DNA of 64,000 nucleotides from Cystobacter fuscus (GTDB taxonomy: Bacteria; Myxococcota; Myxococcia; Myxococcales; Myxococcaceae), in assembly GCF_002305875.1 (NCBI RefSeq), contig NZ_CP022098.1:8246001-8310000 (forward strand), read 5' to 3'. The translations under genes and the position numbers were made by a program. A model generated the notes under the pieces. The model did not search any database and was not told where the DNA came from. It saw only the letters and a program-made list of their open reading frames with translations. Positions 1-64,000 of this stretch are shown here, in pieces (position 1 is the first letter of the stretch; each line of letters opens with the position of its first letter).

Positions 1-1
1 G

Positions 2-769
2 CTGGACTGGAAGGAGCGCGCGACACCGGAGGAGCGTGGCCAGCAGGCGGCACGAAGCGAGGGGGAGGCCGGTCGGGGCGCGCCGGGGGATCCGCGCTAC
101 ATGGGCCCCGGGGTGCGGCTCGCGCTCGCGTCCCTGCTCGAGGGGCCGGGCCTCACCGTGCGCCAGTTGCGCGAGTGGGGCGAGTCCCTCACCGGCTGGG
201 AGACGCGCAACCGCTACGAGGCCATCGACCACAATGGCCACTTCATGCTCTTCATCGGCGAGGCGGGCTCCGGCCTGGGCCAGTCCCTGCTGCGCAACTT
301 CCTGCCCTTCCGCTCGCTGGAGCTGGAGTGCATGACGAAGGACGGCATCCTGGCGCTGAGCCTCAAGCGCGCCGTGACGCTCTTCTTCACGCACGTGGAG
401 GTGACGGCCTGGGACGGGCGCCCACTGGGCTACATCCAGCAGCGCTGGGGGCTGGTGCGGCGCCACTTCGACCTGTGCACCCCCGCGGGCGTGGTGATGG
501 CCACGCTGACGGGGCCCCTCTGGCGGCCGTGGACCTTCACCGTGAGGCAGAAGGGCGAGGAGGTGGCCGTCATCCGCAAGCAGTGGAGCGGGTTCGTCTC
601 GGAGGCCTTCACCGACGCGGACACCTTCGGCGTGGAGTTCCGCCCCGGGCTCACCGACGGGCGGCTGCGGCAGCTGGTGCTCGCCGCCACCCTGATGGTG
701 GACCTCTGCTACTTCGAGGAGCGCGACAACTCCCAGGGCACCCTGCTCGGCGCCCTGAGCGACGACTGA
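2..769 (+). CDS. Scramblase / LURP-one-related family protein (5' end outside the window)
   Basis: The reading frame is open from the first bases of the window to the stop at 767-769, so the true start may lie upstream; an internal ATG at 101 is the first one visible. The visible part is about 255 residues. It has the pattern of phospholipid-scramblase/LURP-one proteins: an N-R-Y-E strand near the start, alternating hydrophobic strands, an L-x-R-x-F-x-R-S-L-E segment, then further strand pairs (F-T-H-V-E-V, G-Y-I-Q-Q-R) that would build a twelve-stranded beta barrel around a central helix. No signal peptide is visible. Bacterial members have no firmly known function; lipid binding or membrane association is the usual inference. 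The gene converges on the ferredoxin gene on the opposite strand. Confidence 0.7.
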   Translation: MDWKERATPEERGQQAARSEGEAGRGAPGDPRYMGPGVRLALASLLEGPGLTVRQLREWGESLTGWETRNRYEAIDHNGHFMLFIGEAGSGLGQSLLRNFLPFRSLELECMTKDGILALSLKRAVTLFFTHVEVTAWDGRPLGYIQQRWGLVRRHFDLCTPAGVVMATLTGPLWRPWTFTVRQKGEEVAVIRKQWSGFVSEAFTDADTFGVEFRPGLTDGRLRQLVLAATLMVDLCYFEERDNSQGTLLGALSDD

Positions 770-784
770 TGCGCCCTGCTCGCC

Positions 785-1120
785 CTACTCCTGGGCCTTG
801 CCCCGGGAGAACGGCATGAGCAGCCGCTCCACGGGGTGGCCTCCCACCAGGTGCTCGTCGACGATGGCGGGCACGTCCTCGGGCTTCACCCCGCCGTACC
901 AGGTGCCCTCGGGGTAGACGACGACCGACACGCCGAAGGAGCAGGTATCCACGCACCCGGCGGCGTTGGCACGCATCTGCCCCTTGAGGCCACGCTTCTC
1001 CAGCTCCTCCTTGAAGCGGGCGCGCACTTCCTCGCCCCCCTTGGTGGCACAGCACCCCTTGGGGTGGCCGTCGGGACGCCGGTTGGTACAGACGAATACA
1101 TGACGTTGGAACGGAGGCAT
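785..1120 (-). CDS. Thioredoxin-fold [2Fe-2S] ferredoxin
   Basis: A 111-residue protein with five cysteines at C11, C23, C24, C56 and C60. The spacing C-x11-C(C) ... C-x3-C is that of thioredoxin-like [2Fe-2S] ferredoxins, the family of the Aquifex/Azotobacter shethna-type ferredoxin and the NuoE subunit. It is expected to carry one [2Fe-2S] cluster and act as a soluble electron carrier; the partner cannot be told from context. The start is well supported: AGGAGG lies 5 nt before the ATG on the minus strand. It is divergent from nrdJ across a 570-bp gap and convergent with the scramblase-like gene. Confidence 0.85.
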   Translation of the reverse strand: MPPFQRHVFVCTNRRPDGHPKGCCATKGGEEVRARFKEELEKRGLKGQMRANAAGCVDTCSFGVSVVVYPEGTWYGGVKPEDVPAIVDEHLVGGHPVERLLMPFSRGKAQE

Positions 1121-1692
1121 GTCGTCCTCCTAACGCAGCTTCCGTTCAAAAGCGACGTCGGGCCCCCCTCCCCTCCCTCCCCTTTCTTGCTCCCACCCCT
1201 GGCCGGGCGGAGCATTCATGCACAGACTCCCAGCAAACATCCGCTTTTGATCAACGCCCCCGGATTCCCGGAGTGACCATACATGACTCGTCACCCAACG
1301 ACGTGCCCCCTAAACAGGGAGTTGATCAAAGAGCCGGAGGGCTTTAGATCGCCGCCCTGCTGGAGCCCCGCCCGGCCTCGGAGCAACCCTTCCAGGAAGC
1401 GCTCTTTTGGCCGGACTCCCCCAGGAATAGGTGGTACGAGCGTGACGTGCACAAGATCTGGGGGTGAAGCCTTGACGAATCCGGATCGGGGATCGTACCT
1501 TTGCTTACCTGTCTGTCCCCTGAACGAGCAGACACGACGTCGACGATTCCGGCCCTGATCCAAGGTCCCCCCACCGTCTCCTGAGGGAGTGGCGAGGGTT
1601 TCCACCGAGTTGGCTCGATCCCGAGCGATCTCGCGGACTTGGCCTTTTGCAAAATTCGCAGTCACACCCAGAGTGAAATACGGCGAGGGACC
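1121..1692. other. Long non-coding region between ferredoxin and nrdJ
   Basis: This stretch has no convincing gene. Short open frames in it have no ribosome site or family signature. It must hold the divergent promoters of the ferredoxin gene and nrdJ plus a leader of up to about 350 nt for nrdJ. I looked for a cobalamin riboswitch, which would suit a B12-dependent enzyme, but saw no recognisable B12-box core. Its most notable content is a pair of inverted TTGATCAA palindromes (separate entry). Confidence 0.6.
1246..1330. promoter_or_regulatory. Paired inverted TTGATCAA palindromes upstream of nrdJ
   Basis: TTTGATCAAC at 1246-1255 and its exact reverse complement GTTGATCAAA at 1321-1330 lie 75 bp apart (start to start). 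Each contains the 8-bp palindrome TTGATCAA. Two identical palindromic sites in opposite orientation between divergent promoters look like a dimeric operator pair able to support looping. The regulator is unknown; the sites do not match the NrdR-box pattern I know. Confidence 0.4.
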
Positions 1693-4473
<2,781 letters not shown>

Positions 4474-4500
4474 GATGGATGTAAGGCATTGAAGCCTCGA

Positions 4501-4534
4501 GCCCCGGTGGGAGTCCTCCCACCGGGGCGGTTTC
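4501..4534 (+). terminator. Rho-independent-type terminator after nrdJ
   Basis: A perfect 12-bp stem, GCCCCGGTGGGA (4501-4512) and its complement (4517-4528), closes on a 4-nt GTCC loop and is followed by GGTTTC. It sits 28 nt after the nrdJ stop and before the next gene on the same strand, so it separates the two transcripts. Confidence 0.8.
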
Positions 4535-4557
4535 ATTGCATCCGCCGTCCGCCGCAG

Positions 4558-7182
4558 ATGGAGGGCGCGAAATGGGCTATCACTCGGCCCGTGTTCGTCC
4601 ACCTCCCATTCGTCTCCTTGTTCGTGGCCTTCGGCGCCCTCGCCCAGCTCCGTACTCCGGAGCTCTCGTCCACCGAAAGCCCTCGCGTCCAGGCCTCACG
4701 CACCCATGAGACTCCGCGCGTGGATGGTGTCCTGGACGAGCGGGCCTGGGCCCAGGCGGCGGTGTTCACCTCGTTCCGGCAGACCTTTCCCAACGCGAGC
4801 GCTCCGCCCAGCGAGCGCACGGAACTCAAGGTCCTCTATGACGACACGTTCGTCTACTTCGGCATCCTCTGCCATGACTCGCAGCCCGGGCTGATCAACC
4901 GGCGGCTGGGGCGCCGCGACAACCCCCCCGCGTCCGACATGGTCACCGTCATGCTCGATCCACTCCTCGAGCGGCGGACCGCGTATGCGTTCTCCATCAA
5001 CGCGGGCGGCGTGCTGCAGGACGGGTTGTACAGTCAGGAGACACAGCTCTCCACGGACTGGGACGCGGTATGGGAGGGCAGCGCCGCCGAGCACCCCAGC
5101 GGCTGGTCCGCGGAGCTGCGCATCCCCCTGTCCGCCCTGCGCTTCTCCGCCGCGGACGAACAGCTCTGGGGCCTCAACGTCCGCCGCGAGCTGGCACGCA
5201 CGGGGGAAATCATCGACTCCTCGATCATCCCCCGCGGCGCCAACGCCCTCGTCTCCCGTATCGGCACGCTCGAGGGGATGAAGGGACTGACTCCCAAGCG
5301 CTCGATGGACCTCACCCCCTACGTGGCCACCCAAGGGGTCCTCCGCCCCCAGTTCTCCGCGCTGTCCCAGCCGCTCCCGCGGCTGCTCGAGCCTTCCGCC
5401 AACGTCGGACTCAATGTCAGGGCGTCGCTCACGAGCGACCTGATGCTCACCGCGACCCTCAACCCGGACTTCGGCCAGGTGGAGGCGGACGAGCGCATCC
5501 TCAACCTCACCAACTTCGAGAAGTTCTTCCCCGAGAAGCGCCCCTTCTTCACGGAGGGCATGGAGCTCTTCCTCCCCGTGGGAGCGCAAGGCAGCCAGCC
5601 GCGCCAGATGCTGTTCTACTCCCGCCGCATTGGCCTGGACACCCCGCTGCTCACCGCCGGCAAGCTCACCGGCACGCTCGCCCCGGGATGGGAGCTGGGC
5701 GTGCTGGACGCGGTGGTGGCGGGCGCGGCCGACCCCAGCAAGGCCGCGGCCCTCGGGGCGGGGCAGCCCTTCGACGAGGCCCACCCGGATCGCCGCTTCC
5801 AGTTCCACCTGGGCAGGCCGCTGCGCTTCGGCCTCAACAGCGAACTGCCCGCGGTCCGGCCGGTGACCACCAACTTCCTCACCGCCGTCCTCCGGCACCA
5901 GGTCCGCGAGGGCGCCTCGGTGGGCACCACCCTCGCCCTGCTCACGCCGCTGGAGGATCGCTGCCTCGCCGGTCAGGAGGACACCCTCACGTGCCGCGTC
6001 GCCGGCTCGAACGCCCTCGGCGTCGATTGGAACCTGCGAACGCGAGACAGCACCTGGGGCGTCGTCGGGCAGGTGGCCGCGTCCCGGGTCGCGGGGGGAC
6101 CCGCCAACGGGCGGCTGCTGGCCGATGGCACCGCGCTGAAGCCAGGAGACATGGGCGTGGGCGGCCATGTCCGTGCCGGGAAGCTGGGCGGAGAGCCGTG
6201 GCGCTTCGCTGTCGGGTACGAGTACGCCACGCCCCAGTTCGACCTCAACCCCACCGGCTACCTGGAGACGCAGAACGAACACAAGGTGTCCGCCCAGTTC
6301 AGCTTCGTGCGCACCTCGCGCATGGCCTTCTTCGAGGAGTTCTCCGCGACGGCCGCCGCCCTCGCGCGGTGGACCACGGATGGCCGCCACATCCCCCGGG
6401 GGCACGAGGTCGCCTTCACGGTGGGCGGCATCCTGTCCGGGCTCCACGAGCTGTCCTGCTCCGTGGGCTCCGTGTTCGAGCGAGGCGACGTGCGGGAGAT
6501 TTCCGGAACGGGCATTCCTTTCGAGTGGCCGGCCTTCGCCTACGCGGAGTGCACGGGGGAGACCGATCCGCGCCAGGCCCTGTCCTTGAGCGGGACCGTC
6601 TTCCTCGACCGATCCTTCCCCACCGGCCCCATCCGCCCACGCAACAACCTGGGCGGGGAGCTCTCCGGCAGTTGGAGGCCCCACGCGCGGCTGCAGACCC
6701 AGCTCCTCGTGAGCAGCGAGGGACAGGTCGAGACGCCCCTGTACATCGGCTCGCCCTCGGAGGGCACCTACCTCTTCGGGGATCTCGACTCGCGCTTCCT
6801 CTCCATCATCCTGCGCCAGAGCCTGGTGCTGACGCCCCGGCTCACCCTCCAGGCCTACGCCCAGTTCTTCAGCATCTACGGACGCTACGGGCTCTTCTAC
6901 GAGGGGTTCTCGGATGGCACCCAGGCCGTGCGGCCCGCGGATCTCCGGCGGACGGAGGCCCCGGAGGTGAATCCCAGCTTCCAGACCTCGAACATCAACC
7001 TCAACCTCGTGCTGCGCTGGGAGTACCAGAGCGGCTCGACGCTGTTCCTCGTCTTCACCCGTGCCCAGGATCAGTTCCCCTTCGAGGGACTGCCCGGCAG
7101 GACGCTGCAGCCGGTGCGGCTGCTCGAGGGCCCCGCCAACGACGTGCTACTCCTCAAGTGGACCCACCGGCTGGAGCTGTGA
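4558..7182 (+). CDS. CBM9-like / DUF5916 outer-membrane protein
   Basis: An 874-residue protein. After a hydrophobic N terminus (a stretch ending in F-G-A-L-A-Q, probably a signal peptide) comes a domain of the carbohydrate-binding family 9 type, recognised by P-R-V-D-G-V-L-D-E-R-A-W followed by beta strands and D-N-P-P-A-S-D. The rest fits DUF5916: an E-K-R-P-F-F-T-E-G segment and many aromatic-ended beta strands, ending in a short strand with terminal leucine, consistent with an outer-membrane barrel. Such proteins are common in Bacteroidetes and myxobacteria; function is not established, although polysaccharide binding or transport is often suggested. The frame is open further upstream only through non-ATG codons overlapping the nrdJ terminator, so ATG 4558 is chosen; GTG 4591, just before the hydrophobic stretch, is an alternative. 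Confidence 0.8.
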   Translation: MEGAKWAITRPVFVHLPFVSLFVAFGALAQLRTPELSSTESPRVQASRTHETPRVDGVLDERAWAQAAVFTSFRQTFPNASAPPSERTELKVLYDDTFVYFGILCHDSQPGLINRRLGRRDNPPASDMVTVMLDPLLERRTAYAFSINAGGVLQDGLYSQETQLSTDWDAVWEGSAAEHPSGWSAELRIPLSALRFSAADEQLWGLNVRRELARTGEIIDSSIIPRGANALVSRIGTLEGMKGLTPKRSMDLTPYVATQGVLRPQFSALSQPLPRLLEPSANVGLNVRASLTSDLMLTATLNPDFGQVEADERILNLTNFEKFFPEKRPFFTEGMELFLPVGAQGSQPRQMLFYSRRIGLDTPLLTAGKLTGTLAPGWELGVLDAVVAGAADPSKAAALGAGQPFDEAHPDRRFQFHLGRPLRFGLNSELPAVRPVTTNFLTAVLRHQVREGASVGTTLALLTPLEDRCLAGQEDTLTCRVAGSNALGVDWNLRTRDSTWGVVGQVAASRVAGGPANGRLLADGTALKPGDMGVGGHVRAGKLGGEPWRFAVGYEYATPQFDLNPTGYLETQNEHKVSAQFSFVRTSRMAFFEEFSATAAALARWTTDGRHIPRGHEVAFTVGGILSGLHELSCSVGSVFERGDVREISGTGIPFEWPAFAYAECTGETDPRQALSLSGTVFLDRSFPTGPIRPRNNLGGELSGSWRPHARLQTQLLVSSEGQVETPLYIGSPSEGTYLFGDLDSRFLSIILRQSLVLTPRLTLQAYAQFFSIYGRYGLFYEGFSDGTQAVRPADLRRTEAPEVNPSFQTSNINLNLVLRWEYQSGSTLFLVFTRAQDQFPFEGLPGRTLQPVRLLEGPANDVLLLKWTHRLEL

Positions 7183-7274
7183 GCGCCCCTGAACGCCCGC
7201 CGGCGGATGCCGGTTGTCCAGCCCGGGAGCCAGGGATAAGAGGTCAACGGGGTAAATCGGTCAGGAGGATGGAC

Positions 7275-7790
7275 GTGAGCGGCACAATGGACCAAGAGGG
7301 CAGTGAGCGGCTGGCACGGTACCTCTCCACTCAGCAGGCGGAGACCTCCCTGGTGAAGCCCGGGCAGGAGATGCCCACGGTGCCCCTGGCGGCGGCCGCC
7401 CTGGGCGTTCAGCCCGGGCAGATCGTCAAGTCCATCTTGTTCGAGGGCAAGAAGGACCGACAGGTGATCGTCCTGGCCATCGCTCCGGGGGACGTGCGCG
7501 TGGCGGCGGGCAAGGTCGGCACGGCGGCCGGAGTGTCGCAGCTCAAGCTGGCCTCGCCGGACACGGTGCTGCGGGCCACGGGCTACGCGGTGGGCGGCGT
7601 GCCTCCGGTGGGCCACGTCACGAAGCTGCCCGTGGTGGTGGACTCGCGCGTGCTCGAGCACCCCTTCGTCTTCGGTGGAGGCGGGGACGAGCACCACATG
7701 CTGCGCATCACCCCCCAGGACATCGTCCGGATGACGGGCGCCGTGGTCGCGGACGTGGTCGCGGACCCCGAGCCGAGGCAGACCCCATGA
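7275..7790 (+). CDS. YbaK/ProX-type aminoacyl-tRNA deacylase
   Basis: A 171-residue protein with the YbaK/EbsC fold: P-T-V-P-L-A-A-A-A-L-G, then G-Q-I-V-K-S-I-L-F with the conserved lysine, V-A-A-G-K-V, and G-Y-A-V-G-G-V-P-P-V-G-H before the final strands. Family members are free-standing editing domains that hydrolyse mischarged aminoacyl-tRNAs (Cys-, Ala- or Ser/Thr-tRNAs by subfamily). The start is set at GTG 7275 because AGGAGG (7263-7268) lies 6 nt before it; the ATGs at 7269 and 7287 are badly spaced from that site. The stop overlaps the start of the argininosuccinate-lyase homologue (ATGA, 7787-7790), implying translational coupling. That link suggests, as inference, a trans-editing role protecting tRNAs from the non-protein amino acid made by the cluster. 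Confidence 0.85.
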   Translation: MSGTMDQEGSERLARYLSTQQAETSLVKPGQEMPTVPLAAAALGVQPGQIVKSILFEGKKDRQVIVLAIAPGDVRVAAGKVGTAAGVSQLKLASPDTVLRATGYAVGGVPPVGHVTKLPVVVDSRVLEHPFVFGGGGDEHHMLRITPQDIVRMTGAVVADVVADPEPRQTP

Positions 7791-9289
7791 GCACGCAAGC
7801 CATTGGCCGGCTCGCGCGCGGCCCGCACCCGGTGCTCTTCAAGCTGCTGTACGAGCCGCACTTCGTCTCCGACAGGGAGCAGGTCCTCCCGCACCTGCTG
7901 CGCATCGACGCGGCCCATGTCGTGATGCTCGCGCGCCAGGACATCCTCGCCCCCGAGCCCGCCGCGCGCCTGCTCTCCCTGAACCGGGAGCTGGCGGGCC
8001 GTCTGGCCGCGGGGGAGGAGCTGTTCCCCCCTCCCCCCTCCCACCGCGGGCTCTACCTCCTCTACGAGGGCGAATACATCTCCCGGCTGGGAGGAGAGGT
8101 CGGCGGCGCGGCCCACGTGGCGCGCAGCCGCAACGACATCAACGCCACCGTGACGCGCATGCGTCTGCGCACCGCCCTCGCCGACGTGCTGCAACAGGGA
8201 CTGCTGCTGGCCGGCACGCTGGAGCGGCTCGGCACGGAGCACACCCAGACGCTGATGAGCGCCTTCACGCACCTTCAGCCCGCCCAGCCGGCCACCTTCG
8301 GCCACTACCTGGATGGAGTGCTCTCCGAGCTGCTGCGCACGCTCGACTGGCTCGCGGGAACCCAGGCGCAGCTCAACCGCTGCCCCATGGGCGCGGCGGC
8401 GGGCGTGGGCACCTCCTTCCCCATCGACACGGCCCTCGTGGCGCGGCTGCTCGGCTTCGACGGGCCACTGGGCAACTCCGTGGACGCGGTGGGCTCGCGC
8501 GACTACGTGGTCCAGGTGCTCAGCGCACTGGCCCTGCTGGGCACCCTGCTCACCCGCTTCGCGGCCGATCTCCAGACGTGGGCGAGCTCGGCCTACAACT
8601 TCCTGGGGTGGCCGGACGAGCTGGTGAGTACCAGCTCCATCATGCCGCAGAAGCGCAACGCCTTTGTCCTGGAGAACATCCGCGGACAGGCCGTGAAGGC
8701 CTCTGGCTTCCTGATGAGCACGCTGATGGGGCTCAAGAGCACGGCCTTCACCAACAGCGTGGAGGTGAGCTCCGAGTCCACCTCCCCCGTGTGGCCGGCC
8801 CTGGCGGCGACCCGCACGGCGCTGGTGCTCACCGAGTTGCTGGTGTCCAACGTCCTCGTCTACCCGGAGGCCATGCGGCGCTTCCTCGTCGGACAGGACA
8901 CCACCATGACGGCGCTGGCGGATCACCTCGTGGCCCAGCACGGGCTCGCCTTCCGCACGGCGCATGAGGTGGTGGGCAAGCTGGTGAACCTCAAGCGCGA
9001 GCCGGATCTCTCACCCGCGGAGGCCCGGACGCTCCTGGAGCCCATGCTGTCCACCGCGCTGGGCCGCACCGTCACCCTGGACGAGGCGCAGCTGGCCGAC
9101 GTGCTGGACCCAGCAGGCGTCATGCGGGCGGCCGCCTACGGTGGTGGCCCTGCCCCGGAGCCGGTCCGGGCGCACCTCGCCACGCTGGGCCAGGAGCGCG
9201 TGCGCCTCCAACAGCGCGTCCAGGGCTGGAAGGAACAACTGGAGGCCGCGGATGCGGCCCTCGCGGCGGCGGCCATCACCCGGGACTGA
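7787..9289 (+). CDS. Argininosuccinate-lyase homologue, candidate fumarate-releasing step of 2,3-diaminobutyrate synthesis
   Basis: A 500-residue member of the fumarase/aspartase superfamily. The substrate loop R-S-R-N-D is at residues 113-117, a T-H-L-Q-P-A-Q-P segment carries the conserved histidine, and the superfamily signature T-S-S-I-M-P-Q-K is at 282-289 with the catalytic serine. True ArgH enzymes are about 460 residues and usually lie near arg genes; none is present here. In friulimicin-type clusters a homologue (DabB) removes fumarate from an aspartyl adduct of threonine to leave 2,3-diaminobutyrate, and the two other enzymes of that route are also in this window. I infer this role rather than arginine synthesis. 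It is translationally coupled to the YbaK gene and converges on the hydroxylase gene, with a bidirectional hairpin between them. Confidence 0.8.
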   Translation: MSTQAIGRLARGPHPVLFKLLYEPHFVSDREQVLPHLLRIDAAHVVMLARQDILAPEPAARLLSLNRELAGRLAAGEELFPPPPSHRGLYLLYEGEYISRLGGEVGGAAHVARSRNDINATVTRMRLRTALADVLQQGLLLAGTLERLGTEHTQTLMSAFTHLQPAQPATFGHYLDGVLSELLRTLDWLAGTQAQLNRCPMGAAAGVGTSFPIDTALVARLLGFDGPLGNSVDAVGSRDYVVQVLSALALLGTLLTRFAADLQTWASSAYNFLGWPDELVSTSSIMPQKRNAFVLENIRGQAVKASGFLMSTLMGLKSTAFTNSVEVSSESTSPVWPALAATRTALVLTELLVSNVLVYPEAMRRFLVGQDTTMTALADHLVAQHGLAFRTAHEVVGKLVNLKREPDLSPAEARTLLEPMLSTALGRTVTLDEAQLADVLDPAGVMRAAAYGGGPAPEPVRAHLATLGQERVRLQQRVQGWKEQLEAADAALAAAAITRD

Positions 9290-9299
9290 CCTCCCCCCG

Positions 9300-9330
9300 C
9301 CAGGGCCTGGAGCGCCGCCTCAGGCCCTGG
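9300..9330. terminator. Bidirectional hairpin between convergent genes
   Basis: CCAGGGCCTG (9300-9309) pairs perfectly with CAGGCCCTGG (9321-9330) around an 11-nt loop. It overlaps the stop codon of the minus-strand hydroxylase and lies 11 nt past the plus-strand lyase stop. There is no T-tract, so it is a plausible rather than a certain terminator. Confidence 0.4.
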
Positions 9331-10312
9331 CCTGCCGCCGGGCCGCGGAGTACGGCTCGGACATCGCGACCAGCACCCGGCGGGGCCCGCTGTACGGGGA
9401 GCGGCCATGGGCCGCGAGCATGTTGTCCACCAGGAGCACGTCGCCCCGCTGCCAGGGGTACTCGATGCACTCCACGCGGAAGGCCTCGCGCACCTGTTCG
9501 AGCACCTCTTCCGGAATGGGCGAGCCATCGCCGAAGCGCGCATTGCGCGGCAGCCCCTCCTCCCCGAAGAGCTCCTGGAGCGACTGCCGCGCCGCGGCCC
9601 CGACGCTCGAGACGTGGAACAGGTGCGCCTGGTTGAACCAGAGCGTCTCCCCCGTCTGGGGATGCTCCGCCACGCCCTGGCACACCTGACGGGTCCTCAG
9701 TCCGCCGTCCTGCTTCCACTCGAAGTCGATGCCCTGCTCCTGGCAGAACCGCTCCACCTCCGAGCGCTCCTTCGTCTGGAACACGACCTCCCAGGGGAGA
9801 TCGACACCACTGCCGTAGTTGCGGACGTACATCACCTTCCGCTCCGCGAACCGCTGAAGCAGCTCCGGCCCGAGGCGCTGCGTGACCCGGCGGATGGACG
9901 CGAGCGTCGTCGCCCCACCCTTCACGGCGGGCTGGGCGCAGTAGAACATCAGCTTCATCGGCCAGTCCCGCTGGTACGCGTTCTCGCAGTGCAGCGGGAT
10001 GACCTCCGGCGGAGGGTACTCGGTGGCCGTGTAGACGTTCGCGCCGACCGACGAGCGCGGCGTGGAGCGGTACACGTAGCTCAAGCGGGCGGGAGAGAGC
10101 TGCTCACTGAACTCCTCGAAGTCGCGCTGGGCCCGCACCTCGAAGCCGCGGAACAGGATGGCCCCATGGGTGCGCAGGTGCCCGTCGAGCAGCTCACGGT
10201 TCGCCTCCACCCATGGCGCGAGCCGCGTTCCCCGCGCCGTACAGCGCGCGAGCAGCGGCGCGTTGCGCTCGGAATCAACCACCTCGAAGTGGACGACCTC
10301 ACTCTGACTCAT
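9320..10312 (-). CDS. TauD/TfdA-type Fe(II)/2-oxoglutarate hydroxylase (SyrP/AsnO-like)
   Basis: A 330-residue clavaminate-synthase/TauD-family oxygenase. The iron-binding facial triad is visible as H108-C-E110 (in L-H-C-E-N-A-Y) and the distal H302 (in A-A-H-G-R-S-P), followed by the 2-oxoglutarate-binding arginine pair in G-P-R-R-V. The H-x-E rather than H-x-D form and the A-Y after it are typical of NRPS-associated amino-acid beta-hydroxylases such as SyrP (Asp) and AsnO/VioC (Asn/Arg). It should hydroxylate a beta-carbon, either on a free amino acid or on a carrier-bound one. The start ATG overlaps the stop of the preceding CmlA-like gene (ATGA), so it is the third gene of the minus-strand operon led by the giant synthetase. 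An Asn-type first module in that synthetase makes Asn/Asp a plausible substrate, but this is inference. Confidence 0.85.
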   Translation of the reverse strand: MSQSEVVHFEVVDSERNAPLLARCTARGTRLAPWVEANRELLDGHLRTHGAILFRGFEVRAQRDFEEFSEQLSPARLSYVYRSTPRSSVGANVYTATEYPPPEVIPLHCENAYQRDWPMKLMFYCAQPAVKGGATTLASIRRVTQRLGPELLQRFAERKVMYVRNYGSGVDLPWEVVFQTKERSEVERFCQEQGIDFEWKQDGGLRTRQVCQGVAEHPQTGETLWFNQAHLFHVSSVGAAARQSLQELFGEEGLPRNARFGDGSPIPEEVLEQVREAFRVECIEYPWQRGDVLLVDNMLAAHGRSPYSGPRRVLVAMSEPYSAARRQARA

Positions 10313-11898
10313 AGCGGGAACTCCTTGTGGCCGAACAGGCGCTCCGCCGCGATGCGCTCCTCACGGCACTGAGCCAGCAGCCGATCGGACTCGACGATCG
10401 GCTTCGACTGGGCCGTGTAGTGGATGCTGGCGACGTAGTTCAACCAGGGCTCCTGTCCCATGGCGTAGATGAAGACGTTGCGCGCGGAGAACTGGTGGAC
10501 GAGCTCCATGCCTCGCTGGCAGTCGGAGCCGTTGAGTCGGCGGCTCTGGTCCATGTTCCGTTCCAGCTTGCGCGTGAGCAGGGGGCCGTACAGCCAGGAC
10601 TGCGGCGCCCCCTCGCACTCCATCCCGAGGAACAGCGTGTCCACGTCGCCGATGGCCTCGTGGACATGCCGATACATCCGGCCGTCCAGGTTGGCGCTGT
10701 CGGTGACGCACAGCGCGCGTCGGCCCTGGAGGTTGATCAGGTGGCCAATCTTGCTCCGGATGTCGAGGTCACCGTGCTCGCCCATGAACGGGATGCCGGT
10801 GATCGATCCACCCGGAATCTCCAGCGCATCCATCTCCTCCAGCTCGACGACATTCTTGAAGCCGAGCTGCTTGAACATGAGCTTCATGGAGGGATCCAGG
10901 AGCGCGTCGCCGCCGCCGCGCGGGACAACCAGGGTGTTCACCCGGTGGCGCAGTTGCAGCAGGGCCTCGAACAACACGTGATCCTGGTGGTTGTGGGTCA
11001 GCACGACGTAGTCGATCGTGTCGGGCAGGTCCTGGAACGAGAAGCGCCGGACGTCGCTCGGGTACTCGTAGCTGATGAACGGATCCAGCAGGATGGAGGT
11101 CTCGCGGCTCTCGAACAGCAGACAGGCGTGGCCGAAATACCGGACCCGCGGCTGGTCTCCGTCGTAGCGGGGCGTGCGCCGCGGCGGCGTCGGGGTGAGC
11201 AGTCCATCCACCAGCGGCCGCTGCTCCGGCGTGACGCCGAGCGCCTCATAGAGTCCGGCGGCGGTCCCCGGAGTGCGCTGCATCCGGAAGAGCGTGTCGA
11301 TTCCCGGGTGGTCGAAGGACAACGGGAGGTGGAGCCGATCCGGCTGCTCGAGCCGCGGCGTGCTCAGGATGAAGGGCCGGTGATCCTGCTCGATGGGGTA
11401 CAGCATGAGGCTCTGCAGATCCCGCCGGTAGTACCGGCTGCGGTAGAGCAACCCCTCGAGCAGGCGCAGTCCGGGGCGGTTCGAGCCGTCGTAGGTGAGC
11501 TCGACGAAGCCCCGGAGGCAGTCCGGCAGCTTCGCGTACAGCGCATCCATCGAGTAGCCCACGGCCTCGCGCTCGACGAGAGCCGTGGCCTCCGCGATCG
11601 CCTCGGCCAACTGGATGAGGTCCCCGAGCGAGGCCTGGGTGCGCTTGAGCAGCTCTCGCACGTCCGCGCTGCGGTCGGTCTCGTAGTCGATGACCGGTCC
11701 CCCGAGCATCCCCGGCTGTTTGACCGCCGCCATGTGCAGCCGCGGGTTCTGCACGTAGGACTTCATGATCTTCACGTGCTGATTCGCGGTGAGCATGGCC
11801 GCGGTCGCGGGCGGTATCAGATACGACCAGGCGTACCACTGGTTGAACAGTGGTTCGATCACCAGGTTCGGCTTCACGTACACCTGACTGTCACTCAT
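10309..11898 (-). CDS. CmlA-type di-iron beta-hydroxylase with metallo-beta-lactamase fold
   Basis: A 529-residue protein, the same size as CmlA of chloramphenicol synthesis (about 532). An N-terminal region of about 240 residues without known motif is followed by a metallo-beta-lactamase domain with H302-N-H304-Q-D306-H307. Further ligands fit E374 (in M-G-E-H-G-D) and D400 (in C-V-T-D-S). These correspond, with a constant shift of three residues, to the CmlA ligands as I remember them (H305, H307, D309, H310, E377, D403). The glutamate ligand separates this oxygenase group from hydrolytic lactamases. CmlA enzymes hydroxylate the beta-carbon of an amino acid bound to an NRPS carrier domain, using O2 and two reducing equivalents. 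The gene starts 8 nt inside the end of the synthetase gene (ATGAGTGA), so translation is coupled to the likely substrate carrier. Confidence 0.85.
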   Translation of the reverse strand: MSDSQVYVKPNLVIEPLFNQWYAWSYLIPPATAAMLTANQHVKIMKSYVQNPRLHMAAVKQPGMLGGPVIDYETDRSADVRELLKRTQASLGDLIQLAEAIAEATALVEREAVGYSMDALYAKLPDCLRGFVELTYDGSNRPGLRLLEGLLYRSRYYRRDLQSLMLYPIEQDHRPFILSTPRLEQPDRLHLPLSFDHPGIDTLFRMQRTPGTAAGLYEALGVTPEQRPLVDGLLTPTPPRRTPRYDGDQPRVRYFGHACLLFESRETSILLDPFISYEYPSDVRRFSFQDLPDTIDYVVLTHNHQDHVLFEALLQLRHRVNTLVVPRGGGDALLDPSMKLMFKQLGFKNVVELEEMDALEIPGGSITGIPFMGEHGDLDIRSKIGHLINLQGRRALCVTDSANLDGRMYRHVHEAIGDVDTLFLGMECEGAPQSWLYGPLLTRKLERNMDQSRRLNGSDCQRGMELVHQFSARNVFIYAMGQEPWLNYVASIHYTAQSKPIVESDRLLAQCREERIAAERLFGHKEFPL

Positions 11899-14800
11899 CC
11901 TGGCCTCCGGATAGCGCCTGCTGCTTCGTCACGGTGGCCAGTGACCGCTCGATGGCGGCGCCCAGCTCACGCGCGACCTGTATGACCTGTGGCTGCTCGA
12001 GCACCGTGTAGTGCTCGCCCGGCACCTCTACCACGCGCAGCGCCCCCTGGCTGGCCTGCCGCCACCCCTCGAGTTGCCGCGCCTTCTGTGCGGCGGGCGC
12101 GTCCATCGCCTGCAACAGCACCAGCTCGCGCGAGTAGCCCCGCGGCTCGTAGCGCATGCCGGCCCGCAGGTTGCTCGTGAAGACCCGGTAGATCTGCTCC
12201 AGGCGCTTCAGGGACAGCGCGGGCGACAGCAGGCCCAGCGCGACGGCCCGCTCCCGCAGGTAGGCCAGCCGCTCCTCGCCCGCCAGGGCATCCAGATGGG
12301 GCGCCTCCGCCGCGAGCCGCTCGATGCCAGGGCCGAGCAGATCCACGACGAAGTGGCGGAACAGCTCCGCCTCGTCCAGCGCCTCCGCGGTGAGGTTCGA
12401 GAGCACGTTGCTGTCCAGCAACGCCACCATCGCGACCGTCCGGCCCTTCGCCTCCAGCTGGCGCGCCATCTCGTACGCGACGATGCCACCGAAGGACCAG
12501 CCGCCCAGGAGCACGGGACCCTCGGGCCACACCTGCTCGAGCGCCTCGCGGTAGTGGGCCGCCAGCTCGGAGAGCTCGAGCCGCGGAGCCTCCCCGGTCT
12601 CCAGCTCCGGCGCCTGGAAGGCGTAGACGGGCTGGCCGGAGCCGAGCAGCCGGCTCAGCACGTTGTAGGCGGACACGCCTCCGCCCACCGGGTGCACCAG
12701 GAACAGCGGCGGACGCTGGCCCTCGGCCTGGAGTCGGACGAGCGGGGTCGGACGGTTCGCCTCGGCCCCCTGCTCGATGCGGCGGGCCAGCGCCGCGATG
12801 GTCGGCGCCTCGAGGATCGCCCCCACCGGGAGGTGGAAGTCCTGCTCCTCGCGCAGGGTGGCGATGAGCTGCAGGGCCAGCAGGGAGTTGCCGCCCACCT
12901 CGAAGAAGCTGTCCTCCACCCCCAGCCCCGGCATCTTGAGCAGCCGGGTCCAGAGCTCGAGCAGCCGCGCCTCCCACTCCGTGCGCGGAGCGACGGGGGC
13001 CGCGCGGGGGCTGTCCCTCCGCTCCGGCGCCGGCAGCGCGCGACGGTCCAGCTTCCCGTTCGGCGTGACCGGCATCGCCTCGAGCCGGATGAAGGCCGAC
13101 GGCACCATGTACTCGGGCAGCCGCGCCCGCAGGGCGGCGCGCAGCGGCTCGAGCGCCTCGGGCAGCGAGGGATCGCAGACGAGATAGGCCACCAGCCGCT
13201 TGTCGCCGGGCACGTCCTCCCGGGCGAGCACCACCGCCTCGCGGACGCCGGGGTAGGCCACCAGCGCCGTTTCGATCTCACCCAGCTCGATGCGGAAGCC
13301 GCGCAGCTTCACCTGGTGGTCGATGCGCCCGAGGTACTCGATGTCCCCGTTGGGCATGTACCGGGCCAGGTCTCCGGTGCGGTACAGCCGCTCACCGGGC
13401 CGCGTCGCGAACGGATCCGGAACGAACGCCGTCGCGGTCAACTCCGGCCGATGGAGGTAGCCCCGCGCCAGGCCGATGCCGCCGATGTACAGCTCGCCCG
13501 GCACGCCCACCGGCACCGGGTTCAACATCGGATCCAGGAGGTGGATCCGGATGTTGTCGATCGGCTTGCCGATGGGGATGGTCGACAGCCCGTGCCCCGG
13601 CTCGCAGTGCCAGGCGGTGACGTCGATCGCCGCCTCCGTCGGTCCGTACAGGTTGTGCAGCTCGCAGGACAGACGGGTGGCGCACCGCTGCTGCATCTCG
13701 AGCGGCAGGGCCTCACCGCTGCACAGGATCCGCCGGAGGCTGCCGCAGCGCTCGCTGCCGGGCTCCTCCAGGAAGAAGTGCAGCATCGACGGCACGAAGT
13801 GGAGCGTGGTCACCCGCTCGCGCTGGATGAGCTCGACCAGGTACGCCGGATCCTGGTGCCCACCGGGACGCGCGACGAGCAGCCGGGCGCCGGTCATCAA
13901 CGGCCAGATGAACTCCCACACCGACACGTCGAAGCTGAAGGGCGTCTTCTGCAGCACGCAGTCGTCCGGCTTGAGCCGGTAGGCGTCCTGCATCCAGCGC
14001 ACCCGGTTGTACAACCCGGCGTGGGTGTTCATCGCGCCCTTGGGCATGCCCGTCGAGCCCGACGTGTAGATCATGTACGCCAGGTGCTCGCCCACCAGCG
14101 GCACACCCGGATTCTCGCCGCTCTCGCGAGCGATGCGCGGCCAGTCCGAGTCCAGGCCGAGGATCTCCGCGTCCAGGGGAGGCAGGCGCGAGCGCAGCCG
14201 CTCCTGCGTCAGGAGCAGCGAGACGCCCGAGTCGGCGAACATGTACCGCAGGCGCTCCTCGGGGTACTGGGGGTCGAGCGGGACGTAGGCGCCGCCCGCC
14301 TTGAGCACGCCGAGGATGGCGACCACCAGCTCGAGGGAGCGCTCCATGCACAACCCGACCCGGGACTCCGGCCCCACCCCCCGCGCGCGCAGGTGGTGCG
14401 CCAGCTGGTTGGCCCGCTGGTTGAGCTCACGGTAGGTCAGGTGCGCGCCCTCGAACGTCACCGCGATCGCGTCGGGCGAGCGCTCCACCTGCGCCTCGAT
14501 CTCCGCGTGGACCCACACCGTCGTGGGCAGGGCAACCTCGGTGCGGTTCCACCCCACCAGCAGCTCCTGGCGCTCCTCCTCCGGCAGCAGCACGGCGCGG
14601 GCGTGCGGGGCCTCCGGCTGGGAGACCATCTCCTCGAGGCAGCGCACGTAGTACCGCGCGAAGCGCTCAAGCTGCGCCTGGGTCAGCTCGGTGCTCGCCC
14701 CCTCCAGCGACAGCTCCAGCCCTTGGGTCCGCGGGTTCACGTTGAACGTGGCGGCCAGGGTGAAGTTGGTCTCGGTGAAGCTCAGGCCCTCCACGACCTC

Positions 14801-17800
14801 GAGTCCCTCGAAGTCACGCAGGTCCTCCGAGAGCTGGTGGAAGTGCAGGAAGTTGAACGCGGTCTCGAACAGCGGCTGTCCGCCGAGCTCGCGCTGGATC
14901 TGCGCCAGCGGGAAGCGCCGGTGGGACATGAGCTGCTGCTCCGCTTCGAACGCGGCCTCGGCCAGCGCCTTCCAGCTCCCGCCGCCCAGCCGCAGGCGCC
15001 ACGGGACGGTGTTGAGGTGCAGGCCCAGCACCTCCTCGCCCTGGGCCTCCTCGAGACGGCCGTTGGTGATGATGCCGGAGACCACGTCGCGCTGGCCGGA
15101 CAGCAGGCCCAGCACCCGCCCATGCGCGGCGAGCAGCAGGCTCTTGAGGGGCAGGCCCCAGGTGCCCGCCAGCCGGGTGAGGCCGGTGGAGAGCGTCTCT
15201 CCCAGCGGCAGGAGCCGCCAGAGCGACTGCCTCGAGCCGGACGCGGGCGCAACCGGCGGCCGTGGCACGTGGACGAAGGTGAACCCGTCCAGGTATCGCT
15301 TCCAGAAGGCATGGCACTCCGGTGAGCCGAGCGCCTCCCTCTCGAGCCGGATGTAGTCCCGGTAGGTCACCGGAGACGGCGCCGGCAGCACCGGCACGCT
15401 GCCCGACACCTTCGCGTGGTAGCGCGTCAGGAGCTCCGAGAGCATCCGGGTGAAGCTCCAGCCATCGAGCAGCGCGTGGTGGAAGCTCAGGCAGATCTCG
15501 AAGTCCTCCACCCCGAGGCGGAACACCCGCGCGCGCAGCAGCGGCGCCTCGCTCCAGTCGAAGCCACGCTGCTTCTCGGACTCGAGCCAGGCGCGGATCG
15601 CCGCGTCCTGCTGGTCCGCCGCCAGCCCCGTCAGGTCCCCTTCCGAGACCGGCAGCTCGACCTGCTCGTGGACACACTGCAGCAACTGCCGGAAGCCCGT
15701 CAGGTGGAACGAGGTCCGGAGCACCGCATGGGCGGCCACCACCTCGCGCAGGGCCTCGACGAGCTTGCCGTACGCATAGGGGCAGTGCACCCGGTAGCTG
15801 AAGATGTCGTGGTAGGCCGCCGAGCCATCGAAGCCGCTGTGGAAGAACATGCCCGCCTGCAGCATGGAGAGCGGATAGGCGTCGACCACGTCGGACGGCA
15901 GGCGGCGCCGGTCCTCCTCGTCAATCAAGCTGAACGGCGCGCTCCGCGCGGGCGGGCCACTCCCCTGCTCCACGGCGGACGTCGGCTCGAGCTTCAGGCC
16001 CGCCGCCAGCTCGGCCACGGTCTTCTGCGTGAACAGCTGCATCAGCGAGACGTTCAGCCCCCGCTCCTTGAGGAGCGCGAGCACCCGGATGCTCAGGATC
16101 GAGTCGCCACCCAACGCGAAGTAGTTGTCGCGGATGCCGACCCGCTCGAGGCCCAGCACCTCGCCCCACACCTCGGTGATGATGCGCTCGACGTCGTCGC
16201 GAGGCGCCTCATAGGACCCGCCCAGCTCGAGCCGCGCCGAGTCCGGCTCCGGCAGCGCCTTGCGGTCGACCTTGCCCGTGGCGGTCATCGGCATGCGGTC
16301 GAGCAGGACGAAGGCCGCGGGCAACATGTAGTCGGGCAGCGACTGCTGCAGGAAGTCCCGCAGCTGCACGACGGTGGGCGTCTCGCCCGGGCGGGGCAGC
16401 ACGTAGGCGATGAGCTGCTTGAGGCCCTCGGCGCTGGTGCGCAGCAGGACCGCCGCCTCGGCCAGCGACGGATGCGCCCGGAGCGCCGTCTCGATCTCCC
16501 CCAGCTCGACCCGGAAGCCGCGGATCTTGATCTGGTTGTCGAACCGGCCGAGGAACTCGATGTCCCCCTCCGGCAGGAAGCGCACCAGGTCGCCCGTGCG
16601 GTACAGCCGCTCGCTCAGACCCTCCGGGAATGGATTCGGGACGAACTTCTGGGCGCTCAGCTCCGGCGCGTTCCAGTAGCCGTGGGCCAGCCCCGGCCCG
16701 CCCAGGTACAGCTCGCCCGGAATGCCGGCCGGCACCGGGTGGAGGGCCGCATCCAACACGTAGACGGACGTGTGCGCGATCGGTCGGCCGATCGGGAGGA
16801 CGTTGCCGGTGAAGTCCGGACGGATGGGATACCAGAGCGCGAAGGTGGTGCACTCCGTCGGGCCGTAGACGTTCAGCAGCCGCTCGGGCGGCCCGGCCCG
16901 GAACACCTCGCGCACCCAGCGCGGGTCGACGACGTCGCCGCCGACCAGCACCGTCCGGAGCGACCGGAACACGCCCGGCACCCGCTGCACCACCTGGTTG
17001 AACAGGGCCGAGGTGATGAACATCACGGTGAGCCCGCGCCGCGCGATCTCCGCCGCGAACACCTCCGGCGACAGCAGCACCTCCTTGGAGAGGATGGACA
17101 CCCGCGCGCCATGCACCAGCGCGCCCCAGATCTCGAACGTCGCGGCGTCGAAGGTGATCGTCGCGAGCTGCGCGAAGCGATCGTCGGAGCGCACCGGCAC
17201 GTAGTTCGTATCCGAGACCAGCCGGGCGATCGCCTTGTGGGGGATGGACACCCCCTTGGGCCGGCCGGTCGAGCCCGAGGTGTACAGGATGTACGCCAGG
17301 TCATCCGGGCCATTCACCGGCTCCGGATTGGTTTCCGGCGTGGCGAGCGTGTCGAGTTGCAGGTCCAGGGCGAACAGGTTGCCCTCGAAGTCCGGCAACT
17401 CGTACATGTACTGCGACTCGATGAGCAGCGTCCGCGGACGGACGTCGTCGAGCATGTACTGGATGCGGTCGCTCGAGTAGCCGGGGTCGAGCGGCACATA
17501 GGCGCCGCCAGCCTTCAGGATGGCCAGCATCGCGATGATGGCCCGCTCGGAGCGGTCGAGCATCATGCCCACCGGCTCGCCCGGCTGGAGCTGGTAGTCC
17601 TGCCGGAGCATGTGCGCGAGACGGTTGGCCGCCTCGTTGAGCTGCCGGTAGGTCAGCGAGACGTCCCCGTTCTCGATGGCGAGGGCCTCGGGCGTGCGTG
17701 CCGCCTGCGCCTCGAACAGCCGCGCCACCGGGGTGTCGATCGAGATCCGCGCCCCGTCGCTCAGCGACGCGGTGGGCTCGAGCCGAGGCACGTGGTTCCA

Positions 17801-20800
17801 GCCGCGCAGGATCAGCTCCCGCTCCGCGGCGGTCAGCATCGGCAGCGCCTGGAGCCGCTCGCCGGGGGCCGAGACGATCGACTCGAGCAGGGTCCGGTAG
17901 TGCTCCAGCAGGCGGGAGATGGTGTCGTCGTTGAACAGGGCGGTGCTGTACTCGAGCGAGCCGACCAACCCCTCGCGGGTCTCGTCGAAGACGAACGTCA
18001 TGTCGACCTTGGAGGTCTCCCCCGGGAGCATCAGCGGCTCGAGCTTCAGGCCGGCCAGCTCGAGCTCGGGCATCGGGACGTTCAGCAGGACGAACATCAC
18101 CTGCGCCAGCGGGGCGCGGCTGGTATCGCGCTCCTTGACCAGCGCCTCGACCAGCTTCTCGAAGGGGACCTCCTGGTGCGCGTAGGCGCCCAGCGTGTTC
18201 CGCCGGACCCGCTGCAGGAGCTGCTGGAAGCTCTCATCGCTCCGGAACCGGGTGCGGATGGGCAGCAGGTTGAGGAAGGGCCCGATGAGCGATTCCAGCT
18301 CGGCATGGGTGCGTCCGGCGATGGACGTCCCCACCACCATGTCCTCCTGGCCCGTGTAGCGGTGCAGCAGGACGTGGAAGGCACTGAGCAGGGTCATGAA
18401 CAGCGTGGCCCCTTCCTGACGGCTCAGCGCGCGCAGGCGCTCGGAGAGCTCGGGGGACAGGGTCAGCGTCTGGGTACGACCGGAGCTGTCCATCGCCGTC
18501 GGCCGCGGACGGTCCGTCGGCAGCTCGAGCACCGGAGGCGCCTCGCCGAGCGCCTCGCGCCACCAGGCCAGCTGCGACTCGAGCACCTCGCCCTTCAGCC
18601 ACGACTGCTGCCAGAGGGCGTAGTCCCGGTACTGGAGCGGCAGCTCCGGCAGCGAGGCCGCCGTGCCGGAGACGGCCGCCGCGTAGAGCGTCGACAGCTC
18701 GCGGATCAGGATGCCCATCGACCACCCGTCGGAGACGATGTGGTGCATGTTGATGAGCAGCACGTGCTCCGTGTCCTCGAGCCGGAGAAGCCGCGTCCGC
18801 ACCAGCGGGCCGGCGGCCAGGTCGAAGGCATGGCGCAACTCCTCGCGGGCCCGCTGTTGCACCTCCACCTCGCGCTGCTCGCGAGGCACCGAGCGGAGAT
18901 CCTCCACGGGCAGCGACAGCCGGCAGTCCGGGTGCACGACCTGCACCGCCCCGTGTCCGACCGTCTGGAAGGTCGTCCGCAGCAACTCGTGCCGCTGCTC
19001 GATGTCACGCAGGCACGAGAGCAGCCGCTCCGTGTCCAGCGGGCCCGAGAGCCGCAGCGCCCCGGGGACGTTGTAGGCCGGGTTGCCGGGCTGGAGCTGG
19101 TCCACGAACCACATGCGCTGCTGCGCGTACGACAGGGGCGACGTCACGCCTGTCGCCGCCCGGGTGAGGGGCGGCGCCTTGGGGGCGTTCCTCGTGGCGA
19201 GCGCGGCCTCCACGACCGCGGCGGACTCCCGGAGCGTCGGATGCTCGAACAGGCTGCGGATCGGCAGCTCGATCTGGAACGTGCTCCGCACCTGCGAGAC
19301 GACCCGGGTGGCCAGCAGCGAGTGACCGCCCAGCATGAAGAAGCTGTCGCGGGCCCCAACCTCCTGGACGCCCAGGACCTCGCGCCAGATGTCCGCCAGC
19401 TGCTGCTCGATGGCCGTCAGCGGCGAGGCGTCGGCGGCGGGGGTGGTCGGCTTCAGCTCGAGCAGCGCCTTCCGATCGATCTTCCCGGAGAGCGTCAGCG
19501 GGAGCTTGTCCATCGGCACGAAGACCGAGGGAACCATGTAGGCGGGCAGCCGGCGCTGGAGCGCCGCGCGCACCGCGTCCTCCGGGAAGTGCTCCGGCGC
19601 GTCGGTGACGACGTAGGCGGCGAGGTGCTTTCCGCCGCGCTCGTTCAGGAGCACCACGGCCTCCCGCACCTGGGGCTGGTCACGGAGCGCGGCCTCGATC
19701 TCCTGAAGCTCGATGCGGAAGCCCCGCAGCTTCACCTGGTGGTCCGCGCGGCCCATGAACATCAGCCGGCCATCCGGCAGGTAACGCGCGATGTCGCCCG
19801 TGCGGTACATCCGCGCGCCCGGCGTGGTGCTGAACGGGTCGGGCAGGAAGCGCTCCGCCGTGAGCCCGGGACGCGACAGGTAGCCGCGAGCCACCCCCGT
19901 CCCACCGATGTACATCTCGCCCGGCACACCGACCGGGACCGGCTGGAGCCGCTCATCGAGCAGGTACACCGCCGTGTTCCAGATGGGGCTGCCGATCGGC
20001 GGCGGAGAGACGCCGGGCCGCAGCCGGGCGAGCGGCATGGCGGTCGCGCAGACCGTGATTTCCGTCGGCCCGTACAGGTTGAAGAGGCGCTGCGCCAGCG
20101 GGGATGCGCTCACGTCCGGGAGCGCGTCTCCGCCCGCCAGCAGGTAGCGGAGCCCGAGCGAGGTCGCGCCCGGCTCGTTCGCCACCGCCGCCGCCATGGG
20201 CGTCGGCAACATGCTGACGGAGATCCGCTGCTCGCGGAGCCACTCGACCAGGCGGGCCGGCGCCAGGCGGGCTTCGTCATCCGGGATGCAGATCGTGGCA
20301 CCCGAGACCAGGGAGGGCCAGACGTCGAGGATGGTTCCATCGAAGCCCGTCCCGAAGGTCAGCGTCGTCCGGTCCCCCGGTGCCAGCTCGACGGTGGCGC
20401 GGTACCAGCCCGCCAGGTTGACGGCGCCGCGGTGCGGAACGAGGACGCCCTTGGGCTGTCCGGTCGAGCCCGAGGTGTAGATGACGTAGGCGAGCTCCTC
20501 CAGGGTGCGCCGCACCGGTTTCGCACGGAGGCCGCCGCCCGAGCCCCACCGGGAGGCGCCCTCGCGCCACGACACGACGCGCACGCCTTCCGGCGGTGTC
20601 CCCTCGCCCCATCCGTCACGCGTCAACACGAGTGGCGCGCCCGCATCCCGCAGCATGTAGGCGATGCGCTCGCGCGGGTTGGCCGGGTCCATCGTGAGGT
20701 AGGCGCCTCCGGCCTTGAGGATGGCCAGGAGCGTGATGAGGTATTCCGGCGACCGCTCGAGCAGCACGCCCACCGGCGTCTCACGGCCCACCCCCTGCGC

Positions 20801-23800
20801 CTGGAGCCAGGCGGCGAGCGACTCGGCCCGCGCATCCAGCTCCTGGTACGTCAGGCGCACGTCTCCCTGGGAGACCGCGAGCGCCTGGGGCGTGCGCGCC
20901 GCCTGGTGCTCGAACAGCTCGTGCAGGAGCAGCTCCGCCACGAGGGGTTGCTGGGTCTCGTTCCAGGCGCGCAGTTGCTGGCGCTCCCCGGCCGACAGCA
21001 GCTCCACCTCATGGATGCGCTGCTCGGGCGCACGGACCAGCGACTCGAGCAGCCGCTGGTAGTGCTCGAGCATGCGCTGGATGGTCGCCGCGTCGAACAG
21101 ATCGAGGTTGTACTCGGCGACGAGCGTCAACCCCTCGGACGCTTCCACCGCCGTCAGGGTCAGGTCGAACTTCGCGGTGTTGCCCTCGGGCTCCATGTAG
21201 CCGCACGTCAGCCCCGGCATCGCGATGGGCTCGAACGGCGCGTTCTGGAGCGCGAACAGCACCTGGAAGATGGGGCTCCAGCCGAGATCGCGCTGCGGCT
21301 GGAGCACCTCGACCAGCCGCTCGAAGGGCAGGTCCTGGTGGGCGTACGCCGAGAGCGCCGTCTCGCGCACCCGCGCCAGCAGCTGGCGGAAGGTGGGATT
21401 GCCGGAGAGGTCCGTGCGCAGCGCCAACGTGTTGACGAAGAAGCCGATGAGCCCCTCGAGCTCGGCCCGGTTGCGGTTGGCGATCGGCGTGCCCACCACG
21501 ATGTCCTGCTGCCGCGAGTAGCGGGCGAGCAGGACGTTGAAGGCCGTGAGGAGGGTCATGAACAGGGTCGCCTCCTCCTCGCGGCTCACGGTGTGGAGGG
21601 AGCGCAAGAGGTCCGCCGGGATCGTCAGCGAGAGCTGAGCGCCGCGCTGGGTCTGCACGGCGGGCCGCGGGCGATCCGTGGGCAGCTCGAGCAGCGGCGG
21701 CGCCCCGGTCAGCTGGTTGCGCCAGTAGTCGAGCTGGGCCGCGAGTGAAGAGCCCCGCAGGTACTCGCGCTGCCAGACGGCGAAGTCCGCGTACTGGATG
21801 GGCAGCTCGGGCAGCCGCGGGGAGTGGCCCTCGGCCAGCGCCCGGTAGACGTCCGTCAGCTCCCGCACCAGCACTCCGATGGACCAGCCATCCGAGATGA
21901 TGTGGTGCATGCACAGCAGCAGGATGTGGTCGTCCTCCGCGAGCTCCAGCACCGCGGCGCGCAGCAGCGGGGCCTGCTTCAAGTCAAACGGCTGCTCCGC
22001 GTAGGCAATGCCCGCGGCCCGCGCACGCGACTCGCGCACGTCGGACGGCAGCGCGCGCAGGTCCTCCCACCGCACCTGGAACGGCACGGTGGCCGCGATC
22101 CGCTGCACGGGCTGGCCGTCGACGGACACGAAGCTCGTACGGAACGACTCATGGTGCTGGACCAGCACCTCGAGGCTCTGCTCCAGCGCGCGCCGGTCCA
22201 GCTGGCCACGCATCCGCACCAGCGCGGGGATGTGGTACGACGCGCCGCCCGGGGCGAGCTGCTCGAGGAACCAGAGGCGCTGCTGGGCGTAGGAGAGCGG
22301 CAGGTCCCCCGTACGCGCCACGGCCACCAGCGCCGGCTCCGTCGCCGCGCCGGTCCCCACCCGCTGCTCGATGCGCGTGGCCAGCTCCTCGAGGCGGGGC
22401 GCCTCGAACAGCACGCGCAGCGGCAGCTCGATCCCCAGGCTCTTGCGGAGGTGCGACACCACCTGCGTGGCCATCAGGGAGTGGCCACCCAGCTCGAAGA
22501 AGTTGTCCTCGAGCCCCACCTCGCGCACGTCGAGCACCTGCCGCCACAGCTCCGCCAGCATCCGCTCGGTGGGCGTGCGCGGCGCGGTGCGCTGGAGGTT
22601 CTCGGAGCCGACGCCGTCCAGGGAAGGCAGCGCCTTGCGGTCCACCTTGCCGTTGGGCGTCAGCGGGAGGGACGCCAACCGCACGAAGGCGGAGGGCACC
22701 ATGTACGCGGGGAGCGACTGCTGGAGGAACTCCCGCAGGGCCCGGGCCTCCGGCATCTCCTCCGGCTTCCAGGGCACGACGTAGGCCACCAGCCGCTTGT
22801 CGTCCAGGGCCTCGCCCACCGCCACCACCACCACCTCGCGGATGGCCGGGTGGCGCACCAGCGCGGACTCGATCTCCCCCGGCTCCACGCGGAAGCCGCG
22901 CACCTTCACCTGGGTGTCGCGCCGACCCAGGAACTGGATCGTGCCGTCCGGCAGGTACCGGGCCAGGTCTCCGGTGCGGTACAGCCGCGCACCCGGCAGG
23001 CCGCTGAACGGATCGGGAATGAAGCGCTCCGCCGTCAGGTCCGGCCGCTCGAGGTAGCCCCAGGCGAGCCCGTCTCCCCCGGCGAAGAGCTCTCCGGGGA
23101 CGCCCGTGGGAACGGGCCGCAGGTACTTGTCGAGCAGGTACACGCGGGTGTTGCCGATGGGGCGGCCAATGGGGACGGAGTGCCCCACCTGGGCGGGATC
23201 CGTCATCACATGGCAGCAGGTGAAGGTAGTCACCTCGGTGGGCCCGTACCCGTTGATGAGCATGCCGCCGCGCGCCAGGTGCTCACGCACCCGAGCCGGG
23301 GGCAACACATCGCCTCCGGCCAGTACCTGCCGCACCCGTCCCAACACCTCGGGCTGCTCCGCCACCATCTGCTCGAACAGGGCCGCCGTCAGCCACAGCG
23401 TCGTCACCTCGTGCCGCGTCAACAGCCGCGCCAGCTCCTCCAGCGAGAGGGCCTGCGCGGGCGCCACCACCAACCGGGCCCCGTGCAGCAGACTGCCCCA
23501 GAGCTCGAACGTCGAGGCATCGAAGGACGGCGAGGCGGCCTGGAGGACGACCTCCCGCGCCCCCCACCGGGCGTACGATGACCCCACCACCAGCCGCACC
23601 ACGGCGCGGTGGGGGACACAGACGCCCTTGGGCCGCCCGGTGGAACCCGAGGTGTACATGATGTACGCGAGCGCCTCGGCCGGGGTGTCGATGCCGGGCG
23701 ACACCTGGGGACGGGTGGAGAACTCCTCCCAGCCGGTGTCCAGGCACACGACCTCCACGCCATGCGCGGGCAGCTTCGCCCGCAGCCGCTCCTGGATGAG

Positions 23801-26800
23801 CAGCAGCGCCATGCGCGTGTCTTCCATCATGAAGCTCAAGCGCTCGTGCGGGTAGGCCGGATCCAGCGGCACGTAGACCGCGCCCGCCTTGAGGACGGCC
23901 AGGATCCCCACCACCATCTCCAGCGAGCGCTCCACGAACAGGCCCACGTGAGCGCCCGGAGTGACTCCCCGAGCCACCAGGTGGTGCGCGAGCTGATTGG
24001 CGCGCGCCTCCAGCTCCCGGTACGTCAGCCGCGCTCCCTCGAACTCCACGGCGACCGCGTCCGGCGTGCGCGCCACCTGCGCCTCGAAGAGGGACGGGAG
24101 GCTCGCCTCACGCGGATAGACACTGGACGTGGCGTTCCACTCCACCAGCAGCCGGTGCCGCTCCGCCTCGTCCAGGATCGGCAGGGCGGACACGCGCTGC
24201 TCCGGGTCCGCGACCGCGGCCTCGAGCAGGAGGCGCAGGTGTCCGGCCATCCGCCGGATCGTCCCCTCGTCGAACAGGTCGGTGTCGTACTCGATGAAGC
24301 CGGTGAGCCCCTCGGGCCCCTCCCCCAACGACAGCAGGAGGTCGAACTTCGCGGTGCTCGTGTCCAGGTCCTGGAAGGCGAACTCGAGCCCTGGCAGCGC
24401 GGGCAGCCGCAACGCCGCGTTCTGGAGCACGAACATCACCTGGAACAGCGGCGGCCGGCCGAGGTCGCGCCGCGGGGCCAGCTCCTCCACGAGCTGCTCG
24501 AACGGCAGCTCCTGGTGGGCGTAGGCGCCCAGGGTCGTCTCCCGCACACGCTCCAGCAGGGTCCGCACGGTGGGCTCCCCGGACAACCGGGTGCGCAGCA
24601 CCAGCGTGTTGACGAAGAAGCCGATGAGCCCCTCGAGTTCGGCCTGGTTGCGATTGGCGATGGGCGTGCCCACCGCGATGTCCTCCTGCCCGGAGTAGCG
24701 CGAGAGCAGGGTCTGGAAGCCCGCGAGCAGGGTCATGAACAGCGTCACGCCCTCGCGGCGGCTCAGCTCGTCGAGCGCCCGGGTGAGCGCCGCCGGCAGC
24801 TCGACCGGAAGCTGGGCGCCCCGATGACGCCTCACCACCGGGCGGGGCCGATCGGTCGGCAGTTCCAGGGTGGGCAGGGCCTCGAGCTGCTTGCGCCAGT
24901 AGCCGAGCTGGGCCTCGAGCACGGGCCCCTGGAGGTACTCACGCTGCCAGAGCGAGAAGTCCGCGTACTGGATCGGCAGCGGCGGGAGCGCCGGCTCGGT
25001 GCCGCTCGTGAACGCGCGGTAGAACGCCCCGACCTCCTCCACCAGGATGCCTTCGGACCAGCCGTCGGTGATGATGTGGTGCAGGTTCAGCAGCAGCACA
25101 TGGGTGTTCGCGGCCAGCCGGTACAGGACCGTGTGCAGCAGCGGCGCACGGGTGAGCTCGAAGGGCCGTGCCGCGGCATCGAGGAGCGCCTGCTGGAGCG
25201 TCGCCTCCTGCTCCGCGCCACCGAGCGCGGACAGGTCCACCTGCTCGAGCGGCACGTGGAGCGTGGGCTCGATGTGCTGGTAGGGCTGCCCGTCCCGGAC
25301 GAGGAAGTGGGTGCGCAGCGCCTCATGGCGCTGGACCACCGCGTCGAGGCTCTGCTCGAGCCGCGCGCCGTCCAGCGGGCCGGAGATCCGGACCGCCACC
25401 GGCATGTTGTAGGAGGCACTGCCGGGCTCGAGCTGATCCAGGAACCACAGCCGCTGCTGCGAGAACGACAGGGGCAGCACCTGGTCCCGGGCGGCGGGCT
25501 TCAGCGGCGGCGGCACCGGCAGCGCCACCGCGCGGCGGGCGATCTCCACCCGCTCGGCCAGGGCGGCCACCGTGGGCGCCTCGAAGAGCGCGCGGATGGG
25601 CAGTTCCACCTGGAACATCCGCCGCACGCGGGAGACGATCTGGGTCGCCAGCAGCGAGTGCCCACCCAGCTCGAAGAAGTTGTCGAAGGCCCCGACCCTC
25701 TCGGTGTGCAGCACCTGGGCGAAGATGCCCGCGAGCAGCTCCTCGGCCTGGGTGCGCGGCGCCACGAACTCCTCGGAAGTGGCCTGGTCGGCGACCGTCG
25801 GTGCCGGGAGGCGGCGACGATCCACCTTGCCGTTCGAGTTGAGCGGCAGCGCCTCCATGAGGACGAAGGCGGAGGGCACCATGTACTCGGGCAGCCGCGC
25901 CTTGATGTGCTCCTTGAGCTGGGCGGGCTGCGGCGACGCGCCGGCCTCGGGCACCACGTAGGCCACCAGCCGGGGCGTACCGCCCGACTCGCCGCGGACC
26001 ACCACCACCCCATTGTTCACGCCCGGGGCATCGAGCAGCGCCGCCTCGATCTCTCCGAGCTCGATGCGGTAGCCGCGGATCTTCACCTGGTGATCCCTGC
26101 GCCCCAGGAACTCGATCTGCCCGTCCGCGTGGTAGCGGCCGATGTCGCCGGTCCGATACAGGCGGGTCGGCTCCGGCACGAACGGATCGGTGATGTAGGC
26201 CTTCGCCGTGCGCTCCGGATCGTTCAGGTAGCCGCGGCCCACCGAGATGCCGGCGAGGCAGATCTCACCCGGGACGCCGATGGGCACCGGGTTGAGCTGC
26301 GCGTCGACGATGTACAGCCGGATGTTGATGAGCCGGCGCCCGAGCGGCATGTACGGCATGTCCGTCTTCGGCGCCTGGAGGATGTGGAAGTGGTTCGTGT
26401 CGTCCGAGCACTCCGTCGCCCCGTAGGTGTTGATCATCGGGATGTGCGGATAGAGCTGGAACCAGCGCTGGCAGAGCTCGGGCGGCAGGGCCTCGGCGTT
26501 GGAGATGAGCCAACGCAGGGACTGGAAGCGGGGGCGCTCGGCTGGCGGGAGCGCCTCCAGCACCTCGAGCATCGCGCGCAGCATCGAGGGCACGGTCTCG
26601 AAGATGGAGACGCCGTTGGAATCCACCGCGCGCAGCAGCGCGCCCGCATCGCTGGCCACCTCGTCATCCACGATGACCGTGCGGCCGCCGACCAACAGCG
26701 GGCAGAGCATCTGCCACACGGAGATGTCGAAGCACTGCGAGGCATTCTGGACGACCGCGTCCCCCGCCTTCAGCCCCAGGTCGTGGTTCTTGGCGCTCAG

Positions 26801-29800
26801 GTGATTGAGCATGCCGAGGTGCTCGATCATCGCGCCCTTGGGCGTGCCGGTGGAGCCCGAGGTGAAGAAGACGTAGGCCAGGTCGGAGAGGCGGGCGGGC
26901 CGTGACGGCACCAGCGCCACCGGCGCGGCCTCGAGCACGTCCTCGATGACGATGACGCGCGGTTGCGCCGCCCCCGCGGCGTGCGCGAGTTCCTGGGCCA
27001 CCAGGGCATAGGCCCGGGACACCACGATGATCCGGCTCCGGCTCTGCTGGAGGAACTCGAGGTGGCGGCTCACGGGGTGTTTCGGGTTGAGCGGAATGTA
27101 GGCGCCGCCCGCGTAGAAGATGCCCACCACCGCGCTGAGCAGATCGATGCCGCGGTCGGCCAGCAGCAGCACCAGGTCATCGGCGGCCACCCCGGCGCGC
27201 AGCACCACCGCGGCGAGCTGCCTGGAGCGCTCGTCCAGTTGGGCGTAGGTGACGCGCTCGGCGCCGGACACGGCCGCGATGGCATCGGGCGTCGCGCGGG
27301 CCTGCTCGGCGATGAGCTCGTGCGCGCAGCGCGCGGGCAGCGGATGAGCGGTCTGGTTCCACTCCGTCACCAGCTGGTGCTGCTCCTCCCGCGTCAGCAT
27401 CGGGAGCGTGGAGATCGGCTGCGCCGCATCCGCGGTGACCGCCGCGAGCAGGGTGCGGTAGTGCGCCAGCAGGCGCTCCATCGTCGAGGCGTCGAACAGG
27501 TCGGAGTTGAACTCGAGGTTGAAGGTCAGCGAATCCGCCGCCTCGGCGACCGCCAGCGTCAGGTCGAACTTCGCCGTGTGGTTCTCCAGCAGCAACGGGC
27601 GCCACGTCAGGCCCTGGAGCTCGATCACCGACGTCGAGGCGTTGTCCATGGTGAACACGGCCTGGAACAGCGGCGAGTGGCTCAGGCTGCGCTCGGGCTG
27701 GAACACCTCGACCAGCTTCTCGAAGGGGACGTCCTGGTGGGCGTAGGCCTCGAGCGTGGTGGCGCGGATGCGCTCCAGCAGGGCCTGGAAGCTGGGGGCG
27801 CCCGACAGGTCCGAGCGGATCGGCAGCGTGTTGACGAAGAAGCCGATGAGCCCCTGGAACTCCGCCTGGGCGCGGCCGGCCACCGGCACGCCGAGCACGA
27901 TGTCCTCCTGGCCGGAGTAGCGGTGCAGGAGCACCTTGAAGGCGGCCAGCAGCGTCATGAACAGGGTCGTGCCCGAGCGCTGGCCCAGCCGCCGCAACTC
28001 CTCGAGGAGCGCCGGCTCGACCGTCACCGACAGCGTCTCGCCCCGGTAGGTCTGCACGCTGGGACGGGGCCGATCGGTCGGCAGGTTCAGCACCGGCAGC
28101 TCACCGTCCAGCCGCGTCCGCCAGTAGGCGAGCTGGCTGTCCAGGAGGCTGCCCTGAATCCAGGAGCGCTGCCACGCGGCGTAGTCGGCGTACTGGAACG
28201 TCAGGGGCTCGAGCCGGGGCGTCTGGCCATTGACGAGCCCGTTGTACAGCGCGGACACCTCCTGGATGAGCACGCCGATGGACCACCCGTCGGACACGAT
28301 GTGGTGCATGTTGACGAGCAGGACGTGCTCCTGTGCGTCCAGCCTGTACAGCAGGGCGCGCAGGAGCGGGCCGGTGCGCAGGTCGAACGGACGGGAGGCA
28401 TCGGCCGAGCCCAGCCGGATCGCCTCGTCGAACCGCCGCGGCTGCGGAAGCTCCGTCAGGTCCACCGGGTGCAGCGCGAACGGCATCTCGGGGTGGATGC
28501 GCTGGAACGGCTCCCCATCGTCATGCTCGAACGTGGTGCGCAGCGCCTCGTGGCGCCGCACGACCTCGGTGAACGCCTGCTCGAGCACCTCGGACTTCAG
28601 CGGGCCCTGGAGGTGGAGCGCCGCCGGGATGTTGTACATCGCGCTGTCGGGCTCGAGCTGGGTGAGGAACCACAGCCGCTGCTGCGCGAAGGAGAGCGGC
28701 AGTCGGCCGTCGCGCGGCGCGTGGGACACCGGCGGCAGGGGCAGCTCGTCCGCGGCCCGCCGCGCCACGTCGATGTGCCGGGCCAGGCCCGCGAGGGTCG
28801 GCGTCTCGAACAGCACCCGGAGCGGGATTTCGACCTGGAACACCTTGCGTAGCTGGGAGAGCACCTGGATGGCGCGCAGGGAGTGCCCGCCAATCTCGAA
28901 GAAGCTCTGGTTGCGGCCGATCCGGTCGTGCCCCAGCACCTGCGCCCAGATGCTGGCCAGGAGTTCCTCCGTCGGCGTCTGCGGCGGCGCGAGGCCCTCC
29001 TCCACCGGCCGGGCGTCCAGCGCTCGCGACGCCAGCGCCCGCCGATCGACCTTGCCGTTCGAGGTCAGCGGGAGCTCCTCCAGGAGCTGCAGGAAGGACG
29101 GCACCATGTAGGGCGGGAGCTGGCCCTTGAGGTGCTCGATGAGCCGCCGCTCGGCGCCTTGGGTCGCTCCGTCCAGCGCCGCGAACGCCACCAGCGCCGG
29201 GTCCCCCTGCTTCTTCTCCACGGTGATGACCGCGCACTCGCGCACCCCCGGCGCGCCGGCCAGCACCGTCTCGATCTCCTCCAGCTCGATGCGGAAGCCG
29301 CGGATCTTCACCTGATGATCGATGCGGCCCAGGAACACCAGGGTGCCGTCGCGCAGGTAGCGCACCAGGTCGCCGGTGCGGTACAGGCGCGCGCCGGGGG
29401 TCCGGGAGAACGGATCCGGCACGAACCGCTCCGCCGTCAGCTCGGGACGGTCGGCATAGCCGCGAGCCACGCCCACGCCGCCGATGTACAGCTCGCCCGG
29501 CACGCCCACGGGCACCGGCTCCATCGCGCGGTTGAGCACGTAGAGCTGGGTGTTGGCGATGGGCCGACCGATGGGGACCTGCCCCTGCAACGTCCCCCCC
29601 GCGGGCACCTCGTGGATGCAGCAGCCCACCACCGTCTCGGTCGGGCCGTATTCGTTGATGAGCCGGGTGGCTGGGGCGTGGGTCCGCCAGAACTCGAGCT
29701 GCTCGGCCGACAGCGCCTCACCACCAATCACCAGCACCCGGGCGGAGCCAGCGGCCGACTCGGGCGTGAGCTCATGCTCGAGCAGGGTCAGGTGGGCAGG

Positions 29801-31993
29801 CGTCAGCTTGAGCAGGCTGAAGTCCGAATCCGCGCGCAGCCAGGAGGCCAGCCCGGTGCCACTGGCCTGCTCATCACACAGCACCACGCGCTTGCCGGAC
29901 AGCAGCGGCGTGAGCAGGCTGGTGACCGTCAGGTCGAAGCTCAGCGGCGACTGGACCGGAGCGCCCTGCCCTCCCGAGCCGTAGTAGCCCAGGCCCCAGT
30001 GGAGGTAGTTGACGAGCCCCTGGTGGGCGATCATCACGCCCTTGGGCCGGCCCGTCGAGCCGGAGGTGTAGAGGATGTAGGCCAGATTGCCAGGCTGGGC
30101 CAGTGGCTCGGGGTTGGCGTCCGACTCGTACCCGAGCTCCTCCTCCATCGCGTCGAGGTAGAGCGCCTGGACCGCCACTTCCGGCAGGCGCTCGGCCAGC
30201 GAGAGGCGCGACAGCACCACCGGCATCCGCGCCTCGGTGATGACGTGCGCGAGCCGGCCCTTCGGGTATGAGGGCTCGAGCGGCACATAGGCGCCACCGG
30301 CCTTCAAGACGGCGAGCAGGCCGACGAGCTGCTCGACCGAGCGCTCCAGATGCAGGCCCACCGGGACGTCGGGGCCCACGCCCAGCGAGCGGAGGTAGTG
30401 CGCCAGCCGGTTGGCCTGACGATTCAGCTCCTCATAGGTGAGCGCCCGCGTGCCGTCGGTGACCGCGATCGCCTGGGGGACCTGGGCGGCCTGTGCCTCG
30501 AACAGGGCCGGAACGCACACGTCGAGCGGGGCGTCCGTGGCGGTGTCATTCCAGCCGGACAGGAGCTGCTGGCGCTCGGGCCCGGACAGCAGCGGGATGG
30601 CCTCGATGCGGGTCTCGGGCCGCGCCACGACAGCCTCCAGCACCCGCAGGTAGTGGCCCGCCATTCGCGCGATCGTCGCCTCGTCGAACAGGGACGTGCG
30701 GTACTCGAGGGTGCCGACCAGCTCCTGGCCCCCCTCCATCATCGACAGCGTCACGTCGAACTTGGAGGTGCCGCGCTCGAACTCCAGCAGACGGGCCTCG
30801 ACCTCGCCCAGCAGCCGCCCCGCGAGCGGTGGGGCGTCCATGTGGAACACCACCTCGAACAGCGGGTTGCCGCCATCGCGGCGGTCGGGCTGCACCGCCT
30901 CCACCAGCTGCTCGAACGGCAGTTCCTGGTGCTCGAAGGCCGCGACCGTCACCCGGCGCACCCGCTCGAGCAGCTCCCGGAAGGTGGGGTTGCCCGAGAG
31001 ATCGGTGGACAGGGAGAGCATGTTGACGAAGAAGCCGATCAGCTGCTCCGTCTCGAGCCGGTTGCGGCCGGCGATGGGGGAGCCCACGAGGACCCGCGGC
31101 ACATCCGTGTAGCGGTGGAGCAGGACCTTGAAGGCGGCGAGCAGCACCATGTACAGCGTGACGTTCTGCTGCCGGCTCAGCGCCCGGAGCGATTCGGCGA
31201 GTGGGGCGGGCACCTGGAACGTATGGAACGCACCGGCGGCGCTCGGACGCGCGGAGCGTGGCCGGTCGGTGGGCAGCTGCAAGAGCACCGGCTCGGCGCC
31301 AAGCTGCTCACGCCAGTGGGCAACCAGGCCCTCGAGCCGCGCGCCGGAGAGCCGCTCGCGCTGCCAGCGGGCGAAGTCGGCGTACTGGATGGGCAGCGGG
31401 GGCAGCGGAGCGGGCTGACCGGCCGTGAACGCCTGGTAGAGCTGGCCGAGTTCGCGCACGAGCACGTCCGTGGACCAGGCGTCCGAGGCGATGTGGTGCA
31501 TCGTGATCAACAGCACGTGCTCGTCCGGCCCCAGCCGGAGCAGCTCCGCCCGCAGCATCGGCGGCTGTGACAGATTGAAGGGCTTCTTCGCCTCGAGCTC
31601 CGCGCGTCGGCGAACCTCGGCCTCCCGCGCTCGCGGCTCCATCCCGCCCAGGTCCGTCACCGGGAGCGAGAACGCGAAGGCGGTCGACACCTGCTGGCTG
31701 GGCTGCCCGTTCACCTCGACGATGCGGGTGCGCAGCGACTCATGCCGGTGGATGACCTCGCGCAGGCCGCGCTCCAGGGCATCGGCATCCAGCCGCCCCG
31801 TGAGGCGCAGCGCGGCAGGAATGTTGTAGGCGGATCCGCCAGGCTCCAGGGTGTCCATGAACCACAGGCGCTGCTGTCCGAAGGACAGAGGCGCCGTCCT
31901 CGCCTGCTCGGCGCGAGCGCTCAGCGCTTTCCGGAGGAGCGCCCTCTTCTGTTCCAGGGTGGAAGCATCAGAGGGCGGGTTCTTGTTGCTCAT
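11891..31993 (-). CDS. Six-module NRPS with terminal thioesterase, (C-A-T)x6-TE
   Basis: About 6,700 residues. C-domain HH motifs lie near residues 166, 1232, 2306, 3365, 4418 and 5505; A-domain T-S-G-S-T-G cores near 642, 1711, 2782, 3843, 4907 and 5982; carrier serines near 1037, 2112, 3168, 4223, 5295 and 6367; a thioesterase G-W-S-F-G-G near 6500 with a late G-E-H-Y histidine. Pocket residues read by hand (PheA positions 235-331): DLTKVGEVG (Asn-type), DIWEINTDD (not assigned), DAFWLGGTF (Val-type), DGLMLGLVC (not assigned), DAFFLGVTF (Ile/Val-type), DVWHLSLID (Ser-type). No epimerisation or methylation domain is seen. C1 has HHIASDA instead of HHxxxDG. Carrier 5 has the L-G-G-D-S form and is followed by an aberrant C domain (D-A-Y-P-L-S-M-L-Q-A-G-M). 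The basic N-terminal helix looks like a docking element. The ATG at 31993 follows GGGGGA; frames upstream lack a ribosome site. Confidence 0.95.
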   Translation of the reverse strand: MSNKNPPSDASTLEQKRALLRKALSARAEQARTAPLSFGQQRLWFMDTLEPGGSAYNIPAALRLTGRLDADALERGLREVIHRHESLRTRIVEVNGQPSQQVSTAFAFSLPVTDLGGMEPRAREAEVRRRAELEAKKPFNLSQPPMLRAELLRLGPDEHVLLITMHHIASDAWSTDVLVRELGQLYQAFTAGQPAPLPPLPIQYADFARWQRERLSGARLEGLVAHWREQLGAEPVLLQLPTDRPRSARPSAAGAFHTFQVPAPLAESLRALSRQQNVTLYMVLLAAFKVLLHRYTDVPRVLVGSPIAGRNRLETEQLIGFFVNMLSLSTDLSGNPTFRELLERVRRVTVAAFEHQELPFEQLVEAVQPDRRDGGNPLFEVVFHMDAPPLAGRLLGEVEARLLEFERGTSKFDVTLSMMEGGQELVGTLEYRTSLFDEATIARMAGHYLRVLEAVVARPETRIEAIPLLSGPERQQLLSGWNDTATDAPLDVCVPALFEAQAAQVPQAIAVTDGTRALTYEELNRQANRLAHYLRSLGVGPDVPVGLHLERSVEQLVGLLAVLKAGGAYVPLEPSYPKGRLAHVITEARMPVVLSRLSLAERLPEVAVQALYLDAMEEELGYESDANPEPLAQPGNLAYILYTSGSTGRPKGVMIAHQGLVNYLHWGLGYYGSGGQGAPVQSPLSFDLTVTSLLTPLLSGKRVVLCDEQASGTGLASWLRADSDFSLLKLTPAHLTLLEHELTPESAAGSARVLVIGGEALSAEQLEFWRTHAPATRLINEYGPTETVVGCCIHEVPAGGTLQGQVPIGRPIANTQLYVLNRAMEPVPVGVPGELYIGGVGVARGYADRPELTAERFVPDPFSRTPGARLYRTGDLVRYLRDGTLVFLGRIDHQVKIRGFRIELEEIETVLAGAPGVRECAVITVEKKQGDPALVAFAALDGATQGAERRLIEHLKGQLPPYMVPSFLQLLEELPLTSNGKVDRRALASRALDARPVEEGLAPPQTPTEELLASIWAQVLGHDRIGRNQSFFEIGGHSLRAIQVLSQLRKVFQVEIPLRVLFETPTLAGLARHIDVARRAADELPLPPVSHAPRDGRLPLSFAQQRLWFLTQLEPDSAMYNIPAALHLQGPLKSEVLEQAFTEVVRRHEALRTTFEHDDGEPFQRIHPEMPFALHPVDLTELPQPRRFDEAIRLGSADASRPFDLRTGPLLRALLYRLDAQEHVLLVNMHHIVSDGWSIGVLIQEVSALYNGLVNGQTPRLEPLTFQYADYAAWQRSWIQGSLLDSQLAYWRTRLDGELPVLNLPTDRPRPSVQTYRGETLSVTVEPALLEELRRLGQRSGTTLFMTLLAAFKVLLHRYSGQEDIVLGVPVAGRAQAEFQGLIGFFVNTLPIRSDLSGAPSFQALLERIRATTLEAYAHQDVPFEKLVEVFQPERSLSHSPLFQAVFTMDNASTSVIELQGLTWRPLLLENHTAKFDLTLAVAEAADSLTFNLEFNSDLFDASTMERLLAHYRTLLAAVTADAAQPISTLPMLTREEQHQLVTEWNQTAHPLPARCAHELIAEQARATPDAIAAVSGAERVTYAQLDERSRQLAAVVLRAGVAADDLVLLLADRGIDLLSAVVGIFYAGGAYIPLNPKHPVSRHLEFLQQSRSRIIVVSRAYALVAQELAHAAGAAQPRVIVIEDVLEAAPVALVPSRPARLSDLAYVFFTSGSTGTPKGAMIEHLGMLNHLSAKNHDLGLKAGDAVVQNASQCFDISVWQMLCPLLVGGRTVIVDDEVASDAGALLRAVDSNGVSIFETVPSMLRAMLEVLEALPPAERPRFQSLRWLISNAEALPPELCQRWFQLYPHIPMINTYGATECSDDTNHFHILQAPKTDMPYMPLGRRLINIRLYIVDAQLNPVPIGVPGEICLAGISVGRGYLNDPERTAKAYITDPFVPEPTRLYRTGDIGRYHADGQIEFLGRRDHQVKIRGYRIELGEIEAALLDAPGVNNGVVVVRGESGGTPRLVAYVVPEAGASPQPAQLKEHIKARLPEYMVPSAFVLMEALPLNSNGKVDRRRLPAPTVADQATSEEFVAPRTQAEELLAGIFAQVLHTERVGAFDNFFELGGHSLLATQIVSRVRRMFQVELPIRALFEAPTVAALAERVEIARRAVALPVPPPLKPAARDQVLPLSFSQQRLWFLDQLEPGSASYNMPVAVRISGPLDGARLEQSLDAVVQRHEALRTHFLVRDGQPYQHIEPTLHVPLEQVDLSALGGAEQEATLQQALLDAAARPFELTRAPLLHTVLYRLAANTHVLLLNLHHIITDGWSEGILVEEVGAFYRAFTSGTEPALPPLPIQYADFSLWQREYLQGPVLEAQLGYWRKQLEALPTLELPTDRPRPVVRRHRGAQLPVELPAALTRALDELSRREGVTLFMTLLAGFQTLLSRYSGQEDIAVGTPIANRNQAELEGLIGFFVNTLVLRTRLSGEPTVRTLLERVRETTLGAYAHQELPFEQLVEELAPRRDLGRPPLFQVMFVLQNAALRLPALPGLEFAFQDLDTSTAKFDLLLSLGEGPEGLTGFIEYDTDLFDEGTIRRMAGHLRLLLEAAVADPEQRVSALPILDEAERHRLLVEWNATSSVYPREASLPSLFEAQVARTPDAVAVEFEGARLTYRELEARANQLAHHLVARGVTPGAHVGLFVERSLEMVVGILAVLKAGAVYVPLDPAYPHERLSFMMEDTRMALLLIQERLRAKLPAHGVEVVCLDTGWEEFSTRPQVSPGIDTPAEALAYIMYTSGSTGRPKGVCVPHRAVVRLVVGSSYARWGAREVVLQAASPSFDASTFELWGSLLHGARLVVAPAQALSLEELARLLTRHEVTTLWLTAALFEQMVAEQPEVLGRVRQVLAGGDVLPPARVREHLARGGMLINGYGPTEVTTFTCCHVMTDPAQVGHSVPIGRPIGNTRVYLLDKYLRPVPTGVPGELFAGGDGLAWGYLERPDLTAERFIPDPFSGLPGARLYRTGDLARYLPDGTIQFLGRRDTQVKVRGFRVEPGEIESALVRHPAIREVVVVAVGEALDDKRLVAYVVPWKPEEMPEARALREFLQQSLPAYMVPSAFVRLASLPLTPNGKVDRKALPSLDGVGSENLQRTAPRTPTERMLAELWRQVLDVREVGLEDNFFELGGHSLMATQVVSHLRKSLGIELPLRVLFEAPRLEELATRIEQRVGTGAATEPALVAVARTGDLPLSYAQQRLWFLEQLAPGGASYHIPALVRMRGQLDRRALEQSLEVLVQHHESFRTSFVSVDGQPVQRIAATVPFQVRWEDLRALPSDVRESRARAAGIAYAEQPFDLKQAPLLRAAVLELAEDDHILLLCMHHIISDGWSIGVLVRELTDVYRALAEGHSPRLPELPIQYADFAVWQREYLRGSSLAAQLDYWRNQLTGAPPLLELPTDRPRPAVQTQRGAQLSLTIPADLLRSLHTVSREEEATLFMTLLTAFNVLLARYSRQQDIVVGTPIANRNRAELEGLIGFFVNTLALRTDLSGNPTFRQLLARVRETALSAYAHQDLPFERLVEVLQPQRDLGWSPIFQVLFALQNAPFEPIAMPGLTCGYMEPEGNTAKFDLTLTAVEASEGLTLVAEYNLDLFDAATIQRMLEHYQRLLESLVRAPEQRIHEVELLSAGERQQLRAWNETQQPLVAELLLHELFEHQAARTPQALAVSQGDVRLTYQELDARAESLAAWLQAQGVGRETPVGVLLERSPEYLITLLAILKAGGAYLTMDPANPRERIAYMLRDAGAPLVLTRDGWGEGTPPEGVRVVSWREGASRWGSGGGLRAKPVRRTLEELAYVIYTSGSTGQPKGVLVPHRGAVNLAGWYRATVELAPGDRTTLTFGTGFDGTILDVWPSLVSGATICIPDDEARLAPARLVEWLREQRISVSMLPTPMAAAVANEPGATSLGLRYLLAGGDALPDVSASPLAQRLFNLYGPTEITVCATAMPLARLRPGVSPPPIGSPIWNTAVYLLDERLQPVPVGVPGEMYIGGTGVARGYLSRPGLTAERFLPDPFSTTPGARMYRTGDIARYLPDGRLMFMGRADHQVKLRGFRIELQEIEAALRDQPQVREAVVLLNERGGKHLAAYVVTDAPEHFPEDAVRAALQRRLPAYMVPSVFVPMDKLPLTLSGKIDRKALLELKPTTPAADASPLTAIEQQLADIWREVLGVQEVGARDSFFMLGGHSLLATRVVSQVRSTFQIELPIRSLFEHPTLRESAAVVEAALATRNAPKAPPLTRAATGVTSPLSYAQQRMWFVDQLQPGNPAYNVPGALRLSGPLDTERLLSCLRDIEQRHELLRTTFQTVGHGAVQVVHPDCRLSLPVEDLRSVPREQREVEVQQRAREELRHAFDLAAGPLVRTRLLRLEDTEHVLLINMHHIVSDGWSMGILIRELSTLYAAAVSGTAASLPELPLQYRDYALWQQSWLKGEVLESQLAWWREALGEAPPVLELPTDRPRPTAMDSSGRTQTLTLSPELSERLRALSRQEGATLFMTLLSAFHVLLHRYTGQEDMVVGTSIAGRTHAELESLIGPFLNLLPIRTRFRSDESFQQLLQRVRRNTLGAYAHQEVPFEKLVEALVKERDTSRAPLAQVMFVLLNVPMPELELAGLKLEPLMLPGETSKVDMTFVFDETREGLVGSLEYSTALFNDDTISRLLEHYRTLLESIVSAPGERLQALPMLTAAERELILRGWNHVPRLEPTASLSDGARISIDTPVARLFEAQAARTPEALAIENGDVSLTYRQLNEAANRLAHMLRQDYQLQPGEPVGMMLDRSERAIIAMLAILKAGGAYVPLDPGYSSDRIQYMLDDVRPRTLLIESQYMYELPDFEGNLFALDLQLDTLATPETNPEPVNGPDDLAYILYTSGSTGRPKGVSIPHKAIARLVSDTNYVPVRSDDRFAQLATITFDAATFEIWGALVHGARVSILSKEVLLSPEVFAAEIARRGLTVMFITSALFNQVVQRVPGVFRSLRTVLVGGDVVDPRWVREVFRAGPPERLLNVYGPTECTTFALWYPIRPDFTGNVLPIGRPIAHTSVYVLDAALHPVPAGIPGELYLGGPGLAHGYWNAPELSAQKFVPNPFPEGLSERLYRTGDLVRFLPEGDIEFLGRFDNQIKIRGFRVELGEIETALRAHPSLAEAAVLLRTSAEGLKQLIAYVLPRPGETPTVVQLRDFLQQSLPDYMLPAAFVLLDRMPMTATGKVDRKALPEPDSARLELGGSYEAPRDDVERIITEVWGEVLGLERVGIRDNYFALGGDSILSIRVLALLKERGLNVSLMQLFTQKTVAELAAGLKLEPTSAVEQGSGPPARSAPFSLIDEEDRRRLPSDVVDAYPLSMLQAGMFFHSGFDGSAAYHDIFSYRVHCPYAYGKLVEALREVVAAHAVLRTSFHLTGFRQLLQCVHEQVELPVSEGDLTGLAADQQDAAIRAWLESEKQRGFDWSEAPLLRARVFRLGVEDFEICLSFHHALLDGWSFTRMLSELLTRYHAKVSGSVPVLPAPSPVTYRDYIRLEREALGSPECHAFWKRYLDGFTFVHVPRPPVAPASGSRQSLWRLLPLGETLSTGLTRLAGTWGLPLKSLLLAAHGRVLGLLSGQRDVVSGIITNGRLEEAQGEEVLGLHLNTVPWRLRLGGGSWKALAEAAFEAEQQLMSHRRFPLAQIQRELGGQPLFETAFNFLHFHQLSEDLRDFEGLEVVEGLSFTETNFTLAATFNVNPRTQGLELSLEGASTELTQAQLERFARYYVRCLEEMVSQPEAPHARAVLLPEEERQELLVGWNRTEVALPTTVWVHAEIEAQVERSPDAIAVTFEGAHLTYRELNQRANQLAHHLRARGVGPESRVGLCMERSLELVVAILGVLKAGGAYVPLDPQYPEERLRYMFADSGVSLLLTQERLRSRLPPLDAEILGLDSDWPRIARESGENPGVPLVGEHLAYMIYTSGSTGMPKGAMNTHAGLYNRVRWMQDAYRLKPDDCVLQKTPFSFDVSVWEFIWPLMTGARLLVARPGGHQDPAYLVELIQRERVTTLHFVPSMLHFFLEEPGSERCGSLRRILCSGEALPLEMQQRCATRLSCELHNLYGPTEAAIDVTAWHCEPGHGLSTIPIGKPIDNIRIHLLDPMLNPVPVGVPGELYIGGIGLARGYLHRPELTATAFVPDPFATRPGERLYRTGDLARYMPNGDIEYLGRIDHQVKLRGFRIELGEIETALVAYPGVREAVVLAREDVPGDKRLVAYLVCDPSLPEALEPLRAALRARLPEYMVPSAFIRLEAMPVTPNGKLDRRALPAPERRDSPRAAPVAPRTEWEARLLELWTRLLKMPGLGVEDSFFEVGGNSLLALQLIATLREEQDFHLPVGAILEAPTIAALARRIEQGAEANRPTPLVRLQAEGQRPPLFLVHPVGGGVSAYNVLSRLLGSGQPVYAFQAPELETGEAPRLELSELAAHYREALEQVWPEGPVLLGGWSFGGIVAYEMARQLEAKGRTVAMVALLDSNVLSNLTAEALDEAELFRHFVVDLLGPGIERLAAEAPHLDALAGEERLAYLRERAVALGLLSPALSLKRLEQIYRVFTSNLRAGMRYEPRGYSRELVLLQAMDAPAAQKARQLEGWRQASQGALRVVEVPGEHYTVLEQPQVIQVARELGAAIERSLATVTKQQALSGGQDE

Positions 31994-32282
31994 CGAGTTC
32001 CCCCAAGAGTCGTGTATGGCGGTGCGAGACCGCAGTGGTCGCGGAAGATGAAAGAACGAGGATCCGTAACCCAGACGAGATGCGGGCAGAAGCAGAACCC
32101 GCGGACCCGCCACGATTCAGCGGGTGGCCCGGAAAAGGCCTCGTTGTCGTCACGTGGGACGGATGTTTGTCACGAACCTGAGCAGTGACACCCGGAGGCA
32201 TCCAGCATACCCTGCCGCCAGGCACGGCCTCCGCATGCTGGCTCCGAGAGGGCCCTGCGCGCCCCTACCCCGAGAGCACGAG
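31994..32282. promoter_or_regulatory. Divergent promoter region of the giant NRPS and the GNAT gene
   Basis: A 289-bp gap between two divergent operons. It is relatively less GC-rich than the flanking genes, as expected of a bidirectional promoter. On the minus strand GGGGGA precedes the NRPS ATG. I could not fix -35/-10 boxes or an operator by eye, and see no regulator gene beside it. Confidence 0.5.
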
Positions 32283-32957
32283 ATGATGGACCCGAGATGG
32301 GAATGGGCGCTCCCGATTCGCGAGGCACACCTGCAGGAGAAGCTGCTGGGCCGCTACACCCTGGCGAGCCTCGAGCGCAAGGAGTGGTGGGACCTCTACC
32401 TCCGGGAGTTGGCGCCCCACTTTCCGGAGGAGTTGTTCTTCTCGTTGGAGGGTCTGCTCAGCGAGCATGAGCGTCAAGCCAGGAAACGGGTGATAGAGGC
32501 CCAAGGCGCAGCCCCTTGGGTGGACTACTGGTGCATCCGGGACGGCGAGCACGTGGCGGCCATGTTCCTGGGCCGTCAGCAGCGGGAAGATGTGTACCTG
32601 ATGGACCTGAGCATCGTCCACCCAGATGCTCGCCGGAAGGGGCTTTATAGCGCCCTCATCCAACGGCTCATCTCCTATACCCGTGCATTGGGCTTTCACC
32701 GCATCCTGAGCAGCCACGCCCCCAGCAACAACCCCGTCATCATCGCCAAGCTCAAACAGGGTTTCAGCATCACGGGCCTGGAGATTGACGCGGAAGTCGG
32801 CCCCAACCTGCTCTTGACCTACTTCCACAATCCAGAGCAGAAACGCGCCTACGAGTACCGCTGTGGGGGAACCCATCTGAGCAAGCGCATGGTCGAGAGC
32901 TCGCAGGGCAGCTTTGCGCGGCTCCAAAGCAGCATTGCAAAGGCTACGGGCGACTAA
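32283..32957 (+). CDS. GNAT-family N-acetyltransferase
   Basis: A 224-residue protein whose central part has the GNAT acetyl-CoA fold: strand V-Y-L-M-D-L-S-I-V followed by H-P-D-A-R-R-K-G-L-Y-S-A-L-I-Q, equivalent to the R/Q-x-x-G-x-G/A motif A, and a later A-L-G-F segment. It is the first gene of a plus-strand operon with the GHMP kinase and the penicillin-acylase-family gene and is divergent from the NRPS. Its substrate is unknown. Acetylation of an exposed amine of the peptide (self-protection) or of a precursor amino acid is possible given the neighbours; both are inference. Two adjacent ATGs occur at 32283 and 32286; the frame is open upstream to 32163, which is a less likely start. Confidence 0.75.
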   Translation: MMDPRWEWALPIREAHLQEKLLGRYTLASLERKEWWDLYLRELAPHFPEELFFSLEGLLSEHERQARKRVIEAQGAAPWVDYWCIRDGEHVAAMFLGRQQREDVYLMDLSIVHPDARRKGLYSALIQRLISYTRALGFHRILSSHAPSNNPVIIAKLKQGFSITGLEIDAEVGPNLLLTYFHNPEQKRAYEYRCGGTHLSKRMVESSQGSFARLQSSIAKATGD

Positions 32958-33039
32958 GACGGCCTCATCCCGTTGACCCGCAGTCTCCAACCGCAACCTG
33001 CCGTGCCCGGTACCAACCGGCTGGCATGATGGATGTGCG

Positions 33040-33993
33040 ATGGAAGCGAAAACACCAGGAAGGCCACCGGCTCGAGCCGAGCACCTCGAGCGGGGGGAGC
33101 ATGCAACGACCACCCGGACCGGGTACGGAAGCTCCATCGCCCATCACGGGGAGATCCTGCAGGGCGTGTTCGAGCTCTCTCCGGGACAGCTGGAGCGCGC
33201 CCTCGTCACCCTCCCCTGTCCGCTCTTCAGCGCGCATGCCGTTTTCACTCCGGACGACAGCGGAACCCTGGCCCTGGAGCCCTACTGGAAGGTCAAGGCC
33301 CGGCTGGCGGCCCAGACAACCCTGGCGGCCCATGGGCTGGAGCACAAGGGGGGCCGCCTCGTCGTGAAGAGCGAGATCCCCATCCGCTGGGGCCTCGGCT
33401 CCTCCACCAGCGACGTCATCGCCACCATCATCGCCGTGGCGGACGCCTTCTCCCTGTTGCTCCAGCCCGAGCAGATCGCCTCGCTGGCGGTCGATGCCGA
33501 GGCGGCCTCTGACTCCCTGATGTTCGGGGATCGCACCGTGCTCTTCGCGCACCGGCGCGGGTACGTCGTGGAGGAGCTGGGCGGCCCCCTCCCGCCGCTC
33601 GACGTGCTCGGGTTCAACACGGATCCGACCGGCAAGGGGGTCGACACCGTGGAGTTCGCGCCCGCGCGCTACAACCGGTCGGAGATCGAGATGCTCCAGC
33701 CGTTGCCCGGGCTGCTCCGGCGTGCGCTGCGGGAGGGAGACCCCCGCGGGGTGGGCAGGGTCGCCACGGCCAGTGCGCGCATCAACCAGCGGCACCTGCC
33801 CATCCCGAGGTTCGACGCCCTCCTGGCGCTGGCGGAGACCGTCCACTCCGTGGGTCTCCAGGTCGCCCACAGCGGCACCGTCGTCGGGCTCCTCTTCGAC
33901 GCCAACGATGCCAGGAAGAGCGCGGGCATCCAGAAGGCGCGGACGCTGCTTCGCGAGTCTGGGATAGAGCAGACCTGGCACTTCCGCACATGA
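33040..33993 (+). CDS. GHMP-family kinase (PduX-like threonine kinase), candidate first step of 2,3-diaminobutyrate synthesis
   Basis: A 317-residue GHMP kinase. The N-terminal G-S-S-I-A-H-H-G-E-I-L-Q-G matches the substrate-side motif of PduX-type kinases, and the ATP loop is G118-L-G-S-S-T-S-D125. PduX makes O-phospho-L-threonine for cobalamin side-chain synthesis; no cobalamin genes are nearby. In friulimicin-type clusters a homologue (DabC) phosphorylates threonine so that a cysteine-synthase-like enzyme can replace the phosphate with an amine donor. The presence of matching lyase and PLP-enzyme genes in the same cluster supports that role here. It lies between the GNAT and penicillin-acylase genes, with a 30-nt gap to the latter, so these three probably form one operon. 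Confidence 0.8.
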   Translation: MEAKTPGRPPARAEHLERGEHATTTRTGYGSSIAHHGEILQGVFELSPGQLERALVTLPCPLFSAHAVFTPDDSGTLALEPYWKVKARLAAQTTLAAHGLEHKGGRLVVKSEIPIRWGLGSSTSDVIATIIAVADAFSLLLQPEQIASLAVDAEAASDSLMFGDRTVLFAHRRGYVVEELGGPLPPLDVLGFNTDPTGKGVDTVEFAPARYNRSEIEMLQPLPGLLRRALREGDPRGVGRVATASARINQRHLPIPRFDALLALAETVHSVGLQVAHSGTVVGLLFDANDARKSAGIQKARTLLRESGIEQTWHFRT

Positions 33994-34023
33994 CCCTCCG
34001 CCCCCCTTCACACTGATCTCATC

Positions 34024-36378
34024 ATGGACAATCAGGGACGACGCTCCCGCTCCCGGCTCCGCACCGTCCTGCGCGGGCTCTTCCTCCTCTTGCTGGTCCT
34101 CGTGGGCGCGCTCGGACTGGGCGGCTATGTCCTGACGAAGCGGCAGGGCCTCCGCTACGAGGCCCAGGTCACTCCGGCCGGGGCGCGCGTGTCCTTCGAT
34201 GGCCACGGCATCCCCACCGCCGAGGCCCCGGACTGGAGCACGCTGCTGCGCGCCCAGGGCTACCTGCACGCCGGCGAGCGGCTCTGGCAGATGGACCTGA
34301 TGCGCCGACAAGGCGCCGGACGCCTCTCGGAGTGGTTTGGCGAGGCGGCGTTCCCGAGCGACGAGCGGCGCCATCAGGAAGACTGGGAGGGGGTCGCCTC
34401 GCGTGCCGCCGAGAGCCTCCCGCCCGGGGAGCGGCGGGAGTGCGAGGACTATGCGGAAGGCGTCAACCAGTTCATCCGCGAGCACCGCTGGGGGGCCGGT
34501 ATCGAGTACGTGCTGCTGGGAGTCCAGCCCGAGCCCTGGCGGTGCCAGGACAGCCTGCTCGTGTTGATGTCGGTGGCCGAGGCGCTCAGCGCGGAATCCT
34601 TCCAGGACATCCGGAGGAACTACTACCACCAGCGCCTTCCCGAGGACTGGGAGCGCTTCCTGTACCCCGACGTCCACCCCTGGAATCACCCGCTGTTCGA
34701 GGGGGACTCGCAGCCCCTCCCCTCGCTCCCGGAGCCAGGGAACTACCTGCCCGCGACCCCGATCGACGCCGTGCAGCTGGGCTCCCGGGTCGAGCGGCCC
34801 TCGCCCATCGGCAGCAACGGCTGGACCTGGCGGGATGGCACCAGCGCCTTCCTGGCCAATGACCCGCACCTCGAGCAGTCGGTTCCACAGCTCTGGTACG
34901 CCATCCGCCTCAAGCGCTCGCCCGAGGACTGGGTGGTGGGCGCCAGCATCCCCGGCCTTCCGGGCGTCGTGCTGGGCATGAACCCCCACTTCGCCTGGGG
35001 CGTGACCAGCCTGGGGGAGGACATCGACGACCTCCTGGTGGAGAAGCTGTCGCCCGACGGCGCGTCCTATCTGGCGGAGGTGGTCGAGGGCCGCGAGGTG
35101 TGGCGCCCGCTCCAGCGGAAGGACTCGCGGGTCAAGGTCCGGGGCGGTGAGGAGCGCACCGTGCACGGCCTGGCGACCCATCGGGGGCCGCTGCTGCGCC
35201 GGCCGGAACTCGGGGACCAGGCCTACTCCCGTCAGTGGTTGCCCCTGAAGGAGGGAACGCTGCGGCTCCCGCTCCTCGCGCTCGCCCAGGCACGTGACTG
35301 GCAATCCTTCAACACCGTGATGGACGGCTTCACCGTGCCCGCGGTGAACGTCCTGTGGATCGATCGCCAGGGCAACATGGGCTACCGGGCCACGGGGCTC
35401 ACGGTGGAGCGGCGGAGCACGGGGCTCCTGCCGCAGCCGGCCGTGGCGGGGGAATGGAAGGGAATCCGTCCGGGCTCGGAGCGCCCGCGGCTCTACCGGC
35501 CGGTGGCCACCAGCCCAGGCACCTCCGACGCGCTGGTCAGCGCCAATCAGCGGGTCTGGCCGGATCGGTTCGGGGCGTACTGGGGCAGCGACGAGCGCGC
35601 GGACCGGATCCAAACCCTGCTGGGCACGGGCGCGGCCCTGTCGCCCACCGACATGGAGCGGATGCAGCTGGACACCTACAGCCGCTACCACCACGAGCTC
35701 GCCCGGTGGATGGTGAAGCACGCGCGGCCACGGAACGACGCCGAGCGAGCCCTCCTCACGCAGTGGCGGGGCTGGGACGGGAGCGCCGAGCATGCACCGG
35801 CCACCTTCACGGAGGTGGCCTTCGCCGAACGTCAGTTCGTCACGCTGCTGCTCGACCGTGTCCGCGCGCGCTATCAGTTGACGGCGGAGGAGCGCTCCCA
35901 GACGCGCTACAGCGCCTACCTGCAGTCGGCCTGGGTGCTCACGCTTCTGGAGAACGAGGGGAGTCTGAGGGTCTTCGGCCTGACGGATGACGCGCTCGCC
36001 ACCGCCCTGCTGGACCGGGTCCTCCAGTCCCGGGAGGCTGGCAAGCTCCAGCCCTACCCCGAGAAGAACGCCTGGGGCGCGCAGCACCCCTTCGCGGAGG
36101 AGATTCCCGTCCTCGGCGACCTGTTCCGCGTCGAGAGCTTCCCCCAGGTGGGTTACGAGGGGCTGGTGCGGGTGGAGACCCCGGTGTACGGCGCGACGGT
36201 GCGCCTGGTGTGGGATCTGGCCCATCCGGAGCGCAGCACCTGGCTGTTCCCGACAGGCCAGTCCGGCCACATCGGCTCGCCCCACTTCCGGAGCATGCAG
36301 CGGGACTGGGCGGGCGGCACCACCCGGGCGCCGGTGTTCGAGGAGCCCTCGGCCTGGGGGTTGTCCCGCGCGAAGTGA
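34024..36378 (+). CDS. Membrane-anchored penicillin-acylase-family Ntn hydrolase
   Basis: A 784-residue protein of the penicillin amidase (S45) family. Residues 14-37 form one membrane segment after an arginine-rich N terminus, so the enzyme should face the periplasm or outside. The autocatalytic cleavage point is expected before S264, in I-G-S-N-G-W, the usual G-S-N-x-W context of the beta-subunit nucleophile. That gives an alpha part of about 225 residues and a beta part of about 520. The later N-D-P-H-L and V-N-V-L-W segments also fit the family. Members cut amide-linked acyl groups: penicillins, homoserine lactones, or, for PvdQ, the fatty acid of the pyoverdine precursor. Because this cluster starts with a fatty-acid-loading module, removal of the acyl chain after export is a plausible role. 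A 12-bp inverted repeat overlaps the stop codon. Confidence 0.85.
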   Translation: MDNQGRRSRSRLRTVLRGLFLLLLVLVGALGLGGYVLTKRQGLRYEAQVTPAGARVSFDGHGIPTAEAPDWSTLLRAQGYLHAGERLWQMDLMRRQGAGRLSEWFGEAAFPSDERRHQEDWEGVASRAAESLPPGERRECEDYAEGVNQFIREHRWGAGIEYVLLGVQPEPWRCQDSLLVLMSVAEALSAESFQDIRRNYYHQRLPEDWERFLYPDVHPWNHPLFEGDSQPLPSLPEPGNYLPATPIDAVQLGSRVERPSPIGSNGWTWRDGTSAFLANDPHLEQSVPQLWYAIRLKRSPEDWVVGASIPGLPGVVLGMNPHFAWGVTSLGEDIDDLLVEKLSPDGASYLAEVVEGREVWRPLQRKDSRVKVRGGEERTVHGLATHRGPLLRRPELGDQAYSRQWLPLKEGTLRLPLLALAQARDWQSFNTVMDGFTVPAVNVLWIDRQGNMGYRATGLTVERRSTGLLPQPAVAGEWKGIRPGSERPRLYRPVATSPGTSDALVSANQRVWPDRFGAYWGSDERADRIQTLLGTGAALSPTDMERMQLDTYSRYHHELARWMVKHARPRNDAERALLTQWRGWDGSAEHAPATFTEVAFAERQFVTLLLDRVRARYQLTAEERSQTRYSAYLQSAWVLTLLENEGSLRVFGLTDDALATALLDRVLQSREAGKLQPYPEKNAWGAQHPFAEEIPVLGDLFRVESFPQVGYEGLVRVETPVYGATVRLVWDLAHPERSTWLFPTGQSGHIGSPHFRSMQRDWAGGTTRAPVFEEPSAWGLSRAK

Positions 36379-36392
36379 GGTTCGCGCGGGAC
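36363..36392. terminator. Bidirectional hairpin between convergent operons
   Basis: GTCCCGCGCGAA (36363-36374) and TTCGCGCGGGAC (36381-36392) form a perfect 12-bp stem with a 6-nt loop. It spans the acylase stop codon and ends just before the stop of the minus-strand MFS gene. It lacks a T-run; its position between converging operons is the main support. Confidence 0.5.
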
Positions 36393-36393
36393 G

Positions 36394-37758
36394 TCAGGCC
36401 GGGGACTGCGGTTCGGCTCGGGGAGGGTGCTCGGAGGAAGAGAGCTGGCTGTAGAGGTCCTCCGGGACGGCGTCCGCCAGCTCGGTCTCGGCGTGGCGGA
36501 GCCGGGGGTGCAGAGAGCCGATGACCGTGGCCAGCACCGTCCCCAGGCCCAGCACCATGAACATCAGACCGATGCCGCGTCCGGTGCCCGTTCCAATCAC
36601 CCGGCCCAGGCTCATCGCCAGCGGGCCGCCGGGGGCGAGCAGGGGCTCGAACACGTGGTCGGCCAACGGGCCCGCGATGACGTAGGCCACCGGCGAGGAG
36701 GCGGCCACCACCATCCGCCGCACCGCGAAGACCCGCCCCTGCACCGAGGGCTCCACCTTCCTCTGCCAGAGCGCCATGTTGCAGCCGCTGCTCAGGGGGA
36801 TGCAGAAGGAGAACACGAAGGCCGCCGTCGCGACGAGCGGGACAGAGGGCTGGAGGCCCCCGGAGAACAGGACCACGCCCTGCAGGAGGAGGAAGCCCAA
36901 CACCCCATGGACGAGCCGGGCGGGCCCGCCCCATACGCTCATCAGCACGCTGCCCGCCACCATCCCGAGCCCGCTGAAGGACAGCACCGTGCCGAGCACC
37001 GCTTCGGTGGTGAAGCTCAGGAGCATGGGGGTCAGCAGCGTCCAGACAATCCCGAGGGAGAAGTTGCCCACCCACAGCATGACCAGCAGGCCCAACAGCC
37101 CCGGCCGCTGGCGGATGTAGCGCAGGCCGTAGGAGGCCTCGCCCAGCAAGGAGCGCCGGGTCTCCTGCTCCTGCGGCCCGGGGGCGGTCCGGGGGATGCG
37201 CACGAAGAGGAGCAGGAGCAGCGCGACGGAGTAGGTCCCCACGTCGATCCAGAGGATCCCCGACAGCTCGAGGGACACCACCAGCAGGCCGGCGAGCACC
37301 GGGGAGAGCAGCTCCCCGAGCGCCTCGCCCATCTGGTACAGCCCGCTGGCGCGGCCCAGCTGCTCCCGGGGAACCAGGAGCGTCGTGGCCGAGGCGAACG
37401 CCGGCATCTGGAAGACGTTGAAGACCGAGATCGCCGCGACGGCACAGTTGATGTGCCACAGCTCCAGCTCGCCCAGGTGCAGCACGGCGAGCAAGAGCAG
37501 CGTGCACACCCCCGAGCCGGCCTCGCTCAGCAGCAGCGCCCGCTTGCGGTCCCCCCGGTCGACGAACACCCCCGCGAAGGGCGAGAGCAGCACCGTCGGG
37601 AGGACCGTGGCCAGGGACGTGAGCGCGAACTGCGTGACCGAGCCGGTCCGTTGGTACACGTGGAGGCTCAGCACGAAGTTCGTCAACCGTGCACCGGTCG
37701 CGGAGATGACCTGGCCCGTCAAGGCGACCAGGAACATCCGCATGCCACCAGGGAGCAT
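36394..37758 (-). CDS. MFS transporter, probable exporter of the lipopeptide
   Basis: A 454-residue polytopic protein with about twelve hydrophobic segments and the MFS loop-2/3 motif form D-R-G-D-R-K-R-A. It resembles the MFS_3/enterobactin-exporter (EntS-like) group of multidrug permeases. It follows the beta-hydroxylase gene by 11 nt on the same strand and is the last gene of the operon that begins with the FAAL-NRPS, so export of the peptide product or its acylated precursor is the natural inference. A methionine 15 nt downstream of the chosen start (37743) is an alternative start with a GGTGG just before it. Confidence 0.85.
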   Translation of the reverse strand: MLPGGMRMFLVALTGQVISATGARLTNFVLSLHVYQRTGSVTQFALTSLATVLPTVLLSPFAGVFVDRGDRKRALLLSEAGSGVCTLLLLAVLHLGELELWHINCAVAAISVFNVFQMPAFASATTLLVPREQLGRASGLYQMGEALGELLSPVLAGLLVVSLELSGILWIDVGTYSVALLLLLFVRIPRTAPGPQEQETRRSLLGEASYGLRYIRQRPGLLGLLVMLWVGNFSLGIVWTLLTPMLLSFTTEAVLGTVLSFSGLGMVAGSVLMSVWGGPARLVHGVLGFLLLQGVVLFSGGLQPSVPLVATAAFVFSFCIPLSSGCNMALWQRKVEPSVQGRVFAVRRMVVAASSPVAYVIAGPLADHVFEPLLAPGGPLAMSLGRVIGTGTGRGIGLMFMVLGLGTVLATVIGSLHPRLRHAETELADAVPEDLYSQLSSSEHPPRAEPQSPA

Positions 37759-37769
37759 CTGGGACAGGT

Positions 37770-38564
37770 TCAGGCCGAGGCTCCCAGCAGCATGTCGCGG
37801 AACTGGCTCAGCGCGCCCACCTCGATCTCGGTCAGCTCCGGGTGCCAGATATCCAGCAGCAGGATGACGCGAACGCGGTTGCTCTTGTTCCAGACCTCGT
37901 GCTCGTAGGTGTCATCGAACAGCAGGCACTTGCCCTCCTGCCAGGTACGGGTCTCGTCCGACACCCGCATGGCACAGTCCGGCGGCACCACCAACCCCAG
38001 GTGGCAGGTCAGCTTGCCGTTGAAGTCACTGCAGTGCGGACGGATGTAGCCCTGCGGCGCCAGGCTGGCGAACATCGCCTCGCCCGCCACCGGCAGCTGC
38101 CGGATCAGCCCGAAGGTCTTGGGGCACCGGGCCTGGTTCTCCTTGAAGGAGACCTGCAGCTGCGTGCCACTGCCGACCCGGTAGAAGTAGAACTCCTTCC
38201 ACCCCAGCTTCTCGAAGTCGTCGCGGTCGCGGAACTCCTCGAACCCGCTGCCGCTGCGCATCGCGAGCTCCAGCTCCTCGCGGATCATCGGGTAGGCCTG
38301 CTCGAGCGTCTTGCCCAGGGACAGCTGGGAGGGGTCGTGCCAGGGCTTCGCGGTCAGGCCGGGGAACCAGAGGCGGCCGACCTTGCCGTTCATCTGCCGG
38401 GGATCATCGGCGACCGGCTGCTTCTCCCCCAGCAGGTACTGGGCGAACACCTCCAGGCGCTCCAGGTCCGATGCCTTGTGGTGCCGGCGCAATTGATCCA
38501 TGCCGTACTCGACGGCCTGGGCGACCTGCTTGAGTGCCTCGCCCTGCTGCGTCTCGGATTCCAT
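37770..38564 (-). CDS. Aspartyl/asparaginyl beta-hydroxylase family protein
   Basis: A 264-residue member of the AspH (PF05118-type) family of Fe(II)/2-oxoglutarate oxygenases. The two iron-binding histidines are visible at H177 (in I-R-P-H-C-S-D) and H222 (in T-Y-E-H-E-V-W), followed by the 2-oxoglutarate arginine in N-R-V-R-V. AspH enzymes typically use only two histidines rather than a His2-carboxylate triad, which fits. The start is the ATG at 38564, preceded by AGAGGA 6 nt away; a GTG five codons earlier lacks such a site. It lies between the FAAL-NRPS and MFS genes on the same strand. In NRPS clusters members of this family hydroxylate aspartate, asparagine or other side chains; which residue is modified here is unknown. 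Confidence 0.85.
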   Translation of the reverse strand: MESETQQGEALKQVAQAVEYGMDQLRRHHKASDLERLEVFAQYLLGEKQPVADDPRQMNGKVGRLWFPGLTAKPWHDPSQLSLGKTLEQAYPMIREELELAMRSGSGFEEFRDRDDFEKLGWKEFYFYRVGSGTQLQVSFKENQARCPKTFGLIRQLPVAGEAMFASLAPQGYIRPHCSDFNGKLTCHLGLVVPPDCAMRVSDETRTWQEGKCLLFDDTYEHEVWNKSNRVRVILLLDIWHPELTEIEVGALSQFRDMLLGASA

Positions 38565-38603
38565 CGAAGTCCTCTTCACGTCGGGTCTGTGGGTTGAACG
38601 GGG

Positions 38604-41600
38604 TTACTTCAGTCCTTCACGGGCCAGCAGCTGGTCCAGCTCCTCCTCGGAGAGCTCATCCAGCCGGTCCAGCAACGCAGCGGCGTCTTCCGTTGCGCGC
38701 TTCAACACCGGCTCGGGGCCCCCCTGCCCACTCTGCTCCTGCAGCCGCGCCACGGCGTGAGCCAGTTCAGCGACCGTGGGGGTCTCGAACAGGGTGCGCA
38801 GCGGCAACTCCACCTGCAGTGCCTCCCGGAGCCGGGAGACGAGCTGCGTGGCCAGCAACGAGTGGCCGCCCAGCTCGAAGAAACTATCATGGATGCCCAC
38901 GCGCTCCACGCGCAGAAGCTCCGACCAGATGGACACCAGCTGCTGCTCGAGGGGGCCGGTGGGCGCGGCGTACGCGGGCCTGCCACCCGCCTGCGCCGGA
39001 TCGGGCCGCGGAAGCGCCTTCCTGTCCACCTTGCCGTTGGGCGTCAGCGGGAGCGCCGGCAGTTGCAGGAGGGCCGACGGCACCATGTACTCGGGCAGCC
39101 GCCCGCGCAGATGGGCGCGCAGCGCCTCGATGTCCAGCGGCACGTTCTCCCGTGACGCCACGTAGGCCGCCAGACGCCAGGTCCGCTGGGCATCCTCCCA
39201 GGCCACCACCACCGCCTGCGCGACCGCCGGGTGCTGCAGCAGGTTCGCCTCGATGTCCCCGGTCTCGACCCGGAAGCCGCGGATCTTCACCTGGTGGTCC
39301 CCGCGGCCGCGGAACTCCGCGACGCCCTCGCCCAGCCAACGGGCCAGATCCCCGGTGCGGTACATCCGCTCGCCAGGGAAGAAGGGGTCCGGCAGGAATC
39401 GCTCCGAGGTGAGCACCGGCTGCTCGAGGTAGCCGAGCGCGACCCCCGGCCCGGCGATGTAGAGCTCACCCATGACGCCCGGGGGCTGAGGCGAGAGGTG
39501 CTCGTCCAGGATGTAGAAGCGGGTGCCCGGCAGCGGCCGCCCCAGCGGGACGTACCCCGAGCTCCCCGTGGGCACGCCAGGACCCGAGAGCTCGTAGCAG
39601 CTCGAGTCCACCGTGGTCTCGGTGATGCCGAAGGCCGCGACGAGCCGCAGCCTCGCGCCGAGGCGCTCGTGGAGTGCCCGGAAGCGCTCCAGGTCGATGG
39701 CTTCTCCGCCCAGGATCACCACCTTCAACGACGCCAGTGGCCACTGCTGCCGGAGACCCTCCTCCAGGAGGGCGAGCACCAGCGAGGGCGCCGCGTCGAG
39801 GAAGGAGATGCGCTCGCGATCGATCAGCGCGGCGATCGCCGGCAGGTCGGCTCGCGCCTCTTCCGGGCAGATCACCAGCCGGCCGCCGCTGATGAGCACC
39901 TTCATCAGATCGCCGATGAAGATGTCGAAGGCGAAGCTGCTCAGCTGGAGGCTCACGGCCTCCTGCTGCTCGAGCTGGTAGTAGTCCCGCCAGACGTACG
40001 CCGCGTTGAGGACGGAGCCATGGGCCACCATCACCCCCTTGGGCCTGCCGGTCGTTCCCGAGGTGTAGATGACGTAGGCGGGGTCCTCCGGGGAGACCAG
40101 AGCGCCAGGGGACTCCACGGGCGCCCGCGTGATGTTCTCGGCCTCCGCGTCGAGGTCGAGGAAGGTGACGTGCGTGGACGGGAGCACGTCCATCCAGCGC
40201 CGCCGGGTCAGGAGCGTCGTGATGCTCGCGGCCTCGAGCATGGCGGCCAGGCGCTCGGGCGGTGCCGCCGCATCCAGCGGGAGGAAGGCGCCACCTGCCT
40301 TCATCACGCCCATCATGGCCACCAGGGCATCGAATTCGCGCTCCAGGAGGATCGCCACCACGTCGCCGCGGCGCAGGCCGCGAGCCCGCAGGGTGTGGGC
40401 GAGCTGGTTGGCGCGCGCATCGAACTCGGCATAGGTGAGCCGCCGCGTGCCGCTGACCAGGGCGACGGCGTGCGGCCGCTGGCGCGCCTGGTGCTCCAGC
40501 AGCGCGTGCACGCCCAGCTCGCGCGGGGGGTGCACCGGCTGCCAGCCCTGGCGCACCAGGGCCGCCTTCTGCTCGCCGGTGAGCAGCTCCAGCCGCGAGA
40601 GGGGCGCGGCCGGGTTCCCGGTCAGCGACTCCAGCAGCCGCTGGAAGTGCCCGGCCATGGCGACAATCGTCTCGCGCTCGAACAGGTCCGTGCAGAACTC
40701 GAACGAGCCCAGCAGCCGGTTTCCCTGCTCGACCAGGGTGAGACACAGGTCGAACTGCGCGGCGCGCTGGCCCAGGTGGATGGACTCGAGTTCCAAGCCA
40801 CCGAGGTCCACCCGCCCTCCCCCTTCGCCCAGGAGGAAGGTGCCCAGCGCCGCGCCGTGCTCGCGCGGAGGCTTGAGCACCGCGAACATGGTCTGGAACA
40901 ACGGCGCGCGGCTGGAGTCCCGCGCCAGCCCCAGCTGCTGGACGAGGAGCGGGTGGGGATGGTCCTGATGGTCCAGGGCCTCGAGCACCGCCTGCCGCGT
41001 GCGCGCCAGCAGCGTCTGCCAGCCCGTGCTTGCCTCGCAGCGGGTGCGGATGGCCACCGGGTTGACGAAGTACCCGACCACGTCCTCGAACTCCGCGCGG
41101 CTGCGGCCCGAGGCGGGCGAGCCGATCACCAGCTCCTCCTGGCCGGTGTAGCGGTGGAGCAACGCCTGGTAGGCCGCCAGGAGCGTGGTGTAGAGGGTCG
41201 CCCCCTGCGCGCGGGAGAGCGTCTGGAGCCGCTCCGTCAGGTCCGCCGGGAGCGAGAAGCTGTACTTGCTGCCCCTGGCCGACCAGACACGCGGGCGGAC
41301 CCGGTCCGTGGGGAGGGCCAGCACCGGGAGCTGGCCGGACAGCCGCTCCTTCCAATAGGCCTGGTCCCGCGCACCTTCCGGTCCCGCCAGCCGCGCGGCC
41401 TGCCACCGGACGAAGTCCTCGTATCCGGCGGGAAGCGGCTTGAGCGGAGTCTCGCCGCGTGCACACTCGGCGGGATAGAGCTGGCTCAGCTCATCCAGCA
41501 TCACGACGAGGGACCACATGTCCACCGCCACGTGGTGGGCCACCAGCAGGAGCAGGTGCTCGTCCCTGCGGGCCGACAACAGCTCGACCCGGAACACCGG

Positions 41601-44009
41601 GCCGCGAGCCAGGTCGAAGGGGGTGTGCGCCTGCTCCTCCAGCCAGGCCACCCGCGCCTCCGGGGTCCACGTGGACACGTCCTGGTGCCGCAATGGCAGG
41701 GCCTGGCCGGTGTGGATGCGCTGCACCCACTCGCTCCCGGCGAGCTCGTAGGTCGTCCGCAGCACCGGGTGCCGCCGCAGCAGGTGCTCGATGGCGCGCT
41801 GGAAGGCCGGCACATCCAGCTGCGAGTGGACCCGCGCCGCCACGGAGACGTTGTAGGCCGTGCTCTGGGGGGCCCACTGCTGCTCGAACAGCAGGGCCTG
41901 CTGCCCGTAGGTGCAGGGGAACACCTCGCGGGAGTCCTCTCGCTCGGGCGCGAGCTCGACGGAGGGCGCTTCGTCCAAGGACGCGAGCACGCGCTCGGCG
42001 AGCATCTCCAGGGAGACGTCCTCGCGCAGGAAGAAGGAGTGAGGCAGCGAGAGCGTCAGCGCCGCCTCGAGCTCGTTCTTGAGTTCCACGATGGAGAGCG
42101 AGTCCACGCCCAGCGCGGTGAGCGGCTGGTCCTTGCCGAGGTCTCCAGGCGTGACGCGGAGGACCCGGGCCACCTGGTGCCGCAGGCGCTCCAGGAGAAA
42201 GGCCCTGCGCGCTCCGGTGGGCTGCTCCAGCAGGGCCGCCCGGGAGAGCGGGGCCACTTCGGTGGAGAGCGCGTCCTCCTGTGCGAGCACGCTGACGCCG
42301 ACGGTCTTCAGCTCGCCCTTCAGGTACGTGGCCTTGCAGGCCCGGCGCTGGACCTTTCCGCTCGAGGTCTTCATCAGCGTGGCCGGCCGGATCAACACCA
42401 CCGCATGGGGAGCGATCTCATGGTGCTGGGAGACCGCCCGGCGGATGGCCCGCGACACGCCCTCGACGTCCACCCGGTTCGGCTGCTCCACCTCCTGCAC
42501 CACCACCAGCCGCTCCTCGCCGTCCACATCGACGGAGAAGGCGGCGCCGCAGCCGGCGCGGAGCGAGGCATGGCTCTGTTCCACCGTCCGCTCGATGTCC
42601 TGCGGATAGTGGTTGCGGCCCCGGAGGATGATGAGGTCCTTGAGCCGCCCGGTGACGAAGAGCGAGCCCTGGTCGATGAAGCCCAGATCGCCCGTCCGCA
42701 GGAACCGGGTGTTCGTGTCGTCCGCGAGCGTCGCGCCAAAGGTTTCTTCCGTCGCCTCCGGGCGCTTCCAGTAGCCCCGCGCGACGCTCGGCCCGGAGAC
42801 CCACACCTCACCGACCTGATCGGCCGGGCAGCGCAGCCGGGTGGCCGGATCGACGATCTCCACCCGCAGGTCGCCGCGCGGATGGCCACACCCAACGAGG
42901 GCGGCGCGCTCGGCCGCACCGGCCGCCGGACGCACCTGGTGCGCCCCGAGCCCCTCGGCATCCACCTCGCGGAGGACGGGCGCCTGGCCGACGGTGGTGC
43001 CAGTGACGAACAGCGTCGCCTCGGCCAGCCCATAGCAGGGGTAGAAGGACTCCTTGCCAAACCCGTAGGCGCTGAACACCTCCGCGAAGCGCTGCAGCGT
43101 GAGCGAGCGGACGGGCTCGGAGCCACTGAACGCCGCCTTCCAGGCGCTCAGATCCAGCCCCTGGCACTGCTCGGGGCTGACACGGCGCACGCAGTGGTCA
43201 TAGGCGAAGTTCGGTCCACCGCTCGAGGTCGCCCGGTAGCGGGACACCGCCTGCAGCCAGCGCACCGGCTTCTGGATGAAGTCCACGGGCGACATCAGGA
43301 TGCAGGGCACTCCCAGATAGGCGGCCTGGAGCGCGCTGCCGATGAGCCCCATGTCGTGGAACAGCGGGAGCCAGCTGACGATGACCGCCTCGTCGGTGTG
43401 CGCGTACCCCTCGCGGATCAGCTCCTCGTTGTGCAGGAGGTTGCCATGACTGACCATGACGCCCCGCGGCACGCCGGTGGAGCCGGAGGTGTACTGGAGC
43501 AGGGCCAGGGAGTCGGGGCCCACCTGGGGCAGACGCCAGTCCCCGGCGACCGTCAGGTCCACCTGGTCCACGGGAATCATCGCGACCGCCGCGAGCTCGG
43601 GAATTTCCCGCAGGGTGGCGCTGCTGGTCCCAAGGACCTTCCGGGTGGCCAGCACGGCACGGGGCTCGGAGTCCTGCGCGATCGCGCGGATGCGCAGCAG
43701 GTGGTGGTTGGCGCGCGGCGGGTAGGCCGGGACGGCAATCACCCCGGCGTACAGGCAGCCGAAGAAGGCGCTGATGAAGTCCAGTCCCTGGGGGCACAGC
43801 AGCAGCACCCGCTCCCCCGGCGCGACCTGTCCCTGCAGGCTGGCCGCCACGGCCCGAGCACGCTGATCCAACTGGGCGAAGGACAGCTCGGCGGACTCCA
43901 CCTCCCCGCGCTCCAGATAGAGGAAGGCCCTGCGGTCCGGACGCTGTTGCGCGTGGGCCCGAAGCTGGTGCACGAACGTGGAGGCAGGGGACTGGCGAGA
44001 CTGTGTCAT
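38604..44009 (-). CDS. Starter NRPS: FAAL-ACP-C-A-T
   Basis: An 1,801-residue protein. Residues 1-570 are a fatty-acyl-AMP ligase (Y-T-S-G-S-T-G core; R-T-G-D-L-G-F and G-R-L-K-D-L-I-I-L-R-G-R-N-H-Y-P-Q-D-I-E, the FAAL hallmark), then an acyl carrier with G-V-D-S-L at about 640, a C domain with HHVAVDM near 826, an A domain (T-S-G-T-T-G near 1316) and a carrier serine near 1716. The hand-read A pocket is DIGDIGAVD, close to the Orn/Dab patterns DVGEIGSID and DVGEIS(A/S)ID, so a short-chain diamino acid is likely. The C-terminal acidic helix (L-S-E-E-E-L-D-Q-L-L) looks like the docking partner of the basic helix on the six-module NRPS. ATG 44009 follows AAAGG; upstream codons in frame have no ribosome site. 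It heads a minus-strand operon with the AspH-type and MFS genes. Confidence 0.95.
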   Translation of the reverse strand: MTQSRQSPASTFVHQLRAHAQQRPDRRAFLYLERGEVESAELSFAQLDQRARAVAASLQGQVAPGERVLLLCPQGLDFISAFFGCLYAGVIAVPAYPPRANHHLLRIRAIAQDSEPRAVLATRKVLGTSSATLREIPELAAVAMIPVDQVDLTVAGDWRLPQVGPDSLALLQYTSGSTGVPRGVMVSHGNLLHNEELIREGYAHTDEAVIVSWLPLFHDMGLIGSALQAAYLGVPCILMSPVDFIQKPVRWLQAVSRYRATSSGGPNFAYDHCVRRVSPEQCQGLDLSAWKAAFSGSEPVRSLTLQRFAEVFSAYGFGKESFYPCYGLAEATLFVTGTTVGQAPVLREVDAEGLGAHQVRPAAGAAERAALVGCGHPRGDLRVEIVDPATRLRCPADQVGEVWVSGPSVARGYWKRPEATEETFGATLADDTNTRFLRTGDLGFIDQGSLFVTGRLKDLIILRGRNHYPQDIERTVEQSHASLRAGCGAAFSVDVDGEERLVVVQEVEQPNRVDVEGVSRAIRRAVSQHHEIAPHAVVLIRPATLMKTSSGKVQRRACKATYLKGELKTVGVSVLAQEDALSTEVAPLSRAALLEQPTGARRAFLLERLRHQVARVLRVTPGDLGKDQPLTALGVDSLSIVELKNELEAALTLSLPHSFFLREDVSLEMLAERVLASLDEAPSVELAPEREDSREVFPCTYGQQALLFEQQWAPQSTAYNVSVAARVHSQLDVPAFQRAIEHLLRRHPVLRTTYELAGSEWVQRIHTGQALPLRHQDVSTWTPEARVAWLEEQAHTPFDLARGPVFRVELLSARRDEHLLLLVAHHVAVDMWSLVVMLDELSQLYPAECARGETPLKPLPAGYEDFVRWQAARLAGPEGARDQAYWKERLSGQLPVLALPTDRVRPRVWSARGSKYSFSLPADLTERLQTLSRAQGATLYTTLLAAYQALLHRYTGQEELVIGSPASGRSRAEFEDVVGYFVNPVAIRTRCEASTGWQTLLARTRQAVLEALDHQDHPHPLLVQQLGLARDSSRAPLFQTMFAVLKPPREHGAALGTFLLGEGGGRVDLGGLELESIHLGQRAAQFDLCLTLVEQGNRLLGSFEFCTDLFERETIVAMAGHFQRLLESLTGNPAAPLSRLELLTGEQKAALVRQGWQPVHPPRELGVHALLEHQARQRPHAVALVSGTRRLTYAEFDARANQLAHTLRARGLRRGDVVAILLEREFDALVAMMGVMKAGGAFLPLDAAAPPERLAAMLEAASITTLLTRRRWMDVLPSTHVTFLDLDAEAENITRAPVESPGALVSPEDPAYVIYTSGTTGRPKGVMVAHGSVLNAAYVWRDYYQLEQQEAVSLQLSSFAFDIFIGDLMKVLISGGRLVICPEEARADLPAIAALIDRERISFLDAAPSLVLALLEEGLRQQWPLASLKVVILGGEAIDLERFRALHERLGARLRLVAAFGITETTVDSSCYELSGPGVPTGSSGYVPLGRPLPGTRFYILDEHLSPQPPGVMGELYIAGPGVALGYLEQPVLTSERFLPDPFFPGERMYRTGDLARWLGEGVAEFRGRGDHQVKIRGFRVETGDIEANLLQHPAVAQAVVVAWEDAQRTWRLAAYVASRENVPLDIEALRAHLRGRLPEYMVPSALLQLPALPLTPNGKVDRKALPRPDPAQAGGRPAYAAPTGPLEQQLVSIWSELLRVERVGIHDSFFELGGHSLLATQLVSRLREALQVELPLRTLFETPTVAELAHAVARLQEQSGQGGPEPVLKRATEDAAALLDRLDELSEEELDQLLAREGLK

Positions 44010-44256
44010 GGACCTTTGTTCCACGAGATAAGGAGTTGATGGCCCGGGATACATCCGTGACGGATCCGCGCGGGTCAACCCGGCGCCAGGCACGGGGCAC
44101 TCATGTGGCCCGCGCCCTCACGTATGCTCGGCATCCATCCAGGCCCGGAGAAGCGAGCCCAAGCCGGTCAAACCGCTATCCATCACGGAGGCGATTTGGC
44201 ATGTTCGGCTCTCCGAAGCAAGCAACCCTCTTTGTACATCTGGATGGACTGAAGTG
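44010..44256. promoter_or_regulatory. Divergent promoter region of the FAAL-NRPS and threonine-aldolase operons
   Basis: A 247-bp gap between two divergent starts. No gene fits in it. AAAGG on the minus strand is the ribosome site of the NRPS gene; only a weak purine stretch precedes the plus-strand ATG at 44257. No promoter boxes could be assigned with confidence. Confidence 0.45.
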
Positions 44257-45300
44257 ATGATCGAGCTGCGGAGTGACACCTTCACCCTGCCCACTGCCGA
44301 GATGATGGATGCCATTGCGCGCGCGCCACTCGGGGACGATGTCTATGGGGAGGATCCCACGGTCCGTGAGCTCGAGCGGCGTTCAGCGGCGATCCTCGGC
44401 AAGGAGGCCGCGCTGCTCGTTCCCAGCGGCACCATGGCCAACCTGGTCAGCCTGCTCGCGCACTGCCCGCGAGGCAGCAAGGTGCTGGTGGGCGACGAGA
44501 CTGACATCTACATCTATGAGGCGGCCGGCGCCTCCGTGTGTGGCGGGCTGATGTACGAGCCCATCCCCACGCAGCCGGATGGGCGGTTGGAGTTGAAGGA
44601 CCTCGCCGCGGCGTTCCCGTCGGACCCCTCGGATCCGCAGTTCGCGCTGCCGGCGTTGCTGTGCCTGGAGAACCCGCACAACCGCTGTGGAGGCAAGGTG
44701 CTGCCGGTGAGCTACCTGGCCGAGGTGCGGCACTTCGCGCGCGAGCGGGGCATCCCCGTGCACATGGATGGGGCGCGGCTGTTCAACGCGGCCGTGGCGC
44801 TGAAGAAGCCCGCGGCGGAACTCGCCCAGTACGCCGACTCCATCCAGTTCTGCCTGTCCAAGGGTCTGTCGGCGCCCGTTGGCTCCATGGTGGTTGGAAG
44901 CCAGGAGTTCATCCGCAAGGCCTACCGGCTCCGGAAGATGCTCGGCGGCGGCATGCGGCAGGCGGGCATCATCGCCGCGGCCGGGCTGGTGTCGCTCGAG
45001 CGCATGGTGGACCGGCTCGAGGAGGACCACCGCAACGCCCAACGGCTGGCGGAGGGGCTGCGCAAGCTTCCCGGGCTGGAGGTGGTGGATCGGCACATCG
45101 AGACGAACATCGTGTTCTTCCGGGTCGTGGATCCCCGCTTCACGATGGAGCGCTTCATGGAGGCGCTGGGCCGCCGCGGCGTCCGGGTGGCGGAGCTCGG
45201 GCACGGGCGCATCCGCGCCGTCACCCACTCGGGGGTGAGCACGCAGCAGGTGGATGAAGCGCTGAGCATCGTGCGCTCGGTGCTGGAGCACGGGGAGTAG
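44257..45300 (+). CDS. Low-specificity L-threonine aldolase (PLP, fold type I)
   Basis: A 347-residue threonine-aldolase-family enzyme. The family start I-E-L-R-S-D-T-F-T is intact, G-D-D-V-Y-G-E-D-P-T follows, and the PLP lysine is K202 in F-C-L-S-K-G-L-S-A-P-V-G-S. Such enzymes interconvert threonine (and other beta-hydroxy amino acids) with glycine and an aldehyde. It is the first gene of a plus-strand operon before the cysteine-synthase homologue and ATP-grasp genes. In this setting it could make or trim beta-hydroxy amino acids, or adjust the threonine pool that feeds 2,3-diaminobutyrate; the sequence does not decide. The ATG at 44257 is chosen over the adjacent GTG at 44254. Confidence 0.9.
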   Translation: MIELRSDTFTLPTAEMMDAIARAPLGDDVYGEDPTVRELERRSAAILGKEAALLVPSGTMANLVSLLAHCPRGSKVLVGDETDIYIYEAAGASVCGGLMYEPIPTQPDGRLELKDLAAAFPSDPSDPQFALPALLCLENPHNRCGGKVLPVSYLAEVRHFARERGIPVHMDGARLFNAAVALKKPAAELAQYADSIQFCLSKGLSAPVGSMVVGSQEFIRKAYRLRKMLGGGMRQAGIIAAAGLVSLERMVDRLEEDHRNAQRLAEGLRKLPGLEVVDRHIETNIVFFRVVDPRFTMERFMEALGRRGVRVAELGHGRIRAVTHSGVSTQQVDEALSIVRSVLEHGE

Positions 45301-45411
45301 GCCCAGGACGCGAACCCCTCCTGGGGGCCCGCGGCGCGGGACTCCCTCAGGAGCTCGGACAAACCACGGCCGACCTCATATGGGCGGCCTGACCCTCACC
45401 ACGGATGCGCG

Positions 45412-46572
45412 ATGAACGCGCGGCCGTTTCCGGTGGAACACATGCCAGTCAAAGCCTCGTCGGTTCTGGAACTCATGAAGAATACGCCGCTCGTCCGCTT
45501 GCGCGGCCGTGGCGTCTCGACACCTCGTGCCCGGCTCTGGGGCAAGCTGGAGCTGGCCATGCCCGGCCAGATGAAGGACCGCGTCGCGCTCCAGGCCGTC
45601 GAGGACGCCGAGGCCCGGGGCGAGCTGCGCCCGGGCGGGGTCATCGTCGAGAGCTCGTCCGGCACCATGGCCGAGGGACTGGCGCGCGTGGGCAGCCTCA
45701 AGGGCTACCGGGTCATCATCGTCACCGACCCGCGCATCGACACCACCGCCGCCGCCAAGCTCCAGGCGCTGGGCGCCGAGCTGGAGGTGGTGGACGTCTA
45801 CCACCCAGAGGGCGGCTGGCAGCACTCGCGACTGCAGCGGCTGCGCGAGGTGCTGGAGCGCAACCCGGGCGCCTTCTGGCCCCGGCAGTACGACACGCCG
45901 AGCAATCCCAACGCCTACGTCAATCACCTGTCGCAGGAGCTGCTCGAGGCGCTGGGCTCCAACCTGGTCGCGGTGGTGGGCTCCGTGGGCAGCGGCGGCT
46001 CGCTGAGCGGCACCGCGCAGGCGCTCCGCCAGAAGCTGCCCAACGTCCGGGTGGTGGCGGTGGATGCCGTGGGCTCGGTCCAGTTCCACCAGCCCAACCG
46101 CAAGCGGCTGCAGAGTGGCCACGGCAACAGCATCATCGCCGGCAACATCAACTACCGCGTCATGGACGAGGCCCACTGGCTGTCGGATGGCGAGGTGTTC
46201 TCCGGCTGCTGGGAGCTGGCGCGCCGTGAGGGCGTCTTCGCCGGGGGCTCCTCCGGCGCCGCCTACATCGTGGCCTCCTGGGTCGCCGAGCAGTACGGGC
46301 CCGACCAGGACGTGGTGGTCATCCTGCCGGACAGAGGCGACAGGTACGCGGACACCATCTACTCGCGCGACTACCTGGCCAAGCACAACCTGGTGGGCAT
46401 TGAAGCGGCGGCGCAGCCCACGCGCATCCGCTACGGCGTCGATGTCGCCGAGCGCTGGAGCTGGGCGCCCCTGCCCCATGACGGCTCGGTGCCCTACCAC
46501 GCCCCGGAGGCCATCCTCAGCGGGCAACTGACGCGCGAGCTCGGGCTGCCGGACCCGGAGGCGAAGCCATGA
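45412..46572 (+). CDS. Cysteine-synthase-family PLP enzyme, candidate beta-replacement step of 2,3-diaminobutyrate synthesis
   Basis: A 386-residue fold-type-II PLP enzyme. The PLP lysine is K55 in G-Q-M-K-D-R, the phosphate loop is G-S-V-G-S-G-G-S-L-S-G, and the start of the core reads L-M-K-N-T-P-L-V-R-L. It is longer than CysK (about 310-320) because of a C-terminal extension, and the substrate loop is S-S-S-G-T-M-A instead of the usual T-S-G-N-T, so its substrate should differ from O-acetylserine. By analogy with friulimicin DabA it would replace the phosphate of O-phosphothreonine with the amino group of aspartate. A second ATG at 45442, after GGTGGA, would give a more CysK-like N terminus and may be the real start. 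The stop overlaps the next start (ATGA). Confidence 0.85.
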   Translation: MNARPFPVEHMPVKASSVLELMKNTPLVRLRGRGVSTPRARLWGKLELAMPGQMKDRVALQAVEDAEARGELRPGGVIVESSSGTMAEGLARVGSLKGYRVIIVTDPRIDTTAAAKLQALGAELEVVDVYHPEGGWQHSRLQRLREVLERNPGAFWPRQYDTPSNPNAYVNHLSQELLEALGSNLVAVVGSVGSGGSLSGTAQALRQKLPNVRVVAVDAVGSVQFHQPNRKRLQSGHGNSIIAGNINYRVMDEAHWLSDGEVFSGCWELARREGVFAGGSSGAAYIVASWVAEQYGPDQDVVVILPDRGDRYADTIYSRDYLAKHNLVGIEAAAQPTRIRYGVDVAERWSWAPLPHDGSVPYHAPEAILSGQLTRELGLPDPEAKP

Positions 46573-47813
46573 ACCACTTCGTCTTCATCGAGAGCAACAC
46601 CACGGGCACGGGTCGGCTCGCGGTGGAGCGCCTGCTGGCGCAGGGCGAGCAGGTGACGTTCATCACCCGGCAGCCGAAGAAGTACCCCTTCCTCCAGCGG
46701 GCAACGGCCGGGCTGCGCGTCCTCGAGGTGGAGACCAACGACGTGGAGGCGGTGAAGGCGCGCGTGCGCGAGCTGAAGCAGCAGACTCCGCCCAACGCGC
46801 TCGTCACCTTCTCCACCTTCTACGTGCCCACCGTCGCCGAGGTCGCGGCGGACAGCGGCTTCCGCTACCTCAATGCGCGGGCGGCGCACGACTGCCACGA
46901 CAAGTACCGCTCGCGCCAGGTGCTGCGGCGCGCCGGCCTGCCGACACCTGACTTCTGGCTGGTGACGACGGACGAGGAGTTGCGGCGGCTCAGCGAGACG
47001 GTGCGCTACCCGTGCGTGGTCAAGCCCATCGCGGAGAGCGGCAGCAACGGCGTGCGCCTGGTCCACCACCGAGAAGAGCTGGTGGCCCATGCCCAGACAC
47101 TGCGGGCCCGGAGAGTCAATGAGCGGGAGCAGCCGCTGCAGGGCCACCTGCTCATCGAGAGCCTGCTGAGCGGCCCCGAGTTCAGCGTCGAGACCATCAC
47201 CCTGGGACCGGGCCGCACCCAGGTCCTCGGCGTCACCGCCAAGCACCTGTCCACCCCGCCGCACTTCGTGGAGATGGGGCACGACTTCCCGGCCGAGCTG
47301 GAGCCGAAGGAGCGGAGGGCCCTGGAGGAAGCCACGGTGGCGGCGCTGGAGGCGGTGGGGTTTGACTGGGGCCCGGCGCACACCGAGATTCGCCTCACCC
47401 CCAGCGGCCCGGTGGTGGTGGAAATCAACCCGCGGCTGGCCGGAGGGATGATTCCCGAGATGGTGCGCTACGCCACGGGCATTGACCAGCTCACGGTGAT
47501 GTTGGACATGCTGCTGGGCAAGGCGGTGTCGTTGGAGCCGACGCGCCAGGAGTACGCGGCCATCCGCTTCCTGACGGCACCGCGCCGGGGCCGAATCACC
47601 CACGTGACGGGGGTAGAGGAAGCCCGGCGACTGCCCGGCATCCGCGAGGTGAGCGTGGACAAGGGAGTGGGCAGCGTGGTCCGCTTCCCGGAGAACGCCA
47701 TCGATCGGCTGGGCTACGTCATTGCCAGCAGTCCCAACCGGGCGGAGGCGATCGCGAGCGTCAACCAGGCGCGCACGCTCATCGAACTCCAGCTCGAGGA
47801 CGTCCAGGAATAG
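46569..47813 (+). CDS. ATP-grasp carboxylate-amine ligase
   Basis: A 414-residue ATP-grasp protein. It starts with a pre-ATP-grasp Rossmann-like segment (F-I-E-S-N-T-T-G-T-G), has the ATP-binding strand V-V-K-P-I-A-E-S-G-S-N-G, and the metal-binding V-V-E-I-N-P-R-L-A-G-G-M near residue 285. Such enzymes join an acyl phosphate to an amine, as in L-amino-acid ligases of the BacD/carnosine-synthase type. Its start overlaps the stop of the PLP-enzyme gene, so the two are translationally coupled and probably work on the same precursor. A role in coupling 2,3-diaminobutyrate or a related amine to another acid, or in making a dipeptide building block or resistance product, is inference; the substrate is unknown. 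Confidence 0.8.
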   Translation: MNHFVFIESNTTGTGRLAVERLLAQGEQVTFITRQPKKYPFLQRATAGLRVLEVETNDVEAVKARVRELKQQTPPNALVTFSTFYVPTVAEVAADSGFRYLNARAAHDCHDKYRSRQVLRRAGLPTPDFWLVTTDEELRRLSETVRYPCVVKPIAESGSNGVRLVHHREELVAHAQTLRARRVNEREQPLQGHLLIESLLSGPEFSVETITLGPGRTQVLGVTAKHLSTPPHFVEMGHDFPAELEPKERRALEEATVAALEAVGFDWGPAHTEIRLTPSGPVVVEINPRLAGGMIPEMVRYATGIDQLTVMLDMLLGKAVSLEPTRQEYAAIRFLTAPRRGRITHVTGVEEARRLPGIREVSVDKGVGSVVRFPENAIDRLGYVIASSPNRAEAIASVNQARTLIELQLEDVQE

Positions 47814-47820
47814 GAATCCT

Positions 47821-47867
47821 CCAGCGGCACCAACTCCTCACGAACGCGAAGGCGCTGGTGCCGCTGG
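47821..47867 (+). terminator. Stem-loop after the ATP-grasp gene
   Basis: CCAGCGGCACCA (47821-47832) pairs perfectly with TGGTGCCGCTGG (47856-47867) across a 23-nt loop, starting 8 nt after the ATP-grasp stop. The large loop and lack of a T-tract make it a tentative terminator of the plus-strand operon at the edge of the biosynthetic cluster. Confidence 0.4.
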
Positions 47868-48004
47868 GTCCGAGACGTGGAAGCGACAGCGCGCACCGCG
47901 GACAGGGCGTCAATGCAGGCCTGCTCGAGGGTTGTTCTGCTCCCGCTGGCGGGCAGGGACTGAGCCACGGCCGCGTGCGGACACGCCAGCCGCCCAGCGA
48001 GGGG

Positions 48005-49570
48005 TCAACCAGGAACAGGCGCGACAGCCGAGCAAGGCCCGTGCGGCAGACCTGCAACTGTCTGATGGGGAAGCCTGGGGGGCCGAGTCTCCCGGCGGAC
48101 TCCTCGGGATTTCTCCGAGGAGTTCCGCCGGGTTCCATCAGCGCGCGATGCAGGAGTCGAACCTGCGGCCTTTGGCTCCGGAGGCAGAAATAATCTTTCC
48201 CCGCCATTGCTCGGTGTTGCTCTCATGTCCTCTCTCCCTCTGAAAGTGGGGGGGTGCACCCTCGCGCCCCTCCCCGGGTTTCCTCGCGGTTGTCCGCGCG
48301 TCACTTGCAACTGACTGACAGAACTCAGCCCGCCCTCCACCCCTGGTGGCGGCCCGAAATTCACCTGATCGGCGAGGTGCAGAAGGTTCTCCTCCAGTAC
48401 GTGGCTGTAACGCTCCTCCGTCACCCTGACGTCCGCGTGACCGAGCACCTCCTGCACGAAGCGGATGTTGCCCGTCTGGGCGTAGGCCCAGGTGCCGAAG
48501 GTGGAGCGGAGATCCTTGAAGCTCAGCGGCAGGGGCACCGGCGTGGGCCACAACTGGGCGCCGCAACCCGGGCACGCGACCCGGGCCTTGTCCGCCCGGC
48601 GCTCCACGTGACCACACCCCTTGCGCGCGCCCCGGGAGACGCAGCGGTGATCAAACCCCTCCACGAGACCCGCCCGCGCGAGCGCCGTCTTCATGATGCG
48701 GTGAAAGGCCACCCACTTCTTCTGCTGCCCTCCGCGCTCGTCCGGGAAGATGAAGGCGCTCCGGACCTCGCGCGCGAGCTCGACGAAGAGGGGCACCAGC
48801 CAGGAGGGCACGGGGATGACGCGGGCCCGGCCGCCCTTGGTGGTGTGGCTGTCGTGGCTGCGCCCCACATGGAGGCAGCGGCGCCCAAGATCCAGGTCGT
48901 CCCAGCGCAGCGCGAGCAACTCGCCCTTGCGCAGGCCCGTGCCCACCGCCACGGTGAAGACGGCCCGGTAGTGAGCGGGCACCGCGGAGAGCAGCCGGGG
49001 CACGTCCTCCATCTGGAGGAACTTCGGCCGGCTCTTCGGAATGGCCACCTTGCCCAGCGCGGCGGCGGGGTTCTCCCCGGTGACGAGCTTCAAATCGCGG
49101 ATGAGGAAGGAGAAGCAGCCCGCCACCGCCACGCGCAGGTGCTCACGCGTCTGCGCCGCCGTGTCGGCGTTGGCGGCGAGCATCCGCTTCACGTCCGCGG
49201 GGGTGATGGCCCGGCACAGCAGCTCGCCCAGGTGGGGGAGGATGCGCAGGCGGAAGCGCGACTCCAGCTGGGCCTTGCTGCGGTACTCGGGCGGAAGCGA
49301 GGCGAGGTAGAGCGCCACCCCCTCCCGAAGCGGCATGTCCTCCTTCACCGCGGCGTCCACGCCCAGGCGTACGCGCTCGGCCTTGCGCTCGAGTTCCGTG
49401 GCGAGCTTCTCCGCCTCGGCCTGGGTGGCCGCGGCGGACTTGCACTGCCGCGATCGGCCGTGCTCGTCCTTGTAACCGAGGTACCAGACGCCGAGCTGGC
49501 CCCGGTAGCGAACGAGACTCGCCCCGGCCTTGGCCTCACGATGGCTGGCTCGGAAGAAGGCGTAGGCCAC
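48005..49570 (-). CDS. int: Prophage tyrosine integrase with zinc-ribbon insert and att-derived C terminus
   Basis: A 521-residue tyrosine recombinase starting at GTG 49570. Catalytic residues seen are R214 (G-T-G-L-R-K-G-E-L), K352-D-L-R355 in the HxxR box (histidine replaced by lysine), G-H before the last box, and the nucleophile Y388 in R-Y-S-H. Between boxes I and II lies an insert with C-x7-C-G-H and C-P-G-C, a likely zinc ribbon. About 133 residues follow the nucleophile, far more than usual. The last ~57 of these are encoded by a tRNA 3' fragment and then by flanking DNA to 48005, so the present C terminus was created by integration. This is the arrangement known for myxophage Mx8, whose attP lies inside int. 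The gene ends 2 nt after the excisionase gene's stop in the same operon. Confidence 0.9.
   Translation of the reverse strand: MAYAFFRASHREAKAGASLVRYRGQLGVWYLGYKDEHGRSRQCKSAAATQAEAEKLATELERKAERVRLGVDAAVKEDMPLREGVALYLASLPPEYRSKAQLESRFRLRILPHLGELLCRAITPADVKRMLAANADTAAQTREHLRVAVAGCFSFLIRDLKLVTGENPAAALGKVAIPKSRPKFLQMEDVPRLLSAVPAHYRAVFTVAVGTGLRKGELLALRWDDLDLGRRCLHVGRSHDSHTTKGGRARVIPVPSWLVPLFVELAREVRSAFIFPDERGGQQKKWVAFHRIMKTALARAGLVEGFDHRCVSRGARKGCGHVERRADKARVACPGCGAQLWPTPVPLPLSFKDLRSTFGTWAYAQTGNIRFVQEVLGHADVRVTEERYSHVLEENLLHLADQVNFGPPPGVEGGLSSVSQLQVTRGQPRGNPGRGARVHPPTFRGREDMRATPSNGGERLFLPPEPKAAGSTPASRADGTRRNSSEKSRGVRRETRPPRLPHQTVAGLPHGPCSAVAPVPG
48142..48180 (-). other. Prophage attachment site: 3' part of a tRNA gene (tRNA-Arg, CCG type)
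   Basis: Read on the minus strand, the sequence from 48180 down contains the end of an anticodon loop (CTCCGGA, extending to about 48184), a GCCAA 3' stem strand, a variable loop, and a perfect T-arm GCAGG-TTCGACT-CCTGC (48150-48166), then a 7-nt acceptor strand ATCGCGC. The 5' half is absent: the bases before the loop do not pair with GCCAA and belong to int. This is the crossover region left when a phage integrates into the 3' end of a tRNA gene. The intact tRNA should sit at the far end of the prophage, outside the window. The exact core ends cannot be set without the other att site. Confidence 0.7.
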
Positions 49571-49572
49571 GG

Positions 49573-49776
49573 CTACCTACCCCCGTGGGTGCGCCCTTCG
49601 CGCCAGGCGGCGAGAGCTCGAGGGCTGAAGCGCCGGAGGTTGCCCATCTTCACACTGGGAACCAGACCCTCCGACGCCCACCGGTAGAGCGTCTTCGGGG
49701 CAATGCCGAGGAAGCGCGCGGCCTCCTCCACCGTCCATGCCGAGTCGTCTGACACTGAAACCACACCTGCATCCAT
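49573..49776 (-). CDS. xis: Excisionase-type helix-turn-helix protein
   Basis: A 67-residue protein dominated by a winged helix of the AlpA/excisionase (HTH_17) type: W-T-V-E-E-A-A-R-F-L-G-I-A-P-K-T-L-Y-R-W-A-S, then G-L-V-P-S-V-K-M-G-N-L-R-R-F with the recognition wing. It should bind att-region DNA and direct excision, or act as a small regulator of int. ATG 49776 is preferred because GGAG lies 6 nt before it; the ATG 39 nt upstream at 49815 has no ribosome site. It ends 2 nt before the GTG of int, so both are probably one transcript. Confidence 0.85.
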   Translation of the reverse strand: MDAGVVSVSDDSAWTVEEAARFLGIAPKTLYRWASEGLVPSVKMGNLRRFSPRALAAWREGRTHGGR

Positions 49777-50103
49777 CACACTCTCCACCGGCTGCTGTGC
49801 ATTGGGCAGGCACATGCCGTTGCGCTCGCCGCGCCCGTGCCGCCCTGTTGTTGGTGCTCCCCTTCCCCCTCGCCCACGTCACTGCCGCGCTGCTAACAAC
49901 CTTCGTGCCACCATCTCCGGTGTGGACCCCATGGGACATGCGTCCAGCGTGACGGATGTCCGTCCGAGGTCACACGCATGGTGTGGTTGGAATGCTCCGA
50001 CGAGAGGGATGCATGGGTTGGCGCTCCAGCGCACGAGGCGCGAGCGGCCGGGTTCGGCAGGGAGAGAGGACGCTGGTGCTCCACCGCACACCCCATAAAC
50101 AGA

Positions 50104-50137
50104 CGCCCCGACACGTGTTAGTGGCACGTGCGGGGCG
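50104..50137. repeat. Hairpin built on two CACGTG palindromes
   Basis: CGCCCCGACACGTG (50104-50117) pairs with CACGTGCGGGGCG (50125-50137) around a 7-nt loop with one bulged base. Its loop carries part of the TGTTAGTGGCA repeat. It could be a terminator or protein-binding site. Confidence 0.45.
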
Positions 50138-50183
50138 CTGCCGAGCGAACCCGTGGACGTACCAGTGGGTCGGCTCTAGAGAA

Positions 50184-50213
50184 GGGTTGGCCCATGCGCA
50201 AGCGCGCCAACCC
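50184..50213. terminator. Stem-loop in the prophage control region
   Basis: GGGTTGGC (50184-50191) and GCCAACCC (50206-50213) form an 8-bp stem with a 14-nt loop, followed on the plus strand by CTAAGTTTTG. It is terminator-like, but no plus-strand gene precedes it. Confidence 0.35.
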
Positions 50214-50321
50214 CTAAGTTTTGAGATGTGATGTGGACTCGCTGCCACTAACAACGAGGACACACGTAACAACTAGACTGCCGTCAAATCGATACTACCA
50301 CCTGCCGTGAAGCGCAAGTCC

Positions 50322-51116
50322 CTATCGGAAGATCGACGCAGGCGGGGGCGACGCCTTGACGGCCGGCAGATAGCACGTGCCGTTCAGCTCATAGAGCTTG
50401 TCGGGACAGGGAGCGGGAGTCTTGTGCGGCACCCAGCAGCCGCCGAAGTGCTCCTCCTCCAGCGTCTTGTCACACGGCGCTTTCTTCTGCACCTCGAAGG
50501 GCTTCTTGGGCATGGGCCGGGCGAGCACGAGCGGCTCGAAGTCCGCGAGGCCAGTGAGCGCCGCGCCCGTCACGTCTCCTTCCCAGCCCGCATCGTTCCG
50601 GGCCGTGGCCAGCTCTCGAATCGAGGACCAGTCCTCCACCGGGGTGGAGTTGCCTGCGTGGAGCATGAGCAGCGCCACGCAGGTCGCGAGCGCGGCCCCG
50701 AGCGCCGGGCGGTACCACGCCGGAGTTGTTAGCGCAGCGAACGGGGTGGCCGGCGTGTGCAGGGAGCGCAGGTGCCGGAGCGTCTCCGGACTGCGGAGCA
50801 CCCGGGTGACGGCGAAGTGCAGATCTTCCAGCATGCAGTCCAGCTCCTCGCCAGCCACCTCCCCGTCAACCGACTTGGGCGCGGACTCCACCTCGAGCGC
50901 GAGGTGCGCGGGAGACACGGACGAGCGCAGGCGCAGCGTCCAGTCAGCCACCGGGACGTCCAGGGCCTGGCGCTCGGTGTGCTCGAGCACCAGGGCCGGG
51001 GCGCCCGTCTCCATGTTGCGAGCCCGGAAGAGTCGTCCCAGGTCCTCGGTGTTCTTGTACCTCGGCCCGAGCACGTACGGCCCCAGTCGTCTCTGAGGGG
51101 TGTTGGACTTGGACAT
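50322..51116 (-). CDS. Membrane protein with degenerate protein-kinase N-lobe start and cysteine-rich C terminus
   Basis: 264 residues. The N terminus reads R-R-L-G-P-Y-V-L-G-P-R-Y-K-N-T-E-D-L-G-R-L-F-R-A, like the opening of a Ser/Thr protein kinase N-lobe (L-G-P-Y-x-L ... G-x-x-x-x-V-Y-R-A), but there is no glycine-rich loop, no catalytic HRD/DFG and no C-lobe. A single hydrophobic segment lies at about 134-153. The C-terminal region has five cysteines in a pattern (A-P-C-D-K ... G-G-C-W-V-P ... P-C-P ... G-T-C-Y) seen in tails of myxobacterial kinase-associated proteins. It is preceded by GGGAGGA 8 nt before ATG. It cannot be an active kinase; binding or decoy functions are speculative. 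It is the only sizeable gene in the position where a phage repressor might be expected. Confidence 0.6.
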   Translation of the reverse strand: MSKSNTPQRRLGPYVLGPRYKNTEDLGRLFRARNMETGAPALVLEHTERQALDVPVADWTLRLRSSVSPAHLALEVESAPKSVDGEVAGEELDCMLEDLHFAVTRVLRSPETLRHLRSLHTPATPFAALTTPAWYRPALGAALATCVALLMLHAGNSTPVEDWSSIRELATARNDAGWEGDVTGAALTGLADFEPLVLARPMPKKPFEVQKKAPCDKTLEEEHFGGCWVPHKTPAPCPDKLYELNGTCYLPAVKASPPPASIFR

Positions 51117-51186
51117 GGCGCGATCCTCCCGCGCCGGGGTGTACCACGGCCCGCACCGACGCTGTCCAGCTCGGGCTATTCACGCG

Positions 51187-51194
51187 CCCCTTCT
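51187..51194 (+). promoter_or_regulatory. CCCCTTCT leader element (copy 1)
   Basis: The octamer lies 8 nt before ATG 51203; the intervening bases are CTGCGGGC and contain no Shine-Dalgarno. Confidence 0.55.
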
Positions 51195-51202
51195 CTGCGG
51201 GC

Positions 51203-51406
51203 ATGAAGTACTTCTTCACCCCGCGCCAGCGTCGCCTCATGGGCCTGCCCGAGTCCGAGGAGCCCGAGCCGAAGGTGCCCACCGGCCTGCCCGAGCGCTG
51301 CTGCACGAAGGCCGTGGAGGAGCGCTGCACCTGCGAGGCGCGCGGGTGGAAGTGCCCGGAGCACGGGCGCCGCCTCAACCCCTGCACCGGACTCACTCAC
51401 GATTGA
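51203..51406 (+). CDS. Small cysteine-rich prophage protein, unknown function
   Basis: 67 residues with six cysteines: C-C near position 33, C-T-C near 42, W-K-C-P-E-H, and a late C. The C-x-C ... C-x2-H arrangement could bind a metal. I do not recognise a family. Its ATG has no Shine-Dalgarno but carries the CCCCTTCT element 8 nt upstream, shared with the terminase, portal, protease and holin-like genes. It runs opposite to the kinase-like gene and precedes a second small gene on the same strand. Confidence 0.55.
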   Translation: MKYFFTPRQRRLMGLPESEEPEPKVPTGLPERCCTKAVEERCTCEARGWKCPEHGRRLNPCTGLTHD

Positions 51407-51504
51407 GGCCCAGAGCAGTGCCGGCCTCCGCGGGCCCCGGGCGGACTTCCCCCCTCCGCCCGGGGCGCGTGTCTTTTCCCTCCTCCCCACGCCGAGCTGC
51501 GCCC

Positions 51505-51972
51505 ATGCCCTGTCCCCTGCCCTCCTCCGCCCCTCTCCCCGTGCCCACGCTCGCCGAGCTGCTGCAGGCGCTCGAGTCCGTCAGCCCCTCCGAGGCCGAG
51601 CGGTACCGGGCGCGGGTGGCCACCCTCGAGGAGACATGCGCCCAGGCCCACGCGCAACTGCTCCAGGACGAGGAGGCCCTGGCGGCGGTGGCGCCTGGTG
51701 GGCTCCGGTTCCCCTATGAGGAGTGGATTCTCCGCTCCTCGGCGGCCTCGGGCTCCCGCCGCGCCTGGCGCGCGCTCGCCGTGGACGAGGCTGTCCTACG
51801 CGAGGCCCTGGAGTTCTCCCTCGCCATGGCCCGGCACTTCGCCGCCTCGCCCCATGCCGTCTGCGAGGCCTGCGAGGGCTCCGGCTGGGGGCCACGTCCT
51901 CCCGAGGGCTCGGGCCTGGAGCGGCCCCTGTGCGGGGGCTGTGGGGGCAGCGGGAGCACCCGCCGGGCGTGA
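51505..51972 (+). CDS. Prophage protein with C-terminal DnaJ-type zinc-finger motifs
   Basis: 155 residues. The first two thirds are alanine- and glutamate-rich and probably helical (L-A-E-L-L-Q-A-L-E-S ... A-Q-L-L-Q-D-E-E-A-L-A). The C terminus has C-E-A-C-E-G-S-G-W-G and C-G-G-C-G-G-S-G, two C-x2-C-x-G-x-G units as in the DnaJ zinc finger, so one zinc site is likely. Small phage proteins of this build are known, but function is not. The start at ATG 51505 is the first in frame after the preceding gene; the frame is open upstream, without a ribosome site. Confidence 0.55.
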   Translation: MPCPLPSSAPLPVPTLAELLQALESVSPSEAERYRARVATLEETCAQAHAQLLQDEEALAAVAPGGLRFPYEEWILRSSAASGSRRAWRALAVDEAVLREALEFSLAMARHFAASPHAVCEACEGSGWGPRPPEGSGLERPLCGGCGGSGSTRRA

Positions 51973-51978
51973 GGCACG

Positions 51979-52041
51979 CCCCTTCTGAGTCGGTGCCCAG
52001 GCCGCATGAAGCGCCGGGCAACTCAGGAGGCAGTCTCATGA
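51979..52041 (+). promoter_or_regulatory. Leader of first secreted-protein gene: CCCCTTCT (copy 2), 11-codon ORF and Shine-Dalgarno
   Basis: CCCCTTCT is at 51979-51986. A short ORF of 11 codons (ATG at 52006, stop TGA at 52039-52041) overlaps the ATG of the secreted-protein gene (ATGA), and an AGGAGG inside it serves that gene. The same leader recurs at 53122-53183 upstream of the second secreted-protein gene, but there the short ORF's ATG has become ACTG. This identifies the leader as part of a duplicated unit. Confidence 0.5.
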
Positions 52042-52601
52042 GGCAGTCCATGAAGTGGCTCACCGCCGCGGCGTTCCTCGTCCTCTCCGGCCCCACCGTC
52101 ACGTACGCGGCGGACCTGCCCGCGGAGAAGTTGACGCGGGACTTCATCAACAAGGGGGACGGGAGTCGGATGTGGCACAATCTCTACGACATCATCACCA
52201 ACCACATCCACGCCACATGGAAGAAGTACGGCAAGGGCACGATGACGCCCGAGGACGAGGAGTGCCTCCGCCAGAAGCTGACCGAGTTCCATGTGAAGGC
52301 GATGGCGCCCTTCATGAAGGGCGGCATCCACAGCCCGGAGGCCGTGGGGGAAATCCTCCACCGTCTGAGCAAGCAGGGCGGTGATCGCTGCCCGAAGGGC
52401 AACCCCGGCCTCGTGGCGTACCAGACGTGGGCTCGGGACGAGGACTCCAAGCTTCGGGACGAGCGGAGCTCCTTGGAAAAGGCCATCGACGAAGGGGTGA
52501 GCGCCGCCCGCGACGCCATGGGACGGCCGCTCACGCCCGCCGAGGTGGCCGCCATCGGCGCGGCCATCATCTTCTCGGCGCCCGTTTGGGCGCTGCCGTA
52601 A
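52038..52601 (+). CDS. Secreted/periplasmic prophage protein, paralogue A
   Basis: 187 residues with an N-terminal signal peptide (M-K-W-L-T-A-A-A-F-L-V-L-S-G ... T-Y-A-A). The mature part is charged and helical; it contains W-K-K-Y-G-K-G-T-M-T-P-E-D-E-E-C and two cysteines, and ends in a hydrophobic segment (A-I-G-A-A-I-I-F-S-A-P). It has no family I recognise. The middle part aligns loosely with the next secreted protein (T-P-E-D-E-E-C versus T-L-E-D-R-Q-C), and both genes share leader and terminator, so they are diverged duplicates. AGGAGG lies 8 nt before the ATG. A moron-type accessory role (host modification or superinfection control) is possible but unproven. Confidence 0.65.
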   Translation: MRQSMKWLTAAAFLVLSGPTVTYAADLPAEKLTRDFINKGDGSRMWHNLYDIITNHIHATWKKYGKGTMTPEDEECLRQKLTEFHVKAMAPFMKGGIHSPEAVGEILHRLSKQGGDRCPKGNPGLVAYQTWARDEDSKLRDERSSLEKAIDEGVSAARDAMGRPLTPAEVAAIGAAIIFSAPVWALP

Positions 52602-52648
52602 CAACATCGACGCGAGGTGGACGCTGTAGCTATCCGATCCAGATGTGA

Positions 52649-52685
52649 GAAGGGCCCGGCCTCCGAGGTGGAGGCCGGGCCCTTC
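52649..52685. terminator. Strong bidirectional terminator hairpin, copy 1
   Basis: GAAGGGCCCGGCCTCC (52649-52664) and its exact complement (52670-52685) form a 16-bp stem closing on GAGGT. On the plus strand the stem ends in CCTTCG. A near-identical copy lies at 53879-53915. Confidence 0.7.
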
Positions 52686-52764
52686 GTCCTTCGGGTTCAC
52701 GAGTTGCGAAACCTGTAAACTTCCGCACTGATAGTGCTCGGCGCCAAGCAGACGATCCGCACAG

Positions 52765-53100
52765 TCAGTGCGTCATGCGAGTCGCCACCACCCTCCCCTT
52801 CGCCGCGGCGGTGAGCTTCCTCCCCAGGAGAAGAGCCCCGAGGCCCCGGCGGCGGTGAGCAGCGCGCCGAGCACCAGCGAGAGGGAGATGGGCGTGCCAG
52901 ACTGAAGCGCAACCATCAGAGAGAGGGACACGGCAGTGGCACGCCGGCCACGTCCGAGGAGAGCCACGGCCCCCGGGAGGAGAGGAAGCGGCGCACCACG
53001 TACACGGCGCCGAGCACAAAGCCGCACGCGAGCAGGCCCCAGTTATGCGAGGTGAGGGCCTGCATCAGCGGCGCGGCCACCTCGGGGCTCGTCCCGCCCC
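52765..53100 (-). pseudogene. Decayed, frameshifted duplicate of the 53995-54555 membrane-protein gene
   Basis: The minus strand encodes, in three successive frames, segments matching the intact membrane protein at 53995-54555: A-L-T-S-H-N-W-G-L-L-A-C through R-R-F-L-S-S-R (frame 1), then G-T-P-I-S-L-S-L-V-L-G-A-L-L-T-A-A-G-A-S-G-L-F-S-W-G (frame 2), then K-L-T-A-A-A-K-G with the same T-H-stop end (frame 3). At least two frameshifts and loss of the 5' third, including the signal peptide, make it non-functional. It sits beyond terminator copy 1 exactly as the intact gene sits beyond copy 2. Confidence 0.8.
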
Positions 53101-53121
53101 CCCGGCCGGAGGTGAGGGGCA

Positions 53122-53129
53122 CCCCTTCT
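53122..53129 (+). promoter_or_regulatory. CCCCTTCT leader element (copy 3)
   Basis: It lies in the duplicated leader of the second secreted-protein gene, 51 nt before ATG 53181. The gene has its own AGGAG nearby. Confidence 0.5.
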
Positions 53130-53180
53130 GACTCGCTGCCCAGGCGCACTGAGCGCCGGGCGATTCAGGAGCTGCACCTC

Positions 53181-53858
53181 ATGAGAAAGCCGTTCACCGC
53201 AGTCCTGCTGTGCCTCTTGCTCCCAACCCTGGCTCTCGGCGGGGAGGGCTACACCCCGCCTCGTCCCGGCACCCTGTTCGCCTCCGCCGAGGTGGCCACC
53301 CCAAGCACCATGAACAGCCGCGCCGGGTGGAAGACCTTCGCGGGTCTGACGGAGGCCCTCGTGCAGAAGGTGGCCAAGACAGCCTGGGACAAGGGCCTCA
53401 TCCGCGGGCAGTGGACGCTCGAGGACCGACAGTGCGCCTACGCAAAGTTCGGGCTCTTTGTCCTCGCGGGCATGTTGGGTGACGAGAACAAGGCCACCGG
53501 ACCCGGGATGGACCGCTTCTACAAGGACATTCCGAGCACTCAGAAGTGGGTGAGGGCTCTCAAGAAGGACTGGTGCAGGAAGAAGGGCAGCACCCCCAAC
53601 CAGGACGAGAACGATGACGACGACGACAACGACGACCCGGGCAACAAGGGCGTGCAGCTCGCCGTCTTCTACGTCGAGGAGGTGCGCAAGGCGCAAGGGG
53701 TGGGTGAGTTGCAGCGCGAGGCGGCGGTCAAGGCAGCTGCCGCCACCACCGTCACAGCCGGCCTGGCCGCGTTCTTCGCGGTGCTGTCCAACATCCTCAT
53801 CCCCATCCCCGGAGTGATCCCCGCCTCCCCCGTGAGCCCACCCCCAGGGTTCAACTAG
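53181..53858 (+). CDS. Secreted/periplasmic prophage protein, paralogue B
   Basis: 225 residues. A signal peptide (F-T-A-V-L-L-C-L-L-L-P-T-L-A-L-G-G) is followed by a helical domain containing T-A-W-D-K-G and W-T-L-E-D-R-Q-C, an acidic linker of mostly Asp/Asn near residues 138-150, and a hydrophobic C-terminal stretch (A-A-A-T-T-V-T-A-G-L-A-A-F-F-A-V-L) ending in a proline-rich tail. The layout (signal, helices with the E-D-x-x-C motif, hydrophobic end) parallels paralogue A. AGGAG precedes the ATG by 9-10 nt. Function unknown; the C-terminal hydrophobic segment suggests membrane insertion or association, perhaps with the convergent membrane protein. Confidence 0.65.
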   Translation: MRKPFTAVLLCLLLPTLALGGEGYTPPRPGTLFASAEVATPSTMNSRAGWKTFAGLTEALVQKVAKTAWDKGLIRGQWTLEDRQCAYAKFGLFVLAGMLGDENKATGPGMDRFYKDIPSTQKWVRALKKDWCRKKGSTPNQDENDDDDDNDDPGNKGVQLAVFYVEEVRKAQGVGELQREAAVKAAAATTVTAGLAAFFAVLSNILIPIPGVIPASPVSPPPGFN

Positions 53859-53878
53859 GGCAGGTAGTCGCAGCATGC

Positions 53879-53915
53879 AAAGGGCCCGGCCTCCGAGGTG
53901 GAGACCGGGCCCTTC
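53879..53915. terminator. Strong bidirectional terminator hairpin, copy 2
   Basis: Same stem and GAGGT loop as at 52649-52685, with one mismatch in the right arm. It separates paralogue B from the convergent membrane-protein gene. Confidence 0.7.
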
Positions 53916-53994
53916 GTGCGCCAAATGAACAAATGACGAAATTTGTGCATTTCCGCACTCGCAGTCATCGGCGCCATGCCGACGATCCACACTC

Positions 53995-54555
53995 TCAGTG
54001 CGTCACGGGCCTCGCCGCCACCTTGCCCTTCGCCGCAGCAGTGAGCTTCTTCCCCCAGCTGAAGAGCCCCGAGGCTCCCGCGGCGGTGAGCAGCGCGCCA
54101 AGCACCAACGAGAGGGTGATGGGCGTGCCCGCCTGGAGCGCCGCGACCAGCGTGAGGGACACGGCGGTGGCCATGCTCAGCAGCACGCCGGCCACGTCCG
54201 TGGAGAGCCACGGCACCCGGGAGGAGAGGAAGCGGCGCACCACGTAGACGGCACCGAGCACCAGGGCGCACGCGAGCAGGCCCCAGTTGCGCGAGGTGAG
54301 GGCCTGCACCACCAGCTTCACCACCTCCCCCAGGCCCACCTCGGTGGGGGACGGGGACTCGGGCGGGGCCTGCACGGTGGGCGCGGCCACGGGGGCGGGA
54401 GGGTTCTTCCGGGCCTGAGCCTTGGCCTGGTCGAACATGCTTCCGACGAGCTGGCCCGCGTAGGTGGAGTCCGCCGCGGGGGCCTGGGCGAGCGCGGGCG
54501 AGGCGAGGGACAGCAGCGAGAGGACGGCGAGGGACGACAGGGACAAACGACGCAT
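53995..54555 (-). CDS. Prophage membrane protein with signal peptide and about three transmembrane segments
   Basis: 186 residues. An N-terminal signal (L-S-S-L-A-V-L-S-L-L-S-L-A-S-P-A-L-A) and a proline/alanine-rich spacer are followed by hydrophobic segments at roughly 88-108, 120-137 and 144-162 (of the type G-L-L-A-C-A-L-V-L-G-A-V-Y-V-V), then a short basic tail. It lies upstream of two other small membrane or coiled-coil proteins on the same strand, so a holin-like or lysis-associated role is possible, but the cleavable-looking signal is unusual for a holin. A broken duplicate is present at 52765-53100. Confidence 0.65.
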   Translation of the reverse strand: MRRLSLSSLAVLSLLSLASPALAQAPAADSTYAGQLVGSMFDQAKAQARKNPPAPVAAPTVQAPPESPSPTEVGLGEVVKLVVQALTSRNWGLLACALVLGAVYVVRRFLSSRVPWLSTDVAGVLLSMATAVSLTLVAALQAGTPITLSLVLGALLTAAGASGLFSWGKKLTAAAKGKVAARPVTH

Positions 54556-54615
54556 GGAGGTACTCCGGGGGTGAGGGGCGGGCAGCAGCGCCCGCCCAGG
54601 GTTGAAGGGTTGGGC

Positions 54616-54843
54616 TCAGACGCGGGGCGGCCACCGCCAGCTACGTCCGCGCGCGTCCTTGACGCCCTCCTCGAAGGGGGCGGACTCGACGCGGATGGGT
54701 TGTGCCGGGTCGGTCGTCTTGACGTGCAGGCAGATCTCGCCGCACCACCGCGGGTCCACCTTCACGATGTCGGCGGCGCACTCGAGTCCGTCTTCACCGG
54801 TGAAGAGGACGACGCGGCCGAGGCTCGGCTTCTGGGGCTGCAT
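54616..54843 (-). CDS. Small prophage protein, unknown function
   Basis: 75 residues: V-V-L-F-T-G-E-D-G-L-E-C-A-A-D-I-V-K-V, then a D-P-R-W-C-G-E-I segment and an arginine/tryptophan-rich end. No signal or membrane segment. ATG 54843 is clearly the start because AGGAG lies 7 nt before it. It is translated between the membrane protein and the coiled-coil protein of the same strand. I do not recognise the family. Confidence 0.65.
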   Translation of the reverse strand: MQPQKPSLGRVVLFTGEDGLECAADIVKVDPRWCGEICLHVKTTDPAQPIRVESAPFEEGVKDARGRSWRWPPRV

Positions 54844-54898
54844 GGTGTTGCTCCTGGGTGGTGGACGAGCACCAGCGCCCGCCCGGGGTTGAAAGGCA

Positions 54899-55219
54899 TC
54901 AGGGGACGTCGCGGGCCGTGGCGGACCGGGCGGCCACGAGACGCTCCACGGCGTTGGTGAGCCGGGACAGCTCGCGCTCCATGCCGTCCAGGCGCGCCTC
55001 GATGCGCGCGGACTGGGTGGCGGCGCTGGCCTGGGCGGAGGAGACGCGCGCCACCTCAGCTTCGGTGGTGGTGCACCGGCGCTCGAGGTGGCGGACGTCC
55101 GCGCCCAGCGTTCCCCACTGCGCGGCGTGGCCAAGCAGAGTGACGACGATGGGCACAGCCATGATGAGCCACGGCGAGGGCCGGGACTCGGTGGGGGTGG
55201 GAGCGGGGGGCGTGCTCAT
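54899..55219 (-). CDS. Small prophage protein with N-terminal membrane segment and coiled coil
   Basis: 106 residues: a proline-rich start, one hydrophobic segment at about 18-35 (W-L-I-M-A-V-P-I-V-V-T-L-L-G), then a long alanine/arginine/glutamate helix with heptad-like spacing up to residue 98. This build (membrane anchor plus periplasmic coiled coil) resembles Rz-type spanins or small anchored phage proteins. The ATG has no Shine-Dalgarno; CCCCTTCT lies 8 nt upstream on the same strand. A lysis role is suggested by size, topology and neighbours, not proved. Confidence 0.6.
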   Translation of the reverse strand: MSTPPAPTPTESRPSPWLIMAVPIVVTLLGHAAQWGTLGADVRHLERRCTTTEAEVARVSSAQASAATQSARIEARLDGMERELSRLTNAVERLVAARSATARDVP

Positions 55220-55227
55220 GCCCCGCC

Positions 55228-55235
55228 AGAAGGGG
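55228..55235 (-). promoter_or_regulatory. CCCCTTCT leader element (copy 4)
   Basis: It is on the minus strand 8 nt before ATG 55219. The flanks can fold as GCCCC ... GGGGC with TTCT in the loop. Its orientation follows the minus-strand gene, unlike the other copies, which supports a role tied to the gene start. Confidence 0.55.
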
Positions 55236-55245
55236 CGTATCCGCG

Positions 55246-55464
55246 CTACCGCTCGAGCACGTCGCCCCGCGCCAGCACGCCAGCAACCAGGCCACATGCC
55301 AACGTGCCCAGCATCGAGCCCAGGAGCCGAAGCACAAGCCGCGGGCTGTCCACGCTCGCGGTGCCGATCGTGGCGTCAGGCCCATAGGCGTAGAGCAGCA
55401 CGGCGGCCGGAACCATCGCGCCGACGAAGCACAGCCCCACAGCGACCGCGAATCTCCAACCCAC
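55246..55464 (-). CDS. Small prophage membrane protein (holin-like)
   Basis: 72 residues, almost entirely hydrophobic, with two membrane segments (F-A-V-A-V-G-L-C-F-V-G-A-M-V-P-A-A-V-L-L-Y and L-V-L-R-L-L-G-S-M-L-G-T-L-A-C-G-L-V-A-G) joined by a short polar loop, and a charged C terminus. Size and topology fit a class II holin. The start is put at GTG 55464 because GAGGAG lies 6 nt before it; a GTG 33 nt upstream is possible but lacks this spacing. It lies just upstream of the coiled-coil protein gene on the same strand. Confidence 0.55.
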   Translation of the reverse strand: MGWRFAVAVGLCFVGAMVPAAVLLYAYGPDATIGTASVDSPRLVLRLLGSMLGTLACGLVAGVLARGDVLER

Positions 55465-55884
55465 CTCATCCTCCTCGGGGCAAGCGCCCACGGTCACGGA
55501 GAAGCGGCGCGGGGCAGATGATCCACCCCGCGCGGGCGTGGGCCGGACCCCGAGGGCAGGCGGTAAAACCTACCGGGCGGACGTGTCCTACATGTGGGAC
55601 AGGGGGTGACCCCCACCCCCAAAAACCGGGAGCGCGGCCCGGCGGACGATTGCTTGGCGCCGAACAATCTCGTGCTCGCGGCTACCCCACGCTCCCCCAC
55701 CGAAGCTTTGGACGGAAACTGTCGGACGACCCCCCGAAAAATCGGGGTAGAGGGCCCTACCCCGGTCGCTAACCGCTCGGAATCACTCTCGGGGCTTGCC
55801 GGGAGGGGGTGCAGAAAGGAGCAAAACGGCGCACTCCGCGCCCCTTCTCGGGGGTGTCACCTCGCAGTCCACCCCGGAGCGCGC
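55465..55884. promoter_or_regulatory. Divergent control region before the head-module operon
   Basis: No gene is seen. It contains an imperfect palindrome TGTCCTACATGTGGGACA (55584-55601, two mismatched positions), a perfect 8-bp stem CGGGGTAG/CTACCCCG (55743-55764) and CCCCTTCT copy 5 (55841-55848). It separates minus-strand small membrane genes from the plus-strand head module, so it should hold the late promoter(s) and an operator. Confidence 0.5.
55841..55848 (+). promoter_or_regulatory. CCCCTTCT leader element (copy 5)
   Basis: It lies 36 nt before ATG 55885. That gene has its own GGAG 6 nt before the ATG, so here the element is not taking the place of the ribosome site. Confidence 0.5.
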
Positions 55885-56451
55885 ATGTCCGAGTCGTCCA
55901 CCACCCTCTCCTCCTCTGCCACCTCGCCTCAACCGACACTCGAAGATTGGACACCCGGCCGCATCGGCTACGAGGCCTACGGAGATCACCCCGGCGCCCA
56001 TGGCCCGTGGACCACCTTCGACGGCCGACCCATGCCGACTTGGTCGGACCTGATGAAGGGCGGACCGGCTGGACAACTCACCCGAGACCGGTGGGAACTC
56101 GCAGCTCGGACCATCATCTCCGAGTGCGAGCAGCGGAGTGGCGCCGAGTCCGCCCCGATCCGCGAGGGACGCTCCACGGGGACCATCACCGTGAACGTGC
56201 CCGAGCTGAAGGTGGACGCGTCCGATCTCGAGCAGCAGGCGGATCGACTGGAGGGCCTGGTCAACCAGCTCGCCACCGCGCCGGTCTCCATGTCCGACCT
56301 GTGCCACGGGGTACGCGCCCTGGCCGAGGCGTCGGCCTTCCTGAACACCAGCGACTCGGATACCTCCAAGGCCGTGGCCGCGCTGGTGCAAGACATGGCG
56401 AAGTGCCTGAGCGCGCAGGTGCGCGACCTCACCCCGCCGCCCCAGTCCTGA
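55885..56451 (+). CDS. Prophage protein of unknown function, first gene of the head operon
   Basis: 188 residues, serine/threonine-rich N terminus, then W-T-P-G-R-I-G-Y-E-A-Y and T-F-D-G-R-P-M-P-T-W, followed by a helical C-terminal half (D-L-E-Q-Q-A-D-R-L-E-G-L-V-N-Q-L). No membrane segment or known motif. GGAG precedes the ATG by 6 nt. Its place before the terminase genes suggests a late-operon or DNA-packaging accessory role, but this is only positional. Confidence 0.65.
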   Translation: MSESSTTLSSSATSPQPTLEDWTPGRIGYEAYGDHPGAHGPWTTFDGRPMPTWSDLMKGGPAGQLTRDRWELAARTIISECEQRSGAESAPIREGRSTGTITVNVPELKVDASDLEQQADRLEGLVNQLATAPVSMSDLCHGVRALAEASAFLNTSDSDTSKAVAALVQDMAKCLSAQVRDLTPPPQS

Positions 56452-56567
56452 CGCATCGGGTGGCGGGCGACCCGTTGGCCCGGGACGATCCCCCCTTGGT
56501 GAATGAGGGTTCACCACTGGTGGCTTGGAGGTAGACGGAGCATTGGCTACCCTGCTCGCGTCACTCA

Positions 56568-56847
56568 GATTGTGGGCTTAGGCCTGCTACCACAGGGGAA
56601 ATTGGGCTCCACCATTGGTTGTTGGCGTTTTCCGCTCTAACCGGACTGCAGTGCATCATCACCCTCGCGCAAACCGCAAAGCTGACCAACGAGGAGGATA
56701 CGCACATGGGACGAAAGCAGAAAAACCTCAACTGGCTCCTGAAGTTGCTGAAGATGGTGCTGTTGGGTGCAGGCCTTACAACCCTGCACTCTGTAGGCGC
56801 CAGCAACATCGCGTGGATCGCAGCCCAGTTGGCCTAAGCCCACAATC
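56568..56847. repeat. Perfect 17-bp inverted repeats enclosing a 43-codon gene
   Basis: GATTGTGGGCTTAGGCC (56568-56584) and its exact complement GGCCTAAGCCCACAATC (56831-56847) bracket 246 bp. The right arm overlaps the stop codon of the small gene inside. No transposase is present and I see no target-site duplication, so it may be a small non-autonomous insertion or a 5'-3' pairing structure of the transcript. Confidence 0.7.
56706..56837 (+). CDS. 43-residue basic-hydrophobic peptide
   Basis: The peptide has a lysine/arginine-rich start (G-R-K-Q-K-N-L-N-W) followed by a hydrophobic stretch (L-L-K-L-L-K-M-V-L-L-G-A-G-L) and a second mildly hydrophobic half to A-A-Q-L-A. It has one of the best ribosome sites in the prophage, GAGGAGG 8 nt before the ATG, which argues that it is translated. 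Build and length resemble small membrane peptides such as type I toxins or short holins, but no family is recognised. It lies between the first late gene and the small terminase, enclosed by 17-bp inverted repeats. Confidence 0.55.
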   Translation: MGRKQKNLNWLLKLLKMVLLGAGLTTLHSVGASNIAWIAAQLA

Positions 56848-56862
56848 GACGTGACATGTTCG

Positions 56863-56870
56863 CCCCTTCT
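56863..56870 (+). promoter_or_regulatory. CCCCTTCT leader element (copy 6)
   Basis: It lies 8 nt before ATG 56879 of the small terminase gene. GCCCC and GGGGC flank TTCTTCC and can form a 5-bp hairpin ending at the start codon. Confidence 0.55.
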
Positions 56871-56878
56871 TCCGGGGC

Positions 56879-57514
56879 ATGGCCAGACCCAGGGGCATGC
56901 CGCCGGAGTTGATGGGCGAGCCCTCGGACGGGCCTGGGGAGGATGCGCCCGATCTGCCCGACCCGCTCGCGGGCTTCCAGCTGCGCGCCGGGACTCGCGG
57001 CCCACGCACCACGCTCACCAAGGCGATGATTCCCATCATCGCCGAGTCGCTCGCCCGGACGGGCGTCCAGCGGATCGCCGCGGCGAGGGCGGGCACCACC
57101 GAGGACTGCCTGGGCAAGTGGCTCACCAAGGGCCGCGACGCGGTGGCCCGGCGCAAGAGCAGCATCTACACCGAGCTGCTCTTCGCGTGCGAGCAGGCCT
57201 GGGCGCACCGCACCGGCTTCCTCATTGGGCTGGGCGAGCGCACGGTGGTGGATCGCCACGCCAACCCGCGCTTCCTCACGTGGCTGCTCAGCGTCACCAG
57301 TCCCAAGCAATTCACCGTGTCGCGCGAGCCTGCGGCCCAGCCCCATGGCGGCGCGCTCGGACCCGCCTTCGAGCTCGTGTCCCCCGAGGCCGCCGCCAAG
57401 AGCGTTACCGAGAAGCTGCTGCGCTTTCTCGAGGAGGAGGACAAGCGAGGCGCGGAGCCACCTGAGGAGGCGCCGCCCGAGTCCGGTGAGGCCGCACCCG
57501 CGGAGGGCGGCTGA
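56879..57514 (+). CDS. Phage terminase small subunit-like protein
   Basis: 211 residues. A helix-turn-helix-like segment (G-V-Q-R-I-A-A-A-R-A-G-T-T-E-D-C-L-G-K-W-L-T-K-G-R) near residues 61-85 fits the DNA-binding domain of small terminase subunits, and an acidic tail (E-E-E-D-K ... P-P-E-E-A-P-P-E) may contact the large subunit. The TGA stop overlaps the ATG of the large subunit (TGATG), as is usual for terminase pairs. The start has no Shine-Dalgarno but the CCCCTTCT element. It should recognise the packaging site on concatemeric phage DNA. Confidence 0.75.
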   Translation: MARPRGMPPELMGEPSDGPGEDAPDLPDPLAGFQLRAGTRGPRTTLTKAMIPIIAESLARTGVQRIAAARAGTTEDCLGKWLTKGRDAVARRKSSIYTELLFACEQAWAHRTGFLIGLGERTVVDRHANPRFLTWLLSVTSPKQFTVSREPAAQPHGGALGPAFELVSPEAAAKSVTEKLLRFLEEEDKRGAEPPEEAPPESGEAAPAEGG

Positions 57515-59049
57515 TGGTTGCCATGGTCGCGGTGCAGGACAACCCGCTCGCGGGCCTGCCCATCATCCGCCCCGAGACGCACGGCCGACACTCGATCTCC
57601 GAGCGCGCGGGGCTGAAGTTCCGCGCGCAACTGCGCCGCCGGCGCGAACTCGGCGAGCAACTCACCGCCGACTTCGCCATCACCGAGCACCTGCGGCTGA
57701 ACCAGGCGGAGGTGCTTGCTTGGCACTACGACCCCACCCTCTGGCGGCGGCCGGTGCAGACGCCGCCCTCGGGCGTGTGGCGCACCTGGTTCCTGCTGGG
57801 CGGGCGCGGCGCCGGCAAGACGTACGCCGGCAGTATCGCCGTCATCGAGGAGGCCGCGGCCGACAGCGAGGCGCGCATCCTCATTGTCGGGCCCACCGAC
57901 TCGGAGATCCGCAAGACGCAGCTCGAGGGCCCGAGCGGAATCCTCTCGCTCGCCCCGCCGTGGTTCCGCCCGGTCCACCGGCGCAGCAAGCGGACACTCG
58001 AATTTCCGAACGGAGCCAGAGCCTATTACGTCCCCGCGCAGAACCCAGACAAGCTGCGCGGCTACAACGTCAGCCTCGTCTGGGCGGACGAGATCGTCGC
58101 CTGGAAGAAGTCGCCCGAGGAAGTGTACCGGGAGTGCCGCCGCGTCGCCCGAATCCAGACGCCGCGGATGCGCCAGCTCGGTCTTCCGGCCCGGCTGATC
58201 ATCACCACCACGCCCAACCCCAATCCGCTCTTCCGGGAGATTCTCTCGGACCGGGACGGGCTGGTGCTCGCGTGCTCGTCTACCTTCGACAACGCGGCCA
58301 ACCTGGACGGCAAGTACATCGCCTACGCCCGGCGCCTCCAGAACACCACCATTGGCCGCCGGGAGTTTCACGGCGAGCTGCTCTTCCTCGAGGACGCGTG
58401 CCTCTACGGCAAGGTGGACTGGAATGCCTCGCGCGTGGAGAGCGTGGAGGCCATCGCCCCGCGTGAGGGCAAGCCGCTCTTCGACAAGCTCGTGGTGAGT
58501 GTCGACCCGGCCACGGGCGAGAAGAAGGACAGCGACCTCCACGGGATTGTCGTGGAGGGCATTCGCGAGGAAGCGGACGGGCTGCTGCACGTGTACGTGC
58601 TGCAGGACGCCTCCCTTCGCTCCCCCGAGCCCACCACCTGGGCCCAGGCGGCCGTGGATGCCCTGCGCCGGTGGGAGCACCTGGCGCCGAAGCGCAAGGC
58701 CTTCATCTTCGCGGAGACGAACACCGGCGGCTCGCTGGTGAAGAACGTCATCCGCTCGGTGGACGGCAAGGTGAAGGTGAAGGGCATGCGCGCCATGCAG
58801 TCCAAGGCCGAGCGCGCGGCCCCGGTGTCCGCCATGGCCGAGGCGCGCCTGGTGCACATGGTGGGCAAACACCACCGCCTCGAGGAGCAGCTCGCCAAGT
58901 TCACCGGCCAGGACGGCGGCCACGGGCGCGACGATAGAGCAGACGCCTTCGCCTGGCCCATCTACCTGTACGTGTGCCCGAAGCGGCAGAACGCCGGTGT
59001 GGCGGGGCGTCCCGCCGAGGCCCAGGACGAGAGCGGAGACGAGGAGTAG
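57514..59049 (+). CDS. terL: Phage terminase large subunit
   Basis: 511 residues. The packaging ATPase has Walker A G96-G-R-G-A-G-K102-T103 and Walker B V-W-A-D192-E193. The C-terminal RNase-H-like nuclease shows V-V-S-V-D-P-A-T-G (first acidic residue) and a late G-R-D-D-R-A-D-A segment. It pumps DNA into the prohead and cuts it. It is translationally coupled to the small subunit and followed by the portal gene, the standard late order of HK97-like heads. Confidence 0.95.
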   Translation: MVAMVAVQDNPLAGLPIIRPETHGRHSISERAGLKFRAQLRRRRELGEQLTADFAITEHLRLNQAEVLAWHYDPTLWRRPVQTPPSGVWRTWFLLGGRGAGKTYAGSIAVIEEAAADSEARILIVGPTDSEIRKTQLEGPSGILSLAPPWFRPVHRRSKRTLEFPNGARAYYVPAQNPDKLRGYNVSLVWADEIVAWKKSPEEVYRECRRVARIQTPRMRQLGLPARLIITTTPNPNPLFREILSDRDGLVLACSSTFDNAANLDGKYIAYARRLQNTTIGRREFHGELLFLEDACLYGKVDWNASRVESVEAIAPREGKPLFDKLVVSVDPATGEKKDSDLHGIVVEGIREEADGLLHVYVLQDASLRSPEPTTWAQAAVDALRRWEHLAPKRKAFIFAETNTGGSLVKNVIRSVDGKVKVKGMRAMQSKAERAAPVSAMAEARLVHMVGKHHRLEEQLAKFTGQDGGHGRDDRADAFAWPIYLYVCPKRQNAGVAGRPAEAQDESGDEE

Positions 59050-59056
59050 CGCCGCG

Positions 59057-59064
59057 CCCCTTCT
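59057..59064 (+). promoter_or_regulatory. CCCCTTCT leader element (copy 7)
   Basis: It lies 7 nt before ATG 59072 of the portal gene; the spacer CGGCGGC contains no Shine-Dalgarno. Confidence 0.55.
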
Positions 59065-59071
59065 CGGCGGC

Positions 59072-60433
59072 ATGGCCTCCCTCCGCACCCGCCTCAAGGC
59101 CGCCCTGACAGGCCTGCTGCTCGGCCCCAACACCGGGCGCCCGCTCGTCCACGCCATTCCGCTCCTCCCCTTCTCCCCGCGACGCGGCTCCCGCGCGGTG
59201 CTCCTCGCCTACCGGGAGAATGCGTGGCTGCGCGCGGTAGTGGACACGGTGGCCGAGGCCACGGCCACGCCGCGCTGGCGCGTCTTCAAGCCCGTCACCG
59301 CCAAGGGCAAGGCGCTCGCCGTCTCCTGCAAGGCATTGGGCAGCGGGGCGCGCACCCGGGACGGGAGGCTGGAGCGGCACAAGGCGCTGTCCCGGGGTCT
59401 CGAGCGCGGGGATCTGGTGGAGTGCGAGAGCCACGAGCTGCTCAACATCCTGGAGTCCCCCCACCCGGAATTCACCGGCCGGGCCCTGCGCAAGCTTCAG
59501 CAGGTGCACCTGGACCTGGTGGGAGAAACCTTCCTCTGGCTGCGCCGCACCCTGGACGGCGAGCGGCGCGTGGCGGGCTACGAGGTGGTGCCGCCCCACT
59601 GCGTGCACCAGACGCCCACCGACACGGGCACCCACTACGTCCTCACTTACAACCGATTCTCCGGCTCGGTGCTCGCGCCCGAGGTGCTCTGGCTGCGGCA
59701 CCTGGATCCGGAGAACCCCTATGGCCGCGGGACGGGCCGGGGCCTCGCGCTGGGGGACGAGCTGGACACGGCCGAGAGTATTCAACGCGCGCGAAAGGCG
59801 ACCTTCGTCCGGGGCGGCCTGCCGGCAGCGGTGGTGGGAGTGGACGAGGGCCCCGCCGGGGACGACAAGGCCGACGAGCTCCAGGCCGAGTACGACGAGA
59901 AATTCCAGAAGCCGGAGTCCGCCGGCCGCGTCTGGTTCGTCAACGGCAAGGTGTCCCTGTCGCAGATTCAGCAGGACTTCCGCGCGCTGCAAATGGACGA
60001 GGCGGAGAAAGGCCTGCGCGACTACACGCGGCAGACATACAACGTCTCACCCGAACTCATGGGGGACCTGACGTCCGCCAACCGCTCCACCTCGGAGGAG
60101 GCCAAGTACACCCTGGCCGAGTACGCAGTGCTGCCCCGGCTGGAGTTCCAGCGCACGGAGTACCAGCTGCGCCTGATCCCCCTCGTGGACGAGGACGCCA
60201 TCCTCGACTACGAGGACCCGCGCCCCCAGAGCTGGGAGCGCACGCTCCAGGTCATGACGGGCGCCTTCAACGAGGGCTTCACCTGGAATGAGGTGCGCGC
60301 CTTCGGAGGCTATCCCCCGGATCCGAAGCTCGCCGGCAGGCGGCCGCGCCCCCTCCCCGGTGCCCAGCCCGTCCAGGACGCGCCCCAGGAGCCGCGCAAC
60401 CCGCCGCCCCCGCGCGGGCCTGCGGCGGATTGA
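59072..60433 (+). CDS. Phage portal protein (HK97 type)
   Basis: 453 residues. Features of the HK97-type portal family are the early E-N-A-W-L-R-A-V-V-D-T-V segment, the D-L-V-G-E-T-F-L-W-L strand with a R-R-V-A-G-Y-E-V-V-P-P motif, then Y-G-R-G-T-G-R-G-L-A-L and the long helix before a proline-rich tail. It forms the dodecameric ring through which DNA enters the head. It follows the large terminase by 22 nt. ATG 59072 is chosen as the family-consistent start after the CCCCTTCT element. Confidence 0.88.
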   Translation: MASLRTRLKAALTGLLLGPNTGRPLVHAIPLLPFSPRRGSRAVLLAYRENAWLRAVVDTVAEATATPRWRVFKPVTAKGKALAVSCKALGSGARTRDGRLERHKALSRGLERGDLVECESHELLNILESPHPEFTGRALRKLQQVHLDLVGETFLWLRRTLDGERRVAGYEVVPPHCVHQTPTDTGTHYVLTYNRFSGSVLAPEVLWLRHLDPENPYGRGTGRGLALGDELDTAESIQRARKATFVRGGLPAAVVGVDEGPAGDDKADELQAEYDEKFQKPESAGRVWFVNGKVSLSQIQQDFRALQMDEAEKGLRDYTRQTYNVSPELMGDLTSANRSTSEEAKYTLAEYAVLPRLEFQRTEYQLRLIPLVDEDAILDYEDPRPQSWERTLQVMTGAFNEGFTWNEVRAFGGYPPDPKLAGRRPRPLPGAQPVQDAPQEPRNPPPPRGPAAD

Positions 60434-60546
60434 GTGGGCGTCGGAGCTGAGCGGTCAGGAGAGGCCCCGACACCGGATCAACCACGGTTAAGAGAGGAGC
60501 ACGCAGTAGAGGCGATCGCCCCTCCCCGACCGAATACCCCTGAATC

Positions 60547-61140
60547 CTATTCAATTCGGAACTGCTGGTTTCCACCACCGTGCCGCGGATACTGAACGAC
60601 ACGCGCCAGCGGGTCGTGCGACGCACCAGCGACATCCAAAACTTGCAAACTGTGCTTAGCCCTAATCGCGTGATAACCATTACCCAGGTCTTCGATACGA
60701 AATTGCTGATGGTCCCCACCGTGACATGGATACTGGACGACGTGAGTCATTGGCTCGTAGTACCCACCCAGCACATCCAGACACAGCCCACTGTGCATGG
60801 CCCTGATCGTGTGGTAACCATTACCCAGGTCCTCAATGAGGAACCGCTGATGATCCCCGCCGTGGCATGGATACTGGACGAGTTCCGTAAATGGATCGCG
60901 GGACCCACCCAGCACATCCAGGCACTGCCAGCTATGCTGAGCTACAAGTCTAACGATCCTACCAATCGAACTCAGATCGGCGATCGGCTTGTCGCTGTTC
61001 GAGAGCTGTGCTTCGTCACCCAGGAGCTGTAATTCACTTGGGTCAAGCGCGACTCCTCCACAGCCGATTGTGGCGAGCAGTACCGAATTCGACACCACAC
61101 GGCGAAAAAGCTCTGCCTTCGTCCAGATGCTAGATTTCAT
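60547..61140 (-). CDS. Ricin-type beta-trefoil lectin, probable lipoprotein (prophage moron)
   Basis: 197 residues. The N terminus has a short basic and hydrophobic region ending in T-I-G-C27, an approximate lipobox. Residues 65-197 hold three beta-trefoil repeats of about 43 residues, each with L-D-V-x-G, then V-Q-Y-P-x-H-G-G, then Q-x-F-x-I-E, as in ricin B lectins. Sugar binding at the cell surface is expected. It is transcribed against the head operon, between portal and protease genes, and is visibly less GC-rich than its neighbours, which marks it as a recently acquired accessory gene. Such surface proteins in prophages can alter the host envelope or block other phages; here that is inference. 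It could also be a decoy or toxin-like lectin. Confidence 0.8.
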   Translation of the reverse strand: MKSSIWTKAELFRRVVSNSVLLATIGCGGVALDPSELQLLGDEAQLSNSDKPIADLSSIGRIVRLVAQHSWQCLDVLGGSRDPFTELVQYPCHGGDHQRFLIEDLGNGYHTIRAMHSGLCLDVLGGYYEPMTHVVQYPCHGGDHQQFRIEDLGNGYHAIRAKHSLQVLDVAGASHDPLARVVQYPRHGGGNQQFRIE

Positions 61141-61278
61141 GGGAGGGTTGCCTTTGGGTCATCGGGGGGGCGCTAACAGCCTCCTCAATATTCAGAGTTC
61201 GCGTGGCTGCGGCAACGTGGTCTGAAGTCGCGTGACATGGTGGAGGAAGAACACTTGGGGTCTGTTTCAGGTGACCCA

Positions 61279-61286
61279 CCCCTTCT
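61279..61286 (+). promoter_or_regulatory. CCCCTTCT leader element (copy 8)
   Basis: It lies 8 nt before ATG 61295 of the protease gene; the spacer is CTCCGGCC with no Shine-Dalgarno. Confidence 0.55.
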
Positions 61287-61294
61287 CTCCGGCC

Positions 61295-62050
61295 ATGAAG
61301 CCGAGAGCCACTCTCCCAGCCGACAGCGTCATCAAGTCCCTGGGTCACCTGGTGCAGAAGTCCGAGGGCGGCAAGCCCGTCTTCCGCATCAGCACCCAGG
61401 TGCTGGACAGGCACCGCGATCGCGTCCGCCCCAACAGCCTGAAGACGGAGGCCTACGAGGGCAACCCCGTCCTGCTGTGGAACCACGACGACTGCGAGCC
61501 TGCGGTGGGCACCGCTCGTGTCTTCCGCGAGGGCGACGAGTGGTTCATGGAGCCCACCTTCGACGAGGTGGACGAGCTGTCCAAGACCGTGTCGGCGAAG
61601 GTGAAGGCCGGCACGCTGCGCACCTGCAGCATCCGCTTCCGCATCCTCCGGTACGAGCCCAACGCCGAGGGTGGGCTCGACTACGAGGAGGTGGAGCTGC
61701 TCGAGGTGTCGATCGTCAACATCCCCGCCAACCCGGAGGCACACCGCGTGAAGAGCCAGCAGCCGAAGCAGAAGAACGACACCCCGCCCCCCGCCGAGGA
61801 GACGCCCGCCAAGGCGCTCGAGCCGGCAGACCTGGATGCCATCAAGGCTGCCGTCGCCGAGGTGCTCCAGCCCGTGTTGGAGAAGCTGGACGCGCTCGCG
61901 GCCGCGAGCTCCAAGTCCGAGGGCGGAGAGGAGACGGACACTGACGAGGCGGGAGACGAGGAGGAGAAGAACGAGGAGGGCATGGAGATGACGCCCGAGG
62001 AGGCGGAGGAGATGAAGGCCTTCTTCAACCCCACCCCGAAGAAGAAGTGA
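61295..62050 (+). CDS. HK97-family prohead protease with scaffold-like acidic tail
   Basis: 251 residues. The protease core (about 1-155) shows S-T-Q-V-L-D-R-H-R-D-R-V, then V-L-L-W-N-H-D with the catalytic histidine, C-S-I-R-F with the serine, and the family end E-V-E-L-L-E-V-S-I-V-N-I-P-A-N-P-E-A. The remaining ~95 residues are glutamate/alanine-rich, helical and end in a lysine cluster, resembling the delta/scaffold domain that HK97 carries on its capsid protein. Fusion of protease and scaffold would guide head assembly before maturation. It is followed by the major capsid gene. Start at ATG 61295, after CCCCTTCT. Confidence 0.85.
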   Translation: MKPRATLPADSVIKSLGHLVQKSEGGKPVFRISTQVLDRHRDRVRPNSLKTEAYEGNPVLLWNHDDCEPAVGTARVFREGDEWFMEPTFDEVDELSKTVSAKVKAGTLRTCSIRFRILRYEPNAEGGLDYEEVELLEVSIVNIPANPEAHRVKSQQPKQKNDTPPPAEETPAKALEPADLDAIKAAVAEVLQPVLEKLDALAAASSKSEGGEETDTDEAGDEEEKNEEGMEMTPEEAEEMKAFFNPTPKKK

Positions 62051-62117
62051 GCCGCCTCTTCTCCCGGCCAAGCCCCTGGGCCCGCCCGCGCGGGCCACTT
62101 CCCCACGGAGTCACCCC

Positions 62118-63224
62118 ATGAAGTTCCCCGCTGCCCTCCAGCGTGTCATCGCCGGCGAAGTCGCCAAGGCAGTGGCCGCCCAGGAGGCCACCCGTACCCG
62201 CACCACCCCGGCAGACACCACCGGGAAGGGCGCCGCCGGCAAGCCGGATCTGCGCACCGCCATTGGCCTGCGCATGAAGTCGCTGTGGATGCACCACCCC
62301 ATGCACGCCGCCAAGTCGGACGCGTCTACCCAGGCGTGGGTGAAGAAGTCCGCCAGCGCCTTCGAGAGCGTCTTCGGCCAGGGCGGCTCGCTCCTCGCCC
62401 AGGAGTACTCCTCGGAGATCATCGAGCTGCTGCGCCCACGCACGGTGCTGCTGCGCGCTGGCGCGCGCAAGGAGACGTACAACGGTAAGCTGAACATCGG
62501 CCGACTCAATGGCGGCGCAGTGGCCGAGTTCGTCGCCGAGGGCCAGGCGCCCAAGACGAGCAAGGTGGAGACCGGAGCCGTCATCCTCGGCAGCCACAAG
62601 CTCATGGGCATCTACGAGCCGAGCAATGACTTGCTGCGCAACCCCTCGCTCGACAGCGCCGGGTTGCTCGCGGACGACCTGCTCTCGGCCGTGGGCGTGG
62701 CCGCCGACAAGGCGGGCGTTCTCGGAGACGGCACGGGCCCGAACCCGCTGGGCATCACCAAGCAGGTGAAGGCGAGCAACAAGGTGGCGGGCGTGGCCAT
62801 CACCCAGGCCAACCGCGACAACGTCATCACGTTCGTCGACACCATGGAGCAGCGGGTGAAGGCGAGCAACCTGGTGCTGGAAGGCAACCAGCCCTTCTGG
62901 AGCTTCTCGAGCGCCGTGGAGACCGCGCTCAAGGGGCTGCGCTTCGACAGCGGCGGGTTCATCTACCGCGACCAGCTCGACCAGGGAAAGCTCAACGGCA
63001 AACCCGTCCACGTCACCGAGGCCTACGGGGACAACCTCTTCCTCTTCGGCCTGGCGAGTCAAATCTACTTCGGCATGGACACCAAGGCCGGGGACATCAT
63101 CCTCGACATGGCGCAGCCGCACTTCGCCGAGGACCTCACCATGATCAAGGCGATCATGTACGTGGACTGGCAACTGCGGCACAACACCGCTGTCTCCTAC
63201 TCGGACGACGTCACCCTGTCCTGA
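62118..63224 (+). CDS. Phage major capsid protein (HK97 fold)
   Basis: 368 residues. The N-terminal ~85 residues are charged and helical (a delta-domain-like part). The HK97 core includes Q-E-Y-S-S-E-I-I-E-L-L-R-P-R-T, V-A-E-F-V-A-E-G-Q-A-P-K, K-L-M-G-I-Y-E-P-S-N-D-L-L and a G-D-G-T-G-P-N-P-L-G-I loop, all typical of the family. GGAG precedes the ATG by 8 nt, a normal ribosome site, unlike several upstream genes. It forms the head shell. Confidence 0.92.
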   Translation: MKFPAALQRVIAGEVAKAVAAQEATRTRTTPADTTGKGAAGKPDLRTAIGLRMKSLWMHHPMHAAKSDASTQAWVKKSASAFESVFGQGGSLLAQEYSSEIIELLRPRTVLLRAGARKETYNGKLNIGRLNGGAVAEFVAEGQAPKTSKVETGAVILGSHKLMGIYEPSNDLLRNPSLDSAGLLADDLLSAVGVAADKAGVLGDGTGPNPLGITKQVKASNKVAGVAITQANRDNVITFVDTMEQRVKASNLVLEGNQPFWSFSSAVETALKGLRFDSGGFIYRDQLDQGKLNGKPVHVTEAYGDNLFLFGLASQIYFGMDTKAGDIILDMAQPHFAEDLTMIKAIMYVDWQLRHNTAVSYSDDVTLS

Positions 63225-63258
63225 CACCACCCTTTTTCTGTCTGTCTTTGGAGCCCCC

Positions 63259-63696
63259 ATGCACCCCACGGCTGTCGACATCGGCGCGTTCCTGCGCAGC
63301 GCCACCCCGGACGGCAAGATCCAGGGCTACCCTCCCTCCCTCCTTTCTGCGGGCACCGACTACGGCGACGCCTTCAGTGTGGTGGGCGCCAGGAGTTGCA
63401 TGCTCACCGTGAGCACTGGCGCCGCCACGGGCACCCCCGCCACGCAGAAGGCCACCGTCTCGCTGGAGTCCGCCCCGCCCGGCGCTTCGCCTACGTGGGT
63501 GACGGTGGAGAACAGCACGGTGGATCTCACCGCTGACGAGACGAGCGACGAGGTGGACCTCAACCTCACGCGCCTGCCGAGCGGCCACACCCAGCTGCGT
63601 TGCAAGGTGGTGACGGTCTTCACCGGCGGTAGCTCGCCCAAACAGTACGTGGCCGCCTCGGTGACACTCGGCGGCTTCTCCACCCTGCCCGTCTGA
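63259..63696 (+). CDS. Prophage structural protein, unknown (beta-rich)
   Basis: 145 residues, threonine/serine/valine-rich with alternating hydrophobic residues, consistent with a small beta-sandwich (Q-K-A-T-V-S-L-E-S, W-V-T-V-E-N-S-T-V-D-L). It lies between the capsid and connector genes, where head decoration or fibre proteins are usually found. GGAG precedes the ATG. No family is recognised; a head-decoration role is positional inference. Confidence 0.7.
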   Translation: MHPTAVDIGAFLRSATPDGKIQGYPPSLLSAGTDYGDAFSVVGARSCMLTVSTGAATGTPATQKATVSLESAPPGASPTWVTVENSTVDLTADETSDEVDLNLTRLPSGHTQLRCKVVTVFTGGSSPKQYVAASVTLGGFSTLPV

Positions 63697-63775
63697 CGCC
63701 GCCCACCCCACTCCACCCCGCCCGGGGAGGTGGCCTCCCACAGGCTGCCTCCCCGGTGCCGTTTCGAGGTACCCC

Positions 63776-64000
63776 ATGCCCACCCCGTATGACTTCACCA
63801 CCATGGCACGCGCGGCTGCGCGGCTCCGGGTGTCCTCCACGGACGCGGAGCTGCCCGCGCTCCTCACCGCAGCCAGCCAGGCGCTGGCAGACTGGCTCGG
63901 CTACGAGGCCCACCTGCGCGAGGGCGTGGAAGAGACGGTGCCCAGCGAGGGCGGGCGCACCCTCTTCCTCCGGGCCGGGGCGGTGCGCCGCGTGCTGCGG
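63776..64000 (+). CDS. Head-tail connector-like protein (3' end outside the window)
   Basis: 75 codons are visible from ATG 63776, preceded by GAGG 6 nt upstream: A-R-A-A-A-R-L-R-V-S-S-T-D-A-E-L-P-A-L-L-T-A-A-S-Q-A-L-A-D-W-L-G-Y. This helical N terminus resembles gp6-like connectors (an early helix pair with a D-x-x-L-x-x-L-I-x-x-A-x-x-x pattern). Its position after the capsid gene supports the call. The rest lies beyond the window. Confidence 0.65.
   Translation, partial: MPTPYDFTTMARAAARLRVSSTDAELPALLTAASQALADWLGYEAHLREGVEETVPSEGGRTLFLRAGAVRRVLR

Follow-up and report, generated by a model that had tools for sequence, protein, structure and literature searches.

The locus raises the question of why a single nonribosomal peptide synthetase (NRPS) cluster should hold three β-hydroxylases of unrelated fold, and how many hydroxyl groups its product would keep. 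It lies in the window, the whole 64,000-nucleotide stretch of Cystobacter fuscus DNA that was analysed, to which all coordinates refer. A preliminary description of the sequence had read the three enzymes as a sign of several β-hydroxy residues or of the sequential oxidation of one residue. That explanation now appears weak, and a different carrier for each enzyme fits better. We propose, with a probability of roughly 0.45, that each hydroxylase serves its own carrier in a lipoheptapeptide cluster and that the hydroxyl made on one of these carriers, T5, is then eliminated.

Layout of the cluster and its hydroxylase genes

The cluster is of the lipopeptide NRPS type, with a FAAL start, seven modules, and a TE closing the giant NRPS. 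The starter NRPS (38604..44093, minus strand) is FAAL-ACP-C-A0-T0 by domain and code reading, and the A0 code, DIGDIGAVD, presumably stands for a basic, Orn/Arg-like residue. The giant NRPS (11891..32113, minus strand) is (C-A-T)x6-TE by Pfam scan and domain reading, C, A, T, and TE being the sole families that the scan finds in it at E 1e-5; an alternative ATG start at 31993 is plausible. Codes were extracted for A1 (29006..30541, minus strand; DLTKVGEVG), which we take to select Asn, for A5 (16226..17752, minus strand; DAFFLGVTF), which we take to select Ile, and for A2 (25784..27328, minus strand; DIWEINTDD), which is tied to a diaminobutyrate-type cassette. For six of the A codes, no printed counterpart was found in the literature searched. 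The predicted product is the lipoheptapeptide acyl-[basic]-Asn-[2,3-diaminobutyrate]-Val-X-Ile-Ser. Missing from the preliminary description are the FAAL-ACP-C-A-T starter, the TE, the cassette, and the genes for a penicillin amidase and a GntG-family aldolase; that description also overlooked a putative dehydrating condensation domain.

The three hydroxylase genes lie where that description had placed them. The Pfam E-values are 2.3e-45 for the TauD-type Fe(II)/2OG hydroxylase (9320..10312, minus strand; PF02668), 7.3e-86 for the CmlA-type non-heme diiron monooxygenase (10309..11898, minus strand; CmlA_N), and 1e-49 for the AspH-family Fe(II)/2OG enzyme (37770..38564, minus strand; PF05118), so that chance is ruled out for each. 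Translational coupling of two of them with the giant NRPS had been described, and the coordinates agree: the NRPS stop overlaps the CmlA-type start by 8 bases, and the CmlA-type stop overlaps the TauD start by 4. The AspH gene is uncoupled from the giant NRPS and follows the starter NRPS gene at a distance of 39 bp.

Three types in one cluster are indeed uncommon. They occur within 80 kb of one another only in the window's own genome, one of 147 genomes of the class, at chosen cut-offs (E 1e-20 for TauD and AspH, 1e-40 for CmlA) that miss more distant members, and in a set where many genomes are in hundreds of contigs and split clusters would be missed. The sister cluster, in genome G080, has the CmlA-type enzyme (87% identity, same gene position) and the AspH-family enzyme (70%), the latter not adjoining the starter module there; TauD has no match in G080 at E 1e-20, the best E being 0.27 in the 100 kb examined. 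Since G080 has two of the types and lacks the third, the hydroxylase set is modular.

The two hydroxylases coupled to the giant NRPS

The TauD enzyme has the expected ligands, H108-x-E110 and H302. In a tree of 23 rows, which did not include CysJ itself, it groups (97/89) with the TauDs of G073:C16 and G071:C40, on a rather long branch of its own and with 53–55% identity to this nearest clade in the class. The clusters of these relatives, recognised as cystobactamid-type by their A codes, combine codes that we take to be of the pABA type with the Asn code DLTKIGEVG. CysJ of the cystobactamid route hydroxylates CysH-bound L-Asn and does not accept free Asn (PMC7966384). The window's enzyme resembles CysJ in its Pfam family, its HxE...H ligands, its nearest class clade, and the presence of an Asn module in its cluster. 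It differs in that the Asn carrier lies inside the assembly line, whereas the CysJ route uses the stand-alone CysH. With this kinship, the TauD enzyme very probably β-hydroxylates Asn on carrier T1 of module 1.

The CmlA-type enzyme has a CmlA_N domain and the HxHxDH...E...D metal-ligand set, and its ligands H302, H304, D306, H307, E374, D400, and E427 align with the same residues of the CmlA chain 4jo0. A claimed offset of exactly three from CmlA depends on an assumed numbering of that protein: the chain numbering differs by five, and the figure of three would be exact if the 534-residue chain has two extra residues. The closest solved relative is 8a90 (484 bits, versus 386 for CmlA), which we take to be FrsH. 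FrsH accepts Leu and L-Ile (PMC7794379). An attempt to deduce the substrate from co-occurring A codes was dropped, since CmlA genes co-occur with many different codes. Both this variety of codes and the tertiary C-H at which Ile would have to be hydroxylated count against Ile as the substrate.

Ile is loaded, by its code, in module 5, and the A5 code of G080 differs in one letter. T5 carries the motif YFALGGDSI (16097..16123, minus strand) and is the sole GGDS carrier among T0 to T6, T0 to T4 having GGHS and T6 GGNS; T1 to T6 of G080 follow the same pattern. The next condensation domain, C6 (14564..15910, minus strand), has its best PDB matches in McyA (390 bits) and AmbE (205), with all others at or below 149. 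A model built from the G080 domain alone and run on 140 C domains gave 789 bits for the window's domain, 362 for one in G077, and 180 for the next. From these matches and the GGDS carrier context, C6 is predicted to be a dehydrating (CmodAA/DHC) condensation domain. In a review of this class, AmbE is characterised and the microcystin domain is only postulated to belong to it; other dehydrating C domains do not share the catalytic residues of AmbE-C2 (PMC10880069).

We examined 42 C6-like domains, namely those of the window and G080 and 40 of 66 other matches, taken from the top of the list first and then for wider genome coverage. A GGDS carrier lies upstream of all 42. The upstream code is Val or Ile in 30 of the 42. 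In 28 it is Val, an arrangement thus frequent in the family of the window; 11 domains follow Ser or Thr, and one has no readable upstream code.

The predicted dehydrating type of C6, its GGDSI carrier, the Ile module, and the kinship with FrsH together point to a transient β-hydroxy-Ile made by the CmlA-type enzyme. That enzyme would hydroxylate Ile on T5, and C6 would eliminate the hydroxyl while Ser is joined, giving dehydro-isoleucine; we consider this pairing rather probable. The CmlA-type enzyme is like FrsH (FR900359) and CmlA (chloramphenicol) in its full-length match, its complete metal ligands, and its CmlA_N domain, but its predicted partner module precedes a putative dehydrating C domain, and the hydroxyl would be transient. 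The combination of a CmlA-type enzyme with a predicted dehydrating C domain that accepts an aliphatic residue also recalls the dehydro-residues of cryopeptins, with CrpA and 'modified AA' C domains, and of myxovalargin (PMC12181424, PMC10880069); the same hydroxylate-then-dehydrate route has been proposed for the dehydrovaline of cryopeptin (PMC12181424). The window differs in having Ile rather than Val and two further hydroxylases, and both of those routes are themselves proposals. If correct, the CmlA-type enzyme and C6 form a clean, testable pair for dehydro-isoleucine.

It is unlikely that the product bears two or three stable β-hydroxy residues, with each enzyme supplying one, or a single residue oxidised in sequence. 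Three intact enzymes of unlike mechanism would suit such a product, as would the fact that CysJ and FrsH, both characterised relatives, produce a stable hydroxyl. However, the residue before C6, a domain predicted to be of the dehydrating type, has no hydroxyl of its own, and G080 retains the CmlA-type enzyme, the AspH-family enzyme, T5, and C6 without TauD, so that a single sequential pathway is not required. Fewer than three stable β-hydroxy groups are thus likelier than three. One CmlA-type enzyme of the chitinopeptins has been linked with β-hydroxylation of Asp, Phe, and Ile (PMC9248904), so the number of hydroxylase genes is a poor guide to the number of hydroxyls; if our proposal holds, gene counts overestimate the hydroxyl groups in products.

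Against the pairing of the CmlA-type enzyme with C6, only 8 of the 30 C6-like domains after Val or Ile have a CmlA within 20 kb; 8 have an AspH within 30 kb and 18 have neither. Among the 11 after Ser or Thr, the counts are one for CmlA and none for AspH (one at about 34 kb, in G070). Both limits were chosen after the data were seen, the CmlA distances are approximate (stretch start plus 2.5 kb), and the AspH distances were taken by eye from match lists. Other hydroxylases must serve many C6-like domains, because 18 of 30 have neither type near, and these 18 point to a further hydroxylase. No P450 was seen close to C6-like domains without CmlA or AspH in 10 genomes, for which the match list was read without computed distances. 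The clusters of the closest CmlA relatives outside G080 (G082:C13, G073:C5) contain no C6-like domain above background.

The AspH-family enzyme could instead be C6's partner in the window, making its β-hydroxy-Ile, with the CmlA-type enzyme acting elsewhere (A0, Asn, or A4) or at more than one position, as the breadth of the chitinopeptin enzyme would allow. G069, G071:C5, G106:C168, and G117:C20 each show a C6-like domain preceded by Val that has AspH, but not CmlA, in its vicinity (limits of 30 kb and 20 kb, respectively). The reverse is found in G071:C33, G061, G059, and G058, where a CmlA relative of the more distant type (about 38% identity) occurs with no AspH near. FrsH accepts Ile, and action of an AspH-family enzyme on an aliphatic residue is not described in the parts of the literature examined. 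We consider this arrangement improbable and retain the CmlA-type enzyme as the candidate for Ile.

The AspH-family enzyme

Counted from the ATG at 38564, this enzyme has the two-His Fe site described previously (H177 and H222) and a 2OG-binding Arg, R232. Its AF2 model (pLDDT 91), consistent with the double-stranded β-helix of the AspH family (PF05118), has its best fold matches in human AspH (5apa; TMt 0.84, 34% identity). The enzyme thus shares with human AspH and the bacterial LpxO and OlsC the Fe site, the 2OG Arg, and the AspH fold match. It differs from them in having Thr at the position of human R688, in scoring far under the LpxO and OlsC cut-offs, and in lying in an NRPS operon. The Thr was rejected as proof of lost Asp binding, since LpxO has Arg at this position and NRPS-linked enzymes have either residue.

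OlsC (109 bits) and LpxO (93 bits) are the only NCBIfam matches, both below the curated cut-offs of 450 and 500. In a tree of 26 rows, LpxO and the window's enzyme fall in different groups, LpxO on a long branch under a midpoint root; the NRPS-linked rows of Aulosira and B. stagnalis lie on LpxO's side, the latter with 45% of its columns filled, and long branches occur in several rows. An AspH gene lies directly behind an NRPS module in Polyangium (L159) and in five actinomycetes (L179, L206, L210, L211, L227), as it does here behind T0, and this placement speaks for a T0-bound substrate. In the best 80 related loci, with flanks of up to 10 kb, a condensation domain is present in 15 and a FAAL in 2. 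In G080, G048, G076, G071:C26, and G077, the AspH gene has a FAAL no more than about 35 kb away. These nearby FAALs at first favoured a simple LpxO-like acyl hydroxylase, and the neighbourhood count demoted that candidate. An enzyme of the LpxO/OlsC kind, hydroxylating the FAAL-loaded acyl chain, would explain the two family matches, the gene's position behind the FAAL protein gene, and the FAALs of those five clusters, but the low scores, the tree grouping (within the limits just given), and the 80 loci make it the least probable alternative.

Under our proposal, the AspH-family enzyme would act at a third site, for which the basic first residue on T0 is the foremost candidate; from sequence and gene order we make this assignment tentatively, and the separation of the AspH gene from the starter module in G080 counts against it. 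An AspH fold acting on a carrier-bound basic residue was not found in the literature searched. Occidiofungin, for which a review passage and a table name OcfG as a hydroxylase of Asn and Tyr, was set aside as a precedent. If the assignment is right, the window offers an NRPS-linked AspH-family enzyme with a directly assayable substrate. The complete three-way division of labour, a lasting β-hydroxy-Asn from TauD, a hydroxyl spent on dehydro-Ile by the diiron enzyme and C6, and an AspH fold on a carrier-bound basic residue, is doubtful as a whole.

The diaminobutyrate-type cassette and accessory genes

The cassette comprises a PALP (cysteine-synthase-like) enzyme (45412..46572, plus strand; PF00291), an ATP-grasp (LAL_C2) protein (46569..47813, plus strand; PF18603, PF13535), an argininosuccinate-lyase-like enzyme (7787..9289, plus strand; PF00206), and a GHMP-family kinase (33040..33993, plus strand; PF00288), a homologue of which adjoins the cassette on G080:C49. 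The PALP, ATP-grasp, and lyase homologues adjoin one another in all seven other genomes of the class that have a lyase homologue (E 1e-60). A codes of the form DxW[EQ]...DD occur beside cassette homologues in G076, G078, G083, and G090; none was found in the stretches examined of G069, G082, and G080:C49. We assume a 2,3-diaminobutyrate (DabABC-like) pathway as in friulimicin, and 2,3-diaminobutyrate from the cassette is the predicted A2 residue.

A tRNA prediction at 44709-44801, with a four-base anticodon, falls inside the gene for the GntG-family enzyme and was regarded as spurious. That gene (44254..45300, plus strand; NF041359, 466 bits against a cut-off of 230) encodes a PLP aldolase that is a possible non-oxidative source of a β-hydroxy amino acid. 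The penicillin-amidase family protein (34024..36378, plus strand; PF01804, E 4.7e-133) is possibly an acyl-cleaving maturation enzyme. The aldolase is kept in G080, as are the GNAT acetyltransferase (32124..32957, plus strand), found by domain search, and the MFS exporter (36394..37758, minus strand; PF07690).

Cluster layout and rarity of the trio

The cluster spans about 7.8 to 47.8 kb of the window, in a genome of 12.35 Mb assembled as one contig. On the minus strand, in listed order, are the FAAL-ACP-C-A-T starter protein (38604–44093), the AspH gene (37770–38564), an MFS exporter, the giant NRPS with six C-A-T modules and a TE (11891–32113), the CmlA-type gene and then the TauD gene. The plus strand encodes a GNAT, a GHMP kinase, a penicillin amidase, a GntG-family aldolase, PALP, ATP-grasp and an argininosuccinate-lyase-like enzyme. 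The integrase at 48 kb (48005–49570), directly outside the cluster edge, and the terminase, portal, prohead protease and capsid genes at 56879–63224 are probably a prophage.

The preliminary description of three hydroxylase types in one NRPS cluster is correct, as follows. Every metal ligand it named was found, those of the CmlA-type enzyme line up with the ligands of the solved CmlA structure, and the reported translational coupling is seen as overlaps of 8 bases (giant NRPS and CmlA) and 4 bases (CmlA and TauD). Each component belongs to an already known kind. The chemistry it envisaged is supported in part: separate sites are more likely than stepwise oxidation of a single residue, and one of the hydroxyls is probably introduced and then removed again.

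The combination is also uncommon, as had been supposed. Of the 147 class genomes, 29 have a relative of TauD, 63 one of CmlA and 38 one of AspH. TauD-CmlA pairs no more than 80 kb apart were found in four genomes (C. fuscus, G114, G109 and G110), CmlA-AspH pairs in six (C. fuscus, G080, G048, G073, G077 and G079), a TauD-AspH pair in one, and all three types in C. fuscus only (1/147), counts that are lower bounds because many of the genomes are fragmented.

The nearest relative, the sister cluster of genome G080, has the same domain order. Its CmlA is 87% identical to that of the window and occupies the same place; its AspH is 70% identical. No TauD was found genome-wide at E 1e-20, and the 100 kb that were read contain nothing that passes convincingly for a remnant (best E 0.27). 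With CmlA and AspH present and TauD absent, TauD must have been acquired or lost separately from the other two. The A codes of the two clusters are identical at positions 0, 1, 2 and 6 and differ by one letter at A5, and the least similar domains are A3 (48% identity) and A4 (70%; window code DGLMLGLVC).

TauD and the asparagine module

In a 23-row tree from which CysJ itself is absent, the rows nearest to the window TauD are those of G073:C16 and G071:C40 (genome:contig; support 97/89). Their clusters share the layout of cystobactamid clusters, with AIKYY/AVK-type A codes, which we take to specify p-aminobenzoate, and the Asn code DLTKIGEVG. In the cystobactamid pathway, as described in PMC7966384, CysJ hydroxylates CysH-bound L-Asn, not free Asn. 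The following rows, G109, G114 and G110, also adjoin NRPS genes with Asn/Asp-like codes. Given this clade and the Asn code of module 1 of the giant NRPS, we assign TauD to T1, the Asn carrier on which it is predicted to act.

A further C. fuscus TauD gene (C1:9856806-9877196; loci L258, L259) lies between two NRPS genes, one FAAL-bearing and the other with a C domain that matches only weakly and an Asn code at its start; a TauD of G082 likewise stands in front of a gene with such a start.

The last condensation domain and its probable hydroxylase partner

The best PDB matches of C6 are McyA (390 bits) and AmbE (205 bits), the next scoring 149. Among dehydrating C domains, AmbE-C2 is one that has been characterised; PMC10880069 assigns the carriers preceding this type of domain to a 'TE' subgroup, quotes GGDSx (x = I or V) for one of these, and suggests that the dehydro-residues of myxovalargin and odilorhabdin arise through a hydroxylase plus a dehydrating C domain. 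In the window, T5 reads GGDSI, T0–T4 GGHS and T6 GGNS, and T1–T6 of G080 follow the same pattern. The module 5 code reads Ile, a residue without a hydroxyl. The closest solved relative of the window CmlA-type enzyme, 8a90, is presumably FrsH. FrsH, of the CmlA-type family, hydroxylates carrier-bound Leu and also accepts L-Ile (PMC7794379). The closest proposal to the CmlA/C6 pairing concerns the cryopeptins, for which PMC12181424 invokes CrpA, 38% identical to FrsH, and 'modified AA' C domains to explain dehydrovaline.

In a 28-row tree, the window CmlA pairs with that of G080 (support 100/100), and the pair is nested with G082:C13, G073:C5, a Myxococcales MAG and G064 (96/95). Ile and Val-type A codes lie near the CmlA relatives of G073:C5 and G082:C13, respectively; no C6-like domain was found in these two clusters. 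Another CmlA-type gene, G101:C1:1101976-1103754 (L127), has no NRPS module in the roughly 26–32 kb read on each side.

We read 42 C6-like domains, those of the window and G080 and 40 of 66 other hits. All 42 have a GGDS carrier upstream, and the upstream A codes are Val-type in 28, Ile in 2 (window and G080), Thr in 9 and Ser in 2, with 1 giving no reading. The class thus follows Ser/Thr or Val/Ile, which is what one would expect if its dehydrating domains work without a hydroxylase in the one case and need one in the other. A CmlA gene lies no more than 20 kb from 8 of the 30 domains that follow Val/Ile and from 1 of the 11 that follow Ser/Thr, an association that is suggestive, not strong. 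AspH, within 30 kb, is near equally many of the former (8/30) and none of the latter (0/11), making its service at the Ile step ahead of C6, instead of CmlA, a real competitor. Both enzymes are near 4 of the 30 and neither is near 18, which implies a further hydroxylase. Within the family to which the window belongs, many C6-like domains follow Val modules (L292–L331).

The AspH substrate and the remaining residues

The confidently predicted AspH structure (pLDDT 91) has its best fold matches in human AspH, whose R688 contacts substrate and 2OG (PMC12816917). This position is Thr in the window, G080 and several NRPS-linked relatives, and Arg in LpxO, the G077 group and the NRPS-linked Aulosira and B. 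stagnalis rows. It is not decisive as a guide to substrate, since NRPS-linked rows carry Thr or Arg and share the latter with LpxO.

Scanning one genome per species gave at least 545 confirmed relatives among the 593 pattern matches listed. Most of the best 80 have no NRPS in flanks of up to 10 kb; within 10 kb, a condensation domain occurs in 15, FAAL in 2, CmlA in 1 and TauD in 1. Polyangium (L159) and five actinomycetes (L179, L206, L210, L211, L227) have AspH directly behind an NRPS module coded DA[CT]QLALL; in G048 and G076, it likewise follows a module, coded DACQLSLLA. This placement argues for a carrier-bound amino acid. The module preceding AspH in the window is A0-T0, with an A0 code that we take to be of basic-residue type, and by analogy with that placement the T0-bound residue is a tentative candidate substrate, somewhat short of an even chance. 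G080 weakens the positional argument, as its AspH gene has a different place in the cluster. On a Streptomyces cellulosae plasmid (CP109198.1 368646-401371; L154, L241), an AspH-family gene is clustered with penicillin acylase, tryptophan halogenase, type III PKS and NRPS genes.

A codes of the DxW[EQ]...DD type adjoin the PALP/ATP-grasp/ASL cassette in G076, G078, G083 and G090 and also occur near a second GHMP gene of C. fuscus; none was found in the parts of G069 and G082 that were read, and G080 carries its cassette on another contig than the cluster. The cassette resembles, we presume, the friulimicin Dab genes, an analogy by which the predicted A2 substrate is read as 2,3-diaminobutyrate. 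A beta-hydroxy amino acid might also arise by a fourth, non-oxidative route, through the GntG-family aldolase, which is conserved in G080. A DUF5916 gene lies near the cassette ASL in the window (4489–7182), G083, G080:C49, G069 and G082 (L100-L101, L103, L105, L109), a link that is only a hint because such genes occur elsewhere in the same genomes too. At C1:5414206-5439781 (L111, L112), C. fuscus has a second FAAL/GHMP-kinase locus followed by NRPS coded DIWEVNTDD and DVWQINMDD, perhaps for a second diaminobutyrate-type peptide.
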